Positions 1 to 50,980 of a DNA stretch of 50,980 nt are shown here, piece by piece (position 1 is the stretch's first letter; every line of letters begins with the position of its first letter). Position numbers and translations under genes: made by a program. The DNA comes from Thermincola carboxydiphila (GTDB taxonomy: Bacteria > Bacillota > Thermincolia > Thermincolales > UBA2595): assembly GCA_016841725.1 (NCBI GenBank), contig JAENYP010000021.1, positions 1 through 50,980 on the forward strand, given 5' to 3'. The notes beneath the pieces were generated by a model. The model was not told where the DNA came from, ran no database searches, and worked only from the letters and a program-made list of their open reading frames with translations.

Positions 1-178
1 CGGTGGTGTGGGAGGTCGGCTACTCAAATAATGAGTGGCCTCCTACCCGATTTTTCCGTATCGGCTTAGGGTATGGTTCAAAAAGTTTCCCTATTAAACC
101 GTGCCTTTATGGGTGGCCTTTTAAATAACCAAAGTAGCTTCAGCATAAGTCATCCAATCTCTACATTTGCAACAGATA
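1..178. other. Edge region without a recognisable gene
   Basis: I see no credible gene here. Positions 12-44 can fold into an imperfect stem (GGAGG and ACTCA arms pairing with TGAGT and CCTCC), followed on the plus strand by a short T run near 51-56. It could be the terminator of a plus-strand gene outside the window. The fold has unpaired bases, so this is weak. Confidence 0.3.
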
Positions 179-613
179 TTATAGTAATGGCTGGCAGAAG
201 ACCTGGCGGTTTACCCTGGCGATTCCGGTGAAGGTTCCATAAATGAAAAGCTGCAGCCCACTGGGACAGCAGATTACCAGAGAACCTATCCAGCTATTGG
301 AGGTAAGCCGGGTGGCATTCAGAAAAGCTGTACAGTCCGTCATTGGGGTAAATTCGTTTTCCTGAACCGATACATTAAAGAAGGTTGCTCCGACACTGTT
401 CAGGCTGGCGTTAAGGGTGGCCACTATGGCAGGGTTATCTCCAATAAATCTTATATTCCTGGGGTTTGGTCCCCCGCCAAAAAAGCTTATATTTCCGGAA
501 ATGCTGCCTGTAGGCACTGAGTTAACACAGGATACCATGGCTTCAACATTTGCTGTTGTACCCCCGCCGCTGATGCTTCCCTGAACCAGGCCGTCGTGCA
601 GTATTGCTGACAT
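179..613 (-). CDS. Hypothetical protein, 144 aa
   Basis: I do not recognise this protein. The start at 613 (Met-Ser-Ala-Ile) has a GGGAGG site about 7 bases upstream, whereas a Met two codons earlier sits almost on top of that site and is unlikely. The sequence is rich in Gly, Ser, Asn and Thr, has five cysteines (one CC pair, and one close to the C-terminus) and no clear signal peptide or membrane segment. It is transcribed away from feoA and lies downstream of the spore protein gene on the same strand, separated from it by a terminator. A role as a spore- or surface-associated protein is only a guess from composition and neighbour. Confidence 0.7.
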   Translation of the reverse strand: MSAILHDGLVQGSISGGGTTANVEAMVSCVNSVPTGSISGNISFFGGGPNPRNIRFIGDNPAIVATLNASLNSVGATFFNVSVQENEFTPMTDCTAFLNATRLTSNSWIGSLVICCPSGLQLFIYGTFTGIARVNRQVFCQPLL

Positions 614-739
614 ATACATTCCTCCCTTCGGTTACATAATATGGAGAGAGGAACATTAAAGTGACAAAGAAATAGCTGAAGTATAAAATTTTTATGTAGC
701 ATTCGCGCAGGACCTGGTGAGGGGAAAATCTATGGCCAA

Positions 740-772
740 AATAGAATGGGGCCGGAAAACTGCTCCGGCCCC
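740..772 (-). terminator. Rho-independent-type terminator of the spore protein gene
   Basis: A perfect 9-bp GC-rich stem (GGGGCCGGA at 748-756 paired with TCCGGCCCC at 764-772) has a 7-base loop and is followed on the minus strand by ATTCTATTTT. It lies about 45 bases past the stop of the spore protein gene. Confidence 0.7.
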
Positions 773-816
773 GCTCGTATTTCAGATATCCTTTGCTTAC
801 CGTCAGAAATGATTCT

Positions 817-978
817 TTACTTGTTAAGATCGTTGTTGGTATTGAAAGCAGCTTTTCCAGTAGCTTCTTTTTTACCAGGGTTCTTTTGCGCTGCACCAAT
901 TTCTGATGCGAACTCGGCATCATTATTGGTGTTAAAAGCAGCTTTACCGGTAGCTTCCTGCTTTTGTTTCTTTGGCAA
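817..978 (-). CDS. Gamma-type small acid-soluble spore protein, 53 aa
   Basis: This short gene is easy to miss because a longer frame lies antisense to it. It starts at TTG (976-978) with GGAGGTG six bases upstream. The product is hydrophilic and rich in Lys, Asn, Ala and Gln. It carries an AEFASE segment near residues 21-26, which resembles the EFASE repeats of gamma-type (SspE-like) spore proteins. Those proteins are amino-acid stores degraded at germination by the GPR protease. A 14-residue block, EATGKAAFNTNNDx, occurs twice (residues 8-21 and 38-51), so the gene is an internal duplication around the AEFASE core. Expression late in the forespore is expected; a sigma-G-like promoter can be proposed upstream. 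It supports an endospore-forming host. Confidence 0.85.
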   Translation of the reverse strand: MPKKQKQEATGKAAFNTNNDAEFASEIGAAQKNPGKKEATGKAAFNTNNDLNK

Positions 979-1008
979 TTAATTCACCTCCAATTTAGAT
1001 TTCAGTTG

Positions 1009-1038
1009 TATTTTGCTTTTAATGAACAGAGATTATTC
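1009..1038 (-). promoter_or_regulatory. Possible sigma-G-like promoter of the spore protein gene
   Basis: On the minus strand GAATA (rc of 1034-1038) is followed after 18 bases by CAAAATA (rc of 1009-1015). This is close to the forespore sigma-G pattern (GNATR, then CATNNTA). The -35 box lies inside a perfect 16-bp palindrome. It is tentative because the elements are short. Confidence 0.4.
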
Positions 1039-1066
1039 CGGAATAATTATGCTATAAAAGCAAAAT
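1010..1066. repeat. Nested inverted repeat between the spore gene and feoA
   Basis: A perfect 16-bp palindrome, ATTATTCCGGAATAAT (1032-1047), is flanked by a second, outer inverted pair: ATTTTGCTTTTA (1010-1021) and TAAAAGCAAAAT (1055-1066). The whole 57-bp element sits in the divergent intergenic region. Confidence 0.75.
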
Positions 1067-1073
1067 GTTTATG

Positions 1074-1091
1074 AACTGCAATTATGCAGTT
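1074..1091. promoter_or_regulatory. 18-bp perfect dyad upstream of feoA
   Basis: AACTGCA and TGCAGTT flank ATTA, giving a perfect dyad. It overlaps a TTGACA box at 1090-1095, although no good -10 box follows at the normal distance. It could be an operator or an RNA hairpin. It does not match the usual FNR half-sites. Confidence 0.45.
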
Positions 1092-1130
1092 GACACGCGA
1101 GTAACCTTTAATTTTGTGTATTCATATATT

Positions 1131-1159
1131 AGTCTAGGGAAAAAAACTTTCCCTGGACT
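1131..1159 (+). promoter_or_regulatory. Leader hairpin before feoA
   Basis: The arms AGTCTAGGGAAA and TTTCCCTGGACT form a 12-bp stem with one wobble pair and a 5-base A-rich loop. No T run follows, so it is more likely an mRNA leader structure than a terminator. It ends about 20 bases before the feoA ribosome site. Confidence 0.5.
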
Positions 1160-1189
1160 TAATTATTTGATTGACTTAGGGAGGTAATG

Positions 1190-1441
1190 ATGAAGAGAGA
1201 GCTGATTCCGTTAAATATGCTGCCCTTGGGCAGCGCCGCCAAGGTCCGGAGTCTTACCAATGATGACAGCAGAACCCGCCGAAGGATGCTTGACTTAGGT
1301 TTAATCAAAAATACCCATATTGAGGCTATTCAGAAAAGTCCCTCCGGTGACCCTACCGCATACTGGATAAGGGGGGCAGTTATTGCCCTGCGTTCAGATG
1401 AAGCCTCAAAAATACTTGTTGAAGCGGTATCCGGAGAATAA
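1190..1441 (+). CDS. feoA: FeoA, ferrous iron transport protein A
   Basis: FeoA is a small cytoplasmic SH3-like protein that works with the FeoB ferrous iron permease. The 83-residue length and the pattern LPLGSAAKVRSL ... RRRMLDLGLIKNTHIEAI ... YWIRGAVIALRSDEASKI are typical of the family. The second ATG (1190) is preferred over the one at 1187 because it is five bases from GGGAGG instead of two. The stop codon overlaps the feoB start in TAATG, so the two are translationally coupled. The leader contains a strong hairpin and a dyad that could carry iron or oxygen control, but I could not identify the regulator. Confidence 0.95.
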   Translation: MKRELIPLNMLPLGSAAKVRSLTNDDSRTRRRMLDLGLIKNTHIEAIQKSPSGDPTAYWIRGAVIALRSDEASKILVEAVSGE

Positions 1442-3525
1442 TGGCAGACCATTTTGTAGTCGCCCTGGCGGGGAACCCTAATGTCGGTAAAAGCACAATT
1501 TTTAACAGCCTTACGGGACTAAATCAGCATACCGGAAACTGGCCCGGCAAAACTGTGACCAATGCCAGGGGAAAATACAGGCACAAAGACAAATCCTTTA
1601 TCCTTGTTGACATTCCGGGGACATATTCCCTTATGGCCAGTTCAGTTGAAGAAACAGTAGCCAGAGACTTTATCTGTTTTGGCGAGCCTGATGTTACCGT
1701 TGTGGTTGCAGATGCAACCTGTCTGGAACGAAACCTCAATCTGGTACTCCAAACCCTTGAGATTACAGGCAATGTGGTTGTATGTGTAAACCTCATTGAT
1801 GAGGCTGAACGTAAAAAAATAAAAATTGACCTCAAGATACTCCAGGCAAGGCTGGGCGTTCCGGTTGTGGGCGCAAGTGCGCGCAGCGGCAGAGGGCTTA
1901 ACCAACTAAGGGAGGCGGTGTACCGGGCAGCGCTGCCGGGTGTTGTGAGCAGACCTCTGGCAGTAGACTATGAGGGCACCATTGAAGAGGCTGTCCAGAT
2001 GGTGGAACCAGAAGTCAGACGGACCGTTCAGAATAAAATAAACAGTCGTTGGGCAGCCTTGAAGTTGATTGAAGGCGACCACTCTATCATCAAGTCTCTT
2101 CGGGATATAATGGGCTTTGACCTCATAAATGATGCTACTTTGGCCAACAGGCTTGCAGCAGCGCGGAAATTTCTGCAGGAAAATAACTATGATAGTGATG
2201 CCATGCGTGACAGTCTTGTTTTCACAATTGTATCCCTGGCAGAGGAAATCGCTCGGGAAGCGGTTATTTCTGAAAATCAAAAATTCAACAGCAGGGACAG
2301 GAAAATTGATAGTATACTGACATCCAGGAGGTATGGTCTTCCGGCCATGATTACCCTCCTGGGATTGGTTTTCTGGCTCACTGTAACCGGCGCTAATTAT
2401 CCCTCGGAAGTAATAGCAGGATTTTTATTCTGGATTGAGGAGAGGTTGACTGAATTCTTTCAATGGGCGGGTTCGCCGCCGTGGCTTCACGGCCTGCTGG
2501 TCGAAGGCATGTACAGAACCCTGGCTTGGGTAGTTTCGGTTATGCTGCCACCGATGGCAATATTTTTTCCGCTGTTTACTATTTTGGAAGACCTGGGCTA
2601 CCTCCCGAGAGTTGCCTTTAATATGGATAATTTTTTTAAAAAAGCGCATGCTCACGGAAAGCAGGCTTTGACTATGTGCATGGGTTTTGGGTGCAATGCG
2701 GCAGGGATAATTGGATGCCGGATTATTGATTCCCCCAGGGAGCGGTTGATTGCCACAATTACCAACAATTTTGTTCCCTGTAACGGAAGGTTTCCGGCAC
2801 TGATAGCAATATCGACAATATTTGTTGGCGGAACTGTTCCCGGGATACCAAATTCTGTTGTTTCAACATGTGCCCTGATGAGTGTAATAATTCTGGGAGT
2901 ATTCATGACTCTGTTGATTTCAAGGATTCTCTCAGCAACTATCCTCAAGGGGCTGCCTTCTTCCTTTATTCTGGAACTGCCGCCATACCGCAAACCCCAA
3001 ATAGGCCGGATACTTGTCCGTTCAGTTCTTGACCGGACACTGTTTGTCCTTGGACGCGCGGCCAGTATCGCCGCACCTGCCGGTATGGCAATCTGGGTCA
3101 TGGCTAATATTACCATAGGCGGCGCCAGTCTGCTGGATTACGGGGCCGGTTTTCTGCAGCCTTTTGCCTTACTGTTGGGCCTTGACGGGTATATTTTAAT
3201 GGCCTTTATCCTTGGCTTCCCGGCAAATGAGATTGTGATTCCAATAATCATTATGAGTTATGTGTCCACTGGTTCCCTGGTGGAATTGGACAGCCTGGAG
3301 GCTTTAAGGCAGCTACTGATTTCCCACGGCTGGACCTGGCTGACAGCGGTATGTGTGATGCTGTTTTCCTTAATGCATTTCCCCTGTGGCACTACTCTGT
3401 GGACTATTAAGAAGGAAACTCAAAGCTGGAAATGGACACTGATTTCATTTCTGGTGCCAACCTTGACAGGGATTACGGTCTGTTTTATAGTGGCCCAGAC
3501 AGTTAGGATGTTGGGACTGGGATAA
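1441..3525 (+). CDS. feoB: FeoB, GTP-dependent ferrous iron permease
   Basis: FeoB imports Fe(II) across the cytoplasmic membrane. The N-terminal G domain shows G1 GNPNVGKST (residues 11-19), G3 DIPGTYS (about 57), G4 NLID (about 117) and a G5-like SARSGRG. A helical GDP-dissociation region follows, then membrane segments from about residue 300 on. The gate motifs MGFGCNAAGIIG and PCNGRFPAL are present with their cysteines, which are conserved in FeoB. At 694 residues it is complete. It starts inside the feoA stop. In this locus the iron supply would suit the heavy demand of the multihaem cytochromes, but that link is inference. Confidence 0.97.
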   Translation: MADHFVVALAGNPNVGKSTIFNSLTGLNQHTGNWPGKTVTNARGKYRHKDKSFILVDIPGTYSLMASSVEETVARDFICFGEPDVTVVVADATCLERNLNLVLQTLEITGNVVVCVNLIDEAERKKIKIDLKILQARLGVPVVGASARSGRGLNQLREAVYRAALPGVVSRPLAVDYEGTIEEAVQMVEPEVRRTVQNKINSRWAALKLIEGDHSIIKSLRDIMGFDLINDATLANRLAAARKFLQENNYDSDAMRDSLVFTIVSLAEEIAREAVISENQKFNSRDRKIDSILTSRRYGLPAMITLLGLVFWLTVTGANYPSEVIAGFLFWIEERLTEFFQWAGSPPWLHGLLVEGMYRTLAWVVSVMLPPMAIFFPLFTILEDLGYLPRVAFNMDNFFKKAHAHGKQALTMCMGFGCNAAGIIGCRIIDSPRERLIATITNNFVPCNGRFPALIAISTIFVGGTVPGIPNSVVSTCALMSVIILGVFMTLLISRILSATILKGLPSSFILELPPYRKPQIGRILVRSVLDRTLFVLGRAASIAAPAGMAIWVMANITIGGASLLDYGAGFLQPFALLLGLDGYILMAFILGFPANEIVIPIIIMSYVSTGSLVELDSLEALRQLLISHGWTWLTAVCVMLFSLMHFPCGTTLWTIKKETQSWKWTLISFLVPTLTGITVCFIVAQTVRMLGLG

Positions 3526-3528
3526 GTT

Positions 3529-3552
3529 CAGGCTGCTTATTGAAGCAGCCTG
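3529..3552 (+). terminator. Hairpin after feoB
   Basis: A perfect 10-bp stem, CAGGCTGCTT with AAGCAGCCTG, has a 4-base loop and begins a few bases past the feoB stop. A T run comes only about 20 bases later (3574-3581), so it may be an inefficient terminator or an mRNA-stabilising end. Confidence 0.5.
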
Positions 3553-3589
3553 TAATGCTTGAAAATAGGGCAATTTTTTTTAAAGACTA

Positions 3590-3618
3590 TTGTCACAGAT
3601 GATAAACAATGGTAATAT
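3590..3618 (+). promoter_or_regulatory. Promoter of the TetR-family gene
   Basis: TTGTCA (3590-3595), a 17-base spacer and TAATAT (3613-3618) make a good housekeeping promoter. The predicted start point falls inside the operator-like repeat that follows, which fits autorepression. Confidence 0.75.
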
Positions 3619-3620
3619 GT

Positions 3621-3641
3621 AAGTAAGTAATAACTAACGTA
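3621..3641 (+). promoter_or_regulatory. TetR operator, site 1
   Basis: AAGTAAGT and ACTAAC half-sites form an imperfect dyad immediately after the -10 box. Sixteen of 21 bases match the site at 4348-4368 in front of the efflux operon. Confidence 0.65.
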
Positions 3642-3662
3642 GGGTACGTGAGGAGGGATACC

Positions 3663-4268
3663 ATGCACCGGCAAAGCACAGAGGTACGCCAAAGGCAGAT
3701 TATAGATGCTTCTCTGGAAATTATTGCAGAAAAAGGTGTGAGCGGCCTGACAACAGGAGAAGTGGCCAAACGGGTCGGGTTTTCAGAGGCAGCCCTGTTT
3801 CGCCATTTCCCCAATAAGCTGGAAATATTAAAGGCAACCATGATAAGCGTCCATGAGGCCCTGATTAGTGAGATCAATATCATCGTTGCGGCAAAAAACG
3901 GACCCCTGACCAAACTTGAAGACATCCTCAGGCTTCAGCTATCTTTTATTGAAAAAAACAGGGGTATGCCCAGGATACTGTTCTCGGATGAGCTTCATCT
4001 GGGTGATACTGAACTCAGGGAAACTATCGTGAAGCGCCACCGGAATTACATGGAAATTATCAAGTCGGTTATGCGGGAGGCGATTTCCGCCGGCATATTC
4101 AGGGCAGACCTGGATGTGGATATGGCTGCCAGGGCTTTTTTCGGAATGATTCAGACAGCTGTGTTCAATTGCTCTCTGAATGGTTTTAAAACCGGGCTTG
4201 GCGAACAGTATGAGCCAATCGCAAGGTTTTTGCGCGGTTGTTTTATTGCCCGCAGCTATTGTGGCTGA
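3663..4268 (+). CDS. TetR/AcrR-family transcriptional repressor
   Basis: This 201-residue protein has an N-terminal HTH (about residues 8-55: RQIIDASLEIIAEKGV, then TTGEVAKRVGFSEAALFRHF and PNKLEIL), typical of TetR repressors. The helical C-terminal domain would bind a ligand and resembles TetR_C_33-like regulators of lipid or drug efflux genes. ATG 3663 is chosen because AGGAGGG lies five bases before it; the upstream GTG at 3648 lies ahead of that site and lacks its own. Its own promoter and the next operon carry near-identical dyads, so it most likely represses itself and the downstream RND efflux pair. The inducer is unknown. Confidence 0.92.
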   Translation: MHRQSTEVRQRQIIDASLEIIAEKGVSGLTTGEVAKRVGFSEAALFRHFPNKLEILKATMISVHEALISEINIIVAAKNGPLTKLEDILRLQLSFIEKNRGMPRILFSDELHLGDTELRETIVKRHRNYMEIIKSVMREAISAGIFRADLDVDMAARAFFGMIQTAVFNCSLNGFKTGLGEQYEPIARFLRGCFIARSYCG

Positions 4269-4345
4269 GGCCGCCTAACAAGTAGCCGCGGCTCGCTGAC
4301 TGCCGGGAAAATTCCTGGTTTTTGGCCAGGACATTTATTTATCCA

Positions 4346-4373
4346 TTAAGTAAGTGACCACTAACTAACTTAA
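4346..4373 (+). promoter_or_regulatory. TetR operator, site 2, before the efflux operon
   Basis: TTAAGTAAGTG, a 2-base centre and CACTAACTAACTTAA form an inverted repeat (half-site AAGTNAGTG). It matches site 1 and lies 63-90 bases before the adaptor start. I could not identify a convincing -35/-10 pair here. Confidence 0.65.
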
Positions 4374-4435
4374 GATGGCGGCGCCGCATGGCTGTTCTCA
4401 AGGTGGGAAATATGCAAAAATTGGAGGGGACAATT

Positions 4436-5551
4436 ATGACCAAGAGCCTGAAAAAGTATTTGCTGGTATGTGTGGTATTAGTGATAGCAGTGGGGATGCT
4501 GGCAGGATGGAGAATTAAAAAGCTGCAGGATGTTCCGGCGGCACAGGCAGGTTCCGGCTTCCCTGTAGAAACAGTCACGGTGGGGAGAGATGTTGTTTCT
4601 GCCGGGTTAACCTATGTGGGTACTGTAGAACCCTTACAGGAGGTGGACCTGTCAGCCAAAATATCGGCCAGAATACTGAGCCTTGCGGGGAAGGAAGGGG
4701 ATATCCTCAACGCCGGGCAGACTGTGGTGACTCTGGATAGCGGGGATTTGCAGGGGAAGATAAACACCCTGGGGAAAAAGGTGCAGGCAGCCGGAATCAA
4801 CCGAGATTACTGGGAGAAACAGATTGAATTGTACCGACCGCTCCTTGAGGAAGGGGCAATTTCAGAACATGATTTTCAGAAAACCGTGTTCAGCCGTGAT
4901 ACTGCAGTCAGCGGCTATGAAGAGGCAGAGGCTGCCCTGGAGGAGGCCCGCATAAACCTGAACTATTCCATATTAAAGGCCCCAATGACGGGGACGGTTA
5001 CCAGGGTTCACAGTTTTCCCGGTGATATGGCTGTTCCCGGCAAACCGGTAATTACCCTGGCTGATGTAAGCAGGCTGAAAATAAGTGTTAAGGTTGTCCA
5101 GGACGATGTGGCCAAACTGAAAAAAGGGGGGACGGTGATGCTGTCCGCCGGTGAAGGAGGGCGGGAATTTCCGGCTGAAATAACCGAAATTTTCCCTTCA
5201 CTGGACCCGAATCTGCGTACCGGGACTGTGGAGATTGGTGTTCCTCAGGAAATAATGCAGGAATACAGCCTGAAGCCAGGGATGAGTGTCAATGTGTTCT
5301 TTGTGCTGGGGCAGCGGGAGGATGTGCCGGTCGTCCCGAAACAGACCGTGCAGCAGGATAACCAAAACAACTATTTCGTGTATGTTGTCAAAGAGGGAGT
5401 TGCCCGGAAGCAGATTGTGGAAACCGGTCTCAGCAGTGACAGGTTAATTGAAATTAAGGGGGGCCTTAATGAGGGAGACCGGGTGGTTTCCTCGGGCTTG
5501 GTTGAAGTGTATGACGGAAGACCCTTGTATCTCAAGGGAGAGGAGGGATAA
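4436..5551 (+). CDS. RND efflux periplasmic adaptor (HlyD/MFP family)
   Basis: Membrane-fusion subunit of an RND exporter. The 371-residue product has an N-terminal membrane anchor (about residues 7-24). A biotinyl-lipoyl-like half follows (VGTVEPLQEVDLSAKISARI), then a short coiled hairpin, the second lipoyl half (ILKAPMTGTVTRVHSFPGDMA) and beta-barrel domains. The start at 4436 has GGAGGGG six bases upstream; the longer frame from 4388 has no such site. Its stop is one base from the GTG of the pump gene. No outer-membrane factor gene is present nearby. The transported substrate cannot be told from sequence. Confidence 0.93.
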   Translation: MTKSLKKYLLVCVVLVIAVGMLAGWRIKKLQDVPAAQAGSGFPVETVTVGRDVVSAGLTYVGTVEPLQEVDLSAKISARILSLAGKEGDILNAGQTVVTLDSGDLQGKINTLGKKVQAAGINRDYWEKQIELYRPLLEEGAISEHDFQKTVFSRDTAVSGYEEAEAALEEARINLNYSILKAPMTGTVTRVHSFPGDMAVPGKPVITLADVSRLKISVKVVQDDVAKLKKGGTVMLSAGEGGREFPAEITEIFPSLDPNLRTGTVEIGVPQEIMQEYSLKPGMSVNVFFVLGQREDVPVVPKQTVQQDNQNNYFVYVVKEGVARKQIVETGLSSDRLIEIKGGLNEGDRVVSSGLVEVYDGRPLYLKGEEG

Positions 5552-5552
5552 G

Positions 5553-8500
5553 GTGAATATAGCCGAATTTTCCATCAAACACAGGTATACAGTATTTGCC
5601 CTGGTTATTTTAATTTTGATTTTTGGGGTTTATGCTGCCAAGACACTGAAAGTTGAACTTATGCCTGATACCAACCCTCCTCTGGTTAATGTGGTTACCT
5701 CATATCCCGGTGTATCAGCGAGAGATGTTGCCAGGGAAGTTAGTAAGCAGATGGAAGAGGAACTGGCCACAGTTGACGGGGTTAAGAAGATCAAGTCGAC
5801 ATCCCAGGACGGGCTGTCTCTGGTGAAGGTGGAATTCCATTACGGGAGAGATGTTGATACTGCTGCTGTGGATGTGCAAAATGCCATCAGCAGAATTAAA
5901 AGGGAACTTCCGGCGGGAATTCAGGATCCCCAGGTAATGAAATTCAGCACCTCAGACAAACCCATCGTAACATTTGCCTTAAACAGTGATAAAGTAAGTC
6001 TGGCTGCGGTTCGGGACCTGGCAGACAATGAACTGAAAACGGCATTGCAGACAGTTGACGGGGTTGCCGCTGTTGACGTGTTCGGGGGCAACAGAGGCCA
6101 GGTAAATATTCTGGTGGATAAAGCCCTGCTGGACGCTTTCAATATTTCTCTTGACCAGGTGACTGCGGCGGTCCGGGGACAGAACGTATCCCAGCCCGGG
6201 GGGAGAATTACGGGGGAAGATAGTGAATCCCTCATCAGGCTGGTTCAGGAATATCAGGACCTGGCTGACATAGAAAACACTGTTGTCAGCAACAGGCAGG
6301 GTAACCTAATCTACCTGAAGGACATTGCCTCAATTGATGCCTCGGGTGAGGAGAGCCGCAGTGAGTATCGTTTTAATGGGGAGACTGCCATCGCCATCCA
6401 GATTTTAAAAAGGGACGATGCCAATACGGTTGAGGTGGTTGAGAGGCTTAAGGAAAAAATCGCTGCGCTGGAGAAGACTTACCCATACATTGAATTCCAG
6501 GTTGCTGATGATGATTCTGTTTTTACCCAGCAGGTTGTGGAAAATATGAGTGGAACCGTAAGAGATGCCATAATTCTGACTACCCTGATCATTCTTATCT
6601 CAATTGTCTCTATAAATGAGTCGGTGATTGTATCACTGTCTATGCCTATTTCGTTTCTGACCACACTGGCCTTAATGAAGCTGTCAGGCATGGAGCTTAA
6701 CCTGATAACCCTGTCAGCCCTAATTCTGTCCGTAGGGATTGTTGTAGATGATTCTATTATCGTCCTGGAAAATATCATGAGACACTGTCATGAGTATGGC
6801 AAAGACATAAAAAGGGCCGCCATTGACGGGACTAAAGAGATCTTTCTGGCAGATATCGCCGGGACATCGACCAGCGCAATAGTGCTGATACCCCTTATTT
6901 TTGTGGAAGGATTTGTAGGCAAGGTTTTCGGTCCCCTTTCACTTACCCTGGTATATGCACTGAGTGCGTCACTGTTGGTATCCCTGACAGTAATTCCACT
7001 TTTGGCCGTACTTATGGGAGGACGCTCGTTTCCGCGGCTGCAAAAACTGACTGCCAGGATAGCTTCACCATATACATTTTTCATGGACAAACTCAAGGAA
7101 TTTTTTCTCGTCACCCTGTCAGGTGCCCTCAGGCGCAGGTGGCTGGCCGTGGTTATTGCACTGGTGCTGCTGGGTTCCGGCGCTCAACTGTTGAAGGCTA
7201 TCGGAATGGAAGTTCTGCCTAAAATCGATTCCGGGACATTTAATGTTTCCCTGGAAACCTATGCGGGTACATCACTCAGTAAAACCGGTGATATTGTCAA
7301 ACAGGTGGAGAATCTGCTGGCTGCCGAAAAAGAGGTCAGGAGTTACAGTACCCAGATAGGATATGAACCGGGCGGGCATTACCTGGGGGATTCCGGGGCC
7401 CTGGGAGTAACCAAAGCCAACATCACTGTCAACCTTTCCACTCGGAAGGAAAGGAAGGAAACTATCTGGGAAATAGAAGACCGACTGAGAGGGGAAATTG
7501 CCCATATCCCCGGTATTGAAACATTTGTAGTCAAAGAATCCGGGGGGACAGCTATAGCTACCACTGCAGCCCCTATAGATGTGCGCATCTCAGGACAGGA
7601 TCCGGAAATAACCTACCGGCTGGCCCAGGAGGTGCAGTCCCGTCTGGAGGGTGTGCCGGGAGCGGTTAACCTGTACAAGAGCTGGTCCCTGAACAGCCCT
7701 GAGGTCCATATCAGGGTAAATGAAAAGCGGGCTGCCGAGCTGGGACTGTCCCCGGCAGCTATAATCAGGGAGGTATTTGCCAGCCTTGAAGGGGTTCCGG
7801 CCTCGGAAATCAAGTCCGCAAACCGCAAAGATACCCAGGTGCTGGTACGGTATCGGTCGGAAGACAGAACCTCACTGGAGCACCTGGAGAGCGTTACCCT
7901 GACAACACCTGCGGGAGCACGTATCCCTTTAAGGGACGTTGCCGAAATTGAGATCAAAAAAGGCGCCAATATTGTTACCAGGGAAAACCTGGAACCTACT
8001 GTGGATGTACTAGGGTTTACCTATGGACGAACCTTTAGTCATGTTATGGATGACATAGAAGAGGAATTGAAAACTGTCAGCCTGCCTGACGGGTATACCA
8101 TAGCTGTTACCGGAGAGCAGTCAGACCTGAAAGACTCCATGGGTGACCTGATTTTTTCCCTGCTGCTGGCGTTGATTGCCATTTACCTGCTGCTGCTGGC
8201 CCAGTTCCGTTCCTTTATTCACCCGGTCACTGTTATGACCGCTATTCCATTGGTATTGATCGGGGTTTCCCTGGCCCTGCTGTTTACCGGCCAGTCTGTT
8301 TCCATGTCAGTAATGCTGGGACTGATACTTTTGGTGGGTACTGTTGTCAACAACTCTATCATGCTGATAGATTTTATTATCAGAGCCCGTGAATCCGGGA
8401 AATCCAGGTCAGAGGCAATTATAGAATCAGTGCGCATCAGGTTCCGTCCCATTATGATGACTGCCATGTCCCAATTTGCCGGGATGTTTCCCCTGGCTTC

Positions 8501-8681
8501 GGGAATGGCCCTGGGTTCAGAGCGGTTTGCTCCCCTGGCGATAGCGGTTATCGGGGGCGCCCTGACAGCCACTCTGCTGACTATGGTAATAGTCCCTGTT
8601 GTCTATACCCTTATTGATGATGTTGGAGCATTATTCGGAAGGGAAGGAGCGGGCAGGGCCGCGGAAATGACCGGGAACTGA
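5553..8681 (+). CDS. RND-family efflux transporter (AcrB/MmpL-like)
   Basis: Proton-driven exporter of 1042 residues, the usual size for AcrB/HAE-type RND pumps. It starts at GTG 5553 (VNIAEFSIKHRYTVF) with GGAGGG five bases upstream. The longer frame from 5448 reads back through the adaptor gene and is not needed. Two repeats of one plus five membrane helices flank large extracytoplasmic loops (residues about 35-330 and 560-860). The GIVVDDSIIVLENI segment of TM4 holds the paired aspartates of the proton relay; the equivalent second-half segment is GTVVNNSIMLIDFI. It forms an operon with the adaptor under the TetR-type operator. In a presumed single-membrane host it would export to the cell exterior. 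Confidence 0.95.
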   Translation: MNIAEFSIKHRYTVFALVILILIFGVYAAKTLKVELMPDTNPPLVNVVTSYPGVSARDVAREVSKQMEEELATVDGVKKIKSTSQDGLSLVKVEFHYGRDVDTAAVDVQNAISRIKRELPAGIQDPQVMKFSTSDKPIVTFALNSDKVSLAAVRDLADNELKTALQTVDGVAAVDVFGGNRGQVNILVDKALLDAFNISLDQVTAAVRGQNVSQPGGRITGEDSESLIRLVQEYQDLADIENTVVSNRQGNLIYLKDIASIDASGEESRSEYRFNGETAIAIQILKRDDANTVEVVERLKEKIAALEKTYPYIEFQVADDDSVFTQQVVENMSGTVRDAIILTTLIILISIVSINESVIVSLSMPISFLTTLALMKLSGMELNLITLSALILSVGIVVDDSIIVLENIMRHCHEYGKDIKRAAIDGTKEIFLADIAGTSTSAIVLIPLIFVEGFVGKVFGPLSLTLVYALSASLLVSLTVIPLLAVLMGGRSFPRLQKLTARIASPYTFFMDKLKEFFLVTLSGALRRRWLAVVIALVLLGSGAQLLKAIGMEVLPKIDSGTFNVSLETYAGTSLSKTGDIVKQVENLLAAEKEVRSYSTQIGYEPGGHYLGDSGALGVTKANITVNLSTRKERKETIWEIEDRLRGEIAHIPGIETFVVKESGGTAIATTAAPIDVRISGQDPEITYRLAQEVQSRLEGVPGAVNLYKSWSLNSPEVHIRVNEKRAAELGLSPAAIIREVFASLEGVPASEIKSANRKDTQVLVRYRSEDRTSLEHLESVTLTTPAGARIPLRDVAEIEIKKGANIVTRENLEPTVDVLGFTYGRTFSHVMDDIEEELKTVSLPDGYTIAVTGEQSDLKDSMGDLIFSLLLALIAIYLLLLAQFRSFIHPVTVMTAIPLVLIGVSLALLFTGQSVSMSVMLGLILLVGTVVNNSIMLIDFIIRARESGKSRSEAIIESVRIRFRPIMMTAMSQFAGMFPLASGMALGSERFAPLAIAVIGGALTATLLTMVIVPVVYTLIDDVGALFGREGAGRAAEMTGN

Positions 8682-8724
8682 ATATGACTGTTGCACGATC
8701 AAATAAGAGGGAGGTAATGATAAG

Positions 8725-9180
8725 ATGCTGGTATTTGCCAGGGTGTTTCATGATCTGTTCACAGTGGTTTGGATTGGAGGTCTTTTAACCATGGGGCTTG
8801 TTGTTATGCCTGCTGCTAAAAAGATGTTTGAAGACCCCGAAAAATTTAAAAAGTTCACCGGTATAGTGCATAAGCGAATGAGCTTATTGGGTAACCTCAG
8901 TATTGCCGTCCTGCTGGTTACCGGAGTTCTTCTGGCCAGGAACGGCAGTGACTTTGCAGGATTATTCTCGTTTGACAACCTGTATTCCGGTCTGCTGGCT
9001 GTAAAACACCTGGTTTTTCTGGCTATGATAATCATAGTCGCGGCCCGTAACCTCATCGTAAAAAAGCAGGCCAGTCCTGTGGTACAGAAAAAAAGAATTC
9101 CGGAAAAAATGTTCCTGGCAAATGTGGCGCTGGGGTCTGTCGTGGTTATTTTAAGCAGTATCGTGTCTGCCCTTCGGTAA
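8725..9180 (+). CDS. CopD-like four-helix membrane protein
   Basis: A 151-residue protein with four hydrophobic segments (about residues 10-30, 52-72, 88-108 and 130-150). The first carries HDLFTVVWIGGLLTMG, a His-Trp-Gly-Gly pattern resembling the CopD/DUF-type membrane families whose biochemical role is unsettled. AGGGAGG lies ten bases before ATG 8725. It follows the RND gene by about 43 bases on the same strand and may be read through from it. Metal or haem handling is suggested only by the family resemblance. Confidence 0.75.
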   Translation: MLVFARVFHDLFTVVWIGGLLTMGLVVMPAAKKMFEDPEKFKKFTGIVHKRMSLLGNLSIAVLLVTGVLLARNGSDFAGLFSFDNLYSGLLAVKHLVFLAMIIIVAARNLIVKKQASPVVQKKRIPEKMFLANVALGSVVVILSSIVSALR

Positions 9181-9301
9181 AAAATGTGCAAGAATGGCTT
9201 TGTGATAACTTTCTCTGTTTTTGAAGGTAATCTGCAAGAAAATGTCGAATCTGAATATGATGGTTAACAAAGTCATTACTATGCAGCAAAGGAGGTTCGA
9301 C

Positions 9302-9652
9302 ATGACAGAGCAGCTTCGGAAAGAAGAGAAAACATGGGGGATGCTGGCACATCTGGGTATTTTCTCAGGGCACTTTATCCCCTTTGGCAACATTATTGCC
9401 CCCCTGGTAATCTGGATGGTGAAGAAGGATGAGTCCGACTACGTGGCTTACCATGGCAAGGAATCACTAAATTTCCAGATATCCATTGCAATTTACATGA
9501 TAGTATCGGTAATCCTGGCACTGCTGCTGGTTGGTTTCATCCTGGTAGCCGTACTCTGGGTATCTAATCTTGTCCTGGTCGTCATTGCCGGTATTAAGGC
9601 AAATGAAGGGGAACTATACCGTTACCCGTTCACAATAAGGTTCGTAAAATAA
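9302..9652 (+). CDS. DUF4870-type small membrane protein
   Basis: A 116-residue protein with the DUF4870 pattern: WGMLAHLGIFSGHFIPFGNIIAPLVIWMVKK, then YVAYHGKESLNFQ, two further hydrophobic segments and a short basic tail. The family is widespread and has no agreed function. ATG 9302 is chosen because AAAGGAGG precedes it at a proper distance; the frame could start at 9221 but has no site there. A terminator follows, so the transcript probably ends here. Confidence 0.88.
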   Translation: MTEQLRKEEKTWGMLAHLGIFSGHFIPFGNIIAPLVIWMVKKDESDYVAYHGKESLNFQISIAIYMIVSVILALLLVGFILVAVLWVSNLVLVVIAGIKANEGELYRYPFTIRFVK

Positions 9653-9691
9653 ACATGGGAAGTTATCCCGATAGTTTTATAGCATTTCTGA

Positions 9692-9730
9692 AACAGGGTG
9701 CCTCATTGGTGGGTTACCCTGTTTTTTTTT
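9692..9730 (+). terminator. Terminator after the DUF4870 gene
   Basis: AACAGGGT pairs with ACCCTGTT across a loop of about 16 bases and is followed by a run of nine T. Confidence 0.85.
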
Positions 9731-9872
9731 ACCGTCTGCCGGAGTCCAAATTCCACTTGACGTAATAACTCTCTCAATATAATTATGCTGTTCCCGGCAG
9801 AATTAACGTTACAGGAGCAATTTACTTAAGTTTGAATATACTGTAGTAAAACTATGGAGAGGTGATATTTTA

Positions 9873-10922
9873 ATGGTTATTCCTAATCAAAGACAATACC
9901 CGTCGGGAACAGTTTCTTATGTAATCAGGTCCGGCGATACGCTTTACAGCCTGGCAGCCAGGTTTAATACCACGGTTCAGGCCATTATTGCGGCCAACCC
10001 TGGCATTGACCCTAATAACCTGATGATAGGTCAGGTAATCTGCATACCACAGCCGGTGGGTCCACCGACCTGCCCCGGTGGAAGACTTTACACCATACAG
10101 CCCGGTGATACCCTGTTCCAGATTGCCCGGTTTTTCAACGTAACTGTTGATGCCATTCTGCAGGCCAATCCCGGGTTAGACCCGGATAACCTGGTTGTCG
10201 GCCGGATTATCTGTATTCCCGGAGTGGCGCCTCCGACTGAGTGCCCTGCCGGAACAGTACCTTACATCATCCGTGCCGGCGACACCTATTACGCCCTTGC
10301 CATAAGATTTAATACAACTGTTGAGGCCCTGATAGCAGCGAACCCCGGTGTTGACCCTAATGCCCTGGTAATCGGCCAACGTATCTGTGTACCTCAGGTT
10401 GCGCCTCCGACTGAGTGCCCTGCCGGGACAGTGCCTTACATCATCCGTGCCGGAGACACCTATTTTGCCATTGCCGCAAGATTTAACACTACTGTTGCAG
10501 CCCTGATAGCAGCAAACCCCGGTGTTGATCCCAATGCCCTGATGATAGGACAGCGCATTTGTGTACCGGTTACCGTACCTCCCGCTGTGTGCCCTGCGGG
10601 TACAGTGCCTTACATCATCCGTGCCGGAGACACCTATTTTGCCATTGCCGCAAGATTTAACACTACTGTGGCGGCCTTAATAGCTGTCAATCCCGGTGTT
10701 GATCCGAATAACCTGTTCATCGGACAGCGCATCTGTATACCACAGGCCATACCTCCTGTTGGCTGCCCTCCCGGGACAATGCCTTATATCATCCGCGCCG
10801 GAGACACCTATTTTGCTATTGCCGCAAGATTTAACACTACTGTGGCGGCCCTGATAGCAGCAAACCCCGGTGTTGATCCCAATGCCCTGATGATAGGACA
10901 GCGCATCTGTATACCGCGTTAA
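9873..10922 (+). CDS. Six-LysM-repeat protein, probably spore or cell-wall associated
   Basis: The 349-residue product is almost entirely LysM domains: six copies beginning near residues 11, 69, 125, 184, 241 and 299, joined by short Pro/Cys linkers. Each copy has the GDTxxxIAxRFNTT core, the ANPGxDPNxL turn and the IGQxICIP end; LysM binds the glycan chains of peptidoglycan. There is no signal peptide or catalytic domain, as in many LysM proteins of spore-formers that load onto the spore or cortex, such as SafA-like ones. Copies 3 to 6 are nearly identical in DNA as well as protein, which indicates recent tandem duplication. GAGAGGTGAT precedes ATG 9873. Confidence 0.93.
   Translation: MVIPNQRQYPSGTVSYVIRSGDTLYSLAARFNTTVQAIIAANPGIDPNNLMIGQVICIPQPVGPPTCPGGRLYTIQPGDTLFQIARFFNVTVDAILQANPGLDPDNLVVGRIICIPGVAPPTECPAGTVPYIIRAGDTYYALAIRFNTTVEALIAANPGVDPNALVIGQRICVPQVAPPTECPAGTVPYIIRAGDTYFAIAARFNTTVAALIAANPGVDPNALMIGQRICVPVTVPPAVCPAGTVPYIIRAGDTYFAIAARFNTTVAALIAVNPGVDPNNLFIGQRICIPQAIPPVGCPPGTMPYIIRAGDTYFAIAARFNTTVAALIAANPGVDPNALMIGQRICIPR
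10242..10915 (+). repeat. Tandem 171-177-bp repeats inside the LysM gene
   Basis: Four consecutive units start near 10242, 10417, 10588 and 10760, each opening with TGCCCT and followed by CCTTACATCATCCGTGCCGG or a close variant. The units correspond to LysM copies 3-6; copies 4 and 6 are the most alike. Confidence 0.85.
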
Positions 10923-10982
10923 TACTTTTTAAAAGTGCGGGTAACGGACGTTTTCCTAAGTTTGCGAATTTAATTATTAATG

Positions 10983-11014
10983 GGATGGGTGTATTTTACA
11001 CCCATCCTGTTTTG
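10983..11014 (+). terminator. Terminator after the LysM gene
   Basis: A perfect 11-bp stem, GGATGGGTGTA with TACACCCATCC, has a 3-base loop and is followed by TGTTTTGTT. Confidence 0.8.
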
Positions 11015-11103
11015 TTCTCAAATATTGCCCCGGACAAAGAGGATTAGGTCGTAAATTGTCGAAGGATAAGACTGGCTCATCTTATTCCGGGGAGGGACAG
11101 GCT

Positions 11104-12099
11104 GTGGAATTAATGATTATTATTCTGCTAACGATATTGATAATTTTGGTATTCATACTGCTTTATAAGCAGTTTTTCGGGAAAAGGAACTTTGATCCGG
11201 AGCTGCTGGTTAAAAACACCTTATTAGATTTTCGCAGCCAAATACAGGAATCAGTTAACAGCACCCGTAAAGAAATGAGTGATGCCAGGGAGGACATCAA
11301 CCGGCGGACCAGGGAAACCCTAACTCTGATGACAGATATGCGGGCAACTGTGGAAAAAATAATCAGCCAGCAGGAAGAGTCAGCCCGGTTGGGACGTTCC
11401 CTAAAGGACATCCTTCAAGCGCCAAAAATAAGGGGCAACTACGGTGAGGCAATCCTGGAGGAAATGCTGGACAAGGTTCTTCCCAGGGGGATGTGGACCC
11501 GCCAGTACAGGCTAGGAGACGGCGCCGTTGTGGATATTGTTGTCAATTACAGGGATATGGTAATTCCCATAGATTCCAAGTTTCCACGGGACAACTATGT
11601 AAGACATCTGAACTCTGAGGACCCCAGGGAAAAGGAGATATTATGGAAGCAGTTTGAGAAAGATGTTATCCTGAGAATCAGAGAAATAGGCAGGTATGTT
11701 GCCCCTGACCGGGGCACATCGGATTTTGCCCTGATGTTTATTCCCTCAGAGGCAGTATATTATGAAACAATTGCCGAAAAAAACTATCTTGGTCATCCTT
11801 CGCGGATTATCGAGGAAGCTGAGAAAAATAAAGTTATGCCTGTAAGTCCCAACACATTTTACGCCTTCCTGCAAATTATTATGTCAGGCATCCGCAACCT
11901 GGAAGTCCTGGGTCAGGCCAGGAACATTCAGGAAAAGCTGGTTAAGCTGGAAACAAAGTTTGACCACTTTTATAAGCAGTACGAAATTATCGGCCGGGAA
12001 CTGGAGAAGGCCTCTGAAGCTTACCGCAAGGGCGACCGGCATATAGAGCTGTTCAAAAGGGCGCTGGATAAAACTATAAGAATAGATGACAAGTTATAA
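11104..12099 (+). CDS. rmuC: RmuC-family DNA recombination protein
   Basis: RmuC proteins are membrane-anchored, nuclease-like proteins that limit rearrangements at short inverted repeats. The chosen GTG 11104 has GGGGAGGG eight bases upstream and gives 331 residues that open directly with the anchor (LMIIILLTILIILVFILL). A TTG at 11056 would add 16 polar residues but is poorly placed. A coiled-coil region follows (about residues 35-110). Then comes the RmuC core: APKIRGNYGEAILEEML, VDIVVNYRDMVIPIDSKFPRDNY and the MFIPSEAVYYE segment. It appears to be a single-gene unit after a terminator. Confidence 0.92.
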   Translation: MELMIIILLTILIILVFILLYKQFFGKRNFDPELLVKNTLLDFRSQIQESVNSTRKEMSDAREDINRRTRETLTLMTDMRATVEKIISQQEESARLGRSLKDILQAPKIRGNYGEAILEEMLDKVLPRGMWTRQYRLGDGAVVDIVVNYRDMVIPIDSKFPRDNYVRHLNSEDPREKEILWKQFEKDVILRIREIGRYVAPDRGTSDFALMFIPSEAVYYETIAEKNYLGHPSRIIEEAEKNKVMPVSPNTFYAFLQIIMSGIRNLEVLGQARNIQEKLVKLETKFDHFYKQYEIIGRELEKASEAYRKGDRHIELFKRALDKTIRIDDKL

Positions 12100-12229
12100 T
12101 AATTATTGTTATTCAAGAAATTTACCCTGTCTTATTAGGAGGGATTTTAAGGAACGTGTAGAATAATAAAACTACCCAAAAGGAGAACGGCAAATTTAGC
12201 GGGTAAAAAAACTAAGGAGGTAGAAGGGA

Positions 12230-13423
12230 TTGAATTTTAAAAAGTTCGGTGTATTGACAGTGGCTATCCTGCTTGTTGTCTCACTGATGGCCGGATGTGG
12301 GGGCGGTTCCCAGGATACCGGCAAAGCCACAACAGGTGAGACCGAAGGAACAGAGACAGTTAAGATTGGTTTTCTGGGAGCCCTTACCGGGGATGTTGCC
12401 ATGTATGGGCAGCCTACTCTGGAAGGTATGAAAATGGCTGTTGAGGAAGTCAATGCAGCCGGGGGAATTGATGGTAAGCAGCTGGAGATTGTTGAAGATG
12501 ACAACCGCGGGGACAAGCAGGAAGGCGCTGCTATCACTCAGAAGCTTATCAGCCGCGACAAAGTGGTTGCCATCGTAGGTGACCCGACCACAGGTATTAC
12601 CAAGGTAGCCGCACCTATCTGCAACAGGAGCCAGGTGGTTCAGATTTCCGCAGGTTCTACGGGTTCAGGTGTTGTTGAGCTGGGGGAATACATATTCCGT
12701 GATACCCTGCTCGATTCAGTAGCTATACCTGCTCTTATCGACTACTTCACCGGTGATCTTGGCTATAAAAAGGTTGCTGTTATCACCTCTCAAAATAACG
12801 ACTACAGCGTGGGTATGACTGAAGTCTTCAAAACAGCTATCGAAGGCAAAGATATTGAAATTGTTGCTGATGAAAAGGTAAATGACGGCGATAAGGATTT
12901 CAGCGGACAAATCACCAATATTAAGGCCAAAAACCCGGATGTAATCTTCTATTCAGGATATTATACTGAAGGCGCCCTGATTATGAAAGAGGCCCGCAAA
13001 CAGGGACTTGATGTAAATATGTTCGGCGGTGACGGCCTGTATTCACCGACATTAATCGAGCTTGGCGGTGATGCAGTTGAAGGTTCCATGGTATTTTTAG
13101 GATTCTCACCTGAGCAGCCTACTCCGGAAACTGCAGCTTTTATCGAGAATTTCAAATTAAAATACAATGATAAAACACCGGGTCTGTTCGAAGCCCAGGG
13201 CTATGATGCGGTTAAGATTCTGGCCGAAGCCATGAACAGGGCCGGCAGCACCGATCCCAAGGTATTCCGTGATGAGGTCGCTAAAACCAAAGAATTTAAG
13301 GGAGTATCAGGAACAATTACTTTCCAGGAAAATCGGGAGCCTATCAAGAGCCCGGTATACCTGCTTGAAGTGAAAGATGGCAAGTACACTCTGAAGCAAA
13401 AGGTACCTGTTACTGTTAACTAA
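12230..13423 (+). CDS. livJ: Branched-chain amino-acid ABC transporter, substrate-binding lipoprotein
   Basis: Extracytoplasmic receptor of the Liv importer. It starts at TTG 12230 nine bases after AAGGAGG. The signal peptide ends in the lipobox LMAGC, so Cys23 is predicted to carry the lipid anchor. The periplasmic-binding fold (type 1) shows KIGFLGALTGDVAMYGQPTLEGMKMAVEE and the VAIVGDPTTGITKVAAPI segment, both typical of Leu/Ile/Val-binding proteins. It is 397 residues long and complete. It leads a livJ-livH-livM-livG-livF operon, and the hairpin behind it probably raises its level over the permease genes. Confidence 0.95.
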   Translation: MNFKKFGVLTVAILLVVSLMAGCGGGSQDTGKATTGETEGTETVKIGFLGALTGDVAMYGQPTLEGMKMAVEEVNAAGGIDGKQLEIVEDDNRGDKQEGAAITQKLISRDKVVAIVGDPTTGITKVAAPICNRSQVVQISAGSTGSGVVELGEYIFRDTLLDSVAIPALIDYFTGDLGYKKVAVITSQNNDYSVGMTEVFKTAIEGKDIEIVADEKVNDGDKDFSGQITNIKAKNPDVIFYSGYYTEGALIMKEARKQGLDVNMFGGDGLYSPTLIELGGDAVEGSMVFLGFSPEQPTPETAAFIENFKLKYNDKTPGLFEAQGYDAVKILAEAMNRAGSTDPKVFRDEVAKTKEFKGVSGTITFQENREPIKSPVYLLEVKDGKYTLKQKVPVTVN

Positions 13424-13427
13424 TAGA

Positions 13428-13459
13428 GCTTAAACTGAGTCTGAACTTAAACCGAGTCA
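13428..13459 (+). repeat. Short direct repeat after livJ
   Basis: GCTTAAACTGAGTCTG is followed directly by an imperfect copy, ACTTAAACCGAGTCAG, just past the livJ stop. Confidence 0.6.
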
Positions 13460-13461
13460 GA

Positions 13462-13499
13462 GCGGCCTCAAAGTAATGATATTTTGAGGCCGCAGTTTT
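13462..13499 (+). terminator. Intercistronic attenuating terminator between livJ and livH
   Basis: A perfect 11-bp stem, GCGGCCTCAAA with TTTGAGGCCGC, is followed by AGTTTTATA. Its position and weak T run suggest partial termination, which would make the binding protein more abundant than the membrane parts. Confidence 0.75.
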
Positions 13500-13546
13500 A
13501 TACTTTTCCGGCAAATCTTACTACCCATTGTAGAGAGGGGTGTAGC

Positions 13547-14422
13547 ATGTTTTTACAACAATTGATTAACGGAATAACTCTCGGAGCCGTTTACGGACTT
13601 ATTGCCCTGGGCTATACAATGGTTTATGGTATTATTCTTCTGATAAATTTTGCCCATGGGGAGATTTTTATGGCTGGGGCGTTTGTTGGTCTCATGATGG
13701 TTACAGTATTTAAAATGAACATATTTCTTGCCCTTATACTTGCGATGGCATTCTGCATGGTCATGGGCGTTATTGTGGAGCGCATAGCCTACAGGCCGCT
13801 GCGTAACTCGTCAAGACTGTCGGCCTTGATTTCGGCCATAGGTGTTTCCATTTTTCTTTCCACATTGGCCCTGTTGATTTTTGGCGCCAATGCCCAGGGT
13901 TACCCGGCTGAGACATTCCCGGTAGCCCAGATTCATATTGGACCTGCCGAGATTTCCACCCTCCAGCTCCTTATCCTGGGACTTTCTGCTACCCTGATGA
14001 TAGGTCTTGAGCTGATTGTACACAAGACCAAGATTGGCAAGGCCATGCGGGCCACATCACAGGATTATCAGACAGCCGCCCTGATGGGAATTAACGTAAA
14101 CAGGGTAATCTCATTCACCTTCGGCCTGGGTTCTTCCCTGGCTGCTGCAGGTGGAGTACTGGTCGGACTTTATTTTAATGCGGTTTCCTGGAACATGGGA
14201 CTGATGGCGGGCCTCAAGGCCTTTGCTGCAGCTGTTCTCGGAGGAATTGGCTCTATTCCCGGGGCTATGCTGGGAGGCCTTTTCCTGGGCACCTTTGAAA
14301 TAATGGGAGTCGCTGCAGGGTTGTCTTCGTATAGGGACGCTATTGCCTTTGCCATCCTGGTACTGGTGCTTTTGGTTAAGCCCACAGGCCTGATGGGCCG
14401 CAAGATTCAGAAGAAAGTGTAG
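13547..14422 (+). CDS. livH: Branched-chain amino-acid ABC transporter permease LivH
   Basis: Inner-membrane permease of the Liv importer, 291 residues. The start at 13547 (MFLQQLINGITLGAVYGLIALG) has GAGAGGGG upstream. It has the typical N-terminus, the LINFAHGEIFMAGAF segment and the late EAA-like loop near residues 190-235 (AALMGINVNRVISFTFGLGSSLAAAGG). A longer frame from 13484 overlaps the terminator and is not used. It is followed after 8 bases by livM. Confidence 0.95.
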   Translation: MFLQQLINGITLGAVYGLIALGYTMVYGIILLINFAHGEIFMAGAFVGLMMVTVFKMNIFLALILAMAFCMVMGVIVERIAYRPLRNSSRLSALISAIGVSIFLSTLALLIFGANAQGYPAETFPVAQIHIGPAEISTLQLLILGLSATLMIGLELIVHKTKIGKAMRATSQDYQTAALMGINVNRVISFTFGLGSSLAAAGGVLVGLYFNAVSWNMGLMAGLKAFAAAVLGGIGSIPGAMLGGLFLGTFEIMGVAAGLSSYRDAIAFAILVLVLLVKPTGLMGRKIQKKV

Positions 14423-14430
14423 GTGAAACC

Positions 14431-15336
14431 ATGGCAGAAGTATTACAGAGCATTGCTAATTCAATGGACCCTTATATGCTGCAAATTTTTGTAAACATAG
14501 GGATTGCGATAATACTTGCCCTGGGGCTGAACCTGATTACAGGGGTTACCGGTCAGCTGGACCTTGGGCATGCTGCCTATATGAGTGTAGGAGCTTTTAC
14601 CGCTGCAATCATTACCATCAGGTTTAACCTGCCGTTCAGTGTGAACCTCCTTATCGCAGGAACACTCGCGGCATTGGTCGGCTTAGCTATCGGTTTTCCC
14701 ATCCTCCGCCTGACAGGAGATTATTTTGCCATTGCCACTCTTGGGTTTGCTGAAATTTTGAAAGTAATTTTTCTGAACCTTGACATTACCAATAAGGCTC
14801 TGGGCCTCTCGGTACCCCCGCCAAACACTTCCATACCCATGCCTTTTTATGTGTGGATGGTCACAATTCTGGTGATTGTCGGGGTAACTTTTATCCAGAA
14901 TTCACGTTTTGGGAGGGCGCTTAAGGCAATCAGGGAAGATGAAATCGCTGCTGAGACCATGGGAATAAATTCAACCAGGTATAAGAATCAGGCATTTGCT
15001 ATCGGATGTTTTCTTGCCGGTATTGGAGGCGGGTTATATGCTCATTTTATTGCATATATCAACCCATCTGACTTTGCCTTCATGAAATCCATCGATATCC
15101 TCAATATGGTTGTCCTGGGTGGATTGGGGAGTATTCCGGGGGCCATTTTGGGGGCAGGTGTACTGACTATTGCCCCGGAGTTCCTGAGGTTTATGTCAGA
15201 ATACAGGATGCTGGTTTACGGTGCTCTGCTTGTCTTTCTGATGGTTTTCCGTCCCAATGGTCTTCTTGGAGGAGTTGATTTCAGGAAAATGGTTTTCCGG
15301 ATATTTGGCAAAAGGGAGAAAAAAGTATTGAGGTAA
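14431..15336 (+). CDS. livM: Branched-chain amino-acid ABC transporter permease LivM
   Basis: Second permease of the Liv importer, 301 residues. It has the hallmark GLNLITGVTGQLDLGHAAYMSVGAF near residues 32-56, LTGDYFAIATLGFAEI in the middle and the coupling segment IREDEIAAETMGINSTRYKNQAFAIGCFLAGIGG. A lipoyl-like or extra domain is absent. It pairs with LivH to form the channel. The next gene, livG, starts after only four bases. Confidence 0.95.
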   Translation: MAEVLQSIANSMDPYMLQIFVNIGIAIILALGLNLITGVTGQLDLGHAAYMSVGAFTAAIITIRFNLPFSVNLLIAGTLAALVGLAIGFPILRLTGDYFAIATLGFAEILKVIFLNLDITNKALGLSVPPPNTSIPMPFYVWMVTILVIVGVTFIQNSRFGRALKAIREDEIAAETMGINSTRYKNQAFAIGCFLAGIGGGLYAHFIAYINPSDFAFMKSIDILNMVVLGGLGSIPGAILGAGVLTIAPEFLRFMSEYRMLVYGALLVFLMVFRPNGLLGGVDFRKMVFRIFGKREKKVLR

Positions 15337-15340
15337 ACCG

Positions 15341-16150
15341 ATGGATTTTGCAATAGTAAGGGGCGATTACGGCATGTCACTATTAAGGCTTGACAATGTA
15401 ACGATCCGTTTTGGCGGACTTGTTGCTGTGGATAAAGTTAATCTGACGGTGGAACAGGGAGAAATTCTTTCACTGATAGGTCCTAACGGCGCCGGGAAGA
15501 GTACTATTTTCAATCTGATAACAGGGATTTATTCCCCTACCGAGGGTAAAATGTATTTTGAGGAGAAAAGCATCGGCTCCAAAAAGCCGTATCATTTGGC
15601 TGCCGCCGGTATTGCCAGGACATTCCAGACGATCCATCTTTTTAATAACCTGACCGTACTGGAGAATGTTTTGATTGGGGCACATACCCGTGGGAAATGG
15701 AATGTAACCGGAGCCCTTCTTAAATTCACTCCGTGGGTTCGCGGCGAAGAGCGGGAACTTACTGAATGGGCTTATGACTGTCTTGAAAGAGTTGGCTTGG
15801 CTGATAAAGCTGATGAACTTGCGATGAACCTTTCCTATGGCGCCCAAAGACGTTTGGAAATAGCCCGGGGTCTTGCGGTCCGGCCGAAACTGCTGCTCCT
15901 TGACGAGCCGGCTGCGGGCATGAATCCTCAGGAAAAGGCCACCCTGCTGAAAATGGTAAAAGTTATCAGGGACAGTGGTGTTACCATCTTCCTGGTGGAA
16001 CATGATATGAAATTTGTGATGAACATATCAGAGCGGATTGCTGTTCTGGATTATGGGATCAAAATTGCTGAAGGCCCGCCCGAGTCAGTTCGCAGTAACC
16101 CGAAGGTGATCGAGGCATACCTTGGTAAGGGGGCGGTCAATAGTGCTTAA
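15341..16150 (+). CDS. livG: Branched-chain amino-acid ABC transporter ATPase LivG
   Basis: Cytoplasmic ATPase of the Liv importer. Walker A GPNGAGKST, the LSYGAQRRLEIARGL signature and the Walker B segment LLLLDEPAAGMNPQE are all intact. The switch His lies in LVEHDMKFV. At 269 residues from ATG 15341 (GAGGT six bases upstream) it is normal in size. An alternative start at ATG 15374 (MSLLRLDNVTIRFGG) fits the family's usual N-terminus and has AAGGGG ten bases upstream, so the first eleven residues are uncertain. The last eight bases overlap livF. Confidence 0.94.
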   Translation: MDFAIVRGDYGMSLLRLDNVTIRFGGLVAVDKVNLTVEQGEILSLIGPNGAGKSTIFNLITGIYSPTEGKMYFEEKSIGSKKPYHLAAAGIARTFQTIHLFNNLTVLENVLIGAHTRGKWNVTGALLKFTPWVRGEERELTEWAYDCLERVGLADKADELAMNLSYGAQRRLEIARGLAVRPKLLLLDEPAAGMNPQEKATLLKMVKVIRDSGVTIFLVEHDMKFVMNISERIAVLDYGIKIAEGPPESVRSNPKVIEAYLGKGAVNSA

Positions 16151-16847
16151 GGTAGAAAATATTTCCGTAAACTATGGCGCTATAAATGCATTAAAGGAGG
16201 TCTCCTGTCAGATTGAGGAGGGTGAAATAGTTGCCCTCATTGGAGCAAACGGGGCCGGAAAAACAACCATCCTGAACACCATATCCAGTGTGGTACAGGC
16301 AGCATCAGGCAGGATTGTTTTCAAGGGTGCGGATATTACCAGGCTGCCACCCCATAAGGTTGTTAAAATGGGTATTTCTCAGGTGCCTGAAGGCCGCAGG
16401 GTTTTTCCTGAAATGAGTGTCCTGGAAAACCTTGAGCTGGGGGCATATACCCGGTCTGACAGAGATGGGGTGAGGGAAGACATGGCCTCGGTTTTCAAAA
16501 GGTTTCCCCGGCTTGAGGAACGGAAAAAACAGTATGCCAAGACCCTGAGCGGCGGTGAGCAGCAGATGCTGGCTATGGGCCGCGCCCTGATGGCAAAGCC
16601 GCAGCTGATGCTGATGGATGAACCCTCAATGGGCCTGGCGCCGATACTGGTTGAAGAGATTTTTAATATTATCAGAGAGATTAACCGGTCCGGCACCACT
16701 ATCCTTCTTGTTGAACAGAATGCCCATATGGCGCTTTCCGTTGCCCACCGGGCGTATGTTCTGGAAACAGGGGAAGTTGTCCTCCAGGGTGATGCCGATG
16801 AACTGGCTGCCAATCCAGAGATCAGGAAGGCATATTTGGGCGAATAG
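16143..16847 (+). CDS. livF: Branched-chain amino-acid ABC transporter ATPase LivF
   Basis: Second ATPase of the Liv importer, 234 residues. GTG 16143 (VLKVENISVNYGAI) is chosen because it gives the normal LivF N-terminus and follows GGGGGCGG at six bases. It overlaps the end of livG by eight bases, so the two are coupled. Walker A GANGAGKTT, signature LSGGEQQMLAMGRAL and Walker B LMLMDEPSMGLAP are complete. It closes the livJHMGF operon. Confidence 0.95.
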   Translation: MLKVENISVNYGAINALKEVSCQIEEGEIVALIGANGAGKTTILNTISSVVQAASGRIVFKGADITRLPPHKVVKMGISQVPEGRRVFPEMSVLENLELGAYTRSDRDGVREDMASVFKRFPRLEERKKQYAKTLSGGEQQMLAMGRALMAKPQLMLMDEPSMGLAPILVEEIFNIIREINRSGTTILLVEQNAHMALSVAHRAYVLETGEVVLQGDADELAANPEIRKAYLGE

Positions 16848-16885
16848 CGGTAACCGTGCAAACTTGTTAACTAAGAGGTGAACAA

Positions 16886-16960
16886 ATGGAAACCCTGATT
16901 TTGATTGCTCTGTTAGTGGGACTGTTTTTTCTATTCCGCCGCGGCGGTGGTGGCGGCTGA
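16886..16960 (+). CDS. Small single-pass membrane protein, 24 aa
   Basis: A very short frame with a proper site (AAGAGGTG five bases before ATG 16886) lies 38 bases after livF and ends before a strong terminator. The product starts Met-Glu-Thr, then has a hydrophobic helix (LILIALLVGLFFLF, residues 4-17), two arginines and a five-glycine tail. The shape suggests a small inner-membrane protein with the Arg/Gly tail inside. I do not recognise a family. The position implies co-transcription with the Liv transporter, so it could be a small transporter subunit or regulator, but this is inference. Confidence 0.65.
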   Translation: METLILIALLVGLFFLFRRGGGGG

Positions 16961-17004
16961 TGTTAACAAAATAATGGCTTTCGGTGAAAGCACAGTAAGA
17001 GCTG

Positions 17005-17040
17005 GGGCTGACTCATAACTAATGAGTTAGTCCTTTTTTT
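17005..17040 (+). terminator. Terminator of the Liv operon
   Basis: GGGCTGACTCAT and ATGAGTTAGTCC form a 12-base-pair stem with G-U pairs and a 5-base loop, followed by seven T. Confidence 0.85.
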
Positions 17041-17109
17041 GCGGGCCAAAATAATGTGCTTCCATCTGCGGAATACTATTTATTACTACTCGCAGAGGAG
17101 AGGAAATTA

Positions 17110-19341
17110 ATGAAAGAGCAGTGGCAGGAGTTTAAGCCGGGAGCATGGGTGGAAAGAGTAGATGTCCGGGACTTTATTCAAAAGAACTACAGGCCCTTTA
17201 GTGATGGCCCTGAATTTTTAACCGGAACAACTGAAAAAACGCGGGTATTGTGGGAGACTGTACTCGGCCTGTTGGCTGAAGAGAGAAAAAAGGGCGGCGT
17301 CCTGGATATCGATACAGGTATTATTTCCACGATTACTTCCCATGAGCCGGGTTATATAAATAAAGAAAACGAGGTCATCGTTGGGCTGCAAACAGACAGA
17401 CCCCTGAAACGGGCCCTGATGCCCAGCGGCGGAATACGCATGGTAGTCGGCGCCGCCAAAGCTTATGGTTATGATCTGGATAAACAGATTGAGGATTTCT
17501 ATACTAAACATCGCAAAACCCATAACCAGGCTGTCTTTGATGCCTATACCGAAGAAATGCGGAGGGTCAGGAAGGCCGGTATTATCACGGGGCTTCCCGA
17601 TGCTTACGGCAGGGGACGGATTATCGGGGACTATCGCAGAGTAGCCCTGTATGGAGCGAATTTCCTTATTGCTGACAAAGAGGCTTCTTTGAGGCACATT
17701 GAATATGAAATTATGGAAGATGACCTTATCAGGGCAAGGGAGGAAGTCAGTGAACAAATAAGAGCCCTTAAGGAAATGAAAGAAATGGCCTCGGGCTACG
17801 GATTCGACATTTCCGAACCTGCCGGCTGCGCCGCGGAAGCTGTCCAGTGGCTTTATTTTGGTTACCTGGCAGCTATCAAAGAACAGAATGGGGCAGCCAT
17901 GAGCTTTGGCCGTGTGGCCACTTTTCTTGATATTTACCTGGAAAGGGACTTGGAAAAGAGGCTGCTTACAGAGGAAAAAGCCCAGGAGCTGATTGATCAG
18001 CTGGTAGTGAAACTGAGGATAGTGAGGTTCCTGAGAACTCCGGAATATAACGAACTTTTTAGCGGTGACCCTACCTGGGTAACTGAGTCTATAGGGGGAA
18101 TGGGCCTTGATGGGCGTACCCTGGTAACCAGAACGTCATACAGATTACTCCATACATTGCAAAACCTCGGGCCGGCCCCGGAACCCAACATGACGGTACT
18201 GTGGTCCGAGGGGCTGCCGGAACAGTTTAAAAGGTTTTGTGTGCACCTGTCAATTAAAACCAGCTCCATTCAGTATGAAAATGATGATCTGATGCGGCCG
18301 CGGTGGGGAGATGACTACTCTATTGCCTGCTGTGTTTCGGCAATGAAAACAGGTAAACAGATGCAGTTTTTTGGGGCCAGGGCCAACCTGGTTAAAGCCC
18401 TTCTCTATGCAGTTAACGGCGGCTGGGATGAAAGGCTTGGAATCCAGGTAGGTCCCAGGTTCGCCCCGATAACTTCCGAGTACCTGGATTTCGACGAGGT
18501 TATGGAGCGGTTTGACAGCATTCTGGAATGGCTGGCACGGTTGTATATCAATACCCTGAATATCATTCACTACATGCATGACCGCTATTTTTATGAGAGG
18601 CTCCAGTTAGCCCTTCATGACCTTGATATTGAGAGGACTATGGCCTGTGGTATTGCCGGTCTTTCAGTTGTGGCCGATTCTCTCAGCGCCATCAGGTATG
18701 CCAGGGTAAAGACCATCAGGAACAGTCAGGGCTATGTGACTGATTACAAGATCCAGGGGGATTTTCCCCAGATGGGCAATAATGATGAGAGGGTAGACCG
18801 GCTGGCTGTTGACCTTGTAATCAGGTTTATGCACAAGCTAAAAAAGCAGAAAACTTACCGGGGAGCAGAACCAACCCTGTCTATTCTTACCATAACTTCC
18901 AATGTGGTCTATGGAAAAAAAACCGGAAGTTCCCCGGATGGCCGAAAGGAGGGTGAGCCTTTTGCCCCCGGCGCCAATCCCATGCACGGGCGGGACCGGA
19001 AAGGGGCAATTGCGGCCATGAGCTCGGTTGCCAGACTGCCTTATGACTACTCACGGGACGGAATTTCATATACCTTTTCAATTGTGCCCAAAGCGCTGGG
19101 TAAGGTCAGGGAAGACATGGTGCGGAATCTGACAGGGCTCTTGGACGGCTTTTTTGCCATGGATGGGCACCACATGAATGTAAACGTATTCAACAAGGAA
19201 ACCCTGGAAGAGGCCATGGCACATCCGGAAAAATATCCGCAGCTTACCATAAGGGTATCCGGTTATGCTGTCAATTTCATCAGCCTCAACAGGGAACAGC
19301 AGCTGGATGTCATCAACAGGACGATTCACGGCTTGATATGA
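17110..19341 (+). CDS. pflB: Pyruvate formate-lyase (glycyl radical enzyme)
   Basis: Cleaves pyruvate with CoA to acetyl-CoA and formate in anaerobic metabolism. The 743-residue protein has the PFL catalytic pair Cys407-Cys408 in [23 protein letters not shown], shared with classic PflB and not with the glycerol or choline-type lyases, which have one Cys. It also has the radical site RVSGYAV with Gly718 near the C-terminus. ATG 17110 ([13 protein letters not shown]) is preferred because GAGGAGAGGAAA precedes it; a start at 17056 lacks a site. Its activase follows 50 bases downstream. Formate here could feed C1 metabolism; that is inference. Confidence 0.96.
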
Positions 19342-19375
19342 ATATACAGGACGATTCAAGGGGCTGATACAAATT
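19317..19375 (+). repeat. Imperfect tandem duplication across the pflB stop
   Basis: ACAGGACGATTCA is followed by GGCTTGATATGAAT in the first copy and by a diverged AGGGGCTGATACAAAT in the second. The roughly 29-base unit includes the pflB stop codon. Confidence 0.6.
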
Positions 19376-19391
19376 TAGGTGGGTGAGAAAT

Positions 19392-20126
19392 TTGGGTGTA
19401 AAAGGATTTATCCATTCGGTGGAGACATTCGGTACTGTTGACGGCCCCGGGACAAGATACGTTTTTTTTATGCAGGGCTGCCCTTTAAGATGCAAGTACT
19501 GTCATAACCGGGATTCCTGGGAAATGACCGGCGGAAAGGCAGTGAATTCTGATACTGTGCTGGAGGAGATAAGGCAATACCGCCATTTTTATAAGCCTTC
19601 CGGGGGTGGTGTCACCGCATCCGGGGGAGAACCCACTTTGCAGCCGGATTTTGTGGAGGCCGTATTTTCGGGAACCAGAGAAATGGGCTTAAATACTGCC
19701 CTTGATACCTCAGGCTATGTTAACGGTGAGGAGATAAAGGGTCTGCTGGGTGTCACCGACCTGGTAATTCTGGATATTAAAGAACTTGATGAAGCTGCTC
19801 ATTTGGAGCTTACCGGGGCATCCGGCAAAAAAACCAGAAGGTTTGCTGAAGTGGTGGGTAATCTGGGAATACCAATCTGGGTTAGACATGTCCTGATTCC
19901 CGGAATAACTTTGGAACCGCAAAAAATCCGCAGACTTGGAGAATACCTGAAAACTGTCAGGGGACTGAAACGAGTAGAGCTGCTGGGCTTCCATAAGCTT
20001 GGCAGCCACAAATGGGGATTGCAGGGATGCCCGGACCCGTTGGAGAATATTGCTGCAGCTTCGGCCAAAGAGACCGAGTCAGCTAAACAAACGCTTCGCG
20101 ATATGGGAATTGTTAATGTGGTTTAA
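19392..20126 (+). CDS. pflA: Pyruvate formate-lyase activating enzyme (radical SAM)
   Basis: Uses S-adenosylmethionine and a [4Fe-4S] cluster to make the glycyl radical on PflB. The cluster motif is C30-PLR-C34-KY-C37 in FFMQGCPLRCKYCHNRDSW. The GTVDGPG segment near residues 14-20 and the GGGVTASGGEPTLQP region match PflA. I prefer TTG 19392, ten bases after AGGTG; GTG 19383 would add three residues but is only one base from that site. About 244 residues is normal for the family. Confidence 0.94.
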   Translation: MGVKGFIHSVETFGTVDGPGTRYVFFMQGCPLRCKYCHNRDSWEMTGGKAVNSDTVLEEIRQYRHFYKPSGGGVTASGGEPTLQPDFVEAVFSGTREMGLNTALDTSGYVNGEEIKGLLGVTDLVILDIKELDEAAHLELTGASGKKTRRFAEVVGNLGIPIWVRHVLIPGITLEPQKIRRLGEYLKTVRGLKRVELLGFHKLGSHKWGLQGCPDPLENIAAASAKETESAKQTLRDMGIVNVV

Positions 20127-20251
20127 CGGGGAAATTCGGCAAAGCCGGAGGAAATTTGTCCCATACATTCAAATGAAAAAATTGGGGTAAACTTGTCATA
20201 GCGGCGGTCAGCCGTCAGATTTAACAGATTTGCACAAGAGGAGGAATAAGA

Positions 20252-21160
20252 ATGTACAAGAACAACAGTACTTATGGTCACGCTGGGTCAGGAAGCCAGG
20301 GTTTTGGCGCTTTTCAGTCCCATTTGGAGAGCACAGGTATCGGCGGCGCTCAGCCCCAGATGGGAACACAGCAAGGCAATTATGTGAATCCTCACTACCT
20401 GGGCAGAGAGGAACAGATTGTACAGCAAACCAACCCACAGTCATGGTATCATCCGGGAAACCAGATTGGGCAGAGCATTGCGCAATCACAGGGCCAGCAG
20501 TCCGGATGGCAAACCGGTTATACAGCCGGCAATCAGATGGGTTTTGCAGCTCAGCAGAGCGGGATGCAGTCAGGTTTTCAGCCAGGAATGCAGACCGGTC
20601 AGCAGGCAGCGAGGTTCGGGGCCACCGAATTAATGATGGTCCATGAGGCGCTTACAGACACTATTAACGGAATCAATCAGTTCGAATTGTTTAGGCAGCA
20701 TGTCAAAGACCAACAGCTTATGCAGATTTTGGACAGCCAGATTAATCATAAGTTCAATTGTTACAACAGGATGGTAAATCAACTGCATAACCAGGGCGCC
20801 GGTTCAATTGTACCATACAGGACTGCCAAGAGTACCGGTGTGAAATACGGACTCAGGCAGCCGGGAGCAGTACAGCCCAATACCGGTATTAATGAAATGG
20901 ATGATCGGGATGTAGCTTCAGCGATGTTGGGATGTAATAAGGCAGCCGCCTGCCTTAAGTTTAGAGGCGCTCTTGAGTGTGCTGACCCCAGCCTGCGCAG
21001 CATGATGTTGGATTGCGCTGTCTCGGCGGCTAACCTTGCTCATGAAGTTTTCCTTTATATGAACCAAAAAGGGATGTATCAGGTGCCCACCCTGGCACAG
21101 CAGACCACCCAGACTATGATGGGTGTCTATCAGAATGTGAACCAGCCTTCATTTGGATAA
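20252..21160 (+). CDS. CotF-family spore coat protein
   Basis: A 302-residue protein with a long low-complexity N-terminal half (about residues 1-122, rich in Gln, Gly, Ser and Met with repeated SGxQxG-like runs). A helical C-terminal domain of the CotF/ferritin-like coat family follows (ATELMMVHEALTDTINGINQFELFRQHVKD, then DRDVASAMLGCNKAAACLKFRGALECADPSLRSMMLDCAVSAANLAHEVFLYM split across helices). AGAGGAGG lies upstream of ATG 20252. It is likely produced in the mother cell during sporulation. The preceding 125 bases hold no gene. A strong terminator follows. Confidence 0.88.
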   Translation: MYKNNSTYGHAGSGSQGFGAFQSHLESTGIGGAQPQMGTQQGNYVNPHYLGREEQIVQQTNPQSWYHPGNQIGQSIAQSQGQQSGWQTGYTAGNQMGFAAQQSGMQSGFQPGMQTGQQAARFGATELMMVHEALTDTINGINQFELFRQHVKDQQLMQILDSQINHKFNCYNRMVNQLHNQGAGSIVPYRTAKSTGVKYGLRQPGAVQPNTGINEMDDRDVASAMLGCNKAAACLKFRGALECADPSLRSMMLDCAVSAANLAHEVFLYMNQKGMYQVPTLAQQTTQTMMGVYQNVNQPSFG

Positions 21161-21180
21161 AGATTAAAAGGAGTTAGCAG

Positions 21181-21223
21181 AACCCTCTGCCTGGCTGTAA
21201 GAGCCGATGGCGGGGGGTTTTTT
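21181..21223 (+). terminator. Terminator after the coat protein gene
   Basis: AACCCTCTGCC pairs with GGCGGGGGGTT (two wobbles) around an inner GGCT/AGCC hairpin and is followed by a T run. Confidence 0.85.
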
Positions 21224-21248
21224 GCTGGGGGAAGTAAAATTAAGCTGC

Positions 21249-21277
21249 TTGTAAGGTTAGTTGAAACAGTGTATAAT
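21249..21277 (+). promoter_or_regulatory. Promoter of the antitoxin-like gene
   Basis: TTGTAA (21249-21254), 17 bases and a perfect TATAAT (21272-21277). The start point would lie at the beginning of the heptad repeat that follows. Confidence 0.75.
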
Positions 21278-21279
21278 GA

Positions 21280-21307
21280 GAGTAAAGAGTAAAGAGTAAA
21301 GAGTAAA
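21280..21307 (+). repeat. GAGTAAA heptad repeat, four copies
   Basis: Four exact tandem copies of GAGTAAA begin three bases after the -10 box and occupy the start of the 5' leader. The tract could vary in copy number by slippage. Confidence 0.9.
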
Positions 21308-21343
21308 ACGCAAGGCTGTTTAAAGATACAAGGGGAGGCGCCA

Positions 21344-21703
21344 ATGAAAAGGAAATTAAAAAGAATAAATATCAGCCCAAAACGCCAAATCACTATACCC
21401 AAAGAGATTTATGATCAAATGGAAATAAGCAATAACCGGGTGCAAGTTTACCTGGATGGTAATCGGATGGTTATTGAACCTGTATCAGAACAGGAAGACA
21501 TTTTTGATTTTACCGGTAAAATAAAAGATAAACTTGAAAAGGAAGGGTACTCAGGACATGATTTGGCAATAAAACTTACTGAGCGCAAACGATTCGTCGA
21601 AAATGCGTTTGCGCAGATAATTAACGAGGCTGAAGAGGAATATAAGATGGGTAAAACAATAAGTCATGAAGAGGTGTTTGCTGAATTAGACGGTGACGAT
21701 TGA
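21344..21703 (+). CDS. AbrB/MazE-type antitoxin-like DNA-binding protein
   Basis: The first 45 residues form a swapped-hairpin AbrB-like domain (KRINISPKRQITIPKEIYDQM). A charged helical tail follows and would bind and neutralise the toxin. The 119-residue protein begins at ATG 21344 after GGGGAGGCG. Its stop overlaps the ATG of the RelE-like reading frame in TGATG, the usual layout of a type II toxin-antitoxin pair. Because the toxin frame is broken, this gene may be a solitary antitoxin in decay or may act on another toxin elsewhere. Confidence 0.8.
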   Translation: MKRKLKRINISPKRQITIPKEIYDQMEISNNRVQVYLDGNRMVIEPVSEQEDIFDFTGKIKDKLEKEGYSGHDLAIKLTERKRFVENAFAQIINEAEEEYKMGKTISHEEVFAELDGDD

Positions 21704-21983
21704 TGTACCGGTTATTATTTTCAAGCAAAGCAGCAAGACAGATACGCAAGTTGGACAAGCATCTTAAGAAAGAAATGAAAAAACATTTGGAGGCAATTGC
21801 AATTGACCCATTTTTGGCCGGAAGATAAAAGGCAAACTAAGCCATGTGTTTGGTTATGGTTTTAATTGGCAGGGCACGGGTTACAGGGTGGCATATACAA
21901 TTTATCAGGGTGACCTGGTTGTCTTAGTAATAGCAATTGGAAGTCACGAAGGATTTTGGGAAGAGGTATCGCGATTCTTTTGA
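21703..21983 (+). pseudogene. RelE/ParE-type toxin, frameshifted
   Basis: The frame starting at ATG 21703 gives 41 residues (MYRLLFSSKAARQIRKLDKH, then the helical KKHLEAIAIDPF segment) and meets TAA at 21826-21828. The remaining toxin is intact in the next frame: KIKGKLSHVFGYGFNW, GYRVAYTI, then DLVVLVIAIGSHEGFW and a stop at 21981-21983. RelE-family toxins have exactly this order: N-terminal helices, KLKG turn, YRVxY strand and a final GxH/R segment. The total of 281 bases is one short of 94 codons, so a single-base loss near 21822-21826 explains the break. A sequencing error at this site would also explain it. Confidence 0.78.
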
Positions 21984-22521
21984 GGTAATCATTGTTTATT
22001 TGGGGGAGTCGGTGGTTTCAGGAAGTATCGACCCTGACCGGTATAGTGTGGCTGCTTCAGGTTTTCTTTTGAAGATAGACAGCAAGATAACAGGGAGAAA
22101 AGAGGGCATGACAAGACCCCGGGAAGGCGGTGGAACCGAGTTTTGCAGCGCCGGCCAAAGCCCGTAGAAGCAGGTGCTGTCTGATGAAAACATCATCAAA
22201 CTGGGCTATTAGTGCACCTTTTAAAGAGGCCGGGTATCCAATATCTGAAGGACTCCCATTTATCGGGTCATTCTATGGCAGGGGTTACCTCAATATGGCC
22301 TCATTTCGGTGGCTGTTGTATATTCCGCCGGCAGAACCTCAGGAACCGCCAGGCTGGTATACCACCCCAATGAGGCAGAAAGGATTCAGCCCGGGGATGT
22401 TTTTGTGGCCCGTGAATATGGAGTTCCCGCAGTGGTCAATATTCCAAGGGCTATGCAAATAATTCAGGATCGCCGGGAAATTGTTGTTGATGGTGATGAG
22501 GGAAAAGCCTATTTGCAGTAA
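21984..22521 (+). pseudogene. Remnant of a PEP-synthase-like gene
   Basis: Several pieces in different frames line up in order with a PEP synthase or rifampicin-phosphotransferase-like enzyme. From 21984: LGESVVSGSIDPDRYSV and then GRKEGM..EGGGT, both late in the ATP-grasp half. Near 22170: LSDENIIKLGY. Near 22240: LPFIGSFYGRGYLNM. From 22309: SAGRTSGTARLVYHP, then QPGDVFVAREYGVPAVV and VVDGDEGKAYL, the start and end of the swivelling phosphohistidine domain. The stretch between GDV and AREYG, which should hold the catalytic GGxxSH loop, is missing. The gene is truncated, frame-broken and internally deleted, and cannot be active. Confidence 0.7.
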
Positions 22522-22601
22522 TTCAGGGTAAATATGGCAGGATAATCAGCATAAAATGTCGAATTAACATCTGAATAAGCGATTATAGCGAGGGAAGCTC
22601 A

Positions 22602-23156
22602 ATGAACAGAAGCAGGTTGAAGATAATTGCGGCATTAGTGGCGTTGGCTGTTTTAGCAGGCGGCATCTGGCTTCTGCTGAATAATGCCGGAGAGGTAGAA
22701 CGGGACAATAAAAAGGAATTTACTGAACTAAGGGTGGTTCAGTTTTACCTGCACCTGCCCGAAGATGACATCATCATAGGGCGTGCCGAAGAGGAAAGCT
22801 TTGCAGCGCTGCTGGATTTAATACGACAGACCGTACTTAATATTGGAACCCCTAAATCCGGTGTGGAGAGTTTCTCTCAAATGGAAATTGATGATATAAC
22901 AGAGCAAGATGTTTCTGTCAGTGCATGGCTTATGGAATCCCAAAAAATCAGTACTTCAATGAAAGATGACAGTCCTGACCGGGATATTTATGGCAATGCC
23001 GTAATCACGACAGACAGAGTCTTAGTGGCTTTAGGCGGCAAATATATGGGTACTGTTTTCATTCGGGATCCGCAGGCAGGTCTATGGCAGAGTTGGGAAG
23101 CAGACAGGGACAGTATCCGAAAATTTGCGGAAACCCTCCGCAGCGGGGGCCTGTAA
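22602..23156 (+). CDS. Membrane-anchored hypothetical protein, 184 aa
   Basis: I do not recognise a family. Residues 7-26 form one hydrophobic anchor (LKIIAALVALAVLAGGIWLL), followed by an extracytoplasmic domain of about 155 residues with mixed helix and strand and no cysteine. A weak purine site (GAGGGAAG) precedes ATG 22602. It lies between the decayed PEP-synthase region and the cytochrome locus on the same strand. The 236-base gap that follows contains an imperfect stem near 23195-23230 ending in a T-rich stretch, so it may be transcribed apart from the cytochrome operon. Confidence 0.7.
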   Translation: MNRSRLKIIAALVALAVLAGGIWLLLNNAGEVERDNKKEFTELRVVQFYLHLPEDDIIIGRAEEESFAALLDLIRQTVLNIGTPKSGVESFSQMEIDDITEQDVSVSAWLMESQKISTSMKDDSPDRDIYGNAVITTDRVLVALGGKYMGTVFIRDPQAGLWQSWEADRDSIRKFAETLRSGGL

Positions 23157-23392
23157 TATTAAAAACGAATACGGGGCACATAAAGGAAACATACCGGGTG
23201 GCATCAGAATTTAGCTGCCTGGTTTTCTTTTTGCGAAAAAAGAATTTTTTGACACATTCAGAAGGAAATAGAAGGCTTTATGTCGAAAAAATAATAGGAT
23301 AATAATGTTAAAAAATGCAGATATTACCTTTGGTAGTATTACAAAAATTAGTAGGAGTACTATATTTGTGGAGTAAAGATGGGGTGGTTGCG

Positions 23393-24028
23393 ATGGCGGA
23401 AGGGGAGAAAGACATCGAATTCAAAAAAGCCGCAATAATATTTGTTACTGCCGCTCTCATAATATTTGCCGCCGGAATCGGTATTGGAGAGGCCTTTATC
23501 TGGGACCGCTACGATACTTCGGATCCTGCAGCCAGGGATATTAAATATCTTGAGCAGGTCCTCAAGCAAGATCCAGAGAGTGAGCAACTGCTGGTGGAAC
23601 TGGGCTGGCTCTATTACCGGACAGGCGACTACCAGAAAGCCAATCAGGCGCTGACCAGGGCTGTTTCTGTTAATAAACTGAACCCTGCGGCACATTTTAA
23701 CCTGGGTCTGGTATACCGTGAAACAGGGCTCTTGGAGAAGGCAGTACAAGAGTTTCAGAGAACACTGGAACTTGATCCTGATTCCAGGTACGCCTATTAC
23801 GAACTGGGAATGATTTATTTCAGCCAGGAGAAATGGGACCAGGCAGCCGCTCAGTTTAGATATGCAGCTGAGAAAGACCCGGCCGGCGCCGACAACTATT
23901 ACCGGCTGGGACAGGCATATGAGAGGATGGGCAAAAATGAGGAAGCCAGGGCTGCCTATCTGAGGGTTCTCGAAATGATACCGGACCATCCGGAAGCCGC
24001 AAAGGCTAATCAGCGTCTAAAGAAGTAA
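23393..24028 (+). CDS. Membrane-anchored TPR protein, first gene of the cytochrome locus
   Basis: A 211-residue protein with one membrane helix (AAIIFVTAALIIFAAGIGIG, near residues 14-33) and about four TPR repeats facing outward (for example LLVELGWLYYRTGDYQKANQAL and AHFNLGLVYRETGLLEKAVQEF). TPRs bind other proteins. The layout recalls the TPR assembly factors of cytochrome c maturation (CcmH/NrfG/CcmI type), so a role in presenting apocytochrome or in complex assembly is a reasonable inference. The start is uncertain: ATG 23393, or TTG 23367 after TAGGAG. The next gene starts 18 bases downstream. Confidence 0.85.
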   Translation: MAEGEKDIEFKKAAIIFVTAALIIFAAGIGIGEAFIWDRYDTSDPAARDIKYLEQVLKQDPESEQLLVELGWLYYRTGDYQKANQALTRAVSVNKLNPAAHFNLGLVYRETGLLEKAVQEFQRTLELDPDSRYAYYELGMIYFSQEKWDQAAAQFRYAAEKDPAGADNYYRLGQAYERMGKNEEARAAYLRVLEMIPDHPEAAKANQRLKK

Positions 24029-24046
24029 AGCGGAGGATAGTATGAT

Positions 24047-24988
24047 ATGCTGCTTAAGATGAAAAAGTGGTTCCGGAAGTACTGCCTGTGGCTTGCTTTG
24101 CTTGGATTACCGGCTTTGGTGGGCATAGGATTTCTGCTTAATTCGGTGGAGGAGCCGGAACTCATAAAATATACCCAAATAAAACCGTATAATGTAATCA
24201 CAGGTCCTCCGGGGCAGCGGCTGAAACGCCCTACCGCTTTGGCGGTAGGGCTGCGCGGGGAAGTATATATTGTGGATTCGGGCAATCACAGAATTACGGT
24301 AATTGAAGAAGATGGCCGGTATACCCTTAATTTTGGAGGGCCGGGGAGCGGCATTGCCGAACTGCGGGAGCCGGTAAGTATTGATATTGCGCCCAATGGC
24401 AATGTATATGTTGCTGACAGGAGCAGAAAAGAAGTTATCGTGTACAATTCCGGTGGAGGGTATCTTTTCACCATTTCCGGTGATGAAGGAAATGGCTTTT
24501 TGCCCCTGAGTGTAAACATTGACAGTAAATCCAATGCCTATGTGTTTGATGCCGGTTCTCGAAAATTCGAAATTTATAATTCTGGGGGCAAAAAGACCGG
24601 TGATTATACGGCTAAACAGCTGAAAAGCTTTGCCGGAATTTCGGCAGCAGATATTGATTTCGAAAATAAATCGATTTATGGTGTGGCTTCAGAAATCCCG
24701 GGTTTCCTGAGGTTTAGCGGAAATTCCGCCAAAACCCTCAGGCATGGGGTTCTGGTTAATCCACGGGGAATTGCTTACAACAGGTCACGGAAAATTGTAT
24801 ATATAAGTGACAGTTCAAACGATAGATTGTATTCGTTTACCGGTAATGGTGATTACCTGGGCGAATTCGGCGGGTCAGGTGACGGGTTTGGCGAATTCAG
24901 TTATCCTGCCGGTCTGGCTTATGATGAACGCGGGAAACTGTATGTTGCCGACAGGGATAATAACAGAGTAGTTATTTACTCTTATTAG
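24047..24988 (+). CDS. Membrane-anchored NHL-repeat beta-propeller protein 1
   Basis: A 313-residue protein with an N-terminal membrane segment (LWLALLGLPALVGIGFLL) and an outside domain of five to six NHL repeats (RPTALAVGLRGEVYIVDSGNHRITV, EPVSIDIAPNGNVYVADRSRK and SYPAGLAYDERGKLYVADRDNNRVVIY). NHL propellers are rigid scaffolds or binding platforms without fixed chemistry. Only 19 bases separate it from the 6-haem cytochrome that follows. The segment RLKRPTALAV recurs in propeller 2 as RLKRPLAVAV, so those two are close paralogues. Binding or orienting the cytochromes is an inference from the alternation of the genes. Confidence 0.9.
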   Translation: MLLKMKKWFRKYCLWLALLGLPALVGIGFLLNSVEEPELIKYTQIKPYNVITGPPGQRLKRPTALAVGLRGEVYIVDSGNHRITVIEEDGRYTLNFGGPGSGIAELREPVSIDIAPNGNVYVADRSRKEVIVYNSGGGYLFTISGDEGNGFLPLSVNIDSKSNAYVFDAGSRKFEIYNSGGKKTGDYTAKQLKSFAGISAADIDFENKSIYGVASEIPGFLRFSGNSAKTLRHGVLVNPRGIAYNRSRKIVYISDSSNDRLYSFTGNGDYLGEFGGSGDGFGEFSYPAGLAYDERGKLYVADRDNNRVVIYSY

Positions 24989-25007
24989 TGGAATTGGAGG
25001 TGGGAAC

Positions 25008-26204
25008 ATGAAAATACTTTTAAAATTACTTGCAGCTGCGGTAATTTTGGGGCTGTTTTCAGTTCCCGTTTATGCCGGGGTGAAGATTGACGGTGTAATC
25101 ATAGACCCCGGAGAAGGGGCAACCAGCGCTGCTACCGTATACTACCAGGGCAGCCCTCCCTTCAGTGTTTACCGCAGTCTTGACGGAACGCAGTGGACTA
25201 CTTGTGCTGCAGGCAGTTCTGAAAATTATTATACAGATAACGATCTGGATAATTATTATAACTATTATTTTAAGATTTCCGACAGTACCGGGAGTTATGC
25301 TATTACTGCTGCTTATCCGCCAAATAATAATGTGCATGGTTCATTTAGGCTAAATTCCAGTCTGTGTGCGGCCTGTCATGTTACTCACAGTGCAAGTGGG
25401 GGCTATCTCCTGGTTCAGCCAACCGGTGTTGCCTTGTGCACTACCTGTCACGACGGTACCCAGAGCAAGTACGATGTGAGGAACGGCAAGGTAAGGCTGG
25501 AGGATACATATGCTGATACCTCAGGCGGTCCCTTCGGGCCTTTGGCATCTTCCGGTCAGCCGGTTGAGATAGTCGTTTATGAGGCTTACAGCTCCTTGAG
25601 TACGGAACCCGTATCGATACTGCCGACTTCTATCCATAACCTGGGGACATTTATCTCCGGCGCTCCCGGAGGTATCAGCGACCGCGGCAGGGGTCTGGGA
25701 TGTATTGACTGTCATGACCCGCACGGCAATACCAGCAATTTCAGAAACCTGAAGACAGTTATCGAAGTTACATATGATGTTTCTGTCAACATTGATTTCC
25801 AGGCCTATGCCAGGACCGACCCGGACCTGACCGGCGGCTACGGTGAGGATATTTACTATAATTCAGGCAGCATTTATTTCTGTTCAGCCTGTCACAGTGA
25901 CTATGCCCAGGCAGCAGGCAGTGGCGCTATTGGGGCTACAACTACCCAGATTCCGGGGCTGGCCATTTCGGCACAGTCGACGAACAAGTTCATGCATGCC
26001 GTGAATACACCCCTTATTTTCCGTGGCGAATACTATTCTTCGTCCCTGCCCCTGGAAACAGGAACAGGTGTGAATGTAGTTGTCTGTCTTACCTGCCATC
26101 AGGCTCACGGTACCTTCAAGACAGGGGAAAATAAGATAACCGGTTCAACGGCCTTGCTCCGCATGGATCGTCAGGGTGTTTGTGAAGAGTGCCACAAGAA
26201 ATAA
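25008..26204 (+). CDS. Secreted six-haem c-type cytochrome
   Basis: A 398-residue secreted protein with a cleavable signal peptide (LLKLLAAAVILGLFSVPVYA). Six CXXCH sites follow, from residue 120 on: CAACH, CTTCH, CIDCH, CSACH, CLTCH and CEECH. The surroundings (CHVTHSA, CHDGTQSKYD, CHDPHG) are those of the cytochrome families with doubled CXXCH motifs. The His that follows each site and further His residues can serve as axial ligands. There is no membrane helix past the signal. The N-terminal 100 residues form a small fibronectin-like domain. Electron relay outside the membrane is expected. The module is repeated in the next cytochrome. Confidence 0.94.
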   Translation: MKILLKLLAAAVILGLFSVPVYAGVKIDGVIIDPGEGATSAATVYYQGSPPFSVYRSLDGTQWTTCAAGSSENYYTDNDLDNYYNYYFKISDSTGSYAITAAYPPNNNVHGSFRLNSSLCAACHVTHSASGGYLLVQPTGVALCTTCHDGTQSKYDVRNGKVRLEDTYADTSGGPFGPLASSGQPVEIVVYEAYSSLSTEPVSILPTSIHNLGTFISGAPGGISDRGRGLGCIDCHDPHGNTSNFRNLKTVIEVTYDVSVNIDFQAYARTDPDLTGGYGEDIYYNSGSIYFCSACHSDYAQAAGSGAIGATTTQIPGLAISAQSTNKFMHAVNTPLIFRGEYYSSSLPLETGTGVNVVVCLTCHQAHGTFKTGENKITGSTALLRMDRQGVCEECHKK

Positions 26205-26214
26205 CGGGGGTGTC

Positions 26215-27225
26215 ATGATGCAATTATCACAGCTGGCTGCCAGGTTGATACCGAAAAGAGTAAAACAAAAAGACCTCATTATTGCTATCCTTGTCCTGAT
26301 AATTATTGCCCTGCTGTTTTTTGGCTGGCACTATCTGAAGACAAAACGCAATCCCATTGACCAGGGTGTTTCTCTTCCGGGAGCGAGATATGAGTACATC
26401 TTTTCCATTTATGATTCACAGCGTTTAAAAAGGCCTCTTGCAGTAGCTGTCAGTTCGTGGGGTGAAATAGTGGCTGCAGACAGTGTGAATCACAGGATTG
26501 CTGTCTTTGACAGGAATGGAAATTTTGTCAAAGCCCTGGGCAGTCCCGGTTCCGGTGCCGGACAGTTCAACTACCCCACCGGTTTGGCCGTCAGCGGCAG
26601 GAAAATTTATGTTGCCGACTTTTATAACCAAAGGGTACAGGTAATTGATTTTGAAGGGAAACAGCTGGGAGTTATCCCGTCACCCCGGGAAAGACAGCAA
26701 ACGGGTGCGGTGGTGATGCCGGTTGCGGTTGCTGTAGACAGCCGGGGTAATATCTATGTTTCTGATGTGAGCCGACAGAGGATTCTGGTTTTTGATGACA
26801 GTGGAAAGTTCGTCAGGGAATTTGGCAAGGCAGGAACAGGCCATGGTGAGTTGTCCTATGTAAACGGTATATCTGTTGATGATGATGCAGACGGGAAAAT
26901 ATACCTGTCCAATTCCAATAATGGCAGGATTGATGTTTATTCAATGGAGGGTAAATTTATCAAGACCCTGGTGGGCGCCAATATTCTGACCAATCCCAAG
27001 GGCATAGCTTTTGACGGTGAAAACAACCGTATCTATACAGCAGACACGTTTGCCCACAGGGTTTACGGTATCCTTGAAGATGGCAAGGTCTTTGAAGAGA
27101 TTGGAAACAGAGGCATGACCGGCGGGAGTTTTAATTTTCCCACCGGTGTAACTATCGACAGTGACGGCAGGCTGTATGTGGCTGACCGTGAAAATAACCG
27201 TATTGAAGTTTACGGCAGGGACTAG
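26215..27225 (+). CDS. Membrane-anchored NHL-repeat beta-propeller protein 2
   Basis: A 336-residue protein with one strong anchor (LIIAILVLIIIALLFFGWHYL, residues 19-39) and six NHL repeats outside, for example RPLAVAVSSWGEIVAADSVN, YPTGLAVSGRKIYVADFYN and FPTGVTIDSDGRLYVADREN. The start at 26215 has GGGGGTG just before it; an upstream in-frame Met at 26176 would lie inside the cytochrome gene. It begins 10 bases after the preceding cytochrome and ends 30 bases before the next, so each cytochrome has a propeller partner. It could position the cytochrome or bind a redox partner; there are no catalytic residues visible. Confidence 0.9.
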   Translation: MMQLSQLAARLIPKRVKQKDLIIAILVLIIIALLFFGWHYLKTKRNPIDQGVSLPGARYEYIFSIYDSQRLKRPLAVAVSSWGEIVAADSVNHRIAVFDRNGNFVKALGSPGSGAGQFNYPTGLAVSGRKIYVADFYNQRVQVIDFEGKQLGVIPSPRERQQTGAVVMPVAVAVDSRGNIYVSDVSRQRILVFDDSGKFVREFGKAGTGHGELSYVNGISVDDDADGKIYLSNSNNGRIDVYSMEGKFIKTLVGANILTNPKGIAFDGENNRIYTADTFAHRVYGILEDGKVFEEIGNRGMTGGSFNFPTGVTIDSDGRLYVADRENNRIEVYGRD

Positions 27226-27255
27226 AAATGAAATTCGCCGGAAGGGGGGGAAGGC

Positions 27256-29676
27256 ATGAAGCACAGGATGCGCAAATATTATCTTGCAATTGCCCTGATA
27301 GCAGCAGTAGCTGTAACGGGTATAGTGTGTCATACTCCCCCGGCAGAGTCTCAGCTGGGAACCTATTTCTATGATCAGTTCAACCTGGGTGGTTATGACT
27401 GGACCCCGGTAAGTGGGAGTTGGACTGTCGCCAACGGTGAATATGCAGAAATTATTGACCCGTCTTCTGATGAGGCGTGGTCGGTTGCCGGTTCTTCCAG
27501 TTGGTTTGATTATGCTGTTGAGACCAAAGTATATTCAACTGATTCTGATGGCACCATTTCCCTTGCGGGACGCTGGGCTAATGAGAACAACTACTATGCT
27601 CTGGAGTACAGTGATACAGGTACTCCGGACTCTGCAAAACTCATGCTCTATAAAAGAGTTAACGGCCTCAGGGTTGACCTGGCGGAATGGAAACGGGTCA
27701 ATGGCGTTGTTTACAACTATAACATACCGTTTATCGGGGAGAATGCTGCCGAAGTCAGTCAGAACCCTTATCCGGTTGGCATGAAGCTCAAGTTTTTGGG
27801 GGCTAATATTGATGTCTATGTTAATGATGTCCGCATCGGATATACTTCAGATTCGTCCCTTTACTATGGCAAAATAGCCCTTGGCGAATACAACAGGAAG
27901 GCCTATTTTGATGAAATCTATGTCTGGGATGTAACCCCACCAAGGCTGATTACAAATGCGGTCCAGGAAGTTGTCGGGAATGCGGCGGCAGTTTCCTTTT
28001 CCACTGATGAATACAGTTCATACGCGGTCAACTACAAGGTATATACTTCCCCAACATGGGACTTCAGCAAGGTAAGCACAGTCAGGGCCTTAAGCCACAG
28101 TGTCGATCTGACAGGGCTGACCACAGACACTACTTATTTTTATATGATAACTGTTAAAGATGCTGCAGGTAACGAAAAATCAAGTGAGATTGGCGAATTT
28201 ACCACACCTGTGGACCTCGATTCTACGCCTCCGGTTATTTCAGATGTTGTTTACAGTGATGTGACGGCCAATTCGGCGGTGATATCATGGACCACTGATG
28301 ATTCAGCCAATTCCACTGTGGAATACGGTATCAGCCCAGGTTCCTATAAATGGGCAATTTCCTATGACGACAAGGTAACCGGTCATAGTATCAGCCTGAA
28401 AAAACTATCCGGTCAGACCACGTACTATGTCCGGGTTAAGTCCAGGGACCTGTCCAACAACATGGCTGTTTCCGGTGAGCACAGTTTCAAGACCCTTAAA
28501 GATCTCAAACCAAGGATAACCAAGGTGACAACAGGTTCCAGTCCCAGTGTCAATGTTGCTGTGTATTGGGAACAGGTTCCGGCTGCCGTAAGGTATCACG
28601 TTTATGTATCAACAAGTAACCAGTGGGGGGCAGTACCGGACTATACGGTGGCAGAGACAGGCGCCGGCAGATATTCGTATATGAAGCCCGGGCTGACTTC
28701 TTATCTCAATTATTTTATCAAGGTAGTTGCCGAAGACGGTACTGATACTGCTTATACCGTTGCCAAGGCTTTTCCGCCTGATGCCAACCCTCACGGCTAC
28801 TATTGGGACAACCCTGACCTGTGCCAGAACTGCCATGTTACCCACAGCGCTCTGGGGCCCAGGCTGATAACTGAAGTAAATACCGATAGGCTGTGCATTA
28901 CGTGCCATGACGGGACCCAGAGTAAATATGATGTCTTGCGGGGGAAATACAGGGGACCGGAAAGCCTTGATGTGTCTGAAGATCCCGGCAGGTCCACCTG
29001 GTATGCATCCATTGGCGGGCCCTATGGCTCTTTTGAAACCCAGACAGTTATAGAAGAGGCTTATGTACCGACCTCAAGACATGACCTAAACATATACCAT
29101 TATGCGGCAACAGGAAACAATATCGAGGTTTTTGATACTGCAGAGTCGCGCCTGTCATGCGCCTCGTGCCATGACCCCCATGGTTCGGAGAATTACCGCA
29201 GCCTGCGTGAAAATATGCGGGTCAGCAATGACCCCACGGAACCGCTGATTAAAACAGAGGCCTATGCGGTAACTTATGCCGCCTATGAAAAAACCACTTA
29301 TGTCAGTGGAGCTGTCGAGTTTTGCGGGGCATGCCACAGTGACTTTAACCAGGGAGCCGGTTCCAGCAGAACCGCCCTTACAATAACACAGCAGCCCGGG
29401 ATGAAATTATCGACTTCTTCAATGCATATGTTCATGCACCCGGTTAATATTGAAGCAAAGTACGTGACCAATGCCGGCGTAGCTATCCCAGCCTCTGTGT
29501 ATTTACCTTACGAGAACGGGAAAATCATCTGCCAGACCTGTCACTTTTCCCATGGCACCACCATGGAAGGGACACACATCCGCCGTGACGGCTTCCCTTC
29601 GACGGTTCTGAAAAGGTTTAATGAAGACGACGGTTGTGAGGACTGCCATGACAAAACCAGGTATCCTGACGAGTAG
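27256..29676 (+). CDS. Six-haem cytochrome with a glucanase-like and three fibronectin III domains
   Basis: An 806-residue secreted protein with a signal segment (LAIALIAAVAVTGIVC; Cys25 could be lipid-modified, but the context is not a good lipobox). A concanavalin-like domain follows (about 35-228, YDQFNLGG ... YAEI). Three fibronectin III domains span about residues 231-322, 324-418 and 419-514. The six-haem block is at 523-798: CQNCH, CITCH, CASCH, CGACH, CQTCH and CEDCH. The haem block repeats that of the 398-residue cytochrome site for site (CHVTHSA, CHDGTQSKYD, CHDPHG, CxACHSDxxQ), so the two share a recent ancestor. The extra domains look like a spacer or surface anchor. It lies 72 bases before the giant cytochrome gene, with tandem repeats between. 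Confidence 0.93.
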   Translation: MKHRMRKYYLAIALIAAVAVTGIVCHTPPAESQLGTYFYDQFNLGGYDWTPVSGSWTVANGEYAEIIDPSSDEAWSVAGSSSWFDYAVETKVYSTDSDGTISLAGRWANENNYYALEYSDTGTPDSAKLMLYKRVNGLRVDLAEWKRVNGVVYNYNIPFIGENAAEVSQNPYPVGMKLKFLGANIDVYVNDVRIGYTSDSSLYYGKIALGEYNRKAYFDEIYVWDVTPPRLITNAVQEVVGNAAAVSFSTDEYSSYAVNYKVYTSPTWDFSKVSTVRALSHSVDLTGLTTDTTYFYMITVKDAAGNEKSSEIGEFTTPVDLDSTPPVISDVVYSDVTANSAVISWTTDDSANSTVEYGISPGSYKWAISYDDKVTGHSISLKKLSGQTTYYVRVKSRDLSNNMAVSGEHSFKTLKDLKPRITKVTTGSSPSVNVAVYWEQVPAAVRYHVYVSTSNQWGAVPDYTVAETGAGRYSYMKPGLTSYLNYFIKVVAEDGTDTAYTVAKAFPPDANPHGYYWDNPDLCQNCHVTHSALGPRLITEVNTDRLCITCHDGTQSKYDVLRGKYRGPESLDVSEDPGRSTWYASIGGPYGSFETQTVIEEAYVPTSRHDLNIYHYAATGNNIEVFDTAESRLSCASCHDPHGSENYRSLRENMRVSNDPTEPLIKTEAYAVTYAAYEKTTYVSGAVEFCGACHSDFNQGAGSSRTALTITQQPGMKLSTSSMHMFMHPVNIEAKYVTNAGVAIPASVYLPYENGKIICQTCHFSHGTTMEGTHIRRDGFPSTVLKRFNEDDGCEDCHDKTRYPDE

Positions 29677-29680
29677 CAGG

Positions 29681-29760
29681 ATGAGCACACGAGACGATGT
29701 TAAGATGAGTAACAAGATGATGTAAGATGAGTAACAAGATGATGTAAGATGAGTAGTGGG
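29681..29760 (+). repeat. 22-bp tandem repeats with tiny reading frames before the giant cytochrome
   Basis: Two exact 22-base units (29701-29722 and 29723-29744) carry TAAGATGAGTAACAAGATGA. They are preceded by a diverged unit (from 29681) and followed by a partial one (29745 on). Each full unit contains ATG AGT AAC AAG ATG ATG TAA, a six-codon frame with its stop, and units differ in phase because 22 is not a multiple of three. The last copy runs into the giant cytochrome start. Confidence 0.85.
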
Positions 29761-32700
29761 ATGATGAAGATGATGCTGAAGCTGAAAGAAGCAATAATAT
29801 ATCACAAAAAGCTGCCGGGTCTGATAGTAATATTGGCCGGGCTGTTACTCATGCCTGCAATTGCTCTCAGCTGGCCTACCAACCATCTTGACAGCTCCCA
29901 AACAGGGAACAAGCCTTACTGTATTTCCTGCCACGGTTATAAGACAGGATACCTTACCATAGAAAAAATCAATGGGATTACTCCACGGACCTCAAGTGTT
30001 ACTGTCAACCGTGACAGCAGCTTTACCGTAGATTTTAAGACCGTTGGTCTGGGGTATGGGCGTTTTACGGTTGCCGGCGCTGTCCAGGTGCCGGATACAT
30101 CCAAATGGCTGGTGGATAAAAAGGACCTGTCATCTGATATTCCTTGGTTTGTTGCCACACAGGACACCTCTTGGAATGCGCCCATCAACAGCCCTTACGT
30201 ATGGGCAACGGCTTTTCCCGATACCGGCAACCCCAATGCCCAAAAGGGTGTTACCCTTGATGACGGGACGGTCGCCGGGGCTTTTACCGACAGGAACCAG
30301 ACCGCACATGATGAGCAGTTCACTGCCAAGGTAACGGTAGACGGTTCTGTCCCCTATGGGAGCTATAATATCAAGCTGTGGGGTATCGGTACGTCCAGCA
30401 ACGGGATGTGGGGTTATAATGAAAAGACGGTGACGGTAAATGTCTATGATGACAACACCAGCCCTGTCCTGCCAGGTTCGGAAAACCTCTCAGCATCAGG
30501 CATTACCGGTTCTGCTATAACCATAAGCTGGAATGCCGCCACTGACAGCCAGGCCGGTGACAGCGGTATGAACGGGTACGAGATCTATCGCTCTGAGGAT
30601 TCGGGAGCCGCTTTCAGGTATGTGGGGTATTCCTATACAAACAGCTACAGTGATACCGAACTGAATGCGGCGACAAATTATGAGTATAAGATTAATGCGG
30701 TTGATAATGCCGGAAACAGTACTTTTTACACGACGACGGCGGCAGCTGAAACCCTGAGCTCCAGGACAGATGCCGAGGCGCCGGCTACACCCACAGGACT
30801 TAATGCGTTCCTGATTGCCAACCCTGCAGACCCCAATGGAAAAATCGTTAAACTCACCTGGAATGCCAATACCGAGGGGGATGTCCAGGGCTATAAGGTT
30901 TACCGGGCAACTGCAGCGGCAGGACCTTATGCTGCTATGAGTGAAGCCCTGACAACCGAGGTGGAAAAGCATACTATAGATGCAGCAAATGATATTGAGG
31001 CATGGTCTTTTTATTACACTGACACTGAAATCCGTTACGGGACCACCTATTTCTACAAGGTCAGCGCAGTGGATATTGCCGGTAAGGAATCTACCCTGAC
31101 CACATATACCTCGGCAACGCCGGCAGTGGACCTCGGCGATCCGGACAACCCCAATGGTCCCCATGGCAATTATAAAAACAAAGAGGGCATGTGCCAGAAC
31201 TGCCACTCCATGCATTCCGCCAGAGGTCAGGAACTGATTTACTACAGTACTATTACTGATTCCTGCTACACTTGTCATGACGGGTCCCAGAGCAAATATA
31301 ACACCAAGGCTTCCTTTGACCCGGTATATAACCCGTCTCACCACAAAATTCCTGAGGGGCGCTATTCCTGTGATGCCTGTCATAACCCGCATTACAGCCC
31401 TGAATACGAACCTGAGGTGGATAATACGGTTTATGCGCCGCGTTTGCTGGCAACGATATCAAAGGAAGATGGCGAAATAAAAAGAGGCGGTAATGAATTC
31501 TGCTGGGCTTGTCATGGGGTTAATTCAGACCTGCCCAACCCCTTTGGGAGGGATCATCAAACCGCATTTATGGAGTCGAAACATAATTCAGAGCTTCCCA
31601 GTTCCCAGATAACGCACATTACCTGCAGGAACTGCCATGTTCCGCACGGGTCCAAGGATTATCCCCTGATGATTTCCTCCAATTCGGCCAATTTATGTAT
31701 TTCCTGTCACGAGGATAATGGATTTACCCAGACCCAGCCAAGGCTGGATAATCCTGATTATCCTGATGTACCGGATACTGTAATCAGCGGGGTATACCTG
31801 AACAACCAGTCAAATGATTATCTGGGTACAGTCCATGAAAAAAACTTTTATGGGCGCAATACCTGTACCATGTGCCATGAACCTCACGGTAATCTGAACA
31901 ACAGGTATATGCTGCGTGAGCGGTATAATGATTTCTTCAGTATTACGGAAACGGTTTATGGTATTGACTATGGGCCGGTAGATTGGATCACTGACTGGTC
32001 CCAGGAAGATGATACCATATGCTTCCGCTGCCATGACAGCCGGTATTATGTCGCTTTTAACGGCGATAATGAACCCATTGAACCGGTAATAGGCAGCAGG
32101 TTCGGGGCAGGTAATGCCAAAAACTATCACAGCCATGCTGCTGAACTAAAGGTCAGCTGCCGGGCCTGCCATGATCCCCACAGTGGTGAGAGTAAGTTTC
32201 AGGATACAAGTAACGCGGATGATACATATGACTGGAACCTGAACAACAGCCACTATATCAATTTTGACTGGGCCATACAGGTAGATGTTGCCACCTACAG
32301 CAGCAACAAAGACAGGCTTGCCTTCATTCCCAGTTACGGTTCTGCCGGTGAGGAGGTCGGTTTTTCCTGTGCCATATCCTGCCACCAGTATGACCACTGG
32401 ATAACAGGAGATACGTATAAATCCTATGTTCGTACCAAGGATATGCCGCCATTAAAATGTGCTGCCTGCCATGATTATGATGATTTTGACACTAATTCAA
32501 GGCACCCGGTTCTTGAAGCCGGTCCGGAGTCGGGTTACAAGGTGAATTGTGAGCAGTGCCACTTTGAAGACCATACTATGCATACCCTGAAAAACCCCTA
32601 TGGCTTAAAGAGTACCATAGTATCCCTTGATGACTGGACCGGTGAGCCTGAGGAGACCTCATTGCCGCTAGTAATCAACCCCAATACAGGGGAAGAAGTG

Positions 32701-35700
32701 CCTGCATATAAGGAGTTCTGCTGGCAGTGTCATGGCGCTGACACTGAACTGCCCGGCATACCTGTTACCAGAAAGATTGTGTCTGATCAAAGGACATATT
32801 TCATCAATAAGCCTCATTCATTGCTGGAGAGGGAGGGGACTGACAACCCCTATGGCCCTGACATGGATATCGCGTGTCTGAAGTGCCATGAAAACCATGC
32901 CTCCTCAAATGTCAGGCTGCTCAGAAATAACATTGACGGGGTGGCTATTGATGCCGCAGCAGACATTGGTAAAATCAATGCCTGTATGGCGTGTCATGAC
33001 GGCTCTCCGGCGGAAGCGGACATTTCTGCCAAGTATAATGCAGCTACTTCAGGAGGCCACTTTATTAAGGCAAATCCCAACAAGAAGCTGCTGTGTACCG
33101 AATGCCACGAAGCCCACGGTACTACAAGCAAGAAATACCTTTTGGATACTGACAATAAATACAATACGGGAATAACCTTCCCACAGAACTATACTGACCC
33201 GGGAGCATCCCGTGAGTTCTGCCTGGCATGCCACCCGCCCGGTGAAGAGGGGCAAACGGCCAGAGTTTATAATACTGTTTATACACTTAAGGTCGGGGAA
33301 GTGCTGATTGCCCCGCTGCCGTACCCGGAAAGGATAACAGACCACCAGGCGGAAGGCAGGGAATGCATTATCTGTCATGACCCGCATAAGCCCTGGCCGG
33401 CCACCGGCGGGGAGGACGGGTGTTATGACTGCCACAGCAGGCCCAATGGTGAGGCCACTGATATTGAATCACTGGCAGGACTGGTATCGGAACCGGGCTC
33501 AGGGAAGGTGTCACATCACAATATCACAGACGGGACTACTGCAGATAATACATGTATGTATAGGTGCCATCTGGCACACCCCCATGATGACAGAGCAGAC
33601 CACCTGAAGCTGCCTGAAAAGCTGCTCTGCCTGAACTGTCATGACCACGATTCAGTTTCACCGGATAAGTCGCCATATACCATTGACAGCCACTTGTTTG
33701 ACGGCAAGCCACATGATTATGAGTACCTTATCAGGACTTATCCTGCTGATAACAGTGACCTCCTGGGGAACTGCGACAAGTGTCATGTGCCCCACGGGTC
33801 TGATTACAAGCCTCTGTTAAGGCTGCCTAAGGATGACCTGTGTGTCAGCTGTCACAATGGGGTAACGACCAACAGTATGGGGGACCCTATCGAGGATATC
33901 AAGACACTGTATGAAAAAACGGGACATAAGTACACCGGTTCCCTGACGGCAAAGATGTACTGTGATGAGTGTCATGTGCCGCACGGCTCAACCAATGACT
34001 TTTACCTGAGGGATGATAACAACTATGCCCCCCAGCAGACCTTAACATATGTGGGCGAAACGGTCTACCAGGTGGAATTTCCCCAAAATATGAAGAGCAT
34101 TACCTTCAGTTATGAACCGCGTAAGTTTTGTACCACCTGCCACCGGGAATATGCCGGTGATTCTGTAGATTCCTGGGTTTACTATACCAGTGAGACGACT
34201 CCCGGCGGCCAGGTAAATATTCCGAGTATACCTTTGATAGGGGATAACGGTGTCACCATTAATGAACATAAGGCCGGTGAGACCAAGAGCTGTACCGATT
34301 GCCACAACCCTCATGACCCGGAACCGGTGGGCAGTGACAAGGATTGCTTCATATGCCACGGAGATGATGGCTATGCATATAACATTGAAGAACTGACGGG
34401 GCTTGAAATTTCAGGAGAGCAGACCTGGCCTGTAGGAAAAACTGCCAAAACTTCATTCCACCCCATTACTGACCCAAATATCCAGTATGACGAGGCTAAT
34501 GACACCGGCAATGACTGTATGGTGATGTGCCATACAGAACACGTTCACAATCCCAGGGCCAATGTCCTCAAGGATAAGCGTTCCACCGCCGGTGATGTGA
34601 CAGCGCCGGAAATGCCTGCTGATTTTGAGGCGGCAGGATCCAGCTCAATTCAGGTTGACCTGAGCTGGACGGCCTCAACCAGTCCTGATGTCTTTGGCTA
34701 TTATATCTACCGGAAAGCCGGGACAGGTGAATGGTCCAGATACGGAGTTGTTAACAGCAGGGTCTATGCCCCTGCAAAGGTTTGGTTTTATGATGGCGGC
34801 CTTAAGCCAAATACGACGTACTCATATAAGGTTTCTGCCCATGACCGCGCCGGGAATGAGTCAGAACAGACCACTGAGCAGACGGTTTCTCCTGTGATCT
34901 CTGACGACAAACAGGTGCCGTCTATTCCGACCAACCTGAAAGTTACTGTGCCCGGCGAAGGGACAACCAGGCTTACCCTGAGCTGGACCGCTTCTATTGA
35001 CAACTGCAAGATTGTCCAGTACCGGGTGTACCGGGCAGACAGTCTTAGCGGGGAGTATAGCCTGATTGGCAGTACCGGGAACACTGCCTTTACAGACAGC
35101 GGCCTCAAACCTGAGTCTCGATATTATTACCGTGTGTCTGCAGAAGATTTTAATGATAACCTGTCAGAATGGTGTGCCCCTGTAAGTGGGATCACACAAG
35201 CGGCTTATGCCGCTGTCGGGGCCGGCAATTACGTGGAAGCAGATACCGGCACCACCTGGATAAAACTTTATGACCAGACCAAGACGGCTATTACTTCCAG
35301 CTTCCCATTGGGAAAAACAGTGTATGTTCAGGTTTACTGTGACGAAACGGGGCTGCCTGACGCACCTGACACAGCGGTAGTCAGGATCAGGAACCACCTC
35401 AACACAATGTTGGCGGAATATACTTCGTACAGCCACCCTGACGGCAAAGCAGACATCTTTGAATGGCCTGTGCTGATAAAGTCAGAATGGTACAGTGGGG
35501 TTTACGTTCTTGAAGTGGAATTGACACACGGAGGGACGACATATGTCAATACCCATGAGGCAATAATTGCAGGAGCAACGGGTAAGGGCTTTAAGTTCTA
35601 TCGAGACTCCGCCTACACGGAACAGGCATATGTATTTGCTCCCGGAGATACGGTTTATGTGAAGGCAACCTCTGATTCCATTGATGCCGCCTTTAGTTCG

Positions 35701-38700
35701 TTTAATGTCTGGGTAAAGGATTTCAAGGGAAATATCAAAGTGGGTCCTTTTAACCCGGCCGATGAGCAGTATAGTTTCGGAAGCCTTAGGTTTTCCTTTG
35801 TCCTGGACGACCAGTGGAACCTGAGGGATAACTGGTGGTATACAGTGGACATCTATGCTGAATATTTGCTGGGCAGAGCCAGGCCCAAGCTTACCAAAAT
35901 AGCGGACTATGGAGCCATGTTCCTGGTCAGGAGTAAAGACGAAACAGCGCCTGGCGCACCTTCTTCCCTGACGGCAGCTAATGCAGCGGCTCCATATACC
36001 CATGAAAAAATGCAGCTTTCCTGGGGTACATCAACCGGGGACCCGGTTTCCTACAATCTTTACCGGTGGTCTGCCCGTGACAGCCTGTTCCTGATTGCCG
36101 GCTCCAGCCTGGCCCCGGGAACAACCTTTACCGATAACGGGCTGAAGCCGGAGACTTCTTATTCCTACCAGGTGAAAGCAGTTGACAGGTATGGCAATAT
36201 GTCTGCTATAACTGATTCCAGTCCGGCATGGGTGACTACCGGAGCAGAGCCTGCAGATACCACGCGGCCCAATACACCAACCAGTTTCCGGGCCCAGAGG
36301 GACAGCTCCTCACAGGTAACCACTTACTGGAAGAATATTAACGATACTACCGATGGGGTTGTGGGGTACGCCGTTTACCGCAGCCGCAACGGTTCTGACT
36401 GGCTGCGGGCCGGGGTAACCTATACCAAACAGTACACAGATACCGGCCTCAGGGGAAATACGCTTTATTACTACTATGTGACTGCATTTGATAAGGCCGG
36501 GAACCACTCAGAGCCATCTACAGAATTTGCGGTAACCACACTGCGGTCCGGGGAGGATTCCAAGGAAGGCGCTCTCTGCATGTCCTGCCATGAGTCAGGT
36601 TCGTCGAACCCGATTTATGCGGTCACCCATACCATAGGTTCAGCCTATGTCTACAGCAAGCACAATGTGGATTATGCTGTTATGACATTTAAGGATGGCA
36701 GTATCTATGAGGGGAACTGTACCAAGTGCCACGTGCCTCACGGTTCAGTATATGAACACCTGCTTAAGGCGTCTGATGACAATAACCTGTGCTATAGCTG
36801 CCATACAGCAGCTTCCAATACCGGCAAGTTTTCCGGGAGGGCATATTTTGACCCCTCTGCCCATGGGCAGACAACTGCGGCAGGGGCTAACTCCAACACA
36901 CCCGGGTACTGGCCTGGGGGTGACGGAGTTCCTGCGCGGACAACTGTTGATGCGGGTAAGTGTTATAACTGCCATGCCCCGCACGGCAGGTTTGACCCGG
37001 AGACGGGGCAGTATATCAAGAGTTCGGCCTGGAGAGGCACAGGGGAAAACCTCAACGACCTCTGCTACACCTGCCATGAAGTTGATCCCTACGGCGAATA
37101 TGGTGGAAAGACCGTGTATGAGGAAACCTCCCATGGTGATACCGGTTTAAATGCCAAAATGAAATTTGACGGGTATGGCCCCGGCGAGTGTACCAACTGT
37201 CATGAACCACACGGCAGCCAGTACCCCGGGATGCTGAGATTCCCGGTTAATGATGTCACCAAACCCAACCAGCTGTGCCTGGAGTGTCATGATAGAGATG
37301 ATATACTTGTTGATACCGGATTGTTTGACGGCTCTGCTGTTTATGTCAACTCATCCCATGGCCTGAAGGCCCAATGGTTTGAGGAACTGAATACAACAGC
37401 GGGAGTTGTCTATAACAAGACTTCATTCCTTCCGGGGATATGCCTGAACTGCCATAACTCCCACGGCAGGGAGGATGCCGCCGGCGAAACAATTCCCAAA
37501 ATGCTGGTAGTAGATGATGGGGCTAATAATGAAATCTGCAATAAATGCCATGAATACCCCACCATCTCTTCAGTGACTGTAGGATATCCGGGAATTGACA
37601 AGTTCAGCTCCGGAGTCCATAAAGATAAGGCCTTATGGCCGGGCGGTGAACACTATACTGAGCCGACACCTGTGGAAAAGACAGGTAAGTGCATTAACTG
37701 CCATGACCCCCATGGGACAGCGGAAATTGATGCCTGGGGCAGGGTTACCAATATAACCGGGAATACCTTTGACTGGGAAGAGGACCTGTGTTACGAATGT
37801 CATGACGGGACAACCACAGGGGCAGATATGAAGTTCTGGCCCGAGCAGGGCATCGGCCACCTGCCGGGATATACCCTGGGTAAACATTCCTTTAATGAAG
37901 TTATGGATGATTCCCTGGTAACCCGGACCCGGCACGTGGAATGCCTGGACTGCCACAATGTGCATACAGTCCTGGATATTGCCGGAACTGAAGCCCTTAC
38001 TACCAGACTGTCGAAAGCCTTCAAGGGGGTGTCGGGGGTGGAACTGACCGGCATGCCGGCTGTCCCCAACCCGAACACAAATCCGGAATACTGGACAGAC
38101 CCGGCCAAAAACCCGTACGTAGTTGCCGGCTATGGTTGGGACGAGATACCTGATGTCTCTGTTAAAGACTCAAGATTACAGGAATATATGGTGTGTTTCA
38201 AGTGCCATTCTGATTATACTGTTGCCAGTACCGGCGGAAGAAGGGTCATCGGTTATTTTAATGCTAATAATCCCTCGAACCATGGATTTTCAATAACAGT
38301 AAAAAACAGTTTTGCCAATGCCAGGATTGAAGCAAACGGGGCCACCACCCTGTCCGGTTCCGGTACCCCGGGTTGGGCATTTAATCCCAGTAACCCCGAG
38401 CACAGGCACAATATTACCTGTTCCGACTGCCATGGCAACAGCCAGCAGCTCGGCGGTCCGCGCGGGCCTCACGGTTCCAATTATGATTTTATGCTGCGGG
38501 CAGACCCCAGGAGTACCACTTTCTGTACCCAGTGTCACGCCCAGTCGGTCTATGGCAGTGACTCTTCCGCGGGGTCAGGGACAGGAACCGGGTCCAGCGG
38601 GTCACACAGCAGAAGCAACCACTATACTGCCAACCCGACATCAGGGCAAAACTTTACCCTGTCAGACGAAGCTGTGGATGCCTTTGGCGCCCTTTATGGC

Positions 38701-38931
38701 AACAACTGGTGCCGTTACTGCCACTTCGGAGGAATTACCCAGAGCAGCAACAGGTATATGTCGGTCCATGGCGCCAACGGAAAGTTCACCGACAACCGAG
38801 GGGATTACAGGACTTACAAGGGAATGAACGGGTTCTTTATCTCATATACGAGTCCAAGTACCTGTTATACCACAGGCAATACAACGACAGAACCTTTTGC
38901 CTGTGCACATTCTACCGGCAAAGGTTACTAA
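29749..38931 (+). CDS. Giant 45-haem-motif cytochrome with six fibronectin III domains
   Basis: A 3060-residue secreted cytochrome. An N-terminal hydrophobic segment (LIVILAGLLLMPAIALS) is followed by one CXXCH at 58 and an Ig-like stretch to about 232. Fibronectin III domains lie at 235-336 and 341-460. A long haem block spans 481-1594 (25 CXXCH and 3 CXXXCH). Fibronectin domains follow at about 1615-1715 and 1718-1815, then an Ig-like region, then two more at 2064-2165 and 2170-2268. A second haem block covers 2277-2992 (16 CXXCH). Total: 42 CXXCH plus 3 CXXXCH. The haem blocks are built of CHVPHG and CHDPHG doublets. There is no sortase, SLH or C-terminal anchor. It could carry electrons over long distances. 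The start is uncertain because the ribosome site is weak and lies in the tandem repeats. Confidence 0.95.
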   Translation: MSSGMMKMMLKLKEAIIYHKKLPGLIVILAGLLLMPAIALSWPTNHLDSSQTGNKPYCISCHGYKTGYLTIEKINGITPRTSSVTVNRDSSFTVDFKTVGLGYGRFTVAGAVQVPDTSKWLVDKKDLSSDIPWFVATQDTSWNAPINSPYVWATAFPDTGNPNAQKGVTLDDGTVAGAFTDRNQTAHDEQFTAKVTVDGSVPYGSYNIKLWGIGTSSNGMWGYNEKTVTVNVYDDNTSPVLPGSENLSASGITGSAITISWNAATDSQAGDSGMNGYEIYRSEDSGAAFRYVGYSYTNSYSDTELNAATNYEYKINAVDNAGNSTFYTTTAAAETLSSRTDAEAPATPTGLNAFLIANPADPNGKIVKLTWNANTEGDVQGYKVYRATAAAGPYAAMSEALTTEVEKHTIDAANDIEAWSFYYTDTEIRYGTTYFYKVSAVDIAGKESTLTTYTSATPAVDLGDPDNPNGPHGNYKNKEGMCQNCHSMHSARGQELIYYSTITDSCYTCHDGSQSKYNTKASFDPVYNPSHHKIPEGRYSCDACHNPHYSPEYEPEVDNTVYAPRLLATISKEDGEIKRGGNEFCWACHGVNSDLPNPFGRDHQTAFMESKHNSELPSSQITHITCRNCHVPHGSKDYPLMISSNSANLCISCHEDNGFTQTQPRLDNPDYPDVPDTVISGVYLNNQSNDYLGTVHEKNFYGRNTCTMCHEPHGNLNNRYMLRERYNDFFSITETVYGIDYGPVDWITDWSQEDDTICFRCHDSRYYVAFNGDNEPIEPVIGSRFGAGNAKNYHSHAAELKVSCRACHDPHSGESKFQDTSNADDTYDWNLNNSHYINFDWAIQVDVATYSSNKDRLAFIPSYGSAGEEVGFSCAISCHQYDHWITGDTYKSYVRTKDMPPLKCAACHDYDDFDTNSRHPVLEAGPESGYKVNCEQCHFEDHTMHTLKNPYGLKSTIVSLDDWTGEPEETSLPLVINPNTGEEVPAYKEFCWQCHGADTELPGIPVTRKIVSDQRTYFINKPHSLLEREGTDNPYGPDMDIACLKCHENHASSNVRLLRNNIDGVAIDAAADIGKINACMACHDGSPAEADISAKYNAATSGGHFIKANPNKKLLCTECHEAHGTTSKKYLLDTDNKYNTGITFPQNYTDPGASREFCLACHPPGEEGQTARVYNTVYTLKVGEVLIAPLPYPERITDHQAEGRECIICHDPHKPWPATGGEDGCYDCHSRPNGEATDIESLAGLVSEPGSGKVSHHNITDGTTADNTCMYRCHLAHPHDDRADHLKLPEKLLCLNCHDHDSVSPDKSPYTIDSHLFDGKPHDYEYLIRTYPADNSDLLGNCDKCHVPHGSDYKPLLRLPKDDLCVSCHNGVTTNSMGDPIEDIKTLYEKTGHKYTGSLTAKMYCDECHVPHGSTNDFYLRDDNNYAPQQTLTYVGETVYQVEFPQNMKSITFSYEPRKFCTTCHREYAGDSVDSWVYYTSETTPGGQVNIPSIPLIGDNGVTINEHKAGETKSCTDCHNPHDPEPVGSDKDCFICHGDDGYAYNIEELTGLEISGEQTWPVGKTAKTSFHPITDPNIQYDEANDTGNDCMVMCHTEHVHNPRANVLKDKRSTAGDVTAPEMPADFEAAGSSSIQVDLSWTASTSPDVFGYYIYRKAGTGEWSRYGVVNSRVYAPAKVWFYDGGLKPNTTYSYKVSAHDRAGNESEQTTEQTVSPVISDDKQVPSIPTNLKVTVPGEGTTRLTLSWTASIDNCKIVQYRVYRADSLSGEYSLIGSTGNTAFTDSGLKPESRYYYRVSAEDFNDNLSEWCAPVSGITQAAYAAVGAGNYVEADTGTTWIKLYDQTKTAITSSFPLGKTVYVQVYCDETGLPDAPDTAVVRIRNHLNTMLAEYTSYSHPDGKADIFEWPVLIKSEWYSGVYVLEVELTHGGTTYVNTHEAIIAGATGKGFKFYRDSAYTEQAYVFAPGDTVYVKATSDSIDAAFSSFNVWVKDFKGNIKVGPFNPADEQYSFGSLRFSFVLDDQWNLRDNWWYTVDIYAEYLLGRARPKLTKIADYGAMFLVRSKDETAPGAPSSLTAANAAAPYTHEKMQLSWGTSTGDPVSYNLYRWSARDSLFLIAGSSLAPGTTFTDNGLKPETSYSYQVKAVDRYGNMSAITDSSPAWVTTGAEPADTTRPNTPTSFRAQRDSSSQVTTYWKNINDTTDGVVGYAVYRSRNGSDWLRAGVTYTKQYTDTGLRGNTLYYYYVTAFDKAGNHSEPSTEFAVTTLRSGEDSKEGALCMSCHESGSSNPIYAVTHTIGSAYVYSKHNVDYAVMTFKDGSIYEGNCTKCHVPHGSVYEHLLKASDDNNLCYSCHTAASNTGKFSGRAYFDPSAHGQTTAAGANSNTPGYWPGGDGVPARTTVDAGKCYNCHAPHGRFDPETGQYIKSSAWRGTGENLNDLCYTCHEVDPYGEYGGKTVYEETSHGDTGLNAKMKFDGYGPGECTNCHEPHGSQYPGMLRFPVNDVTKPNQLCLECHDRDDILVDTGLFDGSAVYVNSSHGLKAQWFEELNTTAGVVYNKTSFLPGICLNCHNSHGREDAAGETIPKMLVVDDGANNEICNKCHEYPTISSVTVGYPGIDKFSSGVHKDKALWPGGEHYTEPTPVEKTGKCINCHDPHGTAEIDAWGRVTNITGNTFDWEEDLCYECHDGTTTGADMKFWPEQGIGHLPGYTLGKHSFNEVMDDSLVTRTRHVECLDCHNVHTVLDIAGTEALTTRLSKAFKGVSGVELTGMPAVPNPNTNPEYWTDPAKNPYVVAGYGWDEIPDVSVKDSRLQEYMVCFKCHSDYTVASTGGRRVIGYFNANNPSNHGFSITVKNSFANARIEANGATTLSGSGTPGWAFNPSNPEHRHNITCSDCHGNSQQLGGPRGPHGSNYDFMLRADPRSTTFCTQCHAQSVYGSDSSAGSGTGTGSSGSHSRSNHYTANPTSGQNFTLSDEAVDAFGALYGNNWCRYCHFGGITQSSNRYMSVHGANGKFTDNRGDYRTYKGMNGFFISYTSPSTCYTTGNTTTEPFACAHSTGKGY

Positions 38932-38954
38932 GTGCACCAATATGGGTGACAGTG

Positions 38955-38994
38955 GGTGACAGGTTAACAGTTGCAAACCTGTCACCTGTTTTTT
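38955..38994 (+). terminator. Terminator after the giant cytochrome gene
   Basis: A perfect 11-bp stem, GGTGACAGGTT with AACCTGTCACC, is followed by TGTTTTTT. Partial read-through would supply ResB and ResC; full termination would require a promoter in the short gap that I cannot see. Confidence 0.85.
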
Positions 38995-39022
38995 AGCAGA
39001 TAGGAAAGGAAGCTGAGTCTTT

Positions 39023-40375
39023 TTGGCGGGAGAGATGAAAAACAGGGTAATTAAAATGCTGGTTTCTTCCAGGACGGCCCTTGGCCTGATGTCCGGAATA
39101 CTGTGCTATATTATTGCTGCTGTGTATCTTTCACCCCTGACAGGTGACGGGCAGTCATTGTTTGGGGGATGGTGGTTTGCTGCTGCCCTGTCCTGGCTGG
39201 CCCTGAACATTATGGTGTGCTCTGTAAGAAGGGCATCAAGGCTGTATGGCGGCAGGGGGGGGGGATCGGAAACCAGGCATGGCAAGCGCCCGCTCAATAT
39301 TAATGAGACATTGACCGGCAGCGGGCCTGGAGAAATTGAAGCGGGGCTGAGGCGGAAGGGCTTTAAACTGCACCCTGTTGGTGAACGGGTGCAGGCTGAC
39401 GGTGAATGGGCACAGGCTGACGGTGAATGGGCACAGGCTAACGGTGAATGGCTGCAGGCAGTGAAAAATCCCTTTTCCCCATGGGGGTCGGTGGTGTTTC
39501 ACCTAGGCCTGACCGTTATTCTGGCCGGCTTCGGAGTTTCATCGATATTTGGCATGAGCGGAGATGTTATGATCCCCGAAGGGGTTGCCGTACGCTTTCC
39601 GGATGACCTCAGCATCACTGCACAGGGACCGTTTTATTCTGCTGCGGAGCCTTATCTGGTCGGCTTGCGTGAATTTACCGTCAGTGAAGTTGATGGTGAG
39701 ATAAGTCAGGTAAGGGGTATCCTTGATTTTATGTTGGGTGACTACCGTAATCCTTACCCAACTGAGATCAACAAACCTGCCAGGCATGATGGACATTACT
39801 GGCGCATCAAGGATTACGGTTATTCGGCACACCTGATTATCAGGGATAAATCGGGGAACACAGTTATTGATGATTATGCCAATATAGGTAAGACCGGCGG
39901 CAGGCATCATGATGAGTTCCCCCTGCCTGATGGCTCAAGCTTCACTATTGATTTTCTGGAACCGGATTCCGCAGGCAGAGCCGGACAGGCCGATAGGCAA
40001 GCAGGGACTGCCCGGGCGGCATTGCGGATTGTCTTTGCCCAGCCGGGTGAGGCCGGGGTTCTTGCAGCAGGGACAGTTCACCGGGGGGCAGAAGGAGATA
40101 TAGGTGACTATCGGGTTAGCTTTCCAGAATACCGTTACTGGGGTCTTTTTGATGTTTCCAAAGATCCCGGGGAACCGCTGGTTTATCTCGGGGGACTGAT
40201 GGCAGCTGCCGGCCTGGCCTGGCGCGGATGCTTTATCAGGAAAAGAGTCTGGCTGAGGTTTGCGGCTGAAAGTGGAGACACTTTGGTTTATTGGTCAGCC
40301 AGGGCGGATTACTTCAGCAGGCTGCTTGAAAACGAGGTCAGGGAGCTTCTGGATGACAAAGGGGGAAACGCATAA
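39023..40375 (+). CDS. resB: ResB-like cytochrome c biogenesis protein (Ccs1)
   Basis: With ResC it forms the system II cytochrome c synthase that delivers haem and attaches it to CXXCH motifs outside the membrane. The 450-residue protein has membrane segments near residues 15-35, 45-62 and 155-175, a long outside domain and a final one near 385-405. The C-terminal extracytoplasmic half (VYLGGLMAAAGLAWRG) is typical. A 21-bp tandem repeat inserts GEWAQAD-like copies in the loop at residues 120-147. The start is TTG 39023, ten bases after AAAGGAAG; ATG 39035 is possible but too near GGGAG. The stop overlaps resC in TAATG. Confidence 0.9.
   Translation: MAGEMKNRVIKMLVSSRTALGLMSGILCYIIAAVYLSPLTGDGQSLFGGWWFAAALSWLALNIMVCSVRRASRLYGGRGGGSETRHGKRPLNINETLTGSGPGEIEAGLRRKGFKLHPVGERVQADGEWAQADGEWAQANGEWLQAVKNPFSPWGSVVFHLGLTVILAGFGVSSIFGMSGDVMIPEGVAVRFPDDLSITAQGPFYSAAEPYLVGLREFTVSEVDGEISQVRGILDFMLGDYRNPYPTEINKPARHDGHYWRIKDYGYSAHLIIRDKSGNTVIDDYANIGKTGGRHHDEFPLPDGSSFTIDFLEPDSAGRAGQADRQAGTARAALRIVFAQPGEAGVLAAGTVHRGAEGDIGDYRVSFPEYRYWGLFDVSKDPGEPLVYLGGLMAAAGLAWRGCFIRKRVWLRFAAESGDTLVYWSARADYFSRLLENEVRELLDDKGGNA
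39380..39463 (+). repeat. 21-bp tandem repeat inside resB
   Basis: Four in-frame 21-base units start at 39380, 39401, 39422 and 39443. They encode GERVQAD, GEWAQAD, GEWAQAN and GEWLQAV in a loop of the ResB protein. Confidence 0.9.
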
Positions 40376-41223
40376 TGTCACAGCCGGAGATGTACTTTTT
40401 CTGGATTACTGTATTCTGTTATGTTGCGGCATTTTTTTTGTATCTGTACCGGTTTTTATCGGGCAGCGCTAAGGCTGATAAGGTCGGGACATGGCTGGCT
40501 GCGACTGGCGCTGCGGTGAATTTCCTGGTGATTACAGCCCGCACCGTTGCGACAGGGCATCTACCGGTGCGCACCCTTTATGAGCTTAATATTGTAGTGG
40601 CTTTCCTTGCAGTAGTTGTGTTTTTGCTGGCCCGCAGGTATTTTCCCTGGGTCAGCCTTCTTGGTATTGTATCGGTTTCTTTTGCTTTTCTTGTGATGGG
40701 CTGGGGTTATGCCGATTCCACAGCGGCCTTACCCCTTACCCCTGCATATAAGAGCAGATGGCTGGCAGTACATGTTTTGTTTGCCCTGACTTCCACCGGA
40801 TGTTATGTGCTGGGCGCGGCTGCAGGAATTTTTTACCTCCTCAAGGCCAGGTTTGTTCCCGGCGCTGAGCCTGAGAGATACCGCATGCTGCCTGAAAAAG
40901 AGATTCTGGAGGAGTCAGGGGTCAAATTCATCCTGCTCGGCTTTATCGCCGGAACAATCATGATTATCAGCGGTTCTATCTGGGCCAAGCTGCTTTGGGG
41001 CAACTACTGGGGATGGGATCCCGTAGAAACCTGGTCTCTGGTAAGCTGGCTGATATACGGGATATTCCTGCACCTCCGCTTTATATATGCCTGGAAGGGA
41101 AGGAAACTTGTGTGGCTCGGGCTGGGCTGTCTGGTGACCAATATCATCAGTTTCTGGGCTGTGGGACTGGTTACCCCTGACACATATCATACCCTGGACC
41201 AGATAACAAGGCCAATAGAATAG
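40375..41223 (+). CDS. resC: ResC/CcsA cytochrome c biogenesis protein
   Basis: Haem-handling half of the system II synthase, 282 residues with about eight hydrophobic segments. The WWD motif WGNYWGWDPVETWSLVSW (near residues 207-225), which holds haem for transfer, is complete, and conserved histidines flank it. The gene is coupled to resB by the TAATG overlap. The thioredoxin-like ResA and the CcdA partner, which reduce the apocytochrome cysteines, are not in this window and must lie elsewhere. Being at the end of the cytochrome locus, it is probably the dedicated synthase for these unusually haem-rich proteins. Confidence 0.95.
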   Translation: MSQPEMYFFWITVFCYVAAFFLYLYRFLSGSAKADKVGTWLAATGAAVNFLVITARTVATGHLPVRTLYELNIVVAFLAVVVFLLARRYFPWVSLLGIVSVSFAFLVMGWGYADSTAALPLTPAYKSRWLAVHVLFALTSTGCYVLGAAAGIFYLLKARFVPGAEPERYRMLPEKEILEESGVKFILLGFIAGTIMIISGSIWAKLLWGNYWGWDPVETWSLVSWLIYGIFLHLRFIYAWKGRKLVWLGLGCLVTNIISFWAVGLVTPDTYHTLDQITRPIE

Positions 41224-41242
41224 CAGTAAGGGGCGGTTTTCG

Positions 41243-42190
41243 ATGGAACATGGTTTTCTAAAAAATAAATTCTACAGGAAAGCTGCAGCAGCCGGGATTC
41301 TGATTATTGTAATAACATTAATAGGCTGTTTTATGTATACCGGTCCTGACAGAACTGTCAACCTGAAACACAGGCAGCGGGGAGCGGAAGAGAAACCGGT
41401 GTATCTGGGCAGTATTGACTTAACCAGGTTTTCAGGGCAGGGTCGGCAACCGGTTTGGGTATACGTCTATGGTGACCGGGTTTATGTGAGTTATTATGGG
41501 GAAGAACGGATTGAGGTGCTGACTCCGGAAGGTGAGAAGGTCAGGGACTTTCGCGCCAGGATAACCAAGGCTGACGGCAGGCCTGAGGGTATGGTGCGAA
41601 CAGGAGACCGCCTGCTGGTGGCAGATTATCATAATGGTGGAGTCGGGCTTTATGCTGATAGTGGCAGGCTGCTTGATGCATATTATGAGACCCCGGGTAA
41701 ACGGGGCATTAAGCCTGTCGGGGTAACTGCGCGGGACAGAGTGTTCTATATTACTGATGTCAATATCAACGGGTGGTTTACCGCGGGTGATGACGGGGTT
41801 TTCCTTACAGAAATAAAGGGTGACACTGAGAAAGATGGGCTGCAATTCCCCTATGGGATAGCCGTAACAGATGACGGCAGGGTTATGGTGACAGACCCGC
41901 CGGGAAACAGGATAAAGGTATTCACGTGTGCCGGCTGGAATATAGGGGACCTGCCCACAAGTGAGGTTGGTATGAAGAATCCACAGGGACTGGCAATTGA
42001 CGGCCTGGGGCGGATACATGTGGTGGATAACGGTACAGGCCGGGTGTTTGTATATGATGATGAAGGCAGTTTTATGTTTACCTATGGTCAGAGGCTGCAG
42101 AACCCTTCAACCGTTGCTGCTGGCAGCGCCGGGAGAATATTATATATAGCTGATACAGCAAACGGAATGCTTTCTGTCTGGGGGTATTGA
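41243..42190 (+). CDS. Membrane-anchored NHL-repeat beta-propeller protein 3
   Basis: A 315-residue protein with an N-terminal membrane segment (AAAAGILIIVITLIGCFMY). Cys29 follows LIG, so a lipoprotein signal is possible. The outside propeller has five to six NHL repeats, including FPYGIAVTDDGRVMVTDPPG and KNPQGLAIDGLGRIHVVDNG. It is more diverged than propellers 1 and 2, lacking the RLKRP lead-in. It sits 19 bases after resC and ends the cytochrome locus; a terminator follows. A structural role alongside the cytochromes is inferred from gene order alone. Confidence 0.88.
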   Translation: MEHGFLKNKFYRKAAAAGILIIVITLIGCFMYTGPDRTVNLKHRQRGAEEKPVYLGSIDLTRFSGQGRQPVWVYVYGDRVYVSYYGEERIEVLTPEGEKVRDFRARITKADGRPEGMVRTGDRLLVADYHNGGVGLYADSGRLLDAYYETPGKRGIKPVGVTARDRVFYITDVNINGWFTAGDDGVFLTEIKGDTEKDGLQFPYGIAVTDDGRVMVTDPPGNRIKVFTCAGWNIGDLPTSEVGMKNPQGLAIDGLGRIHVVDNGTGRVFVYDDEGSFMFTYGQRLQNPSTVAAGSAGRILYIADTANGMLSVWGY

Positions 42191-42223
42191 AAAGATTAAC
42201 CTGATCAGCAGGAATTTTTCGAC

Positions 42224-42261
42224 AAAAAGGCTAATTATTAATGTATAATAATTAGCTTTTT
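42224..42261 (+). terminator. Terminator at the end of the cytochrome locus
   Basis: GCTAATTATTA and TAATAATTAGC form an 11-bp stem with a 5-base loop, flanked by an A run on the left and TTTTT on the right. It could act on both strands. Confidence 0.8.
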
Positions 42262-42279
42262 ATTAATTTGGAGGCAGTT

Positions 42280-43749
42280 ATGGCTAGAATAATACTGGTA
42301 ACCCCTGATTATCACTGTGGTGTGGTCGAGTCTGCCGGCAGGTGGCCTCACCTGGGATTCGTCTATCTTGCCGGAGAATTGCGCCAGGCCGGCCATGAGG
42401 TAAGGATTTATGATGCCATGGCCAAGAACCATAGCTTCTCACAAATTATGGATAATATAAAAAAATACAATCCTGATGTAGTTGGGACGACCGCTTATAC
42501 TGCCACTATGCCTGCTGCCGCAGATATACTGAGGGCGGTAAGGGAATGGAACCCGGATAAGCTTACTGTGATTGGCGGTATTCACCCGACCTTCTGCTAT
42601 GAGGAGGTCCTTCAGGAATATCCTTTTATTGATGTAATTGTCCGTTTTGAAGGAGAATTTACCCTCACTGAGTTAATTTCAGCATGGGAAGCGGGTGGGG
42701 ATTTTGCCTGCATTTCTGGGATTGCCTTTGCCAGGAATGGCGAAGTTTTTTGTACACCTGCCAGGGATTACACCTGTGATCTTGACACCCTGTCCCCGGC
42801 CTGGGACCTTTTGGACTGGAAAGACTATACCTTTTTTATCTATCCGGGCTCCCGTCTGGCCATTGTTTCCACTTCAAGGGGATGTATCCATAACTGTGCC
42901 TTTTGTTCCCAGCACAAGTTCTGGAACAGGACCTGGAGAGCCAGAAGGCCAGAGAGTGTGGTTGCAGAAATTGAGTATCTTGTCAGGGAATATGATGTGG
43001 AGGTCTTTTTTATTTCTGACGAATACCCGACCAGGGACAGGCAGAGATGGGAGGAAATACTTGACCTTTTGATTGCCAAAGACCTGGGAGCCTCCTTTTT
43101 GCTGGAGACCCGGGTTGATGATATTGTTCGTGATGAGGATATTATAAATAAATATAGAAGCGCCGGTATTATTCATATTTATGTGGGTATTGAAGCAGCT
43201 GCCCAGGAAAATCTCGACCTCTTCAAAAAAGGGATTGCTGCAGATGACTCTAAAAGGGCTCTTGATATTATCCACAGTGCCGGGATTGTTTCAGAAACGT
43301 CATTTATCCTGGGGACTCCGGGGGAGACGCCGGAGTCAATAGCAAGAACTCTGGAGAGTGCATGCCTTTACAATCCTGATTTTGCGCATTTTCTGCTACT
43401 GGCGCCATGGCCCTATGCTGATATGTACCCAGAACTGGCCCCTTTCATTTTTGAAAAGGACTACTCCAAGTATAACCTGGTCGAACCGGTTATCAAGCCC
43501 GAAGCAATGACCGGTGATGAACTATTTACTGCGGTTCTGAACTGTTACCGCAAATTTTATATGGCCAAAATACCCGAATGGGTGAACCTGAAAAATGATT
43601 TCAAGAGAAAATATGCCCTCCAGTCCATGAAGGCGATAATGGAAAATTCTTTCCTTAAAGAGCATATACTGAAATTAGGAGCAATGCCAAAGTCAGTGGA
43701 GAAGATTATCAGGGGCTTGTATTCCGACACCCGGAACAGTACAGGATAA
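42280..43749 (+). CDS. B12-binding-domain radical SAM protein (BchE-like)
   Basis: A 489-residue enzyme with an N-terminal cobalamin-binding-like Rossmann domain (about 1-140). A radical SAM core follows with C202-IHN-C206-AF-C209, and GVDxxL-type strands. Members of this class methylate or rearrange unactivated carbons, as in Mg-protoporphyrin ester cyclase (BchE) and many secondary-metabolite methylases. The DxHxxG signature of corrinoid enzymes is not visible, as is common for this class. ATG 42280 has GGAGG five bases upstream. It has no partner gene beside it, so the substrate cannot be predicted. A haem- or tetrapyrrole-related role would suit the neighbourhood but is a guess. Confidence 0.88.
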   Translation: MARIILVTPDYHCGVVESAGRWPHLGFVYLAGELRQAGHEVRIYDAMAKNHSFSQIMDNIKKYNPDVVGTTAYTATMPAAADILRAVREWNPDKLTVIGGIHPTFCYEEVLQEYPFIDVIVRFEGEFTLTELISAWEAGGDFACISGIAFARNGEVFCTPARDYTCDLDTLSPAWDLLDWKDYTFFIYPGSRLAIVSTSRGCIHNCAFCSQHKFWNRTWRARRPESVVAEIEYLVREYDVEVFFISDEYPTRDRQRWEEILDLLIAKDLGASFLLETRVDDIVRDEDIINKYRSAGIIHIYVGIEAAAQENLDLFKKGIAADDSKRALDIIHSAGIVSETSFILGTPGETPESIARTLESACLYNPDFAHFLLLAPWPYADMYPELAPFIFEKDYSKYNLVEPVIKPEAMTGDELFTAVLNCYRKFYMAKIPEWVNLKNDFKRKYALQSMKAIMENSFLKEHILKLGAMPKSVEKIIRGLYSDTRNSTG

Positions 43750-43794
43750 AAAATTTTTGAAAAAATAGTGAAAAAAGGTTCAAGCGAGAAGGGA

Positions 43795-43822
43795 TTTGGC
43801 ATAACTTATAGAAGACTATAAT
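43795..43822 (+). promoter_or_regulatory. Promoter of the sigma-H-like gene
   Basis: TTTGGC (43795-43800), 16 bases and a perfect TATAAT (43817-43822). It implies a leader of about 275 bases before the sigma factor start. Confidence 0.6.
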
Positions 43823-43828
43823 TTAAAG

Positions 43829-44104
43829 AATATTTAGAATAGATTTGCAATTAAAACATTTCTTAAAACACTAGTGTTGGGAGGTGCTAATTCTGAACGC
43901 CGCCGGGAAAACGGTGAAATGTTACCGCAACAGGCATAAAAAGGTATGCGAACGGTTTGTGCCTGCTTATCAGCCTGATTGACAATAAATTGGCTGCTGG
44001 CTTGGGGGGAGGCAGGAACACTGTTACCGTTGAATAGTATTATCGCATACAACGTAACACTGTTACCGCAGGAACAATTTGAATATTAATGAGAGGTGGT
44101 AAGA
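43829..44104 (+). promoter_or_regulatory. Long structured leader with repeated TGTTACCG sites
   Basis: The interval has no credible gene. It holds a 12-bp palindrome AACACTAGTGTT (43867-43878), a CAGGCA/TGCCTG stem around 43930-43965 and a CAGCC/GGCTG stem around 43972-43995. Three 16-base sites end in TGTTACCG (43912-43927, 44014-44029 and 44053-44068). Part of it (GGGAAAACGGTGAAAT ... CCGCAAC) faintly recalls cobalamin riboswitches, but the match is incomplete, so I do not call it one. Confidence 0.5.
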
Positions 44105-44779
44105 ATGCAGTTCCTTGGAATTGATCTGTCCGACGAGGAACTGGTCTTATTAGCAAAGGCCGGTGATGACAGAGCCTTTGAGGCACTACTTCTCAGGTAC
44201 GATGCCCTTATTAACAATATTACCAGGAAATTTTTTATTCAGGGCAATGAATCAGGAGATGTGCTCCAGATAGCTAGAATCGCGCTTTGGGAAGCAGCTA
44301 AGCATTTTGACCCCGGCAGGGGGCTGTTCAGGCCTTTTATGGGGATGGTGGTGAAAAGAAGGTTACAGTCCGCAGTAAGGCATTCCTTTAGCTGTACGAA
44401 TTTGCCTTGCTATAGGAGCTGTTCATTGGATGCCATTATTGGAGATGAAAATGATGAGCAGCTCTATAACAGGATCGGAGTTGAAGAAGATCCATTAAGG
44501 AATTACGATGATTCCGTCTTTAAGTGCGAGTTTTCTAAATTTATACATAATGAGTTGTCGGAAACGGAGTACAGGATTGTTGTAGAAATGCTGAATCGCA
44601 AGAATTCCAAAGATATTGACAAGGATCGGAGAGGCAGAATCTCCATTTACCGCGACATAAGCAGAAAGCTTAACATTCCTGAAAAGGGTGTCGATAATGC
44701 CTGGCAGAGGGTGAAAAGGAAATATAAAAATTGGTATGAAGAAAATTTTGGGATCTTCCCGTTTGAGCGGGAGGGTTAA
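44105..44779 (+). CDS. Sigma-70-family factor, sigma-H-like
   Basis: A 224-residue factor with region 2 (residues about 10-75: DEELVLLAKAGDDRAFEALLLRYDALI, then SGDVLQIARIALWEAAKHFDP) and a region 4 HTH at the C-terminus (YRDISRKLNIPEKGVDNAWQRVKRKYKNWY). Region 4 resembles sigma-H and related factors. It directs RNA polymerase to a special promoter set. The linker between regions 2 and 4 contains a cysteine cluster, C97-X4-C102-X3-C106, which is not usual for sigma-H and could sense redox state or metal. ATG 44105 has GAGAGGTGG nearby; GTG 44096 would overlap that site. The long leader and repeated sites upstream indicate elaborate control. Confidence 0.85.
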   Translation: MQFLGIDLSDEELVLLAKAGDDRAFEALLLRYDALINNITRKFFIQGNESGDVLQIARIALWEAAKHFDPGRGLFRPFMGMVVKRRLQSAVRHSFSCTNLPCYRSCSLDAIIGDENDEQLYNRIGVEEDPLRNYDDSVFKCEFSKFIHNELSETEYRIVVEMLNRKNSKDIDKDRRGRISIYRDISRKLNIPEKGVDNAWQRVKRKYKNWYEENFGIFPFEREG

Positions 44780-44785
44780 TCAAAG

Positions 44786-44816
44786 AAGGGGCCGTAAGCG
44801 GCCCCCTTTGTTTTAT
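44786..44816 (+). terminator. Terminator after the sigma factor gene
   Basis: AAGGGGCCG and CGGCCCCCTT form a stem around TAAG, followed by TGTTTT. Confidence 0.85.
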
Positions 44817-44827
44817 TTGCAGAAAGC

Positions 44828-44856
44828 TTATCAAAAACAGCAAACCATGGTAAAAT
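44828..44856 (+). promoter_or_regulatory. Promoter of the following small gene
   Basis: TTATCA (44828-44833), 17 bases and TAAAAT (44851-44856) lie about 30 bases before ATG 44887. The -35 match is modest. Confidence 0.55.
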
Positions 44857-44886
44857 AATAGGGATATCGGTAAAGGAGAATGCTAA

Positions 44887-45255
44887 ATGGAACTCTGCAG
44901 ATTTTGGGTGGTTAGTCCTGCTGACGGGGAGACAGGAAAACCTGAACCCATAAAACTTATCTTTTTTGAAAATGGCGATATAGATATTATCAGCCTGTCT
45001 GATGACCCCGAATACAGGGGGGCATATAAACTCCCTTCAGGCAGCTATTACTATTCCGGTGCTGCACTGAAAGTTCCTGAAGAAAACCTTGGCCGGATTA
45101 TTCCTCTGGTTTCCTCGGCAGAGGATGAAGCGGTTTACCGCAGCAGCCTGTTTTCATCAGATTTGCTTAACCAGCAGGAATGGGAATTATTCTATAATAA
45201 CAGGACTGCCTGGAACTCTTTGCGGATATTGGCCGTAACTTTTGGTGAAGATTAA
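44887..45255 (+). CDS. Hypothetical protein, 122 aa
   Basis: I do not recognise this protein. It is soluble, without signal or membrane segments. It has an N-terminal beta-rich part (CRFWVVSPADGETGKPEPIKLIFFENGDIDII) and a middle with several Tyr and Ser. AAAGGAG lies eight bases before ATG 44887. Its 3' end overlaps the next gene by about 14 bases, so the two are likely translated together. Confidence 0.75.
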   Translation: MELCRFWVVSPADGETGKPEPIKLIFFENGDIDIISLSDDPEYRGAYKLPSGSYYYSGAALKVPEENLGRIIPLVSSAEDEAVYRSSLFSSDLLNQQEWELFYNNRTAWNSLRILAVTFGED

Positions 45256-45994
45256 TAATACATCAGGCAGAGTCTGGGAGTTAGACTTTCTGCGGGGTAT
45301 CGCCCTAATCCTGATGGTGCTGTTCCACCTGCTTTATGATTTAAATGAGTTTTACGGATATCCTGTGCATTATAACACCGGGGTATATTTCTATATAGGC
45401 AAAACAGCGGGTATATTGTTTATAATAGTTTCGGCTATAAGTTCGGCTTTCAGCAGAAACAATTTTAACAGGGCCGCCATGTTTCTTGGGGTGGGCATGC
45501 TGATTACCCTGATAACCCACTTGTATAACCCTGCTTTTGGGATAAAGTACGGAATCTTGCATTTGCTGGGGACAAGTGTGCTGATATATCCGCTCTTCAG
45601 AAAACTGGACAAATACATACTTGCAGTGTTTGGTACTGTCATAATAGCTCTGGGAATTTATTTCGATTCCACTGCTGTGGGAAATAATTATCTTTTTTTG
45701 TTTAACCTTACTAACAATACATGGGTATCCGCAGATTACTATCCTCTGTTTCCATGGCTGGGTGTATTTTTTTATGGAGTCTGTGCACAAAAGTTAATTT
45801 ATCCAGAGGCGGGAAAGAGAGTGGAAGGGTTCTGGAATTTTCCGGATATCAGGCCGGGGCTGTTCCCGAAAATGGAAGCCGGGCTGGATTTCGTTGCCTT
45901 CCTGGGGAGGCATACCCTTTTGGTTTACCTGGCACATCAGCCACTGCTGATACTTCTTATCGGAATATGGGTAAAGGTTGCAGCATTGGTTTGA
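45242..45994 (+). CDS. DUF1624-type multi-pass membrane protein (heparan N-acetyltransferase-like)
   Basis: A 250-residue protein with seven or so hydrophobic segments and the N-terminal pattern VWELDFLRGIALILMVLFHLLYDLNEF. Asp-Phe-Leu-Arg-Gly and a following His are the mark of the DUF1624/acyltransferase group of membrane proteins. Such proteins move acyl groups across or at the membrane in some members; the substrate here is unknown. It starts inside the end of the preceding gene at TTG 45242 or GTG 45245, without a strong site of its own, which suggests translational coupling. Confidence 0.82.
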   Translation: MVKINNTSGRVWELDFLRGIALILMVLFHLLYDLNEFYGYPVHYNTGVYFYIGKTAGILFIIVSAISSAFSRNNFNRAAMFLGVGMLITLITHLYNPAFGIKYGILHLLGTSVLIYPLFRKLDKYILAVFGTVIIALGIYFDSTAVGNNYLFLFNLTNNTWVSADYYPLFPWLGVFFYGVCAQKLIYPEAGKRVEGFWNFPDIRPGLFPKMEAGLDFVAFLGRHTLLVYLAHQPLLILLIGIWVKVAALV

Positions 45995-46025
45995 TATTAT
46001 TAGTCTAATGATAGGAGATCGGCAT

Positions 46026-47168
46026 ATGTCCAAAATCGAGCTTATAGCAACGGCCACCTTTGGCTTAGAGGCAGTGGTTGCCCGTGAAGTCAGGAATCTG
46101 GGTTATCAGGAGGTTACTGTAGAAGACGGCAGGGTGACTTTCACTGCAGATGAATCTGCTATCTGCAGGGCTAACCTTTGGCTTAGGAGTGCCGACAGGG
46201 TTTTGTTAAGACTGGGGTCTTTTGAGGCAACCAGTTTTGAAGAACTTTTTCAGAAGACCAGGGCCCTGCCATGGCCTGAGTGGCTGCCGGAGAATGCTAA
46301 TTTCCCGGTTAACGGGAAATCGATAAAATCCAAGCTGCACAGTGTCCCTGACTGCCAGGCAATTGTGAAAAAAGCGGTTGTCGAAAAGATGAAGGAAAAG
46401 TACCGTCGGGAATGGTTTGATGAGGACGGCCCCCGTTATACCATAGAAGTGGCCCTTTTGAAGGATGTGGCCACACTGACTATGGATACCAGCGGACCGG
46501 GGCTTCACAAAAGGGGTTACCGGAAGCTGAGTTCTGAGGCCCCGCTTAAGGAGACCCTGGCTGCCGGGATGATTAACCTGGCCCGGTGGTTTGATGACAG
46601 GGTGTTTATGGACCCATTGTGCGGTTCGGGAACAATTCCTGTCGAGGCAGCCCTGATAGGCTTAAATATTGCTCCAGGTAATCAAAGAAGTTTTGATGCC
46701 CAACTATGGCCGGCTGTTCCTGAGAAGCTGTGGCACGAAGCCAGGACTGAGGCAGCCGATCTTGTTAAGAAGGACCGTAAACTGCGGATTATAGGGACTG
46801 ATATTGATGAAAAGGTTTTAAGCCTTGCCAGGTATCATGCACAGGCTGCCGGTGTGGCCGAACATATTCACTTCCAGCGTCTTCCCGTATCAGAGGTACG
46901 CACAAAATCTAAATACGGGTATATCGTATGCAACCCTCCCTATGGGGAACGTCTGGGAGAGGCAAAAGAGGTTGAAGCGCTTTACCGGGAAATGGGCAGG
47001 GTTTTCCGGTCTTTGGATACCTGGTCCTCTTTTATCATTACATCATACCCGCGTTTTGAACAGCTTTTTGGCCGGAAGGCAGATAAGAGGCGGAAACTTT
47101 ATAATGGCAGGATTGAGTGCCACTACTACCAGTATTTTGGGCCACGGCCGCCGCGCAGGACTGAGTAA
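46026..47168 (+). CDS. THUMP-domain class I RNA methyltransferase
   Basis: A 380-residue methyltransferase with an N-terminal THUMP-like RNA-binding part (about 1-160). A Rossmann methylase domain follows with DPLCGSGTIPVEAALIG (SAM binding) and the catalytic NPPYGERLGE. It resembles the YpsC/RlmL group that methylates guanine N2 in 23S rRNA. Older annotations often call such proteins N6-adenine DNA methylases because of the NPPY motif. ATG 46026 has AGGAGAT upstream. It is not obviously linked in function to its neighbours. Confidence 0.9.
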   Translation: MSKIELIATATFGLEAVVAREVRNLGYQEVTVEDGRVTFTADESAICRANLWLRSADRVLLRLGSFEATSFEELFQKTRALPWPEWLPENANFPVNGKSIKSKLHSVPDCQAIVKKAVVEKMKEKYRREWFDEDGPRYTIEVALLKDVATLTMDTSGPGLHKRGYRKLSSEAPLKETLAAGMINLARWFDDRVFMDPLCGSGTIPVEAALIGLNIAPGNQRSFDAQLWPAVPEKLWHEARTEAADLVKKDRKLRIIGTDIDEKVLSLARYHAQAAGVAEHIHFQRLPVSEVRTKSKYGYIVCNPPYGERLGEAKEVEALYREMGRVFRSLDTWSSFIITSYPRFEQLFGRKADKRRKLYNGRIECHYYQYFGPRPPRRTE

Positions 47169-47229
47169 GGTGTTGTACTAATTTTACACACCCCGCCTAT
47201 GAGGAAAATTATTTGGGGAGGTGAGTTCC

Positions 47230-47523
47230 ATGGAACAATGGATTACTCTGGAGACGGTTTATGCTACTGAGACTGAGGCCAACAAGGCCGCACTTGTGGT
47301 AAAGGTTACTGAATCCAGGCTGTCCAGCATACCGGGCGGGCCGCAGTATGATATAAAGACAGAACTATTGCAGGTTGATGATGGATGGAGAGTGCGGTGG
47401 CATAAAGTGCCAGCTGCCGGCAGTCCGGGATGTTCCGGGTGCGGCTCCTGCCAGACGGCGTCCAATCCGGCAAAAAAAACGGTTCGAAAACTGGCTAAGG
47501 TAATTCAATTTAAACCACGGTAG
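47230..47523 (+). CDS. Small protein with a C-terminal cysteine cluster, 97 aa
   Basis: I do not recognise a family. The first 65 residues are beta-rich; they are followed by GCSGCGSCQ (three closely spaced cysteines, CXXCXXC) and a basic tail ending in RKLAKVIQFKPR. The cysteines could hold a metal or an iron-sulfur cluster. ATG 47230 is chosen because GGGGAGG precedes it by eight bases. It stands 91 bases before the CoA-disulfide-reductase-like gene, but a promoter and dyad lie between, so the two need not share a transcript. Confidence 0.75.
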   Translation: MEQWITLETVYATETEANKAALVVKVTESRLSSIPGGPQYDIKTELLQVDDGWRVRWHKVPAAGSPGCSGCGSCQTASNPAKKTVRKLAKVIQFKPR

Positions 47524-47526
47524 ATA

Positions 47527-47555
47527 TTTACAAATTCTCTAAGATGCAATAGAAT
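47527..47555 (+). promoter_or_regulatory. Promoter of the flavoprotein gene
   Basis: TTTACA (47527-47532), 17 bases and TAGAAT (47550-47555). The dyad that follows begins at the last base of the -10 box. Confidence 0.65.
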
Positions 47556-47573
47556 ATACCCTATAGAGGTATA
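47555..47573 (+). promoter_or_regulatory. CsoR/CstR-like operator
   Basis: TATACC, a 7-base centre and GGTATA make an inverted repeat, and the sequence TATACCCTATAGAGGTATA has the ATACCC...GGTAT form used by CsoR- and CstR-family repressors (copper or reactive sulfur). Its position over the likely start point fits repression. Confidence 0.5.
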
Positions 47574-47614
47574 AATATTCAACAGGCAAACCCAACATGA
47601 GAGGAGCGCTGGTA

Positions 47615-48934
47615 ATGAAAATTTGTATTATTGGTGGCGGGGGCTCAGTGGCAGTAGCCACGCGGGTAATTACCGCCAGACAGCCTGGTAACTCTTTCGA
47701 GGTGTTTACCAAAAGAGATGTTGCCGGTTACCGGCCTTGTGAACTGACATATGTCTTGGGGAAACAGATAGCTGATTTTGAGACAATTGTGGCTTTTGAC
47801 AACAAGGCAATGGGGGAAAAGAATATCAGGTATCATTTCAAAACTGCTGTGACGGAAATAAACCGGGAAGAGAAATACATATCAACTACTGACGGCAGAT
47901 ATGAATATGATAAAATTATCATTGCTGCAGGGTCGACACCGGTACTGCCTCCGGTTTCCGGTCTGGACGGCAAAGGGGTTTACATACTTGGAACAGACAT
48001 GGCCTATGCCCGGGAGCTTGAAGAGGCAATTCCCCAGAACAGGTCGGCCATGATTATAGGCGCAGGGGCAATAGGGTTGGAAATGGCTGAAGTACTGGTG
48101 CGTCAGAATTATGAACGGGTAATTGTGGCTGATATTGCTGACAGACCACTGGCCAGGTCTCTGGACACGGAAATTGCCGCTATGGTTTCTGAAAAGATGC
48201 AGGCAATGGGAATCCAATTTTTATTTGGGGAACGGATTGTTAAGGTTGGAGATGCCGGTGGAAAGAAACGGGTATATCTTAGCAACAGCCAGTATGATGT
48301 TGATTTTGTCATGGTTTCTGCGGGTTTCCGCCCCAATTCGGAACTGGCCCGGGACTGCGGACTGGAAATTGGACCTACCGGGGGTATCAAGGTAAACAGC
48401 TATATGCAGACCTCGGACCCTGATATTTATGCCATAGGGGATGTTTCCGAGAGTTGGGATGTCATCAGCGGGCAGCCGGTACTATCGATGAAGGCTGATA
48501 ATGCGGTCAGGACCGGTAAAGTTGCTGCCAGACACCTTACCGGTGACAGCGCTGCTGAATACCTGGGAGCGGTAGGTGCTTTTATTATCTATCTTGATAA
48601 AACATTTGTGGGGGGGGTCGGATATACTGAAGAGACTGCTGCTTCCCTTCAGGGTAAAAAGGTGAAGTCAATCTGGCATGAAGGCATGAGTCTTCCCAAA
48701 TATATGGGGGGTCACCCCGTAAAGATTAAATTAGTTTATGATGCCGAGACAAATCTTCTGCTGGGAGCTCAGATGATTTCTAAAGCAAATATCGCAGCAG
48801 AGCTTGACAGACTAGGTGTGGCTATCAGTGAAAAGATTACTGCCCGCCGGCTGGCAGGGATTGAAACAATTTATACACCTGCATCGGGATGGCCGTACGG
48901 CCCTGTGGCCCAGGCGCTTGATAAGTGCTATTAA
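47615..48934 (+). CDS. FAD-dependent disulfide reductase (CoA-disulfide reductase/NADH oxidase-like)
   Basis: A 439-residue flavoprotein of the pyridine nucleotide-disulfide reductase class. The FAD-binding N-terminus (CIIGGGGSVAVATRV), the NAD(P)H-binding GAGAIGLEMAEVL and the second FAD motif with YAIGDV are present. A single catalytic Cys42 in GYRPCELTYVLG is the mark of the CoADR/Nox group, which reduces CoA disulfide, persulfide or oxygen using a Cys-SSCoA or sulfenic intermediate. The FAD motif is GGGGS rather than GGVAAG, a mild deviation. ATG 47615 follows AGAGGAG by eight bases. A CsoR/CstR-like dyad upstream suggests a role in sulfur stress. Confidence 0.88.
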   Translation: MKICIIGGGGSVAVATRVITARQPGNSFEVFTKRDVAGYRPCELTYVLGKQIADFETIVAFDNKAMGEKNIRYHFKTAVTEINREEKYISTTDGRYEYDKIIIAAGSTPVLPPVSGLDGKGVYILGTDMAYARELEEAIPQNRSAMIIGAGAIGLEMAEVLVRQNYERVIVADIADRPLARSLDTEIAAMVSEKMQAMGIQFLFGERIVKVGDAGGKKRVYLSNSQYDVDFVMVSAGFRPNSELARDCGLEIGPTGGIKVNSYMQTSDPDIYAIGDVSESWDVISGQPVLSMKADNAVRTGKVAARHLTGDSAAEYLGAVGAFIIYLDKTFVGGVGYTEETAASLQGKKVKSIWHEGMSLPKYMGGHPVKIKLVYDAETNLLLGAQMISKANIAAELDRLGVAISEKITARRLAGIETIYTPASGWPYGPVAQALDKCY

Positions 48935-48960
48935 GTGGAAGGCAGCCGAAGCGTGGAGGC

Positions 48961-49006
48961 AAAAAAGGTACAGTATCCTGCATTACTGCCGGACTGTACC
49001 TTTTTT
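48961..49006. terminator. Bidirectional terminator
   Basis: AAAAAAGGTACAGT and ACTGTACCTTTTTT form an 8-bp GC-anchored stem extended by A/T pairs, with an 18-base loop. It separates the convergent flavoprotein gene and the minus-strand gene that ends at 49032. Confidence 0.85.
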
Positions 49007-49031
49007 CTCTTCAAAGCATTTAATTTTTAGA

Positions 49032-49361
49032 TTAATTACCGTTTTCAGTGGGTTCGAACTTCATGGTGACATCTTTGGGAACCGCTCCCTTAAGTTCAAC
49101 CTGGATGGCTTTGATAATAGCCATGGGAACAGGGCAGTCTGTATGTTTAAGCTTCTCGTGTGCCGTTCTGTAAATGACAGAATCACAAAAACGGTCAAAG
49201 ACCCCCTTGGTCCAGTCAATCAGCCCCAGTTCTTCATTAAGGGACTGCAGCATACGGCACGCAGTAATAATATTTATATGAATCTTTTTCCGGTCAAGGG
49301 CTTGTACCTTAACAATAGCGGTATAGCCGCAAGCGCCGGCATTAACACGCACTTTAGTCAC
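49032..49361 (-). CDS. DUF6951-like small conserved protein, 109 aa
   Basis: A soluble protein with an N-terminal MTKVRVNAGACGYTAIVKVQA segment and two further cysteines at ITACRMLQSLN and HTDCPVP. The Val-Asn-Ala-Gly-Ala-Cys-Gly pattern is found in small conserved proteins that often stand beside corrinoid methyltransferase genes; I know no function for them. GTG 49361 has a G-rich site nine bases upstream. It lies 123 bases from the corrinoid protein gene on the same strand, with its own promoter in the gap. Confidence 0.7.
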   Translation of the reverse strand: MTKVRVNAGACGYTAIVKVQALDRKKIHINIITACRMLQSLNEELGLIDWTKGVFDRFCDSVIYRTAHEKLKHTDCPVPMAIIKAIQVELKGAVPKDVTMKFEPTENGN

Positions 49362-49399
49362 AATTTAAATCCCCCCCACCACACATGTTCAATAATAAC

Positions 49400-49428
49400 A
49401 TATAATCAGTAATATAATCAATTACCAA
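49400..49428 (-). promoter_or_regulatory. Promoter of the small conserved protein
   Basis: On the minus strand TTGGTA (rc of 49423-49428), 17 bases and TTATAT (rc of 49400-49405) lie about 40 bases upstream of GTG 49361. Confidence 0.6.
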
Positions 49429-49484
49429 AACAAACCGGTCAGCCAAACCGATTATTCATCCATCAGTTTTCAGAGGTTTTCAGG

Positions 49485-50162
49485 TTATTTTCGGTTTTCT
49501 TCCTGGATAAACCTGACAGTATTAAGGAGCTGCTGGACAATGGCGAGGGCTTTCTGCGCGTCAGACGCATAGCCATCCGCCCTCCACCTGATGGCATGCA
49601 GTTTTGAAACCGGAGAACCGCCAATCATAACCTTCAAGGCAGGTTTCTTTTCTTTAAGTTTTTTTATAATAGCCTTCATTTCGTACATGGTAGTTGACAT
49701 CATTGATGACATACAAATAAGATCATAATTTTCATTTAGTGCGGTGTCCACAAAAACACTGGTGGGAACATCACGTCCCAGATCGGTTACATTGTAACCC
49801 GATATTTCAAACATCATTTTAACCAGGTTTTTGCCAATATCATGGACATCTCCCTCGATTACGCCTATAAGGATATTCCCTTTTGCATTCTGTAACCGGG
49901 AGGTCATGTGGGGCTGGAAAATTTCGAGTCCTGTATAGAGGGTTTCAGCACACATCAGCATCTCTGGAATAAAGTATACCTGCTCTTCATACAGTCTGCC
50001 CACTTCCAGCATTCCGGGAATTAAGCCTTCAAATACTGCTTTGTTGCAATCAAAACCCTTTTCCAAATAATCCCTGCACAGTTCAACTAGTTTGTCTGTT
50101 TCGAAGTTGATTACGGATTCTTTAAGAGATGACAATAGAGGGCCTTCTTTTGAATTTAACAC
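49485..50162 (-). CDS. Corrinoid protein of a methyltransferase system
   Basis: A 225-residue methyl carrier. It has an N-terminal helical cap (about 1-90, FETDKLVELCRDYLEKGFDCNKAVFEGLIPGMLEVG split over helices) and a B12-binding Rossmann domain. The GDVHDIGKN motif places His107 as the lower cobalt ligand (D105, H107, G110 of DXHXXG). Proteins of this type accept methyl groups from methanol, methylamines, betaine or methoxy compounds and pass them to tetrahydrofolate or CoM. GTG 50162 has AGGAGGG seven bases upstream. The substrate-specific methyltransferase and the reactivase are not in the window. The HTH regulator upstream, 51 bases away, is probably in the same operon. Confidence 0.93.
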   Translation of the reverse strand: MLNSKEGPLLSSLKESVINFETDKLVELCRDYLEKGFDCNKAVFEGLIPGMLEVGRLYEEQVYFIPEMLMCAETLYTGLEIFQPHMTSRLQNAKGNILIGVIEGDVHDIGKNLVKMMFEISGYNVTDLGRDVPTSVFVDTALNENYDLICMSSMMSTTMYEMKAIIKKLKEKKPALKVMIGGSPVSKLHAIRWRADGYASDAQKALAIVQQLLNTVRFIQEENRK

Positions 50163-50213
50163 GCCGTTCCCTCCTAATAAATTAAACTTTCGAAAATCTT
50201 AGAATTTATGTTA

Positions 50214-50980
50214 TTATTGTAACTCTTTACGGTTAATTTTAAAGAACTCCAGAAAATTCAATACAAACTTCAGCTCTCCGGGTTCCAAGTCTCTTACGGC
50301 ATTAAGGATTGCCTGGACCTTCGGGTCATTTATGAGTGAAATGACCTCTGGGCTTAAGCTGGATAAATACTGTGAGGCATTGTTGGTGTCAACCAGAAAA
50401 TATGAAGTTTCCACATCCAGGCACTCGGCAATTTTATCGAGAGTCTCCAGGGAAGGCATCGTTATATTGTTTTCAATCTGGCTGACCAGGCTTGGTGAGA
50501 TGCTCGCCATCCCGGCCAGTTGTGCCTGTGACATTTCATGTTTTTCTCTGAGTACCTTTATCTTATCACCAAGGTTTGTCCCATTGGAACTCCTGTCAAC
50601 AAAATAACGAATCGTCACATTAAGGGCTGCTGAGAGCTTCTCAAGGTGGGCCAGGGTTGGTTTGATGGTATTGTTTTCAATGCTGCTGATATCCTCGACC
50701 GGAACCTCGCTGAGCTCTGACAGGTCGTCAACACTTAAGCCGCGGCCCTTACGGATGTTTTTGAGTTTTTCTCCGGTAACGGTGTTTTCCCGTGAGTCAG
50801 TCATCAGGTAAGAAAGAGATATATTAAGATGGGAACTGATTTTTTTCAACATAATAAGAGACGGTTTTTTGATATCTCTCTCAACTGCGCTTAAAAAGGA
50901 TGGGGAAACATCGAGCTTCTTAGCCAGTTGAGTAAGTGTCATCCCACGTTCGGTTCGGAAATCTCTTATTTTAGTACCTA
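50214..50980 (-). CDS. Triple-HTH XRE-family regulator, 5' end cut by the window
   Basis: The frame is open from the stop at 50214 to the window edge, so the true N-terminus lies outside. A Met at 50942 is internal, because the residues before it (GTKIRDFRTERG) are the normal beginning of an XRE helix-turn-helix. Three such domains occur in tandem: domain 1 to about SYLMTD, domain 2 from EKLKNIRKGRGL, domain 3 from DKIKVLREKHEM. All share the QLA-like turn, VSPSFLSAVE-type recognition helix and the IENN or VERD motif. There is no cupin or ligand domain, and the tail is a short helix. It lies just upstream of the corrinoid gene and probably regulates it. Confidence 0.88.
   Translation of the reverse strand, partial: GTKIRDFRTERGMTLTQLAKKLDVSPSFLSAVERDIKKPSLIMLKKISSHLNISLSYLMTDSRENTVTGEKLKNIRKGRGLSVDDLSELSEVPVEDISSIENNTIKPTLAHLEKLSAALNVTIRYFVDRSSNGTNLGDKIKVLREKHEMSQAQLAGMASISPSLVSQIENNITMPSLETLDKIAECLDVETSYFLVDTNNASQYLSSLSPEVISLINDPKVQAILNAVRDLEPGELKFVLNFLEFFKINRKELQ

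Follow-up and report, generated by a model that had tools for sequence, protein, structure and literature searches.

A gene cluster of the Gram-positive bacterium Thermincola carboxydiphila probably encodes an electrical conduit built through its thick cell wall. The cluster lies in a window of 50,980 nucleotides, the whole stretch of DNA that was analysed. We consider it fairly probable that the locus as a whole is an extracellular-electron-transfer module, in which stacked cytochromes of the OmcS/CwcA type, together with a giant cytochrome, cross the wall and are served by their own haem attachment. The wall of Gram-positive bacteria is 20-80 nm thick, and how electrons pass it is an open question. 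To our knowledge, CwcA has until now been the single proposed case of a wall-crossing wire.

The core of the cluster consists of nine ORFs between 23315 and 42190, all on the + strand and separated by gaps of -29 to +91 nt, which agrees with the nine close-packed, co-oriented genes described in an earlier, sequence-only reading. The Pfam matches agree with its TPR, NHL, and ResB/ResC family assignments as well. A propeller does precede each of the two six-haem cytochrome genes, as that reading had it; the third propeller comes after ResC instead. Of the bounds proposed earlier (23393-42190), the end stands, while 23393 is an internal ATG of an ORF that opens at 23315. The start of the TPR gene is uncertain (23315, 23366, or 23393), and the true start of NHL2 is probably a few codons inside its ORF. 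The BchE-like gene is a tenth conserved member, and the cluster is to be extended to its end at 43749. Membership of the small gene upstream, whose product has no Pfam or NCBIfam match, is doubtful. No terminator-like site was found on the + strand in the intergenic gaps of the cluster in the two stretches scanned; one is present at 44788-44805, 3' of a sigma-factor gene. An Rfam search of 20000-46000 returned no matches, and in a promoter scan of the locus shuffled sequences scored equally well. The observations of the sequence-only reading are confirmed with small corrections, and its interpretation is partly supported. It was silent on the kinship with OmcS, on further copies of the cassette elsewhere in the genome, and on the BchE-like gene linked to the cluster, all of which are described below.

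Table. Genes of the cytochrome locus and its flanks (positions in the window).
Feature	Coordinates	Strand	Basis
Small membrane-anchored protein	22602..23156	+	Relatives upstream of cluster in L018 (66%) and L020 (38%)
TPR protein	23315..24028	+	Pfam TPR_2 5e-30; hydropathy: one N-terminal membrane helix
NHL1, membrane-anchored NHL propeller	24047..24988	+	PF01436 7e-26; one N-terminal hydrophobic helix
Cyt6a, six-haem cytochrome, OmcS/CwcA family (by sequence)	25008..26204	+	6 CXXCH; N-terminal hydrophobic signal
NHL2, membrane-anchored NHL propeller	26176..27225	+	PF01436 1e-41; hydrophobic helix
Cyt6b, six-haem cytochrome	27256..29676	+	6 CXXCH; fn3-like domains N-terminal (Pfam)
CytG, giant cytochrome, 3060 aa	29749..38931	+	45 haem motifs
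ResB, cytochrome c synthase, system II	39023..40375	+	PF05140 6e-29
ResC/CcsA-type haem lyase	40375..41223	+	PF01578 5e-33
NHL3, propeller with N-terminal anchor, lipobox-like LIGC	41243..42190	+	PF01436 1e-16
BchE-like B12-binding radical SAM protein	42268..43749	+	TIGR02026 440 bits

What kind of cytochromes are Cyt6a and Cyt6b? Each carries six haem motifs, while shuffled sequences of the same composition average 0.01 and 0.004 CXXCH, respectively. In Cyt6a the six motifs follow an OmcS-like order in one chain behind the hydrophobic signal, and its 12 histidines comprise the six of the motifs and exactly six others. In an alignment of 30 sequences from Bacillota, Chloroflexota, and Actinomycetota, five of the six distal histidine columns are invariant and the sixth is conserved in at least 90%. 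Among these six, which would serve bis-His ligation, is the second histidine of a CXXCHxxH motif at the first haem of the family, a position that we take to be the inter-subunit ligand in OmcS. A profile of the family matched OmcS with E=2.8e-19 (4.4e-19 when built from a wider alignment), and the next cytochrome was OmcE (5.7e-7). OmcS was absent, at E <= 0.001, from the matches of two control profiles from multihaem clusters of this kind: one built from a CytG segment had OmcE as its best match (7e-8), and one built from the 12-haem proteins had NrfH (2e-14). A single-sequence phmmer search of the PDB with Cyt6a gave no match. Judged from these profiles, Cyt6a and Cyt6b are members of the OmcS/CwcA family, and this membership strengthens the electron-transfer role proposed earlier.

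Further evidence comes from structural modelling. The Cyt6a core was modelled without templates, with middling confidence (pLDDT 65.5, pTM 0.69), and the model aligned to OmcS (6ef8) over 221 residues with a Z of 10.1 in VIA-align. The alignment runs end to end (model 3-296, 6ef8 chain 1-406), and the match to OmcE reached only Z 3.2. Foldseek alone found nothing significant in the PDB for this model (best E 7.5). According to the model, then, Cyt6a shares the OmcS fold. In Cyt6b the OmcS/CwcA-type core is C-terminal, following ~500 aa with fn3-like domains, and its low-confidence model (pLDDT 52.7) gave no structural match. The two proteins fall in separate clades of the tree. Homology to OmcS is not proof of polymerisation.

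The 45 haems counted earlier in CytG proved to be 42 CXXCH and three CX3CH motifs, where shuffles of the same composition average 0.12 CXXCH. One motif lies near the N-terminus; the others form a block of 28 and, beyond a long stretch with fn3 domains, another of 16. All 42 CXXCH are kept in five relatives that are 97% to 36% identical, as are at least two of the three CX3CH.

The order TPR-NHL-Cyt6a-NHL-Cyt6b-CytG-ResB-ResC-NHL is preserved in four related genomes, and a core cassette of TPR, propeller, and six-haem cytochrome occurs in many more, so the co-occurrence across genomes on which the sequence-only reading depended is observed. The cassette is present in five copies in the host genome as well as in other Bacillota and in Chloroflexota. 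An NHL gene stands directly 5' of 31 of the 58 six/seven-haem genes that have an upstream gene in view, and a TPR gene precedes the NHL gene in 23 of these 31. Nine of the 11 NHL proteins of the host genome lie within multihaem clusters. This constant pairing suggests that the propellers act as a base for the cytochromes or in their assembly. Because one propeller is paired with each six-haem cytochrome, each may serve its own. Direct contact, worded earlier as propellers carrying secreted cytochromes, is conjectural. Across Bacillota and Chloroflexota, cytochromes of the OmcS/CwcA family thus belong to a recurring cassette that also encodes a membrane TPR protein and propellers; a giant cytochrome and apparently dedicated haem attachment often accompany it. 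Nanowire assembly and anchoring are poorly understood, and this repeated set of named, conserved genes makes them testable.

The ResB gene of the locus is one of three in the genome. As in system II of cytochrome c biogenesis (ResB/ResC, CcsB/CcsA), both proteins are present, and ResC has the conserved His and the tryptophan-rich WWD motif (WGNYWGWD). Unlike the usual system II, this copy is local and tied to one cytochrome cluster, and its ResC scores 155 bits against TIGR03144, below the NCBIfam equivalog cut-off of 187.6. ResB-ResC would provide dedicated haem attachment for the cytochromes of the locus.

The closest known system is in the same genus. For CwcA of T. ferriacetica, a model based on OmcS and a stack crossing the Thermincola wall have been proposed, and the CwcA/ImdcA locus corresponds to Tfer_0070-0075 and TherJR_1117-1122 (PMC7911101). 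Both loci encode a secreted six-haem OmcS-like cytochrome, there too with a proposed wall-crossing stack. The window locus differs in encoding a pair of six-haem proteins, the 45-haem giant, and a ResB-ResC of its own, and in the absence of the 10-, 12-, and 17-haem genes. The counterpart of CwcA presumably sits in a paralogous cluster of the host genome (L026), whose gene order (10-haem ... TPR-NHL-6-haem) matches that of the CwcA locus. Cyt6a is ~26% identical to this presumed paralogue, and both genes lie behind TPR and NHL genes. With the OmcS nanowire of Geobacter sulfurreducens (6ef8/6nef) the locus shares six bis-His haems, motif order, and, by the model, the Cyt6a fold; it differs in its Gram-positive host without an outer membrane and in the fn3-like N-terminal extension. 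An NHL gene presumably adjoins omcS in Geobacter. NHL genes also lie among multihaem cytochrome genes in Desulfovibrio ferrophilus (PMC9769857) and, with TPR genes, in Dethiobacter alkaliphilus, where assembly or orientation roles were suggested for these proteins (PMC10376724). The available portions of these two accounts describe no fixed TPR-NHL-OmcS-like triad, and that on Dethiobacter is silent on OmcS, ResB, and radical SAM (PMC10376724, PMC9769857). A porin-cytochrome conduit (Mtr/Pcc) was rejected, with no beta-barrel outer-membrane porin in the Pfam or NCBIfam matches of the cluster. A quinol-oxidising cytochrome of its own is missing from the window locus, which counts against the conduit reading; sister clusters encode 12-haem proteins in which one part resembles NrfH.

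How might the locus work? We infer that Cyt6a and Cyt6b would be exported, receive their haem from the local ResB-ResC, and form stacks whose bis-histidine haems run in chains across the thick wall; which way the electrons flow and which acceptor they finally reach is likewise conjectural. CytG probably serves either as another conduit, made of one chain, or as the outer terminus. The base in the membrane, which is also the platform for assembly, would consist of the propellers and the single-pass TPR protein. It is also possible, though rather improbable, that the six-haem proteins are wall-fixed monomers or short stacks that act as a relay and that CytG alone conducts over a long range. With 45 conserved haem motifs, one CytG chain could in principle span a large distance, and the ~500 extra residues of Cyt6b would be unusual for a filament subunit. 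The histidine of CXXCHxxH argues against a relay, as it is shared with OmcS, where it lies at the position of the inter-subunit ligand; a monomer must ligate all six haems itself. On the side of the relay, attempts to stabilise CwcA in solution were unsuccessful, and a Thermincola cytochrome filament is not reported in the literature examined (PMC7911101).

We regard it as unlikely that the locus is used at the cell surface to respire or detoxify a soluble acceptor (nitrite-, sulfur-, or organic-type), with CytG as the catalytic reductase, in place of mineral or electrode respiration. Segments of CytG do resemble DmsE-family decahaem models and OmhA (6qvm). Moreover, a related locus (L040) is present in Carboxydocella thermautotrophica 41, a strain reportedly incapable of Fe(III) reduction (PMC6085454); iron reduction is therefore not implied by the locus, and the finding also weighs against the conduit reading. 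However, the core resembles OmcS/CwcA and not a reductase, and CytG has 77 non-motif histidines for its 45 motifs, so that nothing points to open catalytic haem sites, counted in total rather than resolved site by site. That independent genes without joint function were packed together by chance is scarcely credible because gene order is conserved, elsewhere with cytochromes only 54-57% identical, and the cassette recurs within the host genome. The preferred reading remains the wall-crossing conduit.

The BchE-like enzyme, co-inherited with the clusters, is the least explained part of the locus. It scores 440 bits against TIGR02026 (BchE), the next family reaching 168, and was rejected as a true BchE (Mg-protoporphyrin ester cyclase) on the equivalog cut-off of 481. 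It is 37-39% identical to the 795-bit BchE match of G058. As a long shot, it could act on the haem of the nanowire cytochromes or on a precursor, the altered haem then being attached by the local ResB-ResC. Relatives that are 46-68% identical occur in clusters L021/L022, L026, L029, L031, L043, L045, and L046, and 17 of 24 such BchE-like genes lie within 13 kb of a Cyt6-type match.

The nine close-packed genes of the sequence-only reading are real, as ORF calls, motifs and Pfam families agree. They are spaced by -29 to +91 nt, with an ambiguous start for the TPR gene. The locus continues after a 77-nt gap with a B12-binding radical SAM gene (BchE-like gene). No terminator-like site was found on the + strand in the cluster gaps (22400-29800 and 38500-45000 scanned), such scans being weak evidence. 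A SigH-like sigma factor downstream is a possible regulator of the cluster. The window is the entire contig C9 of a 3.88-Mb genome in 40 contigs, and its spore-coat genes are consistent with a spore-forming Gram-positive.

Features of the window outside the nine-gene cluster
Feature	Position	Strand	Remark
SafA-like spore-coat gene	9873		
ABC transporter operon, branched-chain amino acids	12230-16847		
PFL-like glycyl-radical enzyme and radical SAM activase-like gene	17056-20126		
Coat_F spore-coat gene	20252		
B12-binding radical SAM gene	42268-43749	+	continues the locus
SigH-like sigma factor	44096-44779		346 nt 3' of the radical SAM gene
Strong terminator-like hairpin	44788-44805	+	3' of the sigma-factor gene

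The six-haem cytochromes Cyt6a and Cyt6b are relatives of the Geobacter nanowire cytochrome OmcS. A profile of 19 relatives matched OmcS (6ef8/6nef) at 2.8e-19 and OmcE at 5.7e-7, and OmcS was again the top match (4.4e-19) of a wider profile of 30 sequences. Because composition bias is a fair worry for multihaem proteins, two profiles from such clusters served as controls. A segment of the giant cytochrome CytG best matched OmcE (7e-8) and the 12-haem proteins best matched NrfH (2e-14); OmcS was absent from both at E <= 0.001. Further evidence comes from the histidines of Cyt6a, six in motifs and six elsewhere. The latter occupy conserved columns (H110, H127, H210, H239, H330 and H367), five of them invariant in the 30-sequence set and H127 at least 90% conserved. 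H127 belongs to a CXXCHxxH motif that OmcS shares at the aligned position, and we take its counterpart to be OmcS His16, the inter-subunit ligand. The Cyt6a core, modelled by AlphaFold2 without templates (pLDDT 65.5, pTM 0.69), aligned with OmcS end to end over 221 residues (Z 10.1; OmcE, Z 3.2). Foldseek alone found no match for this model, which parallels the OmcZ paper, where fold searches with OmcS and OmcE find just themselves and close homologues (PMC9473688). The structure model of Cyt6b was too poor, so its membership in the OmcS/CwcA family rests on sequence.

Five TPR-NHL-six-haem cassettes are present in this genome: in the window, at 278k, 290k and 452k of contig C25 (loci L025, L026 and L074) and at 21k of C29 (L075). 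At 54k of C3 (L076), TPR and NHL genes are followed by two seven-haem genes. In a PF01436 search of the genome, 9 of 11 NHL proteins lay within multihaem clusters; the others were at 170k of C19 and a 4194-aa protein on C35 (L078:4032-16616), whose fetched stretch holds no cytochrome gene. L026 reads 10-haem, 12-haem, 17-haem, TPR, NHL, 6-haem, and agrees in haem number and gene count with the published genes from TherJR_1117, with 10 haems, to TherJR_1122 (CwcA), with six (PMC7911101). By gene order, not sequence comparison, L026:8192-9292 would be CwcA. Thus, the proposal that CwcA stacks OmcS-like through the wall (PMC7911101; restated in PMC12203936) concerns a paralogue of the window's six-haem proteins. 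A quick tree placed Cyt6a and Cyt6b in two separate clades, with Carboxydocella beside them (91% SH-aLRT) and the CwcA-like paralogue elsewhere.

The full gene order is shared by four related genomes (G001, G002, G003 and G009). In G003 and G009, identity to the window is 54-57% for the cytochromes, 59% for ResC and lower for ResB, TPR and NHL1. Carboxydocella (L021/L040) retains NHL-Cyt6-CytG-ResB-ResC. Among the taxa with relatives in a named scan are Thermincola, Carboxydocella, Desulfosporosinus, Thermaerobacter, Paenibacillus, many Bacillota MAGs, Chloroflexota and Coriobacteriia. When the phylum was sampled evenly, 24 of 299 genomes had a match. The upstream neighbour was visible for 58 six/seven-haem genes; for 31 of them it was an NHL gene directly 5', preceded by a TPR gene in 23 of the 31. 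In Paenibacillus athensensis, an OmcS/CwcA-type six-haem gene (L051:9368-10975) has a TPR gene upstream.

Against the BchE model, with its cut-off of 481 bits, the radical SAM gene scored 440; the next family gave 168. Its identity to a full-score BchE match in the genome G058 is 37-39%. BchE has a porphyrin substrate in phototrophs. With one over-cut-off match set aside, 14 of 61 relatives had a match above 400 bits; a Cyt6 match was likewise present in 14, and the two sets shared 12 genomes (Fisher p 4e-9). Outside the window's own family and order, both were present in four genomes, of the five and six with one or the other (p 3e-4). These p values are not strict, given the kinship of the genomes and a 400-bit threshold chosen with the scores already in view. 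BchE-like genes lay within 13 kb of a Cyt6-type match in 17 of 24 cases, and immediately 3' of ResB-ResC in L043 and L045. Co-inheritance with OmcS/CwcA-type clusters was noted in the window, L021, L026, L031, L043, L045 and L046. Putative haem/sirohaem biosynthesis-like genes, judged by eye from N-termini, adjoin related clusters in L023, L027, L029 and L031; one such site belongs to this genome (C35).

In earlier work, NHL and TPR proteins occur among multihaem genes of Dethiobacter, with a suggested assembly role (PMC10376724), Desulfovibrio ferrophilus clusters contain NHL genes (PMC9769857), and OmcS homologues are described elsewhere (PMC10954620, PMC12545173). A fixed TPR-NHL-OmcS-like triad, a conserved 45-haem partner and a BchE-like link were not found in the passages covered of these papers and the two on CwcA, a weak absence. 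Carboxydocella thermautotrophica 41 has a related locus and reportedly does not reduce Fe(III) (PMC6085454); the locus is therefore not sufficient for mineral respiration.

How might the locus work? Beyond the presence of haem motifs, we infer every step. The TPR and NHL proteins, with one N-terminal anchor each, would form a base. The cytochromes have signal-like N-termini, and sequence inspection found no wall-sorting motif in them. Cyt6a and Cyt6b would stack in the OmcS manner, and CytG would add a second conduit or serve as the terminus. The probable source of quinol oxidation is 12-haem proteins, NrfH-like in one part, that sister clusters encode.

The 45 haems claimed for CytG correspond to 42 CXXCH and 3 CX3CH motifs. 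There are six CXXCH in Cyt6a and six in Cyt6b; shuffled sequences averaged 0.01 (Cyt6a), 0.004 (Cyt6b) and 0.12 (CytG). In five CytG relatives (97, 90, 54, 54 and 36% identical), all CXXCH are in register. The CX3CH at 1269 and 1590 are present in all five and that at 874 is clear in four, being ambiguous in Carboxydocella, so the motifs support the count well. Haem attachment by ResB-ResC would take place on the outer side of the membrane. Since two more ResB genes lie elsewhere in the genome, the local pair is either dedicated or duplicated. Wolinella has special haem lyases, and by analogy the local pair might act on CytG at its CX3CH sites. More giant cytochromes (~2,400 aa) lie on C35 of this genome (22000-48000; L027, L028), separated by ResB- and ResC-like genes.
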